From the IMG/VR virus record IMGVR_UViG_3300048591_000297, positions 1-22,407 of that record: a DNA stretch of 22,407 nt; one strand, 5' to 3'. The notes beneath the pieces are model-generated. The model did no database searches, had not been told where the DNA came from, and was given only the letters and a program-made list of their open reading frames with translations. Source of the stretch: a virus. Numbering within the stretch: the stretch's first letter is position 1; every line of letters begins with the position of its first letter. Both the position numbers and the translations under genes were made by a program. Below are positions 1 through 22,407 of this stretch, one piece after another.

Positions 1-1137
1 AAGGTGAGCAAACTCATGCACAGTTGTTGACTGCTTTAATTTGTCAGCATCTACTCTTGACTTTGGCCTGTCTAACATAGCGGCTTTTGTCACCCTTCTT
101 TCATCCACTTTGTGCCCTGCATTAAATGTGTGCAACATGCTGCCTGCATGTTTGATATATCCGTACGACCTGCCACTTGAGTTATATGCAATAATGGGTA
201 AGCTGGTGTCTTGCCATACAGCACTTGGTCTGTATTCTTTCAGCAGAGCTTTCAGTGTTTCATTTTTCAGCCGTATGTCATCAGGAGATATTTCTGAGGA
301 GTAAGTCACCTGCCCCACCTTCATAGGCATATACTTCTCAAAAATATCAGCTGTCTCCTTTCTTAGCTCAGTCAGGCTTTTGCGCCTTTTAGGCACCAGC
401 GCCTTGGCCTCTTTCTCCACCTTTGGTTTATCCTTACCGGCTGCTTTAAAGTAGGGGTGCTTTTCGGGAAACAGCACACCATTTACTCCCACATTGTTGT
501 GCCACATTTTATCTGTTTGCGGCACAGCAATAGTGTCCGGGTCTGTTTCTTCTCCACTGCTAAGCTGCACCACATCACAGCGGCAATTCCAGCCATTTGG
601 CGGCATCCACATACTCCAAAAGTCATCATCTACTTTGCGCACCACACCATGCAGGGCAGCGTGCTCCAGCCTTGTGTGTGAGTCCTGCACGGCTATGTAT
701 TTAAGCAATGGCAGCGCCTGCTTTTCCTTTTGTATGGTTTGCCATTTGCTGGCCATCATGCTGCTGTTTAGTGCATGGTTATACTCTGCCTCAGCATAGT
801 GCACGCTGTAAGTGGCATCTACCTTGCGCACATCGGCCATAAACTCATTGAACGGCCTTATGTTTCCCTGCTCATCCTTTAGCAGCTGGCTCATCTCTTT
901 CAGCTGGTTGTAGTTTTTACACCCGCTAAACACAAATACATTTTCCTCTATAAACCGGAGCATCTCAAAGTCCGTTTCAGCCAGCCCCGGTGAGTCAAAG
1001 TTTTTGCCATAGCCTTTGAACACAGAGCGCATCAGCATTTGAGCCATAGCTTTTACCATAGCCTCATTGACGAGTCCGTCCATTGACATCTCATAAACTG
1101 ACTTAGCCGCCTGCTCAAGTATTTGCTCCCACTTCAT
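1..1137 (-). CDS. MuF/SPP1 gp7-like minor head protein with HExxH C-terminal extension (partial)
   Basis: This frame is open from the ATG at 1137 to the left edge (379 codons, no stop seen). Residues 1-200 look like the phage head-morphogenesis domain (SPP1 gp7 / Mu gpF): VQDSHTRLEH at about 151-160 and the hallmark WMPPNGWNCRCD at 177-188. Proteins of this family sit at the portal inside the capsid and some are injected with the DNA. After a Lys-rich linker (about 215-245) an extra domain begins; its last visible residues, 370-379, read TTVHEFAHL, a canonical HExxH zinc-protease motif, so the C-terminus is probably a metallopeptidase-like domain. That part is inference, because the third zinc ligand lies outside the window. 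It starts 23 bases after the portal stop, and the spacer contains one copy of the dispersed palindrome. The family call for the N-terminal domain is firm. Confidence 0.85.
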   Translation of the reverse strand, partial: MKWEQILEQAAKSVYEMSMDGLVNEAMVKAMAQMLMRSVFKGYGKNFDSPGLAETDFEMLRFIEENVFVFSGCKNYNQLKEMSQLLKDEQGNIRPFNEFMADVRKVDATYSVHYAEAEYNHALNSSMMASKWQTIQKEKQALPLLKYIAVQDSHTRLEHAALHGVVRKVDDDFWSMWMPPNGWNCRCDVVQLSSGEETDPDTIAVPQTDKMWHNNVGVNGVLFPEKHPYFKAAGKDKPKVEKEAKALVPKRRKSLTELRKETADIFEKYMPMKVGQVTYSSEISPDDIRLKNETLKALLKEYRPSAVWQDTSLPIIAYNSSGRSYGYIKHAGSMLHTFNAGHKVDERRVTKAAMLDRPKSRVDADKLKQSTTVHEFAHL

Positions 1138-1140
1138 GCG

Positions 1141-1157
1141 TTTAAACGGTGTTTAGA
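1141..1157 (-). repeat. Dispersed palindrome copy, upstream of MuF gene
   Basis: On the minus strand this reads TCTAAACACCGTTTAAA, ending 3 bases before the ATG at 1137. It fills almost the whole spacer between portal and MuF genes. It matches the copies at 3585-3601 and 11410-11426 almost exactly. Function unknown. Confidence 0.6.
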
Positions 1158-1160
1158 TGG

Positions 1161-2495
1161 TTAATGAGTATGAGTAGGGTCAGGGCAACAGTCATCACCA
1201 TACAGCTGTTGTATGTAGCTATGTAGTTGCATGTATTTACTGTAGTCGCTTTTGCCAGCCTCTTGCAGTGCCGCTGTCAGTTGCTTGGCTGCTGCCTCAG
1301 GGTCTTTCTGCTCTTTTACTGTAAGCGGCACACCATAGCGGTCAACAAAAAAGGCAGGGTCAATGTCATAGTATCGGAGCAGGCCTTCAAACACCAGCCA
1401 CTCCCCTTTGCCAAAGTCGGGCACCTGTGGAAAATCAAACTCCAGTTTGTCAAACTTGTAGCCGTGTATGTTCAGCAGTGGCATCACCTGCTCATTTATC
1501 CATGTGGCAGCATCGGCTCTGTTCTCATCGGCTGTCTCATTGCTGGTTTGCTGGTGCACCTCACCAAGCGCTCTGTTGCCACCATTGCTGCCTACATCGC
1601 TGGTCATGGTTTCACCAAGCAGCATTTTGCTCATTTCCATGTTGCAGGCCTCTTTCAGCTTATCAAACACATTGTAGCTGTCTGTGCGGTTTACCTCTTG
1701 AAACTTGAGACTTTCGCCTGTTTGAAAAATACCATAGGCGCTCTTGCCCATATTGATTAGCATATTTTTAAGCCGCTGCACATCTTTGGGAGAGGTGTTG
1801 TCAGTTTCCACATAGCGAATGGGCAGGCCGAACACTTCGCAAAACTCACTCCATGCCACCATTGCATTGCGCTTAAACAGCACATAGGGTGCAGCCGGGT
1901 TTAAATAGCCAAAGTTTCCACAGTCAGCCTCCAGCAGCCACTTCATCATGTCAGGGTCAGAACGGTAAGGAATAACAGTGGCGCTGCCCTGCTGCTGAAT
2001 GTAGCCGCCAAGCTCCGGCACCACAAACTTTCTCTTTACTAATTCAATGGCCTCAATGCCCTCTGTTCCCACCTGTTGCACCTGCATTAAGCTGTTGCCA
2101 TAAAAGTTGCTGTCACTCTTGTGTTTCAGTATATCGTAAAACCAGCGCTTTTGCAGCAGCTTAGTGGCCTCTTTGTCCACCTTGCCTGTTTTCTTGTCAC
2201 GCAGCACAAACGCACGCCCGGTGAGGTGCCTCCTGTATCGGTTAATAAGCATGATGATGTGAGGGTCAAGCTCCAGCTCCTCATACAGCTTTATCAAATC
2301 CCACCTTCTTGGCATTACTACAGACTCAGCACTGGCCAGTGCATTGCGCCAAGAGCTTACATCTTTTCGGCTCCGGTCATTGCTCCACTCCGTTATTCTG
2401 ATGAGTTGCTTTTCTGTTCGCTTTCTGCCTGTGGCTGATAGCTGTTTGCTCTTGTTGTCTGCTGAGCCGCTAAATAGTCCGTCAAATAAACCCAT
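1161..2495 (-). CDS. Portal protein, DUF935 / Mu gp29-like
   Basis: A 444-residue protein matching the DUF935 portal family (Mu gp29-like), which forms the dodecameric DNA gate at one capsid vertex and docks terminase and the neck. Diagnostic segments are the KRNAMVAWSEFCEVFGLPIR stretch (208-227), where family members have a conserved W..F.E.FG.P.R, and the GGNRALGEVH motif at 305-314. Length is a little under that of Mu gp29 (about 510). The Cys-, Asp- and His-rich end (DDCCPDPTHTH) is unusual but looks like a genuine terminus. In Mu the portal is followed by gpF, and here too the next gene is MuF-like. The ATG at 2495 is preceded by an A-rich stretch typical of Bacteroidota starts. Confidence 0.9.
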   Translation of the reverse strand: MGLFDGLFSGSADNKSKQLSATGRKRTEKQLIRITEWSNDRSRKDVSSWRNALASAESVVMPRRWDLIKLYEELELDPHIIMLINRYRRHLTGRAFVLRDKKTGKVDKEATKLLQKRWFYDILKHKSDSNFYGNSLMQVQQVGTEGIEAIELVKRKFVVPELGGYIQQQGSATVIPYRSDPDMMKWLLEADCGNFGYLNPAAPYVLFKRNAMVAWSEFCEVFGLPIRYVETDNTSPKDVQRLKNMLINMGKSAYGIFQTGESLKFQEVNRTDSYNVFDKLKEACNMEMSKMLLGETMTSDVGSNGGNRALGEVHQQTSNETADENRADAATWINEQVMPLLNIHGYKFDKLEFDFPQVPDFGKGEWLVFEGLLRYYDIDPAFFVDRYGVPLTVKEQKDPEAAAKQLTAALQEAGKSDYSKYMQLHSYIQQLYGDDCCPDPTHTH

Positions 2496-2500
2496 GTGCT

Positions 2501-2587
2501 TTATGCTGTTTTTTGTTTTAAGCCATTTTTATCAATAAATGCACTGCCTTGTGCCTGTGCTGTGCCGTTTCGCGGTGTAATAGCCAT
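2501..2587 (-). CDS. Possible 28-residue mini-gene between DUF1320 and portal genes
   Basis: The otherwise empty 113-bp spacer between the DUF1320 gene and the portal gene holds a short frame starting ATG GCT ATT ACA and reading MAITPRNGTAQAQGSAFIDK followed by NGLKQKTA and a TAA. It begins immediately after a copy of the dispersed palindrome, the same placement seen for the MuF and lysozyme starts, and stops 5 bases before the portal ATG. I recognise no family. It may be a real small virion or connector peptide, or merely a leader; the positional argument is the only support. Confidence 0.35.
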   Translation of the reverse strand: MAITPRNGTAQAQGSAFIDKNGLKQKTA

Positions 2588-2609
2588 TTAAACACCATTT
2601 AAACGGTGT
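2587..2609 (-). repeat. Dispersed palindrome, double/overlapping copy
   Basis: The plus strand reads TTTAAACACCATTTAAACGG then TGT. The first 17 bases match the repeat family, and the ACACC...GGTGT halves form a second, overlapping inverted repeat. It lies directly between the DUF1320 stop and the mini-ORF start. Confidence 0.5.
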
Positions 2610-3037
2610 CAGTATTCGCTGTTAAACTTGGTTTGGCTGTGTATAATGCCCCAAATGCCCGGAGTGTTATCATCAGCATCATCATCAGGCTGTGGTAAAC
2701 CCTTAGGCGCTAAGGTGCCTTTGTTTATATCCCTCAGTGTTTTTATGGCATCCTCATAGCGCATCCTCCTCAGCTCCGGTATGTTGCGCCCTGCTAAGCC
2801 GCTGTGCAAGTGGTATAAACAGAGGTCAACCATGCACATTACAATGGTTTTGTGGCGTGCTGTTGATGTGGCCGCAAATACAGCGTTGGTGTCATACTTG
2901 GTGTTGATGTAAGTCTCCACCTGACTCTTGGCAAACTCCTCAGCAGTTTCCAGCGAAGTGGCGCTGGCGGCTGATATTTCGGAAAGCGCATCGGGGGTGA
3001 TGACTGCGTATAAATCTTGGTTTGTTAGAAAGTTCAT
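2609..3037 (-). CDS. DUF1320 / Mu gp36-like head-completion protein
   Basis: A 142-residue soluble protein with the look of the DUF1320 (Mu gp36-like) family: a short N-terminal segment introducing 'LTNQDLYAVITPDAL', an all-helical middle (AEEFAKSQVETYINTKYD; IVMCMVDLCLYHLHSGLAG) and a C-terminal RRMRYEDAIKTLRDINKG helix, followed by an acidic DDDADD tail. Proteins of this type are thought to act as head-tail connector or head-completion components, joined to the portal. The gene starts 11 bases after the lysozyme stop, in the same minus-strand operon. The family call rests on pattern and context; an unrelated connector of the same fold is possible. Confidence 0.75.
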   Translation of the reverse strand: MNFLTNQDLYAVITPDALSEISAASATSLETAEEFAKSQVETYINTKYDTNAVFAATSTARHKTIVMCMVDLCLYHLHSGLAGRNIPELRRMRYEDAIKTLRDINKGTLAPKGLPQPDDDADDNTPGIWGIIHSQTKFNSEY

Positions 3038-3048
3038 AGAGATGTTGT

Positions 3049-3585
3049 TTACTTGGCAAAGAATTTAAGTGACCCGGTAAGGAACAGGTGGCGCTCACTC
3101 ATGCGCCTTACCTTTAAGCCTATCAGCTCTTTTCGCACTCCGTCTATAGTGGCCTTTGTCCACTTAGTAAACTCCTCAGCGGCTGCTGCAAAGTTTTCTT
3201 GGTTAATGAGCTTGAGCATTGTGCTGGTGCTAAAGTTGCCCTGCCCCACATTGTAAGCGAAAGAGGCCAGCGCGCCCACTTGGTCATCGGTCAGCTTGTT
3301 TGTTCTGAGCTTGTTCCTTACAATCGCCTCAAAGCGGCTCAAATCTTCTAACAGGTCAGCGGTGGCCTGCTCTATGGTTTTATTACCATAAATGCGCTCA
3401 GCCAGTGCTTTATTGGCGGCTCCCATTAAAGGCTTGTTGGTAGCCGGGTCAATAATCACACGGCCATAGCCACCTGTCCAGTAACCAGCCGGGCACAGCT
3501 TAGGTTGCAGGCCTACTTTTTTAAGGTTGCCATCGTGCAGGCTCTCATAGTGCTTTGCAAGGTTTATTGTGTTTTGTGTTATCAT
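3049..3585 (-). CDS. Endolysin: GH24 (T4-type) lysozyme
   Basis: A muramidase that would cleave peptidoglycan beta-1,4 glycosidic bonds at lysis. Residues visible from the chosen ATG: catalytic Glu14 in HYESLHDG, then CPAGYWTGGYG at 31-41 (the family's cPAG.wTiGYGh element, with Thr37 at the position of T4 Thr26 and Cys31 where T4 has Asp20), and QVGALASFAYNVGQGNFSTSTMLKL (102-126, split here only for reference), the conserved helical core. The usual GYGHT His is replaced by Arg (GYGR). There is no signal peptide, so a holin would be needed. I start at 3585, not at 3654, because the family begins just before the Glu helix, the longer frame overlaps the terminase end, and a palindrome copy sits directly before 3585. 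An endolysin between terminase and connector genes is an unusual place. Confidence 0.9.
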   Translation of the reverse strand: MITQNTINLAKHYESLHDGNLKKVGLQPKLCPAGYWTGGYGRVIIDPATNKPLMGAANKALAERIYGNKTIEQATADLLEDLSRFEAIVRNKLRTNKLTDDQVGALASFAYNVGQGNFSTSTMLKLINQENFAAAAEEFTKWTKATIDGVRKELIGLKVRRMSERHLFLTGSLKFFAK

Positions 3586-3601
3586 TTGAACGGTGTTTAA
3601 A
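3585..3601 (-). repeat. Dispersed palindrome copy, upstream of lysozyme gene
   Basis: The minus strand reads TTTAAACACCGTTCAAA; its last A is the A of the lysozyme ATG. It lies in the 19-base spacer after the terminase stop. Confidence 0.6.
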
Positions 3602-3604
3602 TGG

Positions 3605-5194
3605 TTAGTAAGCATTATCTCTTTCAACTGTTCCGAATACCGGTGAGAACTCACTCACCTTGTCCTTTCTGTTAAGCAGCCACACAGCGCCCTCCACTGC
3701 ATCCGGTGCATCATCATGCGCTTTGGCTCCCTGCTCAAAGGCAAGAAACTGCTCAATGCAGCGCTTTATATCATCGCTGTCCTTTTGCTTTTCGCTAAAC
3801 AGCACTACACCTCTCTCAAATAATGGTGAGAGGTTCTCAATGCGCGTGAACTTGTCAGGCTTTGCTCTCTTGTCTCCCCTTATAGCCAGCTGGTAGCCTC
3901 TGCTCTTTCCTTCAGTTTTAAACTCATCCAAAAACAAGTCCTGTATGTAGTTGGCCTCCATCCAAAAGTTGCAAATGATGTTGCTGTCTGTTTTTTGTAT
4001 GTGGTCATTGAGGTCGTACATATACTTAACAGCAGCACCTATGCTGCACTTGCGAACAAAGCAGGTGAGTATGTGGTATTGTGTAGTCTTTTTGCCTACC
4101 AGCACAATGGCTTTGTAGTCAGCAGTGGCAGTGGCTTTATAGCTTGGGTCAAAGTAGCAGAGCAAGTGGTCATACTCTTTCAGCGGCAATGGCTTGGTAA
4201 AATTGATGTGCTCGTTTTTAAACACCTTGCCCTCTATTACAGGCACGTTCATATACTCCCTCAGCCATGACCTCATTGTCTTATCCTCTTTCACTGCCTG
4301 CCAATACTCAGCGGTGTATTTTTCAGGCCACGCAGGCTGCATGTTATCATCTACAGCATTTACTTGCAGCATGTGCCAAAAGCCTTTTGCCTTGTAGGTA
4401 AATGCTCCGGGAGCTGTGACTTTTGAATAGAGCTTTTTGGCAGCAGTGGTGATGGCTCCCTTTAGTTTATCATCGCACAGCGTGCCTATAATACTGTGAG
4501 TAAACGGAGCATTGTTGACCACTACCAGCCGCTGGTTGCCTACATCAAAGCAGCCCATCAGGTCATCACAAACCCAATCGGTGCCCTTGCGCACACGCAT
4601 CTCATTGTTGCTCATTTCCTGTGTGTCCACATCATCTATCACTATGTAGTCAGGCCGCTGTGCTTCATTGCGCAACCCTCTTGGTGACTGTTGAAAGCCA
4701 AGAGCGAAAAACAGGCACCCGTCTTTTGTTTTAAAGTTGCCCTCCTCCCAAGTGCCATGACTGAACTGCTCACCAAAGTCAGTGATGTAGCGCTGGTTGC
4801 TCATCATTTGTGCTTGCAGGTCGCTCAGCAGCAGGCGTGCTTTGGTTTCGGTTTGCCCTACCAGTACCATAAACTTTAGCTCACCTTTTACCTTTAGCCA
4901 CATTGGCCATCCTATATCAGCGTGCACGCTCTTGGCTGCACCACGAAACCACTTGAGTAATAGCCTGATGATTTTGTGCTTAGCTAAGAGGCTGGCAATA
5001 AACACATGAAACCAGCTGCACTTGCTGGTAGCATACATGGGCAGGTAGTGCTCAAAGAAAAAGGCATAGTCTTTCTTGGCTCTTTCAATGCGTGCATACT
5101 TTACAGACATATCCTCATCAGCAGCCACCGGAGTAGCCTGCATGATTTTTCGCATGTTAAGCTCAAAGTCTTTTTGTGAGAGTTTGCTGGCCAT
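3605..5194 (-). CDS. terL: Terminase large subunit (TerL)
   Basis: A 529-residue ATP-driven DNA packaging motor and headful/cos nuclease. The ATPase half has a Walker A-like RGAAKSVH at about 84-91 and a Walker B YIVIDDVD at 183-190. The nuclease half shows the RNase H-fold acidic residues: Asp349 in CYFDPSYK, Glu413 in FWMEANYI, and the HDDAPDAVEGAVWLL motif at 493-507. Length is normal for the family. It begins 2 bases after the TerS stop and precedes the lysozyme gene. Cytoplasmic, docking on the portal encoded further along the same operon. The first Walker A Gly-x-Gly is GAA, an accepted variant in phage terminases. Confidence 0.95.
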   Translation of the reverse strand: MASKLSQKDFELNMRKIMQATPVAADEDMSVKYARIERAKKDYAFFFEHYLPMYATSKCSWFHVFIASLLAKHKIIRLLLKWFRGAAKSVHADIGWPMWLKVKGELKFMVLVGQTETKARLLLSDLQAQMMSNQRYITDFGEQFSHGTWEEGNFKTKDGCLFFALGFQQSPRGLRNEAQRPDYIVIDDVDTQEMSNNEMRVRKGTDWVCDDLMGCFDVGNQRLVVVNNAPFTHSIIGTLCDDKLKGAITTAAKKLYSKVTAPGAFTYKAKGFWHMLQVNAVDDNMQPAWPEKYTAEYWQAVKEDKTMRSWLREYMNVPVIEGKVFKNEHINFTKPLPLKEYDHLLCYFDPSYKATATADYKAIVLVGKKTTQYHILTCFVRKCSIGAAVKYMYDLNDHIQKTDSNIICNFWMEANYIQDLFLDEFKTEGKSRGYQLAIRGDKRAKPDKFTRIENLSPLFERGVVLFSEKQKDSDDIKRCIEQFLAFEQGAKAHDDAPDAVEGAVWLLNRKDKVSEFSPVFGTVERDNAY

Positions 5195-5196
5195 GT

Positions 5197-5676
5197 TTAT
5201 CTGTCTTTATGTTCGCGCAGCTTCATTTGCACGTAGGCTATATTCTTCTCAGCTATTCGCTGAGACAGTGGCAGGTCAATGTTGCTGAGCCATACCGTGT
5301 AACCATTCAGCACCTCCATCACCGTTTGCGGTTCAATGCTGTTGCGAAAGTTTTTGATGCTCTTGCTCAGCTTGGCAATGGTGTCGCTTTCGTGTGAGGT
5401 GAGCGCTCTTGGCTTACCGTTGTCATCCTTGGCATCATCCAGTATTTGATTGATACTTTCATTGAGCCTCTTGATGAGTGCCACCGGTGACACATTCCTT
5501 ATCCTTCGCTCCTCATCCCAACTATCATCCTCTCTCCACTTGCCTATTGTTTTGGCTTGTATGCCTAAGGCATCAGCTATCTGAGCAGCTGTCATGTCTG
5601 AGGTAACAAACATGAGCCGTGCAGTATCTCTTTTCTCATGCCTTTTGCGTGTGCTCTTTTTTGCCTTGTCGCTCAT
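5197..5676 (-). CDS. terS: Terminase small subunit (TerS), HTH type
   Basis: A 159-residue protein with a Lys/Arg-rich N-terminus (KKSTRKRHEKRD) followed by a helix-turn-helix at about 26-50 (MTAAQIADALGIQAKTIGKW), the arrangement typical of small terminases that recognise the packaging site. The rest is helical (residues 65-159) and would form the oligomerisation and TerL-contact region. It is the first gene of the minus-strand packaging operon and abuts terL with 2 bases between. An HTH regulator is the alternative reading, but position directly before TerL makes TerS far likelier. Confidence 0.85.
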   Translation of the reverse strand: MSDKAKKSTRKRHEKRDTARLMFVTSDMTAAQIADALGIQAKTIGKWREDDSWDEERRIRNVSPVALIKRLNESINQILDDAKDDNGKPRALTSHESDTIAKLSKSIKNFRNSIEPQTVMEVLNGYTVWLSNIDLPLSQRIAEKNIAYVQMKLREHKDR

Positions 5677-5725
5677 GTTGCAAAGATGATTTAAGGCGTG
5701 TGAACGGGTAAGAATTTTTATATGG

Positions 5726-5741
5726 TTTAAAGCCGTTCAAA
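5726..5741 (+). repeat. Dispersed palindrome copy in divergent spacer
   Basis: TTTAAAGCCGTTCAAA, one base shorter between the arms than most copies; a half-site GTTTAAAC follows at 5745-5752. Position between two divergent starts would suit an operator. Confidence 0.45.
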
Positions 5742-5781
5742 TACTGTTTAAACCTCTCACTTTAAAGCATAAAAAAGTGTT

Positions 5782-5819
5782 TTTTAATCAGGCGTTTGCC
5801 GCTGCATATTTGCACCATA
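5782..5819 (+). promoter_or_regulatory. Candidate Bacteroidota-type promoter for capsid/tail operon
   Basis: CATATTTG at 5805-5812 matches the Bacteroidota -7 box TAnnTTTG at five of six fixed positions, and TTTT at 5782-5785 lies at about the right distance for the -33 TTTG box. A start around 5819 would leave a leader of about 47 bases before the ATG at 5866. The match is imperfect. Confidence 0.35.
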
Positions 5820-5865
5820 AGACCGACTTTGAGCAGGTAAGAAAACACGAAACACAAAAAGCAAC

Positions 5866-6819
5866 ATGCCAGTAAAAAAGAAGTTTATCCTGAGTGACGA
5901 AAGCGTGAATAGCTATGGCTTTCGCGTGCTTACCTCAGGCATTGACATTACACAGTTTAAGGCCAACCCGGTGATGTTGCTTAACCATGATGAGGATGAT
6001 GTGCCCGGCAACTGGCAGGAGGTGAACATAGAGGATGGTAAGCTGGTAGCAGTAACCAACTTTGATGAGAAAGACCCTGAGGCCATGAAGCTGGCCAGCA
6101 AAGTAGAGCGGGGTTTTGTAAATGGTGCCTCTATAGGTTTTCAAATTTTGGAAACCAGCAATGACCCACAACTGATGTTGCCCGGTCAAACACGCCCCAC
6201 TGTTACTAAGTGTAAACTTTATGAGGCCTCTATATGCCCACTGCCAAGCAACTCAAATGCGCTGGCATTGTATGACACCACCGGCAAAAAGCTGAGCATG
6301 ACTGATGAGGTGCTCAACACATTCAAATTGTCACTAATACAATCCCAACATAAAACTGAGACCATGAAACTCAACCTTAAAAATTTACAGGCGCTTAACC
6401 TGCAAGAGAGCGCAACAGAGGCAGACATCAATGCAGCCCTTGAAACCCGTTTAAAGCAGGCCGCTGATGATGCTGCTGAGTTAAAGCAGTTGAAAGAGGC
6501 AGCTGCTGCCAAGCTGAAAGCCGATGCCAAGCAAGTGGTGGCTGATGCAGTAAAAGACAAAAAGCTGACAGCGGAGCAGGCTCCTGAGTGGGAGGCACTG
6601 GCTGAGCAGAATTTGGAGGCAGCTAAAAAGGCGCTCAGCTCTATGCCCGGAGTAAAGCCTATCAATACACAGTTGAAGGACGGAGAGGTGAAAACAGATG
6701 GTGTTGACCGCACTAACTGGAAGCTGAGCGACTGGAGAAAGAATGACTCAGAAGGCCTTGCCAAGTTAAAAGTGGACAGCCCTGAGAAGTATAAGGCATT
6801 GGTGGACGAAAACAAGTAA
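5866..6819 (+). CDS. Prohead protease (S78 type) fused to scaffold domain
   Basis: A 317-residue maturation protease that would trim head proteins inside the procapsid. Residues 1-145 fit the HK97-type S78 family: catalytic His41 in MLLNHDEDD, catalytic Ser89 in NGASIGF, and the closing LYEASICPLPSNSNALAL (118-135) strand. Residues 165-260 are Ala/Lys/Glu-rich and strongly helical (RLKQAADDAAELKQLKEAA), as expected for an internal scaffold. The last 45 residues are polar and may bind the capsid protein. This is the protease-scaffold layout of Mu gpI/Z and lambda C/Nu3. It is the first gene of the plus-strand operon. Confidence 0.88.
   Translation: MPVKKKFILSDESVNSYGFRVLTSGIDITQFKANPVMLLNHDEDDVPGNWQEVNIEDGKLVAVTNFDEKDPEAMKLASKVERGFVNGASIGFQILETSNDPQLMLPGQTRPTVTKCKLYEASICPLPSNSNALALYDTTGKKLSMTDEVLNTFKLSLIQSQHKTETMKLNLKNLQALNLQESATEADINAALETRLKQAADDAAELKQLKEAAAAKLKADAKQVVADAVKDKKLTAEQAPEWEALAEQNLEAAKKALSSMPGVKPINTQLKDGEVKTDGVDRTNWKLSDWRKNDSEGLAKLKVDSPEKYKALVDENK
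6364..6819 (+). CDS. Possible separate scaffold from internal in-frame start
   Basis: Met167 of the protease gene starts the helical scaffold half (MKLNLKNLQALNLQES), just after the protease domain and a short linker. The preceding bases (AACATAAAACTGAGACC) are A-rich like the other starts in this window. Mu and lambda make their scaffold from such internal starts. Expression from this ATG is inferred, not shown. Confidence 0.4.
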   Translation: MKLNLKNLQALNLQESATEADINAALETRLKQAADDAAELKQLKEAAAAKLKADAKQVVADAVKDKKLTAEQAPEWEALAEQNLEAAKKALSSMPGVKPINTQLKDGEVKTDGVDRTNWKLSDWRKNDSEGLAKLKVDSPEKYKALVDENK

Positions 6820-6874
6820 GCCACCGGCAACAGGAATTTTAAAACCATTCATAAAACACAACCCAAATACAACC

Positions 6875-7930
6875 ATGAAAACCATTTTCAATTTAGTAGT
6901 GACCCTCTTGATGGTGTCCTTTATTTCTGCCCCACTGGCAGCGCAACACAATTTTGACACCTCCACCACTACTGTGGTGTTGTTTGGTGCCCTCACTGCC
7001 ATAGGCTTTGCATCGTATGGTGTAGGCTTGCCCGGTATTACCTCAGCTGACTTAGCAAAACAGATATGGATAAGACAGCTGATGGAAAAGTTTTATGCTG
7101 AGAGTGGCCACTTAATGCGCTCACAGGATATGACTCAGTTTGTGGACTACAATACTATAAACCTTGGCGATGCCGGAGCAGACCCTGAGGTGCTTATAGA
7201 TAACAGCACATACCCTATCCCTGTGGAGGAAAGAGAGGACAGCCCGCTGGAAATTCCTTTGAGCCGTTTCCGTACCAAAAACACAGTCATCCGCGATGCA
7301 GAGAGTGTGGAGCTTTCATACGATAAAATGGAGAGCGTTATCAGAGGCCACAGAAACTCTTTGATTGAAACAACAGCTGCCAAGGCAACACACGCATGGG
7401 CACCAGCTGCTGACGGCTCTTATACTCCGGTAATACAGACCACCGGCTCTGCCAGCGATTTTGAAACAAGCCGCAAGGCCATCACTATTGCTGACATTGC
7501 CAATGCAAAGCGCAAACTGGATTTGTTGAAGGTGCCGCAAAATGGCCGCATCCTTGTGTTGCACCCTACCCATCAGGGAGACCTGTTGAAAGCAGACAGT
7601 GCCCTGCAAAAAGCATTTGCCAACCTTAAAACGGGTGAGATTTATACCCTGTTCGGCTTCGCTATTTATGTGAGCACGCTTACTGCTGTGTATAACAAAA
7701 ACACAGGCGCTAAGGTGGCTTACGGTGCAGCTGCTGCACCAAGCACCGACTCCGTTTCTTCCCTGTTTTACCATGAGGCTGAGGTGATGCGTGCTGATGG
7801 TGATGTAAAGATGTTTGCCCGGTTAAATGACCCTGAGGCTGACGGTGACATCATTGGCTTTAGCAAGCGCTTTATCGGTTTGCCAATTCGTAACAAATAC
7901 CAAGGCTCTATCATTAGTGCTGCCAGCTAA
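6875..7930 (+). CDS. Major capsid protein with N-terminal signal-peptide-like segment
   Basis: A 351-residue protein in the major-capsid slot, directly after protease-scaffold. From about residue 55 it resembles HK97-fold capsid proteins: an N-arm (ADLAKQIWIRQLMEKFY), a P-domain-like stretch (IRDAESVELSYDKMESVIRGH), an A-domain with RILVLHPTHQGDLLKADSA, and the closing DPEADGDIIGFSKRFIGLPI. Oddly the first 24 residues are a textbook Sec signal, MKTIFNLVVTLLMVSFISAP then LAAQ, followed by a second hydrophobic run (VVLFGALTAIGFASYGVGLPG, about 34-54). The A-rich leader before the ATG (ACACAACCCAAATACAACC) supports this start; no later Met before residue 70 is available. The hydrophobic arm could be a propeptide removed by the prohead protease. 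Confidence 0.8.
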   Translation: MKTIFNLVVTLLMVSFISAPLAAQHNFDTSTTTVVLFGALTAIGFASYGVGLPGITSADLAKQIWIRQLMEKFYAESGHLMRSQDMTQFVDYNTINLGDAGADPEVLIDNSTYPIPVEEREDSPLEIPLSRFRTKNTVIRDAESVELSYDKMESVIRGHRNSLIETTAAKATHAWAPAADGSYTPVIQTTGSASDFETSRKAITIADIANAKRKLDLLKVPQNGRILVLHPTHQGDLLKADSALQKAFANLKTGEIYTLFGFAIYVSTLTAVYNKNTGAKVAYGAAAAPSTDSVSSLFYHEAEVMRADGDVKMFARLNDPEADGDIIGFSKRFIGLPIRNKYQGSIISAAS

Positions 7931-7960
7931 TAACAACCCACACAGACCATAGATGACCAG

Positions 7961-7984
7961 CCCGGTGCCGTAAATGGCACCGGG
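7961..7984 (+). terminator. Perfect 9-bp hairpin after capsid gene (attenuator or mRNA-end structure)
   Basis: CCCGGTGCC, loop GTAAAT, GGCACCGGG. The stem is perfect and GC-rich but no T-run follows, so it is not a standard intrinsic terminator. It would suit partial termination or 3'-end protection of the highly needed capsid message. It lies in the 93-base gap between the capsid gene and the exported protein gene. Confidence 0.45.
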
Positions 7985-8023
7985 CATTGGCGGCAAAAGA
8001 AGTAACCAAAAAACGCAACACAC

Positions 8024-8782
8024 ATGAAAAAGATTTTTGCCATTGCCACCTTGCTAAGCCTTACGGTGGCATCATTTGCACAGAGTAACGCTTACTGGTA
8101 CGGAAAGCCATCAAAGAAAGCACAGCTCACACAGTATGCTATTACTGAGAATGAGTCTTATATGTTCCCCACCTACGATGCTCAGGAAAAGAACTATGAC
8201 AATGACACCATCACTGTTACTGTAACGCAGTATGAAACAGCTGTGGATATTGACAGCATCAGTGCCACATCATGGGTGTTGCTTTCTCCTTCCAGTGCTG
8301 TGCTGGCCGGTGCCAAATTGTTTTTGCATTTAGTGACCACAGGAGACAATCAGGTGGTATATGTAAAGCAGGGCAGCACGGTGCTTGACACACTTAATGT
8401 GGGTAGCATTGCTGATGTTGTTTACTACCATAACGGGAGCAACTTTACAAGAGTGCAGAGCACTACATGGCCGTATTTTAAAGCCGATGTAACACAGGGC
8501 ACTAACATAAGCACAGCAGTAACAGCCAATGGTGATGCCGGTGTAATAACTACAGTAAGCAGCAACCTTGCTATAGATAGCAGTGCCAGCTTTACGGTAA
8601 ACAACAGCTTTGTAAAGGCTGGCAGTGTGATATTGCTTACAACGGAATATACCGGCAATGGTAGTCCTGTGCCGAGTGTGTATAGTGCTACTGCTGGCAG
8701 CTTTGTGCTCAAGTTTAAAAACCTTGGCAATGCAGCGCTAACCGGTGCAGTTAAGTTTCACTACCTCGTTTTAAACCGATAA
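8024..8782 (+). CDS. Exported beta-rich protein in head-decoration position
   Basis: A 252-residue protein with a clear Sec signal peptide (MKKIFAIATLLSLTVASFAQ, cleavage after SFA). The mature part is rich in Ser, Thr, Val and Gly and predicted beta. Its last 80 residues (VITTVSSNLAIDSSASFTVN ... GSFVLKFKNLGNAALTG) follow the pattern of a small beta domain found in virion decoration, head-fibre and tail-fibre proteins, in which an 'aGtITT.s' strand opens and 'F.....N...AlnG..k..y.v' closes. Sitting between capsid and tail genes suggests a capsid decoration or head fibre. The signal peptide would be odd for a virion part; a secreted or surface-displayed protein is the alternative. Confidence 0.5.
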   Translation: MKKIFAIATLLSLTVASFAQSNAYWYGKPSKKAQLTQYAITENESYMFPTYDAQEKNYDNDTITVTVTQYETAVDIDSISATSWVLLSPSSAVLAGAKLFLHLVTTGDNQVVYVKQGSTVLDTLNVGSIADVVYYHNGSNFTRVQSTTWPYFKADVTQGTNISTAVTANGDAGVITTVSSNLAIDSSASFTVNNSFVKAGSVILLTTEYTGNGSPVPSVYSATAGSFVLKFKNLGNAALTGAVKFHYLVLNR

Positions 8783-8792
8783 AAACCCGGAA

Positions 8793-8834
8793 AGAGCAGG
8801 CGGTGGGTGTTCGTCATGTTTCGCCCGCTGCTCT
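8793..8834 (+). other. Intergenic stem-loop before the coiled-coil membrane protein gene
   Basis: AGAGCA-g-GCGG at 8793-8803 pairs with CCGCTGCTCT at 8825-8834, giving a 10-bp stem with one bulged G and a loop of about 21 bases. It ends 16 bases before the ATG at 8851. It may tune transcription or translation of the lysis-like genes. No T-run follows. Confidence 0.35.
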
Positions 8835-8850
8835 GCTCACTGTTTTAGGT

Positions 8851-9120
8851 ATGGAGATAAAGGATGTCATTGAGATACTGATAGTTATTGTTGGAGGTAT
8901 CGCTGCTTATTTCAGACTGGAAAACTCAGTAAACGTGCAAGCGGAAAAACTTATAGGTCACATAAAGCAACATGAGGAGCTGAGTGACCGGGTGAGTAAG
9001 CATGAGGAGAAACTGGACAGTGAGCTGAAAGCAATACATGGCAAGATTGAAAGCAACCATAAAGAAATCACAGACAAACTTTCAGACATAAAAGTGCTCA
9101 TAGAGCAAATAAGAAAATGA
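8851..9120 (+). CDS. Small membrane-anchored coiled-coil protein (XhlA/holin-like)
   Basis: An 89-residue protein with one N-terminal membrane helix (EILIVIVGGIAAYF, about 8-21) and a long heptad-bearing cytoplasmic or periplasmic helix (HEELSDRVSKHEEKLDSELKA and on to the end). The shape resembles XhlA-type or single-TM holin accessory proteins. I start at ATG 8851, since the upstream GTG at 8803 lies within a stem-loop. Its stop overlaps the next start (ATGA), and that next gene looks like a spanin, which suggests a lysis pair. The function is inferred from shape and neighbour only. Confidence 0.5.
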   Translation: MEIKDVIEILIVIVGGIAAYFRLENSVNVQAEKLIGHIKQHEELSDRVSKHEEKLDSELKAIHGKIESNHKEITDKLSDIKVLIEQIRK

Positions 9121-9683
9121 GACCATACAACGTCTATAAAATAATTGTTGCAGCCTGTGTATGGGTAGCGCTTGCCTTAATGGTGGCGCTGTGTGGATGC
9201 AGCAATGTATTACAAAGCAGCCTTACACAGCAGCACACCAGCAGCGAAAAAGACAGCACACATACAGCTGTTCGATTGCGCATAGACACTGTGATTGTGC
9301 CCGGTGATAGCGTTTACATTGATGTGCCGGTGCCGGTAAAGTGCCCCAACAATGATGTGCCTATTTTCTTTGACCAAGAGGTGCAAACAGATGGCCAGCG
9401 CAATACTGTAAAGCTAAAGTTTAAGGCTGGCAAGGTGGTGGTGGATAGCCGCTGCAAAGAGCTGGAGCTACAGGTGTACTTGCTGGACAGTGTTAGTAAA
9501 CAATACAAGAGCAAGGCAGACAGTTTTGTCAGTGTTCGGCAAGAAGTAAAACAGGTGCGCTACATACCCGGTGCCTACAAGTGGGCAATGGGTTTTACTG
9601 TGTCTTTTTTCATTCTACTTATTCTATTCATCGCATACAAAATATTCAAACTAACGCCCTATGGTAAAGTCATCCCTTTCTAA
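9117..9683 (+). CDS. Lipoprotein with C-terminal membrane helix: candidate unimolecular spanin
   Basis: A 188-residue protein. The N-terminus is a lipoprotein signal: hydrophobic run, then LCGC with Cys28 as the likely lipidated residue. A periplasmic segment of about 125 residues follows, largely beta (DTVIVPGDSVYIDVPVPVKC; NTVKLKFKAGKVVVDS) with a helical end (LQVYLLDSVSKQYKSKADSF). Residues 156-178 form a strong membrane helix (WAMGFTVSFFILLILFIAYK) with a short basic tail. Lipid anchor in the outer membrane plus an inner-membrane C-terminal helix is the topology of u-spanins such as T1 gp11, which fuse the two membranes at lysis. It overlaps the upstream holin-like gene by 4 bases. No sequence homology is claimed. 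Confidence 0.5.
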   Translation: MRPYNVYKIIVAACVWVALALMVALCGCSNVLQSSLTQQHTSSEKDSTHTAVRLRIDTVIVPGDSVYIDVPVPVKCPNNDVPIFFDQEVQTDGQRNTVKLKFKAGKVVVDSRCKELELQVYLLDSVSKQYKSKADSFVSVRQEVKQVRYIPGAYKWAMGFTVSFFILLILFIAYKIFKLTPYGKVIPF

Positions 9684-10065
9684 AGAAAAAGCAGTACAAC
9701 TAAGTGCTGCTGTAGTGGAGTGCTTTGAAACGCACCCAAATGAGAAAACAGTGCATGTGGTAACCGATGGCACTGTGTTTTTAAATGCCAGTAAAAACGC
9801 TGCCATAAACCATGCCCGGAGCATTAAGGGTGAAGTGGTAACAGTAAACAAAGGCGACAAACTGCCTTTTGATGAGATGGCTGAGGCTGCTGCTGCAACT
9901 GAGGAGCCTGCTGTAACTGAGGAGCCTGTTGCAACTGAGGAGCCTGCTGTAACTGAGGAGCCTGCTGCAACTGAGGAGCCTGTTGTAACTGAGGAGCCTG
10001 CTATAACTGAGGAGCCTGCTTCTAAAGGCAAAAGCAGTAAGGTTAAAAAGGACAAAAAGAAGTAG
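9661..10065 (+). CDS. Unrecognised small protein with TEEP hexapeptide repeats
   Basis: A 134-residue protein overlapping the end of the spanin-like gene by 23 bases. Residues 1-75 form a compact alpha/beta-looking domain (VHVVTDGTVFLNASKNAAIN, then HARSIKGEVVTV). Residues 80-121 are seven acidic hexapeptides, TEEPxx (x mostly Ala/Val), and the end is a very basic tail, KGKSSKVKKDKKK. I do not recognise a family. It lies where head-tail joining proteins are expected, just before the sheath gene, and may be a connector or a small virion protein, but nothing in the sequence proves this. Confidence 0.6.
   Translation: MVKSSLSKEKAVQLSAAVVECFETHPNEKTVHVVTDGTVFLNASKNAAINHARSIKGEVVTVNKGDKLPFDEMAEAAAATEEPAVTEEPVATEEPAVTEEPAATEEPVVTEEPAITEEPASKGKSSKVKKDKKK
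9898..10023 (+). repeat. Seven tandem 18-bp repeats (TEEPxx)
   Basis: Each unit is ACTGAGGAGCCT plus six variable bases (GCTGTA, GTTGCA, GCTGCA, GTTGTA, GCTATA and similar). The 12-base core is identical in all seven copies. Repeat number could change by slippage without breaking the frame. Confidence 0.9.
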
Positions 10066-10094
10066 TCAATCACCCATAAAAAACGAAAGCAGAC

Positions 10095-11399
10095 ATGAGT
10101 GCACCTAATATCACATTTACAAGACGCACAGGAGGCCTTAACCGGTTAGCTGACAATGAGCGCAACTGGTCAGCCCTGTGTATGAGTGGAGTTGCTGCCA
10201 CCGGCCTTGCCTTAAATACGGTGGCTGAGCTTAACAATATCAATGATGCAAAAGCGCTTGGTATTGATGAGGACTATGACAGCACCAACAACACGCTGGT
10301 GTTTTACCACATCAGTGAGTTTTTCCGTATGGCTCCCGGAGCCAAGTTGTTTATCATGTTAGTGAGTCAGGCAACTACACTCACTCAAATAGCCGATAAA
10401 ACAACTACCAACGGTTTGGCAAAGCTGTTGCGTGACCCACTTTGTAAAGGCAAGGTAAGGCAGGCAGGTATTGCCCGAAACCCTGCCAGCGGTTACACAC
10501 CCACACTGGCAGCAGGTATTGACTCTGATTGTTTGGCGGTATCAGGCGGCACTTATTCCGGTGCTGTAGTAAAAGCTCAGGCACTGGCTGCTGATGAGCG
10601 CACCTATAAAAGACCGGTGCATGTGTTTGTAGAGGCAAGGCTTGACCCTGCTATGGCTACAGCCTCATTGATAGATGCCACCGGAGCCGACTGCAACCAT
10701 GTGCAGCTTGTTGCCTTACAGGATAAGGCAGTGGGCGATGCTCACGCCTTGTATGCAGCTCATGCAGCTGTAGGCACCGTGCTTGGCTTGCGTGCAAAAA
10801 TTGGCATCAGTGAAAGCCTTGCTCATCCGGGCGAAGGTTCACCGGGAGCCGGAAACATACAGAGCGCTGCTGAGAGTAAGTTTATTACTCCGGCACTAAG
10901 CAGCAATGATGCGCTGAGCACTTACACCGACATTGCCTCAGGTGACCAAGATGTGATATATGACAAAGGCTTTTTAGCTCCGCGTGTATATCAGGGCTAT
11001 CCGGGTGTGTATGTAAACAGTGACAGAACGTGCACCGCCACCAGCAGCGACTATGCACGCGGTGCGCTTAATATGGTAGTGAATGAGTGGGAGCGTATTG
11101 TGTATAAGGTAATGGTGCCCAAAATTGAGGCATCGGTAAAGGTGGATAAAAACACCGGCTACCTTGACCCATTGGTGACCAAGGCTTGGGAGGCTGATGT
11201 GGATGCTGCCGTAAGCAAGGAAATGGTGGGTGTGGAAAATGATGCTGCTGCTGACATTAGCGGTGCTGAAACTTACATAAACCCACAGCAAAACGTGCTG
11301 AGCACCGATACTATTACTGTAGAGGGTAGCATAGTGCCAAAAGGGTATGCGAAAACCATTGCTGTAAAAATAGGCTTAGATAACCCTTACAGCGCTTAA
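10095..11399 (+). CDS. Contractile tail sheath protein (DUF2586-like)
   Basis: A 434-residue tail sheath subunit, which would form the contracting outer tube. The N-terminal strand ITFTRRTGGLNR, the MSGVAATGLALNTV and LNNINDAKALGIDEDYD elements, the FRMAPGAKLFIMLVSQ strand and the C-terminal region (RGALNMVVNEWERIVYKVMV; LSTDTITVEGSIVPKGYAKT) fit the DUF2586-type sheath seen in Bacteroidota phages. The carboxyl region is where neighbouring sheath subunits exchange strands. It is followed 37 bases later by the tube gene, the universal sheath-tube order. Confidence 0.85.
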   Translation: MSAPNITFTRRTGGLNRLADNERNWSALCMSGVAATGLALNTVAELNNINDAKALGIDEDYDSTNNTLVFYHISEFFRMAPGAKLFIMLVSQATTLTQIADKTTTNGLAKLLRDPLCKGKVRQAGIARNPASGYTPTLAAGIDSDCLAVSGGTYSGAVVKAQALAADERTYKRPVHVFVEARLDPAMATASLIDATGADCNHVQLVALQDKAVGDAHALYAAHAAVGTVLGLRAKIGISESLAHPGEGSPGAGNIQSAAESKFITPALSSNDALSTYTDIASGDQDVIYDKGFLAPRVYQGYPGVYVNSDRTCTATSSDYARGALNMVVNEWERIVYKVMVPKIEASVKVDKNTGYLDPLVTKAWEADVDAAVSKEMVGVENDAAADISGAETYINPQQNVLSTDTITVEGSIVPKGYAKTIAVKIGLDNPYSA

Positions 11400-11409
11400 T
11401 CAGTCACTA

Positions 11410-11426
11410 TTTAAACACCGTTAAAA
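11410..11426 (+). repeat. Dispersed palindrome copy, upstream of tail tube gene
   Basis: TTTAAACACCGTTAAAA, lying 10 bases before the tube ATG at 11437 in the 37-base sheath-tube spacer. A weaker relative, TTTAAACAACCGGCAAA, sits at 11914-11930 directly on the start of the chaperone gene. Confidence 0.55.
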
Positions 11427-11436
11427 CAAGAGTAAA

Positions 11437-11859
11437 ATGGGAGTAGTTAACAGAGGAAATCAAACAGGATGGGGAGACATAAAGGTGGCGGTTGCCGGTA
11501 ACCAAATTACAGGCTTTACAGCTATCAGCTACAAGGATAAAACCGAAAAGGAGCTGCTGTATGGTAGCGGTAGAAAACCTATAGGTGTGGGCATTGGTAA
11601 TGAAAGTTATGAAGCCAGCATCTCTATGTATCGCTATGAGATAGACCGAATACTGGCAGGTATAACCGGAGAGAAAAAGCTGAGCAGGCTGGCAACTTTC
11701 CCTATTACTGTAGTGGCTCAAATGGAAGGGGAGTCCACCTTTCAAACCGATGTGATACTGGCTCAGTTTATGGAGAGTGGCAGAGATATGAGCCAAGGCG
11801 ATAAGATGGACATTGTGGAGCTGCCACTGTTAGTGGTGGACATTCAGTATAACGTTTAA
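11437..11859 (+). CDS. Tail tube protein
   Basis: A 140-residue mostly beta protein directly after the sheath gene, which is the place and size of the inner tail tube subunit. A beta-hairpin-rich N-terminal half (WGDIKVAVAGNQITGFTAIS) is followed by the loop LLYGSGRKPIGVGIGN, a feature of tube proteins that carry an interface loop, and a final strand pair (MDIVELPLLVVDIQYNV). The gene ends in an intrinsic terminator. Identity rests mainly on context and fold-like pattern. Confidence 0.8.
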   Translation: MGVVNRGNQTGWGDIKVAVAGNQITGFTAISYKDKTEKELLYGSGRKPIGVGIGNESYEASISMYRYEIDRILAGITGEKKLSRLATFPITVVAQMEGESTFQTDVILAQFMESGRDMSQGDKMDIVELPLLVVDIQYNV

Positions 11860-11866
11860 CCAACAG

Positions 11867-11897
11867 GAAAGAGCGCTCTTGTGGCGCTCTTTCTTTT
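11867..11897 (+). terminator. Intrinsic terminator after tail tube gene
   Basis: GAAAGAGCGC, loop TCTTGTG, GCGCTCTTTC, then TTTT. The 10-bp stem is perfect. It lies inside the structural operon, so it probably lowers expression of downstream tail genes relative to sheath and tube. Confidence 0.8.
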
Positions 11898-11929
11898 CAT
11901 TATTCAATCACTATTTAAACAACCGGCAA

Positions 11930-12319
11930 ATGGAATTTTTAAAGAATGAGCTGCCCTCATGGGTAACCGATGCAGACCTTGAAAAGTTAAACAAGTCTGC
12001 CACAGAAATAACACTGTGCGATGTTGACAGCCTTGTCAACAAAGGTGAGAAACTGGAATTTTTTGTAAAGGCGCCAAGCGACACGGCTTATGCTGCCAGT
12101 ATGCGCTTTATTACCAACAGCAAAGAGAACACTAATGATGTGGTGAAGATGCAAAAGACACTGTTTGACTTTTGCTTTTTAGTAGGTGAGCCTAAGCTAA
12201 TGCAGGAGCTGGAGAGCGAAGAAACGAAAGCAAGGCAGATGATAGCCATTGGCTTGCTGATAGGTGAGGCATACCCTATGCCTGAGGCTTCTGTAAAAAA
12301 AAGTTTCAGGAGAAAATAA
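11930..12319 (+). CDS. Tail assembly chaperone, zero-frame product (gpG-like)
   Basis: A 129-residue acidic, helical protein between tube and tape-measure genes, the slot of lambda G or Mu gp41-type chaperones that coat the tape measure during tail assembly. I start at ATG 11930 (MEFLKNELPSWVTDADLEKL) rather than at the GTG 11879, which lies within the terminator. The C-terminal residues VKKSFRRK are read just past an eight-A run, where a -1 shift would open a second frame (see the fusion entry). Confidence 0.75.
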   Translation: MEFLKNELPSWVTDADLEKLNKSATEITLCDVDSLVNKGEKLEFFVKAPSDTAYAASMRFITNSKENTNDVVKMQKTLFDFCFLVGEPKLMQELESEETKARQMIAIGLLIGEAYPMPEASVKKSFRRK

Positions 12320-12504
12320 TAGACCTCGACCCTCAGCAGGATGAGCTGAAAAAGGTGTTTGCGCTGGTGCGCATTGTGCACCGGGTAAACCCTGAGGAGC
12401 TGGAGCTGGACAAGTTAGCAGAGCTATACGCTGAGGCAAATTTTTACGAAAGGATAAAAGCAAAAATGCTGGCTGAGGAGCTGGCACAAATACTAAACAG
12501 GTGA
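11930..12504 (+). CDS. Tail assembly chaperone, -1 frameshift product (gpGT-like)
   Basis: The frame GTA AAA AAA AGT at 12293-12304 contains the slippery heptamer A AAA AAA followed by AG. A -1 slip there continues in a frame with no start of its own, reading KFQEKIIDLDPQQDELKKVF and on through LVRIVHRVNPEELELDKL and AEEL AQILNR to a TGA at 12502-12504. This yields about 191 residues. It also explains the 181 bases between the 12319 stop and the tape-measure start, which otherwise hold no gene. Such G/GT frameshifts before the tape measure are a widely conserved phage feature. The tape-measure GTG at 12501 overlaps the fusion's stop by 4 bases (GTGA). Confidence 0.8.
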
Positions 12505-14234
12505 AAAGTTTTTGGCAGTTAGGTTTTAAGGACATGATGACTCCGGGCATTGCAAAAATGCAGGGAGTGGTAAACAAGACGTTTGCCAGCCTTGCCGTGC
12601 ATGAGTCACGGGTGCAGGCCATGATGGATAAGACCTCTCAGTCTGTCAATGCTCAAAACCGTTCTTTCATGTCGCTTGGCAGCACTATCATGGCAGGCCT
12701 TGGTGTAGGCTCAGTGCTGGCACTTGGCAGCAGTGTGTTGCGTGTGGGCAGTAACATGGAGCAAACCCGTATCAGCTTTCAAACATTGCTGGGTGATGTA
12801 GATGCAGCCAATGCCAAAATAAAGGAGCTGCAAAGGTTTGCTGATGTTTCTCCCTTTAACACACAGGAGGTGCTGGATGCCGGTGTGAGCTTGCTTGGCT
12901 TTGGAGCTGAGGCTAACAAGCTGCTGCCCATAATGAATAAACTTGGCGATGCCAGCATGGGCAACTCAACCGCCTTTAAATCGCTGGTAGATAACTATGG
13001 TAAAATGTTGGGCGCACAAAGAGCCAACACTGTTGACCTTAATCAGTTTGCCATTGCCGGTGTTCCTATTTGGCGCGAAGTGGAGAAAATTATAGGCAAG
13101 AGTGGTCAAGCCGCGCGCAAGTATGTAGAGCAAAACGGTGTAAGCATGGACATCATTGATAAAGCCTTTGACAACCTGACACAAAAGGGCGGTCAGTTTT
13201 ATGGCATGATGGATGCACAGAGCCGGAGCACAACTGGCTTGTGGTCAACCTTTATGGCAGGCCTTGCGGCTTTAGCAGATAATTTATTTAAAAGTTTTCA
13301 GCCGTTTATCAATGACATGATTTTGCTTGGCCAGTCCTTACTGCCAAGTATAGAAACTGCCCTGAGCACAGTAGGCAGCATATTAGGCGGTGTGGCGGCT
13401 TTTGTAAGAGACCATGCAGGATTTATGACTGTGCTGGCCGGTGCTGTAGCCGGTGCAGTAGTAGCTTACGGTGCTATGAATTTAGCTATGTTTTTAAGCA
13501 CAGGACTCTTTGCCGGTTTAACGCTGGCAGAAAAGGCACACATGGCCATGATGTTGGTGCAGGAAATGGTGACCGGCAACTTAACGCTGGCACAGCTCTC
13601 ACTAAATGCTGCCATGATAGCCAACCCGGTAGGCCTGTTGGTTACCGGTATGGGTGCGCTGGTGGCAGGCATTGTATATGCGTGGAATAAGTTTGAAGGT
13701 TTCCGCATGGTTATCTATAAGCTATACTACACGGTTAAAGAAGTTTTCAGCAACATAGGCAGTATTATTTGGGAGGGCATTAAGGGCAGCGCTCAGCTGT
13801 TGCTTGGTATCCTTACTCTTAACCTGCCACTGATTAAAAAAGGCATGGCCAGCTTTAGTGCAGCCGGTGGCATTATGCAGTCAGCAGTTGCCAAGGGTAG
13901 TCAGGCAGGCTACGCTGCCAGCAAAGCAAATGATGCAGCCAATGCTGCTAATGATACAACGGGCACAACAGCCGGTGCAGGCATGTCCTCACCTACAGCT
14001 AAGGGTGCTTTACCCTTTTCGCCCATTGCCGGGAGTAAAACCGATGCTGCCAGCGGCAACACTGCTGCTGGTGCATCCGGTTCCGGTGGCAGTAGCAAAA
14101 ATGTAACCATCAGCATACAAAATGTGGTTGGGCAAATTACAATAGAGCAAAGTGAGAGAGGCATGGCTAACCTTAAAGAGAAGGTGAAAGAGGCACTCAT
14201 CAGCGCTATCAATGACACCGAAATGGCAATATAG
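12501..14234 (+). CDS. Tail tape measure protein
   Basis: A 577-residue tape measure, which sets tail length and is held in the tube lumen. The N-terminal part has the tape-measure domain pattern (GSNMEQTRISFQTLLGD; LQRFADVSPFNTQEVLDAGV; NQFAIAGVPIWREVEKI). Several hydrophobic segments follow at about 310-425 (VLAGAVAGAVVAYGAMNLAM; MIANPVGLLVTGMGALVAG), as usual for proteins that contact the host membrane. Residues 480-540 are low-complexity Ala/Gly/Ser. At this length a fairly short tail is expected. The GTG start is supported by the 4-base overlap with the frameshift product. Confidence 0.9.
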   Translation: MKSFWQLGFKDMMTPGIAKMQGVVNKTFASLAVHESRVQAMMDKTSQSVNAQNRSFMSLGSTIMAGLGVGSVLALGSSVLRVGSNMEQTRISFQTLLGDVDAANAKIKELQRFADVSPFNTQEVLDAGVSLLGFGAEANKLLPIMNKLGDASMGNSTAFKSLVDNYGKMLGAQRANTVDLNQFAIAGVPIWREVEKIIGKSGQAARKYVEQNGVSMDIIDKAFDNLTQKGGQFYGMMDAQSRSTTGLWSTFMAGLAALADNLFKSFQPFINDMILLGQSLLPSIETALSTVGSILGGVAAFVRDHAGFMTVLAGAVAGAVVAYGAMNLAMFLSTGLFAGLTLAEKAHMAMMLVQEMVTGNLTLAQLSLNAAMIANPVGLLVTGMGALVAGIVYAWNKFEGFRMVIYKLYYTVKEVFSNIGSIIWEGIKGSAQLLLGILTLNLPLIKKGMASFSAAGGIMQSAVAKGSQAGYAASKANDAANAANDTTGTTAGAGMSSPTAKGALPFSPIAGSKTDAASGNTAAGASGSGGSSKNVTISIQNVVGQITIEQSERGMANLKEKVKEALISAINDTEMAI

Positions 14235-14236
14235 CA

Positions 14237-14815
14237 ATGGCATATAAAACACCTATAGTAATACCTACCATTGATGTGGTAAATGCTCTGAGAAAGGAGT
14301 ACGGCTACGGCAATGTAAAAGTGCTGGAGGCGAATGAGGTGACCGATAAAAGCAAAGCCACCGGTCACCCTATTTTTATGCCTTTACAACTTGACCCGGT
14401 TACCTATACTGATACTGATGGGGGAACAGTTAGCCTCCCCGGTTTGTATATACCATGTGCCATACTGGAATTTACGCTGGCAAAGAATATAGTAAAGACT
14501 CAGGTGGCCTCAGCAAGATTTAGAGGAACTGTAAAGGAGCATGTGAGTATTGGCGACTGGCAGGTGAGTATAAAAGGCATACTGATAGGCAATGATGCTC
14601 TTTACCCGGAGAAAGAGGTAGAGACGTTGTATCAATACTTTAAGTGTCCTGTAGCGGTGCCGGTTACGCACGAAATCTGCACCATTCTCAATATATACTA
14701 TTTGGTATTTGAGGAGCCTGCATTTAGTAACAAACAAGGATTTGAAAACCTACAGCCTTTTAGCATAAGTGCTGTAAGTGATGATGCGCCTGTGATAAAC
14801 CTAAACGCTGAGTGA
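14237..14815 (+). CDS. Tail/baseplate protein of the DUF6046 kind
   Basis: A 192-residue protein 2 bases after the tape-measure stop. The pattern GTVKEHVSIGDWQVSIKGIL (about 98-117) and the surrounding NDALYPEKEVETLYQYFKCP are features I associate with DUF6046-type phage proteins of Bacteroidota. It occupies the site of the LysM/gpU-like tail proteins between tape measure and hub, so it is most likely a tail-end or hub-adapter component. The DUF number is from memory and should be treated as tentative. Confidence 0.6.
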   Translation: MAYKTPIVIPTIDVVNALRKEYGYGNVKVLEANEVTDKSKATGHPIFMPLQLDPVTYTDTDGGTVSLPGLYIPCAILEFTLAKNIVKTQVASARFRGTVKEHVSIGDWQVSIKGILIGNDALYPEKEVETLYQYFKCPVAVPVTHEICTILNIYYLVFEEPAFSNKQGFENLQPFSISAVSDDAPVINLNAE

Positions 14816-15777
14816 TGTTGCAAATGATGTGTGAAATAGCCATAGGCAACCTGCCAACCTTTAAGCTCACCAGCGGTGTGTCTATTCGCACATCATGGAA
14901 AGAGCAGACAGACACCTGCACTATTGAGCTGCCCCGGAAGATTAAAAGCTATGAGGGCAAGCGCATGGATGATGTGATAAAGAGAGGCATGGAGGTGCGC
15001 GTGTTGCTTGGTTATGATAATAAGCTGAATGAGGAGTTTGTAGGCTACGTGACCAGCGTAAAGCCTACTTACCCGGTGCAAATAGAATGTGAGGATAAAA
15101 TGTGGCTGCTGAAAAAGTTACCGGTTAAGCCTAAGAGCTTTGAAGATGCCACAGTAAAAGATGTGCTCAACTACATCAATGTAAAGCAGCACATGGACTA
15201 TAAGGTGTTGGGTGACGTGCAGCTTGGCGCTTACCAAATAACACCGGAGTATGACACTGCTGCCAAAGTGTTGAAAAAGCTAAAGGATGACTACCCGGTG
15301 CTGATGAGCTTTATACGCGGTGGTGTGCTTTGTGTGGGAGACCCATACGATGCCACTTATGCCAAAGAGGTGCGCTTTTCATTTGGCCTAAACATTATTA
15401 GCCATGAGCTGGAGTATAGAAAAGCCGATGAGATAAGCTACCGGGTAAAGATGACCAGCAAGAATGATGATGGAAAGGAGACGGTGGTGTATGTGGGTGA
15501 TACGGACGGAGACCAGCGCACTTTTACAGAGCTGAACAAAACAGAGGCACAGCTAAAGGAGCTTGGGCAAAGGTATTTGGAGCAACTTAAATACGATGGC
15601 TTTCGCGGAAAGTTTACAGGCTTTGGCGTGCCACTTTGCAGGCATGGGTATATAGCCAACATAACTGACAGCGAAGAAAAGGAACGTGACGGCAAATATT
15701 ACATAGATGCCATTGATAAAACCTTTGATATGGGCGGCTTTAGGCAGATGGTTGAACTTGGTAAAAAGGCAGCTTAG
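14815..15777 (+). CDS. Baseplate hub protein, gpD (Mu gp44/P2 D)-like
   Basis: About 320 residues with the gpD/gp27 late-control fold pattern: CEIAIGNLPTFKLTSGVSIR opening strand, WKEQTDTCTIELPRKI, a VLLGYDNKLNEEFVGYVTSV strand pair, and VQIECEDKMWLLKKLPV, all features of the tail-hub ring. The trimeric hub caps the tube and carries the spike encoded next. I start at ATG 14815, which overlaps the previous stop (TGATG), though GTG 14812 and ATG 14827/14830 are also possible. The C-terminal YYIDAIDKTFDMGGFRQMVEL segment is usual for the family. Confidence 0.8.
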   Translation: MLQMMCEIAIGNLPTFKLTSGVSIRTSWKEQTDTCTIELPRKIKSYEGKRMDDVIKRGMEVRVLLGYDNKLNEEFVGYVTSVKPTYPVQIECEDKMWLLKKLPVKPKSFEDATVKDVLNYINVKQHMDYKVLGDVQLGAYQITPEYDTAAKVLKKLKDDYPVLMSFIRGGVLCVGDPYDATYAKEVRFSFGLNIISHELEYRKADEISYRVKMTSKNDDGKETVVYVGDTDGDQRTFTELNKTEAQLKELGQRYLEQLKYDGFRGKFTGFGVPLCRHGYIANITDSEEKERDGKYYIDAIDKTFDMGGFRQMVELGKKAA

Positions 15778-15807
15778 TATGACAGCGATACGTGAAGCAA
15801 TACAAAA

Positions 15808-16344
15808 ATGGCCAAGGATGGCAAAGCTCTGGTGCAGGTAATGGCAGGCACGGTAAAGAGTGTTGACTGGAATAAAAAGCACTGCCAAGTAGAGCTGCCT
15901 GATGGCCGTGTGTTTTACAAGGTAAGGCTCAGAGCTGTGTTAGATAACAGCGCAAAGGGTTTGGTGTTTAAGCCTGCAAAAAACAGCGCTGTGCTTATTG
16001 GCCTGATTGAAAACCTGCAAAATAGCGCCTTTGTGTGCATGGTTACTGAGCTGGATGCTATTGAGATAAAGACAGACTCCGATGTATTGAGCATAGATGT
16101 GCAGAATGGTGAGTTTGTGTTGAATGGTGGCAACAATGAGGGGCTGGTAAAAGTGGTGCAGCTTACTCAAAAGCTAAATGCTTTAGAGAAGGATATAAAC
16201 ACTATTAAAGGAGTGTTTAACGGTTGGACACCACAGCCTCAGGATGGAGGTGCAGCTTTAAAGTTAGCGGCACAAACATGGGCAGGCAGCTCATTGCAGG
16301 TTACTGCCAAGGCAGATATTGAAAACAATAAAGTGAAACACTAA
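15808..16344 (+). CDS. Baseplate spike assembly protein, gpV-like
   Basis: A 178-residue protein with an OB-fold core, VMAGTVKSVDWNKKHCQVEL, then VRLRAVLDNSAKGLVFKPAK and SAVLIGLIENLQNSAFVC, the pattern of Bacteroidota gpV/gp45-type baseplate proteins, and a C-terminal beta-repeat-like end (VLSIDVQNGEFVLNGGN). The reading frame as it stands starts at ATG 15808. Yet an ATG at 15779, one base after the previous stop, opens MTAIREAIQK, the expected N-terminal helix of the family, and leaves the frame one base short at an A5 run (15804-15808). So the true gene may start at 15779 with a one-base loss or a -1 slip. Confidence 0.8.
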   Translation: MAKDGKALVQVMAGTVKSVDWNKKHCQVELPDGRVFYKVRLRAVLDNSAKGLVFKPAKNSAVLIGLIENLQNSAFVCMVTELDAIEIKTDSDVLSIDVQNGEFVLNGGNNEGLVKVVQLTQKLNALEKDINTIKGVFNGWTPQPQDGGAALKLAAQTWAGSSLQVTAKADIENNKVKH

Positions 16345-16649
16345 TGAAAGACGTGCTGACAAATGACAGTGGTGATTTAGTGATAGAGAACGGTGACTTT
16401 GTAGTGGACTACAGTGAGGAGCAGCATGTGCAGGATATACTGATAAGCGCACCTGGCACATGGAAACAATGGCCGACTGTAGGTGTGGGTATTGTAATGA
16501 GGCAGGAAAAGGGATATACACGTGAAGCTCTTGACCGGTTAAAGAAAAACATAAAGCTGCAACTGATGGCTGATGGCATAAGAGCCAACAGAATAGAGGT
16601 AAAGCTGACAGGAAATGACATTCAAACTATCACTATAAACAGAGAGTAA
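16344..16649 (+). CDS. Baseplate wedge protein, gpW/gp25-like
   Basis: A 101-residue protein of the size and pattern of gpW/gp25 baseplate wedge proteins: an N-terminal strand pair (LVIENGDFVVDYSEEQHVQD), the helix ISAPGTWKQWPTVGVG, and a C-terminal domain with REALDRLKKNIKLQL. Its start overlaps the preceding stop by one base (TAATG), and it ends the same way against the next gene. Gp25-type proteins anchor the sheath to the baseplate. Confidence 0.75.
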   Translation: MKDVLTNDSGDLVIENGDFVVDYSEEQHVQDILISAPGTWKQWPTVGVGIVMRQEKGYTREALDRLKKNIKLQLMADGIRANRIEVKLTGNDIQTITINRE

Positions 16650-17032
16650 TGGCCAGCGTGTTAGTAGAGTATAATCAAAACATTTTCGACATAGCCATAC
16701 AGGAGTGTGGCAGTGCTGAAGCTGTGTTTGATGTATTGGCCAACAATGCCACTGTGCTCACCAGCATCAATGATGAGCTGGTGCCCGGCACCAAGCTAAA
16801 GGTGCCTGCTGAGCCTGCTAATGTGCAAGTGCTTAGCTATTTAAAAAGTAAGAGCATACGCATGGCATCTAATGCTGTAACAGCGCTGGCCGGTGAGGGC
16901 TTTTTGCTTAGTGAGGATGATGTGGTGTTGACTGATGAAACAAAAACAGCTTTAAAGCCTGAGGACTCAGAGCTGCTGGAGGAGGGCGGTGATAATTTAA
17001 CGGAGGAGGGCGGTGATAACTTAACCATGTAA
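16649..17032 (+). CDS. LysM-like tail protein
   Basis: A 127-residue protein with a single LysM-like fold at residues 5-53 (YNQNIFDIAIQECGSAEAVF, then LANNATVLTSINDELVPGTKLKVP), as in tail X proteins. Such proteins sit in the tail or baseplate and may bind peptidoglycan or tube. The C-terminus is acidic and ends in a doubled EEGGDNLT unit from a 24-bp DNA repeat. TAATG overlap with the gp25-like gene. Confidence 0.7.
   Translation: MASVLVEYNQNIFDIAIQECGSAEAVFDVLANNATVLTSINDELVPGTKLKVPAEPANVQVLSYLKSKSIRMASNAVTALAGEGFLLSEDDVVLTDETKTALKPEDSELLEEGGDNLTEEGGDNLTM
16978..17025 (+). repeat. Two tandem 24-bp repeats (EEGGDNLT)
   Basis: GGAGGAGGGCGGTGATAA(T/C)TTAAC twice in a row, one mismatch, in frame at the 3' end of the LysM-like gene. 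A recent duplication is the simplest reading. Confidence 0.85.
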
Positions 17033-17041
17033 CCAATAAAA

Positions 17042-18232
<1,191 letters not shown>

Positions 18233-18253
18233 AGAGTAAAAGAAACGCAGAGT

Positions 18254-18511
18254 ATGGAAACAACAAAGACAGGTTTTTTTGAGGAGGCACCGGGGGTGTC
18301 AAGCAACATGAGGCTGAGCAGCTTTATACTGTTGCTGTTTTTTATCACCTACCATTTGCCGTTTGGCTTTGCCAATGCCAATGCAGTAGCAGCTGGCAGG
18401 CCAATGGTATCACTCAGCGATAATCAGCTTTGGTTTGACCTGATGGTGCTGGTGTTCATTTTTATTCCTAAAGCGGCTCAAAAAATTATTGAGTTAAGGT
18501 TTGGGAAGTAA
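18254..18511 (+). CDS. Small two-helix membrane protein, holin-like
   Basis: An 85-residue protein with two membrane helices (about 20-38, LSSFILLLFFITYHLPFG, and about 63-75, LMVLVFIFIPKAAQKI). The FFEEAPGVSSNMRLSSF start and the PKAAQKIIE exit are patterns I associate with holin-like phage proteins. It could release the GH24 lysozyme, which has no signal peptide. It sits inside the tail module, not beside the lysozyme. A competing holin candidate is the protein at 8851. Confidence 0.55.
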   Translation: METTKTGFFEEAPGVSSNMRLSSFILLLFFITYHLPFGFANANAVAAGRPMVSLSDNQLWFDLMVLVFIFIPKAAQKIIELRFGK

Positions 18512-18530
18512 CCTTTTAAAGAGCAATTAA

Positions 18531-19379
18531 ATGGCAAGGACAGTAGGGGAAATTTATGAGGCTATAGTAGCGGAGAAAGCGGCCATGAGTCAGCTCACCG
18601 GCTTACAGCCGTCAATGGATGATGAGCAAACACTGCTGAATGACTTAACAACTACCAGCAAGGTGGCTACATGGAGGCTGTGGGCTTATGTTACTGCCTT
18701 TGTAATTTTTGCACACGAAAAACTGTGGGATTTATTCCGTGCAGAGGTGGAGAGCACTATCTCTACATTCAGACCGGGCACCTTGCGCTGGTATCAGGAG
18801 CAGGCCTTTGCTTTTCAATGCGGCTATGAGCTGACATGGAACAGCACCACACGCAAGTATGAGTATGCCACAGCTGATGCTGCTGCTAAACTTGTGAAGC
18901 TCTGCTCAGTTACGGAGCCGGGCGGTGTGGTGCGTATAAAGGTGGCTGATGTTGTTGGCGGTGTGGTGCAGGCGCTTACCACACCACAGCTGTCAGCTTT
19001 GCAGGCTTATTTTAATCTCATCAAATATCCGGGCAAGCTGGTGTGTGTAAGTTATAGTGCCGACCTGCTCAAAATCTATGGCACTATCAAATACAACCCT
19101 TTGGTAGATGTTGCACAGGTGCAAACAGACGTGCAGCAGGCTATCAATAGCTATATCAAAGGCCTGCCATTTAATGGCCGTTTCAATATCACTCAGCTTA
19201 TTGATAACGTGCAGGCGGTCACCGGTGTGGATGATTTTACCAGCGTGCAGGTAAGCACTAAATACGGAGCACTGGCCTATCAGGCGGTAAGTGACGAGTA
19301 TCAGACTTATGCAGGCTATGCACAAATTGACCCTGCCTTTTTATTAGTGGACACATTGACTTATACGCCTTATGTATAG
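18531..19379 (+). CDS. Baseplate J-like protein
   Basis: A 282-residue protein in the J position, followed by an I-like gene with an 8-base overlap. Pattern: an N-terminal helix RTVGEIYEAIVAEK, the WRLWAYVTAFVIFAHEKLWD stretch, GVVRIKVADVVGGVVQALTT, and a C-terminal ferredoxin-like domain with TDVQQAINSYIKGLPFNGRF and ITQLIDNVQAVTGVDDFTSV. This last segment (a helix, then 'l.i..l...i..v.GV.d...v.v') is shared with gpJ/gp47 baseplate proteins. It would form the wedge dimer connecting hub and fibres. Confidence 0.75.
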   Translation: MARTVGEIYEAIVAEKAAMSQLTGLQPSMDDEQTLLNDLTTTSKVATWRLWAYVTAFVIFAHEKLWDLFRAEVESTISTFRPGTLRWYQEQAFAFQCGYELTWNSTTRKYEYATADAAAKLVKLCSVTEPGGVVRIKVADVVGGVVQALTTPQLSALQAYFNLIKYPGKLVCVSYSADLLKIYGTIKYNPLVDVAQVQTDVQQAINSYIKGLPFNGRFNITQLIDNVQAVTGVDDFTSVQVSTKYGALAYQAVSDEYQTYAGYAQIDPAFLLVDTLTYTPYV

Positions 19380-19920
19380 CATTGATTTTGCCCTGCTCAT
19401 TAAAAGGCTGCTGCCTTGGTATAAGCGCAAGCCAGCAATGCAGGCATGGCTTTTCAGCCTTGTGGCACCTGTAAAGCAGCTGAATGATGCTTTTGCTTTG
19501 TATGTGGATGATGTGCGCTATAGGCTAAGCATCACCGGGCAGATTTTGCTTTTGGAAAAGCTGCTCAATGATAAGTTTAACAGTGGCTTACCGGCAAGAG
19601 CTGCCAGCTCCACTGTAGGGCTTTACGATGGCACACCTGCAGGCATTTACATATCAGACCCATCAGGTTTGATTTTGCCGGTGTATGTGTGGAATAAGGT
19701 AGAGCAGCGGCCAGCGGTAATACTTTACAACAAGGCTGAGGCTGAAACACCTACCTATCTATACAACAAGGCTGAGGTAGATGGTGAGTTTGATTTTATT
19801 GTAAATGTGCCTTACTCAGTGGGCAATGTCACCACAGATGCTGTGCTGCTTGCAAGGATAAAAGCATGGGTAAATGTTTACCGTATAGCAGGTAAACGGT
19901 TCAATGTAGTAAACTATTAA
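19372..19920 (+). CDS. Baseplate/tail protein, gpI-like
   Basis: A 182-residue protein starting inside the J-like gene. It has the N-terminal helical arrangement LLPWYKRKPAMQAWLFSLVA and VKQLNDAFALYVDDVRYRL. Then comes a repeated, glycine-poor stretch with VYVWNKVEQRPAVILYNKAE and the echo TYLYNKAEVDGEFDFIVNVP, and a final RIKAWVNVYRIAGKRF, which resembles the end of gpI-like tail proteins. It would link the J-type wedge to the tail fibre encoded next. Confidence 0.7.
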   Translation: MYSIDFALLIKRLLPWYKRKPAMQAWLFSLVAPVKQLNDAFALYVDDVRYRLSITGQILLLEKLLNDKFNSGLPARAASSTVGLYDGTPAGIYISDPSGLILPVYVWNKVEQRPAVILYNKAEAETPTYLYNKAEVDGEFDFIVNVPYSVGNVTTDAVLLARIKAWVNVYRIAGKRFNVVNY

Positions 19921-19931
19921 AACAAAATACC

Positions 19932-21086
19932 GTGAATAAACTAAAGACAAACATCAATGGAGGTTTCCCCTTTGATTTAGATGACCTGAGATGGATAGCT
20001 GATGGCATTGATGATGCCTTTAAAGGAATAGGCAAGCTGTTTGGTGACACTTACATCATCTCAGGCGTGCAGTTAGTGAATGTTAGCGGCTCTTTGTATG
20101 ATGTTACTGAGGGCTATGTGTATCTCAATGGTGAGGTGTGCAAGGTAGAGGCCAGCACCAGCTCCATTGATTTGGTAGCCACTCCGTATCTCTACTTAGA
20201 GCTGGAAAGCTCATACGATGCCACCGGGCTGGAAACCTTTGAGAACTCTGTGCAGCATGACACCTATGAAAAGCGCTTGGCCAAGGTAACAGCATACGCA
20301 TCTGCTCAGGTGGGGCTTGCCACTTATAGCTTTGGCACCAACACAGCAGAAAAGCTGCTCAATGCCATGATAGAGGGCTATTATCATCGGTTTACAGAGA
20401 GACAGTCATGGAATGAAGGAGCAGCCACGGCTTGCTCAGCTGGCAGCAATACTATTGCTGTATCACACCTCACTGGCAACCTATTTGAGCTGGATGGTAC
20501 CAGCTTTGACACCAACATTGTGCGCTTTAGCTCAGCCTCAGATGATGGCTCATGGTTTGCTTTAAAGATAACCAATGCACCTGTAGTGTTTGCGCAAACA
20601 ACAGCGCTCACCAACCTGATACAAACTCCCGGAGGTAAGCCGTTTAAGTTTATAGCTAATGAGGTGGCCATGTTCATAGTGTCAGGCGGTAAATTCTACC
20701 TGTGCAATGGCACAAGAGTGCATGATGATTGGCACCAAGTAGGAGCAACAGGAGAGCCAGCTTATCAAAATACTTGGGGGTCAGTTACATTTGCAGAGGT
20801 GCGATTTATTGCTCACCCTGATGATACGGTGGAAATACAGGGAACTTGCACGAATGGTGCGTATGACACTAACACTGATGATTTAGCTTTCACATTGCCA
20901 GTTACAACAGATGGCAAAACCTACAGGCCAACCAAAATACTAAGGTTTGACCGGTTAAATACTGAGGCATTTGAGCGTGCAATCGTTTCAATTCTATCAA
21001 ACGGTCAAGTGCAAATCAGAGTAGAAGGAAAAACAGCAGCAACAGTTGGCGTATCATTATCAGGCATAAGGTTTTCAACAAAGTAA
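19932..21086 (+). CDS. Tail fibre / receptor-binding protein
   Basis: A 384-residue protein starting at a GTG (MNKLKTNINGGFPFDLDDLR). The N-terminal region (LDDLRWIADGIDDAFKGIGK) is the usual baseplate-docking start of fibres in this phage group, and the middle is beta-rich. Residues 280-384 have the shape of a beta-sandwich tip: WGSVTFAEVRFIAHPDDTVE, GKTYRPTKILRFDRLNT and VSILSNGQVQIRVEGKTAAT. It is the last gene of the operon, followed by a strong terminator. The tip domain is the best candidate for host recognition. Confidence 0.8.
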   Translation: MNKLKTNINGGFPFDLDDLRWIADGIDDAFKGIGKLFGDTYIISGVQLVNVSGSLYDVTEGYVYLNGEVCKVEASTSSIDLVATPYLYLELESSYDATGLETFENSVQHDTYEKRLAKVTAYASAQVGLATYSFGTNTAEKLLNAMIEGYYHRFTERQSWNEGAATACSAGSNTIAVSHLTGNLFELDGTSFDTNIVRFSSASDDGSWFALKITNAPVVFAQTTALTNLIQTPGGKPFKFIANEVAMFIVSGGKFYLCNGTRVHDDWHQVGATGEPAYQNTWGSVTFAEVRFIAHPDDTVEIQGTCTNGAYDTNTDDLAFTLPVTTDGKTYRPTKILRFDRLNTEAFERAIVSILSNGQVQIRVEGKTAATVGVSLSGIRFSTK

Positions 21087-21106
21087 AGCCAAAGTAATAG
21101 GCAAGC

Positions 21107-21137
21107 AAAAGGCTCACATTTTAGTGAGCCTTTTTTT
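21107..21137 (+). terminator. Strong intrinsic terminator after tail fibre gene
   Basis: AAAAGGCTCAC, loop ATTTTA, GTGAGCCTTTT then TTT. The perfect 11-bp stem with T-run closes the plus-strand structural operon 20 bases past the fibre stop. Confidence 0.9.
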
Positions 21138-21145
21138 GTTGGCTG

Positions 21146-21381
21146 TTTAAACAACGCCTAAAAGCCATATAAACTCAATTCAAACAGCGATTAAGCACTC
21201 AATTAAAACAGGCTATTTTAAAGCGATTTAAGCCACTTTACTGAAATGACAGTTAAGTGTAAGCTGAGTAAGAGTTTTTGAGCTAAAGGCATAAAAGCAC
21301 TCAAAGCAGAAGTGTTTAACGGTTTTAATTGTATGTAAAGTTGTCTACTGGCCACAAAAAGCGCTTCAAAACCGATTAAAA
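21146..21381 (+). repeat. Cluster of dispersed-palindrome relatives
   Basis: Best copies: TTCAAACAGCGATTAAG at 21179-21195, TTTAAAGCGATTTAAG at 21217-21232, TTTAACGGTTTTAA at 21315-21328 (reverse orientation), and TTCAAAACCGATTAAAA at 21365-21381. A weak one, TTTAAACAACGCCTAAAA, lies at 21146-21163. All share the AAA-x-CG-x-TT core of the copies found inside the phage operons. Confidence 0.5.
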
Positions 21382-21394
21382 CAGTCAAACGCGC

Positions 21395-21434
21395 AAAATC
21401 TTAACCTTTCGTTTACTAAAATCTTAACCTTTCG
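21395..21434 (+). repeat. 17-bp direct repeat (period 23)
   Basis: AAAATCTTAACCTTTCG occurs exactly twice, at 21395-21411 and 21418-21434, six bases apart. It lies about 60 bases before the CoiA-like start, so it could be an operator or promoter element of that gene, or a recombination remnant. Confidence 0.8.
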
Positions 21435-21496
21435 ATTTTGCAACTTTATAGCGGTCAGCTTAAAAGACGACACAACCAGATAAGGAACTTTTCAAA

Positions 21497-22407
21497 ATGG
21501 GACGATACGACCGTTCAATAAAAATAGCGTTTGACAAAACTTCGGGAGAAATTCTCGAAGCTGATGAAGTATTTGATATTAAGACAGACGCTTTTGAAAT
21601 TAGAAAAAAGTATCACGAGAAAAATTTAATCCTATCTTGTTGTGAGTGCGAGCAGGACTTAATGGTTTCAGGCAGCAAGTATGACAGACTGCATTTCAAA
21701 CATAAACCAGGACACGGTTACTGTATTTTAGCAGACGGCAAACTAACACCTCAAGAACACGAACAGTTTACAGAAATATTAAAAGCAAAAGAGAGCGACA
21801 GACACAAGGAACTCAAAAACAAAATTGGTGAGTTACTAAAATCGGTTAAAGGTGTTGACATGGATTCTATTGCTATTGATGACAAGTTCATAATAAAAGA
21901 AAATGGCAAAAGACGACCAGATGTTTATTGTAAGTTTCAAGACAAAGAAATCGTTTTTGAAATACAGCTATCCGACCTATCACTTGGTTACATTTTAAGT
22001 CGTTATGAATTTTACAAAGAACACGGAATTTACCTTATTTGGATTCTTGACAATTTTGATATTCATAATCAAGGCACATTAGAGAGAGACATAAAGTATC
22101 TTACCAAATATCACAACTTTTTCAAACTTGATGAGCAATCTGAAACGTTTAAATTAGAATGTGAATACAAGTATCCTTTTCTAACTGATGACAATAAGCT
22201 ACTAACAAAATGGCTCAAAAAATCGGTATCATTAAATGAGTTAAAATACGACAATGAAGTTTTTCAAGCCTACTACTACAACTTTGGAGACAATAAATCT
22301 AAGACTGAAACACTTCAAAAGAAAAAAGCAGAAGAAATAAAGGAAGTCGAAAGGAAAAGCCTTGAAAAAATCAAACTTGACAGTGCTACAAGTCGAGCTA
22401 AACATTT
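21497..22407 (+). CDS. CoiA-like PD-(D/E)xK nuclease-family protein (partial)
   Basis: An open frame of 303 codons that runs off the right edge. The N-terminus has the CoiA-type zinc-binding look: SCCECEQDL (Cys48, 49, 51), then LHFKHKPGHGYC (66-76, HFxH and HxxC). A nuclease core follows: RRPDVYCKF with Asp142 and VFEIQLS with Glu155-x-Gln157, i.e. the D...ExQ of PD-(D/E)xK folds, then SRYEFYKEHGIYLIWILDNF. The end is a Lys/Glu-rich coiled coil. CoiA proteins act in transformation; homologues in accessory regions have varied DNA-processing or defence roles, so the function here is not set. It is markedly more AT-rich than the phage genes and lies beyond the operon terminator, which suggests cargo or flanking host DNA. 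Confidence 0.7.
   Translation, partial: MGRYDRSIKIAFDKTSGEILEADEVFDIKTDAFEIRKKYHEKNLILSCCECEQDLMVSGSKYDRLHFKHKPGHGYCILADGKLTPQEHEQFTEILKAKESDRHKELKNKIGELLKSVKGVDMDSIAIDDKFIIKENGKRRPDVYCKFQDKEIVFEIQLSDLSLGYILSRYEFYKEHGIYLIWILDNFDIHNQGTLERDIKYLTKYHNFFKLDEQSETFKLECEYKYPFLTDDNKLLTKWLKKSVSLNELKYDNEVFQAYYYNFGDNKSKTETLQKKKAEEIKEVERKSLEKIKLDSATSRAKH

Follow-up and report, generated by a model that had tools for sequence, protein, structure and literature searches.

Helically phased TTTAAA arrays in Mu-like phages of two bacterial phyla, with a possible role in wrapping by DNA gyrase

The word TTTAAA, repeated in helical phase, forms a signature that recurs both in Mu-like phages of Bacteroidota and in those of gamma-proteobacteria, unlike in the ordinary phages and host DNA that we checked. 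We observed the phasing itself, a strong enrichment in transposable phages over control sets, and characteristic positions of the arrays within the genomes. As a simple, searchable pattern common to both groups, it provides candidate sites for the pairing of phage ends and for the avoidance of self-insertion.

Phased sites in the window

The window, a stretch of 22,407 nucleotides (positions 1 to 22,407 of IMG/VR virus record IMGVR_UViG_3300048591_000297), is an incomplete phage genome. An initial annotation had described closely related near-palindromes dispersed over it, and all of them are present where it had placed them. Searching with the consensus TTTAAACACCGTTTAAA at up to three mismatches yielded 6 matches, compared to a mean of 0.13 in 100 dinucleotide shuffles; the richest shuffle held 2 matches and none of the 100 gave 6. 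Four sites (1141, 2587, 3585, and 11410) differ from the consensus by one mismatch, while the remaining two matches, 5736-5752 and 21146-21162, both lie outside the annotated list. The annotated site 5726-5741 does exist, with the consensus match itself at 5736-5752, and the right-end sites at 21179, 21217, 21315, and 21365 are likewise present, each of them weak alone and all contained within one degenerate phased array. The features of the window are as follows.

1141..1157, minus strand: two-unit phased site TCTAAACACCGTTTAAA, located between the stop of portal and the start of MuF, one mismatch
2576..2647, no strand assigned: phased array of 23.0 bits, partly inside and partly next to the gp36-portal spacer, including the near-palindrome 2587-2603
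3585..3601, minus strand: two-unit phased site TTTAAACACCGTTCAAA, after the TerL stop and directly before the lysozyme start, one mismatch
5716..5787, no strand assigned: phased array of 26.8 bits that covers 5726-5752 and lies in the divergent spacer between TerS and protease
11410..11426, plus strand: two-unit phased site TTTAAACACCGTTAAAA, upstream of the gene after the sheath, one mismatch
11903..11942, plus strand: weaker phased site TTTAAACAACCGGCAAA of 16.8 bits where the next small gene starts, with a half-similar site at 11914 ahead of that gene
21135..21381, no strand assigned: degenerate helically phased array of 247 bp, 37.2 bits, and 23 units, in the interval that separates the last tail gene from the inferred phage right end
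21395..21437, no strand assigned: pair of 20-nt direct repeats whose starts are 23 bp apart, from a repeat search and the sequence

The score of the array at 5716-5787 was reached by 2 of 500 Markov resamples, and that of the right-end array was reached in 0 of 500 first-order Markov resamples of its region. By analogy with Mu, we take the 20-nt repeats to be R1/R2-like transposase-binding sites and the prophage right end (TGCA) to lie at ~21442. As the annotation had noted, sites stand before the start codons of MuF (1141), lysozyme (3585), and a mini-ORF (2587): at the first two the order is stop codon, site, ATG, and the third, in the gp36-portal spacer, abuts the start of the 28-codon mini-ORF (2501-2587, minus strand). 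Its site before a "tail tube" gene ends 10 bases upstream of that gene's ATG; the gene, which follows the sheath, has no Pfam match. The ACACC core is oriented along transcription at 1141, 3585, and 11410, which the annotation had not mentioned. The conserved unit is TTTAAA at one helical turn (10-11 bp) and not the 17-mer itself: where the annotation had singled out an ACACCG core, it is not the core alone but the helical phase of TTTAAA that is conserved. An Rfam search of the window gave no match, and a literature search found the exact string TTTAAACACCG in 4 papers, none of them a phage paper by title.

Recurrence in transposable phages and in control DNA

We collected relatives from alignment scans, keeping the 80 best out of 364 viral relatives and the 80 best out of 250 genome relatives, because a single-protein TerL scan of viral contigs had found no relative. 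The Bacteroidota Mu-like set comprised 166 loci, from which 30 near duplicates were removed to leave 136 dereplicated loci, with genes called by a simple in-house caller. In these loci, the motif was kept far above the reversed control. At up to 1, 2, and 3 mismatches, the noncoding part, 12% of the bases, held 9, 27, and 92 matches (0, 0, and 5 for the reversed motif) and the coding part 3, 14, and 93 (0, 1, and 10). By contrast, 16 host genomes (~55 Mb) showed no excess at up to two mismatches, with 66 motif and 93 reversed-control matches. The annotation had named three checks on its sites, namely the density of matches in coding DNA, their density in the host chromosome, and conservation in related phages; the presence of the motif in related phages, together with the lack of excess in hosts, therefore indicates that it was right about a DNA-level signal. 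Since the coding copies partly correspond to codons of the FKxxLK type, we used the coding signal only after collapsing families, and it is the noncoding signal that carries the case.

The phasing was pronounced. In the 35 Bacteroidota Mu-like loci of low GC content, we counted 69 exact TTTAAA pairs at 11 bp over a background of 2.3, and in the other 101 loci 12 over 0.6, that is, 20-30 times background across the 136 loci. In host stretches, which carried no gene calls and did not include gamma-proteobacteria, such pairs were absent or marginal (4 vs 1.7 at low GC, 0 vs 0.06 in the rest), and allowing one mismatch gave no excess in 760 kb (24 vs 35); 2 of the 40 stretches were excluded, one (L248) because it lies in the known prophage and the other (L259) because it may overlap a prophage. 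After homologous neighborhoods had been collapsed with the motif core masked, the 11-bp class retained 16 coding families and 29 noncoding clusters, whereas the other listed spacings between 8 and 23 retained at most 6 coding families and 10 noncoding clusters (at 22 bp). An earlier collapsing without masking was dropped, as it merged noncoding events, probably via the shared motif itself.

This strong, multi-turn signal is common to Mu, SuMu, and their relatives. Upon removing near duplicates (28 of 71 SuMu-type, 10 of 22 Mu-type, and 14 of 21 HP1-type loci), we counted 5.6, 16.3, and 10.1 arrays of at least 25 bits per 100 kb in the three transposable sets, compared to 0.7 in HP1-type phages, 0.5 in host DNA, 1.1 in non-Mu Bacteroidota phages, and 0 in lambda and P2; at periods of 8, 14, and 16, the transposable sets gave at most 1.0. 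Phased TTTAAA was absent or marginal in lambda, P2, the HP1-type phages, and four non-transposable Bacteroidota phages, and it was also missing from three GC-rich transposable phages, D3112, RcapMu, and FP_Mushu. A/T content oscillates around the sites to ~40 bp, an average in which homologous arrays weigh. An exact motif scan of viral contigs returned 74 stretches, 46 of which match Mu-like proteins, 4 P2 queries only, and 24 no query.

Positions of the arrays within genomes

Among these 74 stretches, the site is flanked by a homologue of F or G and one of I in 10, lies between gp36 and portal in 8, and stands 2-3 nt before a MuA match in 5. SuMu-type loci were selected through their proteins rather than the motif, and in 25 of 43 their best noncoding array falls between the F/G and I homologues, with an enrichment in the +3000 to +4000 interval (p 1.5e-12). 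Mu-type loci show this placement in 3 of 11, whereas the top array of the remaining 8 is found past the head gene, at +5497 to +5956. For Bacteroidota, the top array occupies the gp36-portal interval in 21 of the 99 loci with an array (p 1.6e-5), and it was placed between gp36 and portal homologues in 16 of 101 loci (113 examined) and not in that spacer in 85, 7 of these for want of a flank match. Loci shorter than 9 kb were excluded from the placement counts, and the window itself did not enter the anchored position tests. An apparent Bacteroidota hot spot at +3500 from TerL was rejected, since it arose from the use of a degenerate word, TT[TC][AG]AA, together with coding sequence conserved in MuF; later tests were limited to noncoding arrays or exact TTTAAA.

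The best array was near the center in only 2 of 6 complete transposable genomes (SuMu at 0.495 and fF4 at 0.475) and away from it in Mu, TCUEAP3, Peternella_1, and hankyphage. An array within ~350 bp of the right end occurs in the window, Peternella_1, fF4, and TCUEAP3. In Mu, where the annotated gyrase cut site is at 17879, the array at 17894-17985 in the SGS (strong gyrase site) region ranks as the fourth best of that genome. Plasmid pSC101, which has a known gyrase site, holds only two arrays of at least 16 bits, both below 25. The bins of relatives that hold the divergent TerS-protease spacer contain 0 of 74 noncoding events in ~24.5 kb and 4 of 99 top arrays, unlike the window, which has an array in that spacer.

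Candidate functions

We tentatively read the sites as SGS-type phased, bendable DNA that would be wrapped by host gyrase, with the central array as the SGS and the others as accessory, a reading that we hold with slightly less than even confidence. TTTAAA-like steps once per helical turn, with more G/C between them, would make the DNA easy to wrap, and in transposable phages the arrays would most likely be wrapping arms for the host enzyme. An array near the genome center would act as the strong gyrase site, situated in the G-I spacer in Mu relatives and, for some Bacteroidota Mu-like phages, in the gp36-portal spacer; the array at 2576-2647 is thus a candidate strong gyrase site, judged from its position in relatives. 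Such a site would let two distant phage ends pair for replicative transposition, whereas the dispersed copies and the right-end array may be accessory wrapping or domain-forming sites. Gyrase as the protein, the function of the central array, and the help from the dispersed copies are what we infer here.

The likeness to Mu's SGS lies in arms with helically phased A/T steps, in the shared F/G-I spacer of the SuMu-type loci, and in the phased A/T array beside Mu's annotated cut site. Unlike it, the Bacteroidota candidate lies in the gp36-portal spacer, in part of the phages only and often beside a start codon, the same genome carries many other arrays scattered along it, and the gyrase role is predicted from sequence. 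Gyrase arms of 47 bp with a 10.75-bp period, and with AT at the positions whose minor groove is turned toward the enzyme, are described in an excerpt of PMC6379681, and the right arm of the SGS is essential and carries repeat motifs that induce bending, according to an excerpt of a review (PMC10052514). The phage element resembles the arms of the 130-bp Escherichia coli gyrase motif from Topo-Seq in its ~10.75-bp alternation of A/T and G/C (PMC6379681, excerpt) and differs in being a strong, near-exact TTTAAA word; neither the central cleavage part of that motif nor its second arm was recognized. Many sites consist of two units (17 bp) only, far below the 47-bp arm. Gyrase wrapping does not predict the phase to the start codon or the orientation preference (54 to 15), and the fourth rank of the SGS array in Mu, the top arrays of most Mu-type and Bacteroidota loci outside the F/G-I and gp36-portal spacers, the off-center best arrays of four of the six complete genomes, and the three GC-rich transposable phages that do without phased TTTAAA also speak against it.

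The three functions that the initial annotation had proposed for its sites fared less well than the DNA-level signal. As a translation leader, the site would be an A/U-rich stretch immediately upstream of start codons that makes phage genes be translated more strongly. We consider this quite unlikely, even though many arrays are found no more than 40 bp away from a start by the in-house gene calls (34 of 50 noncoding exact arrays in Bacteroidota loci and 48 of 100 noncoding arrays in SuMu/Mu-type loci), distances from site to ATG peak at 0-5, 9-13, 20-24, and 29-35, the core runs along transcription in 54 of 69 oriented near-start cases (tandem sites counted singly), and the sequence preceding these genes is rich in A at -3, -6, and -11 to -14. 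The other 52 of the 100 SuMu/Mu-type arrays lie farther than 40 bp from a start, a distance of 90-329 bp separates gene I from the exact sites in the 10 F/G-I spacers, in-gene copies are also in excess (16 families), and a leader has no need for a helical period. A generic Bacteroidota leader would be used by host genes too, whereas the 16 host genomes gave no excess over the reversed control, and 11-bp exact pairs stood at 4 vs 1.7 in low-GC host DNA, within the 760 kb of stretches. Mycobacteriophage L5 stoperators are many oriented short sites in spacers, and dispersed operators of this kind for a phage regulator would match the short-spacer sites, their palindromic core and orientation along transcription, and the array in the window's divergent spacer. 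We consider them improbable, as the occurrence of one motif in Bacteroidota phages as well as in Mu/SuMu relatives is not readily explained by a phage-specific operator, the bins of relatives with the divergent, promoter-type spacer hold few sites, and the arrays, in contrast to stoperators, are common across phyla, strongly phased over several turns, and without a known repressor. Binding sites for the phage transposase, whether end sites or an internal enhancer, are very improbable: MuA end-binding sites of Mu are located near the phage ends, and although the right-end arrays recall them, the phage arrays are not confined to termini but extend to spacers between structural genes, a dispersed placement that end sites leave unexplained, and the window's inferred end sites are a separate 20-nt repeat pair.

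Two broader readings concern the genome as a whole. Phased arrays might load the AAA+ protein MuB, or a nucleoid protein, genome-wide and thereby provide self-marking, a separate domain, and protection from self-insertion, which on the sequence evidence we regard as unlikely. It would accord with the strong signature in Mu-like phages and its absent or marginal occurrence in the other phages examined, and with dispersed sites that include the right end. Excerpts of the literature describe strong in vivo MuB binding throughout Mu although its interior is not A/T-rich (PMC2837660), and bending of target DNA by the related ATPase IstB with a dimer spacing roughly following the helix (PMC11208146). 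Against MuB loading, genome immunity is only slightly weakened without MuB (PMC7350765, excerpt), and the SuMu-type hot spot is not uniform but coincides with the place of the SGS.

We also consider, as a rather unlikely proposal, that phased TTTAAA arrays at the center, near the right end, and between form a genome-wide code that folds transposable phages of at least two phyla into their own topological domain and marks them as self. Mu's central gyrase site needs extra phage sequences; if the domain code were true, the arrays would supply them and would give genome immunity a DNA basis. At issue are the pairing of the two ends of a 37-kb transposable prophage and its avoidance of self-insertion, and the signature predicts SGS positions in phages for which an open-access literature search found no SGS named by title or abstract.

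The motif in the window, related phages and hosts

The window spans the complete IMG/VR record (22,407 bases) and contains a partial Mu-like phage with genes on both strands:

minus strand: MuF, Mu-type portal, gp36, lysozyme and terminase genes
plus strand: protease, sheath-type (DUF2586), tape measure and further genes

Judged by the large terminase, the closest named relatives are Flavobacterium phage fF4 (37%) and the Winogradskyella phage Peternella_1 (33%), both classed in Winoviridae and annotated with a DDE transposase, accompanied in Peternella_1 by transposase B; identity reaches 43% in faecal phage contigs. Beyond the phage genes, the window enters a gene with DUF6035 and CoiA-nuclease matches that is probably host. 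Two 20-nt direct repeats, 23 bp apart and followed by TGCA (21395-21442), look like R1/R2 transposase sites and a prophage right end, in which case the flanking nuclease gene would be host DNA. Two repeat-containing proteins were also seen, a small one ahead of the sheath gene with in-frame EEPAVT/EEPVAT-type repeats (9885-10020) and a predicted one amid the tail genes with collagen-like Gly-Ala-Thr repeats (17482-17620).

The initial annotation had described a dispersed imperfect palindrome with arms TTTAAAC/GTTTAAA, and these sites are indeed not due to chance, with six matches at up to three mismatches versus 0.13 expected. The sites at 1141 and 3585 occupy the whole gap from stop codon to following ATG, the one at 11410 is followed by an ATG 10 bases further on, and the weak sites at 21179-21381 are parts of a single degenerate 247-bp array (21135-21381) whose score was attained by 0 of 500 resamples of the region. 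On the minus strand, the phased site of the gp36-portal spacer is also where a 28-codon mini-ORF (2501-2587) begins.

A terminase alignment found 364 viral and 250 genome relatives, of which the best 80 each were kept; with the window and five others these made 166 records and, after removal of near duplicates, 136 loci (2.23 Mb, 0.26 Mb noncoding). The motif recurs in them: at up to one, two and three mismatches, noncoding DNA held 9, 27 and 92 matches versus 0, 0 and 5 for the reversed sequence, and coding DNA 3, 14 and 93 versus 0, 1 and 10. Controls with the same arms and a shuffled core were intermediate (e.g., noncoding 0, 8 and 51), indicating that arms and core both matter. Across 16 host genomes (about 55 Mb, prophages included), the motif was not in excess, with 66 matches at up to two mismatches versus 93 for the reversed sequence.

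Phased TTTAAA units and the phages that carry them

Distances between TTTAAA words peaked sharply at 11 bp, with secondary peaks at 22 and 33 bp. In the 35 low-GC phage loci, pairs at 11 bp numbered 69 versus 2.3, and in the 101 others 12 versus 0.6; among 20 words compared TTTAAA scored 43 and the runner-up, AAAAAA, 3.5. Of the host DNA (38 stretches, 760 kb), the low-GC part gave 4 such pairs versus 1.7 and the remainder 0; with one mismatch allowed there was no 11-bp excess (24 versus 35). When homologous neighbourhoods were collapsed and the core masked before counting, the 11-bp class comprised 16 coding families and 29 noncoding clusters, and the next largest class among spacings of 8-23 bp, at 22 bp or two turns, 6 and 10. 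The DNA between TTTAAA copies is richer in G/C, and A/T content around the sites oscillates to about 40 bp away.

Phased TTTAAA was in excess in Mu, SuMu, TCUEAP3, fF4, Peternella_1 and hankyphage, and not in D3112. Among SuMu-portal relatives (43 dereplicated loci, 878 kb), exact pairs at 10, 11 and 12 bp numbered 59, 134 and 20, and those at 21 and 22 bp 53 and 51, with fewer than 10 at other distances up to 60 bp except 17, 18, 20, 31, 33 and 39; these counts are inflated by homology, and the collapsed 11-bp class held 7 coding families and 13 noncoding clusters. The exact word gave no peak in lambda and P2, in seven dereplicated HP1-type loci (138 kb) or in four non-transposable Bacteroidota phages (179 kb). 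With the looser word TT.AA, the values were 1.8 in the HP1 set, a mild excess, 1.2 in non-Mu Bacteroidota phages and 3.5-11.8 in the transposable sets of at most 55% GC. Upon applying one common score to all sets, arrays of at least 25 bits occurred, per 100 kb, at 5.6 in Bacteroidota Mu-like, 16.3 in SuMu-type and 10.1 in Mu-type loci, and at 0.7 in HP1-type loci, 0.5 in host DNA, 1.1 in non-Mu Bacteroidota phages and 0 in lambda and P2. The GC-rich transposable phages D3112, RcapMu and FP_Mushu had neither phased TTTAAA nor arrays of at least 25 bits; at 60-65% GC, either the code uses other words or it is not universal. Four contigs matching only P2-type queries (L074, L032, L056 and L076) contain the exact motif, and L074 has an array of several units, so that the element may also occur in a few phages of the P2-like kind.

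Array placement and proposed gyrase wrapping

Viral contigs scanned for exact matches to TTTAAACACCGTTYAAA gave 74 stretches, 46 with at least one Mu-like query match (E 1e-6), 4 with P2 queries only and 24 with none; in this tally a portal or terminase match alone does not prove transposition, and some contigs nearly duplicate one another. Among the 74 stretches, 10 had the site between F or G and I homologues at no more than 330 bp from either, 8 had it between gp36 and portal, and in 5 it stood 2-3 nt ahead of the MuA match. The strong gyrase site (SGS) of Mu is in the G-I spacer (annotated cut site 17879). In a second test, with loci picked by protein rather than motif, the best noncoding array per locus fell between F/G and I homologues in 25/43 SuMu-type and 3/11 Mu-type loci. 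Of 113 Bacteroidota loci examined, 101 had an array; in 16 of these the best one was placed between gp36 and portal, and 7 lacked a flank match. Position windows alone gave 25/43 for SuMu-type (p 1.5e-12 versus the noncoding share) and 21/99 for Bacteroidota loci (p 1.6e-5). A degenerate-word phased pair was present at +3300 to +4300 in 37/43 SuMu-type loci, frequently as TTTAAA-4-TTTAAA-5-TTTAAA-4-TTTAAA.

Strong gyrase sites are known in Mu and a few Mu-like prophages, reportedly from papers of 2004 and 2006; among the open-access papers listed, no title or abstract mentions them for Bacteroidota phages or dispersed phased TTTAAA arrays for transposable ones. A candidate was proposed in Pseudomonas phage Ab30 (PMC5977238). 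The gyrase motif is described as 130 bp long, its arms alternating every 10.75 bp so that AT falls where the minor groove is turned towards the enzyme (PMC6379681), a sequence dependence of wrapping also backed by a deformability study (preprint, PMC12393610); the right arm of the Mu SGS, with bending-inducing repeat motifs, is reported essential (PMC10052514). As the phased arrays are compatible with arms of this kind and, in SuMu relatives, occupy the place of the SGS, we read the central array as a candidate strong gyrase site, to which the remaining arrays would be accessory, and give this whole step a little less than an even chance.

Many sites consist of two units only and fit gyrase wrapping poorly, as does the position of the Bacteroidota sites, 34/50 of which lie in the last 40 bases ahead of a start (48/100 in SuMu/Mu-type loci). 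This placement, together with orientation along transcription (54 versus 15) and a fixed phase to ATG (72 forward and 38 reverse matches, both phased), would suit a real role in translation, as the initial annotation had suggested; we consider it rather improbable. The A-richness seen in these phages at positions -3, -6 and -11 to -14 could impose the ATG phase on a DNA element between stop and start. The likewise proposed phage operators appear very unlikely: the window itself has an array in a divergent spacer, but bins holding the divergent, likely promoter-bearing spacer of relatives contained 0/74 events and 4/99 top arrays, which speaks against them. The most interesting rival, given the strong MuB binding reported along the whole of Mu in vivo (PMC2837660), is that the arrays load MuB, although we regard it as unlikely.

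Other recurrent array positions

The Mu SGS region (17894-17985) scored 27.0 bits, rank four within Mu. The top three arrays of SuMu and fF4 lie near the centre (0.495 and 0.475) and near both ends, the best array of Peternella_1 is at the right end, and those of Mu, TCUEAP3 and hankyphage lie elsewhere. SuMu-type loci showed a second phased-pair hot spot about +9500 from the portal start (20/38 covered loci; counted with the degenerate word; coding artefacts may contribute), which in SuMu precedes the tape-measure gene. In 8/11 Mu-type loci, the top array lay +5497 to +5956 relative to the portal start. Behind the major head gene, Mu (20051-20100) and seven relatives (L293, L295, L298, L301, L305, L308 and L309) have a hairpin-like sequence together with a phased TTTAAA array.

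Follow-up and report, generated by a model that had tools for sequence, protein, structure and literature searches.

A predicted two-helix membrane hairpin precedes the HK97-type capsid core in a Mu-like myophage and in about half of its relatives

Membrane-associated assembly of proheads is textbook knowledge only for phage T4. There, a membrane scaffold protein interacting with the portal (connector) is involved and not an anchored major capsid protein (MCP), and according to a review from 2011 T4 was the only phage whose proheads had been demonstrated to associate with the membrane (PMC3185693); the inner membrane as the site of prohead assembly is what the mode proposed below would have in common with T4. 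Filamentous phages possess with pVIII a coat protein with a transmembrane helix, the leader of which is removed in some phages (PMC3185693), although its fold is unrelated and assembly is of the extrusion type. HK97 and T5, on the other hand, carry N-terminal to the capsid fold the delta domain, a soluble, charged helical scaffold proposed to form a helix-loop-helix (PMC3185693), with the prohead protease gene adjacent. For the MCPs of Porphyromonas gingivalis Nixviridae, which like the protein described here possess an N-terminal hydrophobic signal-like segment and belong to phages of a Bacteroidota host, signal peptides have been reported and cleavage by the prohead protease has been suggested (PMC10367356). 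The example MCP of phage019a differs, as it is 668 aa long, does not match PHROG 267 and shows, in place of a two-helix hairpin, a single short hydrophobic run after which a charged helical region begins.

Closest are the Winoviridae/PHROG 267 MCPs (Peternella_1, lotta8/pippi8, FPSV) of Bacteroidota transposable (Mu-like) myophages and relatives, several of which carry the same kind of module as the MCP described here. Peternella_1 (PMC8776804) and lotta8/pippi8 (PMC7077304) are isolated, plaque-forming phages with ordinary myovirus heads as seen by electron microscopy. A signal peptide is not mentioned in the main text of the Peternella_1 paper (PMC8776804), the passages found of the pippi8 paper (PMC7077304) describe no N-terminal module, and a literature search, largely among papers outside subscription, gave nothing direct on hydrophobic or membrane propeptides of HK97 MCPs.

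The window, the entire 22.4 kb (22,407 nucleotides) of the virus record IMGVR_UViG_3300048591_000297, contains a Mu-like myophage structural block (Portal_Mu, Phage_Mu_Gp36, Peptidase_S78 protease, DUF2586 sheath). With a Mu-type portal, gp36, a DUF2586 sheath, a related MCP core and a protease/scaffold gene directly upstream of it, the fragment shares these features with the Winoviridae/Mu-like Bacteroidota myophages (Table 1). The sequence-only reading had assigned the gene to a capsid protein, in agreement with the profile match to the PHROG 267 major head protein (E 5.9e-21, residues 58-341 aligned) and with the predicted HK97 fold. The AlphaFold2 model, calculated from an alignment of 79 homologues with the phage-collection records left out, has a mean pLDDT of 86.9 and a high-confidence HK97-type core from residue 57, with the hydrophobic arm in front. 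By Foldseek (9jwb, E 8e-13) and VIA-align (Z 13.6 to HK97 Head II, 14.9 to the P22 procapsid) the predicted fold resembles the capsids of cyanophage A4, T7, P22 and HK97, and the MCP profile retrieves solved capsids by sequence as well (9jwb, E 4e-18). The window MCP is a variant within the HK97-type capsids, with partial prior art.

Table 1. Coordinates of the MCP gene, its N-terminal features and the upstream protease gene in the window.
Feature	Position	Strand	Basis
Prohead protease fused to scaffold-like C-terminal part, directly upstream of MCP	5866..6819	+	Peptidase_S78 E 6e-11, Mu-like_Pro E 2e-4
MCP gene, 351 aa, translation opening MKTIFNLVVTLLMVSFISAPLAAQHNFDTSTTTVVLFGALTAIGFASYGVGLPGITSADLAKQIW	6875..7930	+	PHROG 267; predicted HK97 fold
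N-terminal hydrophobic hairpin module (putative), residues 1-58	6875..7048	+	Homologous modules in 50/113 unique MCPs; two predicted helices
First hydrophobic helix core, residues 7-23 (17 residues)	6893..6943	+	KD17 mean 2.26; predicted helix 2-24
LAA|Q, residues 21-24, signal-peptidase-like, Bacteroidota Q-rule-like	6935..6946	+	Sequence; without conservation in homologues
Predicted periplasmic loop, residues 24-32, no K/R	6944..6970	+	1 K/R in 269 loop residues, 47 modules
Second hydrophobic helix core, residues 33-46	6971..7012	+	KD14 mean 2.09; predicted helix 33-49
Junction motif LPGITSA|DLAKQIW, proposed prohead-protease site between residues 58/59	7028..7069	+	Position-specific conservation in homologues
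HK97-fold core, residues 59-351	7049..7927	+	Homologue alignment and predicted structure

In front of the core, sequence and Kyte-Doolittle hydropathy bear out the description given before, namely a positively charged start, a hydrophobic core, LAAQ and a second hydrophobic run, and the end assigned to this region, 7046, lies within two bases of the module/core boundary. The basic n-region consists of a single Lys (K2), followed by the hydrophobic h-region at residues 7-23. AlphaFold2 models residues 1-56 as two helices (2-24, 33-49) with a confidence lower than that of the core and modest throughout the hairpin (block means about 58-77).

Scans of a virus collection, a genome collection and phage records delivered 113 unique MCPs. 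In 63 of them the protein begins with the core, the Met occupying position -1 or -2 relative to an (A/G)(I/V/L)xxE(I/V)W motif, and 50 possess a module of 38-65 aa in front of the core. The MCPs of Peternella_1 and of the lotta8/pippi8 group carry the module. Three module-bearing sequences (L112, L006 and L125), broken or truncated at the contig end, were excluded from later counts, leaving 47 modules. The maximum Kyte-Doolittle value over 15 residues is on average 2.40 in the modules; for module-less MCPs, taken over their first 60 residues, it averages 0.71 and reaches at most 1.45. As a comparable hydrophobic stretch within the first 60 residues is present in all intact module-bearing homologues and in none of the 63 module-less ones, the module of the window is not a chance feature. 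A hold-out of 395 evenly drawn genomes of the same phylum (Bacteroidota) provided five more MCPs aligned through the core start, two with and three without the hairpin. The MCP of Hankyphage is a distant, module-less relative, and a scan with the FPSV-S27 MCP as query gave no matches.

Positively charged flanks of membrane helices lie in the cytoplasm according to the positive-inside rule. Over the 47 modules, which display two hydrophobic helices with positive-inside flanks as expected for a two-helix membrane hairpin, K/R account for 101 of 301 residues in the N-flank, 4 of 799 in helix 1, one of 269 in the loop, none of 658 in helix 2 and 54 of 765 in the C-flank. Positive charges before and after the helices and almost none between them would place both ends of the module in the cytoplasm. 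A helical hairpin in front of the core is also predicted by AlphaFold for a distant homologue (L097), and an F-N pair recurs early in helix 1 in 19 of 36 non-redundant modules versus 1.3 in shuffles. That helix 2 is only moderately hydrophobic in 9/47 modules (KD14 below 1.6) counts against a hairpin. A two-helix membrane hairpin with both ends cytoplasmic is nevertheless well supported by sequence statistics and structural models. With its positive-inside flanks, the second transmembrane-like helix would bring the chain back across the membrane, so that the capsid core would lie in the cytoplasm, a location supported by the charge pattern.

A plain Sec export signal, which the sequence-only reading had seen at the start of the gene, is, judged by these patterns, not the best reading of the module. 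While the first helix does look like a Bacteroidota Q-rule signal peptide, a second helix (33-49) with positive-inside flanks follows in place of a single mature part released to the periplasm, and the LAA|Q site is peculiar to the window. AxA sites are not enriched in the modules (14/36 versus 10.1 in shuffled modules, p 0.10) and a Q after an AxA-type site is no commoner than in shuffles, so that a conserved signal-peptidase site was rejected. What can be retained of a signal peptide is a composite in which host signal peptidase I would cut helix 1, as a genuine Sec signal peptide, at LAA|Q, and helix 2 would serve as a stop-transfer anchor; the core would remain in the cytoplasm, held by one helix, and a pyroglutamate N-terminus would lie in the periplasm. 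LAA|Q, with L at -3 and proline at -4, is compatible with the Bacteroidota Q-rule (PMC5837995), two more genes of the window (8024, 17042) open with Q-rule-like signal peptides and the second hydrophobic run is strong enough for stop transfer (KD14 2.09). Against this composite, the site is not conserved and the predicted helix 2-24 runs through LAA|Q unbroken, which makes it unlikely; even with a cut at this position, helix 2 would hold the core in the cytoplasm.

The boundary between module and core is conserved. Among the 47 modules, G is found at -5 in 35, L/A/F at -3 in 38, M/E/A at -1 in 41 and A/G at +1 in 45, followed by [VIL]xxE[IV]W at the core start. The window junction fits at -5 (G54) and -1 (A58), but departs at -3 (Thr) and +1 (Asp). 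A cut at this junction would leave nearly the N-terminus which module-less MCPs possess after Met removal. With the S78 protease gene immediately upstream, the conserved junction makes removal of the module by the prohead protease the economical inference.

Two helices, positive-inside flanks, a conserved junction and a protease gene upstream speak for both the hydrophobic propeptide and the membrane anchor which had been considered as alternatives to a signal peptide, and these two are probably the same thing. That about half of the relatives carry the hairpin suggests phage heads that are built on the membrane and from which the hairpin is then cut off. The module is probably a removable anchor by which the MCP is collected at the inner membrane, where proheads would be assembled. 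The first ~50 residues would enter the inner membrane as a pair of transmembrane helices with the N-terminus in, a short loop out and the C-terminus in, while the capsid core would stay in the cytoplasm tethered to the membrane. Tethering would concentrate the MCP and nucleate prohead assembly on the membrane, until the phage's own prohead protease cuts around residue 58/59 and the prohead is released. Points that count against this model are that neither an experimental localisation nor a mature N-terminus turned up for any member, that the hairpin is modelled with modest confidence, that no compensating anchor has been identified in the module-less half of the family and that the proposed cleavage motif is derived from conservation and is departed from by the window at two positions. 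Moreover, HK97-like proheads have the N-terminus on the inner face of their shell; an N-terminal anchor would bring the membrane to the concave face, an awkward geometry. A bolder version is put forward only tentatively, as more doubtful than probable: a broad group of tailed Bacteroidota phages might build HK97-type proheads on the inner membrane through a hairpin on every MCP subunit, later cut by the prohead protease. Given the inward orientation of the N-terminus in known proheads, a piece of membrane might even become enclosed by the forming shell and be expelled before DNA packaging. If true, an MCP with its own removable membrane anchor would represent a route different from T4 and directly testable. 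A comparison lends itself readily, since closely related natural phages exist in both states, some of them as plaque-forming isolates. The finding also corrects a likely annotation error, namely to call such MCPs secreted or to trim their starts.

Alternatively, the hairpin might stay out of the membrane altogether and lie within the prohead as a shortened, hydrophobic version of the HK97 delta domain until the protease removes it. Such a hairpin would equally lie N-terminal to the HK97 fold, adopt the helix-loop-helix proposed for the HK97/T5 delta domains (PMC3185693) and have the protease gene adjacent. In contrast to the soluble, charged helices of such a scaffold, the helices of the module are hydrophobic and nearly free of charge with a strong positive-inside bias in membrane-type flanks, half of the family does without the module, and a separate scaffold-like tail, unchanged in length in both classes, is present on the protease. 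An internal hydrophobic scaffold is accordingly judged quite improbable.

Export proper, in which a real secretory signal sends some or all of the capsid protein to the periplasm or the cell surface, could invoke the signal-peptide-like helix 1 with LAA|Q and the Q-rule signal peptides encoded by other Bacteroidota phages (PMC10367356), but is given very little credence, since export would be halted by the second hydrophobic run with its positive-inside flanks, virions require cytoplasmic MCP alongside terminase and genome, and homologues are without the LAA|Q site.

The start codon of the module-bearing genes is real. Most close unsaturated pairs give Ka/Ks values of about 0.07-0.3 for the module and 0.03-0.15 for the core; values well below 1 show, from the substitution pattern, that the module is translated and constrained by purifying selection, though evolving faster than the core. 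In these genomes an A-rich stretch precedes start codons. When the 20 nt upstream are compared with the locus they belong to, A is in excess by +0.280 before the outer ATG of module-bearing genes (n=47) and by +0.273 before module-less starts (n=63), versus -0.094 before an internal Met kept at -1 (n=21), and the spacing from the protease stop to the outer ATG is a normal intergenic distance (median 46 nt). The upstream region of the outer ATG in the window is 55% A. A dual start giving a long and a short MCP was rejected, as the Met at -1 in 21 modules is without initiation-like upstream sequence. A wrong start, with translation from inside near residue 52-59 and an untranslated upstream frame, which had been raised for this gene and to which the 63/113 homologues beginning at the core and the in-frame Met at -1 in 21 module-bearing homologues might point, has next to no probability given the module in 50/113 homologues under purifying selection, the A-rich outer and A-poor inner contexts and, in the window, a lone inner TTG at residue 52 with A-poor upstream DNA and no inner ATG near the core. 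The expectation that homologues starting near residue 55-70 without the arm would speak against the module is split accordingly: 63/113 do start there, while 50/113 carry the arm.

The module was gained or lost repeatedly. A quick IQ-TREE phylogeny of the core with 110 rows, in which several long branches make details unsure, requires at least 11 changes between presence and absence of the module. Well-supported branches force five of these changes, and loss has occurred, as a module-less MCP (L131) lies inside a module-bearing clade. The window falls into a mixed-state group of 11 rows, where the nearest rows by path are module-less. In one comparison (L024/L025 versus L028, about 3848-4963), the MCP cores are 99-100% identical (pS 0.05), but the modules only 83% (pS 0.27), a pattern suggestive of a recombination joint close to where module and core meet.

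Neither the scaffold nor the holin seems to be substituted by the module. A protease/scaffold gene lies upstream in nearly every locus examined, module-bearing and module-less, with median lengths of 331 and 357 aa in the two classes (p 0.13), so that a hairpin in place of the scaffold was rejected. Small membrane ORFs within 2.5 kb downstream of the MCP were counted in 34/41 module-bearing versus 19/49 module-less loci, a crude count uncorrected for kinship; a hairpin in place of the holin was rejected because module-bearing loci have more, not fewer, of these ORFs.

Several neighbouring genes of the window deserve mention. The gene after the MCP (8024-8782) starts with its Q-rule-like signal peptide (MKKIFAIATLLSLTVASFA|QSN), and varied phage proteins share its C-terminal ~110 residues (PHROG 18251) at their own C-terminus; one of these proteins (L145) opens with a fibre-like KISQLP domain. 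At 17042-18232, a collagen-repeat, tail-fibre-like protein is encoded whose Q-rule-like signal peptide directly precedes a KLSELP fibre-type domain; homologue searches gave no convincing relatives for its N-terminal part. An endolysin is encoded on the minus strand beside the terminase (3049-3654), and in many relatives the endolysin directly follows the MCP. The product of 9117-9683 is a probable lipoprotein (lipobox-like ALCGC) with a C-terminal transmembrane run and adjoins a small holin-like ORF (8803-9120), the two possibly representing spanin and holin. The ORF at 9661-10065 contains tandem EEPA(V/A)T repeats, and the opposite strand is open throughout (9651-10073).
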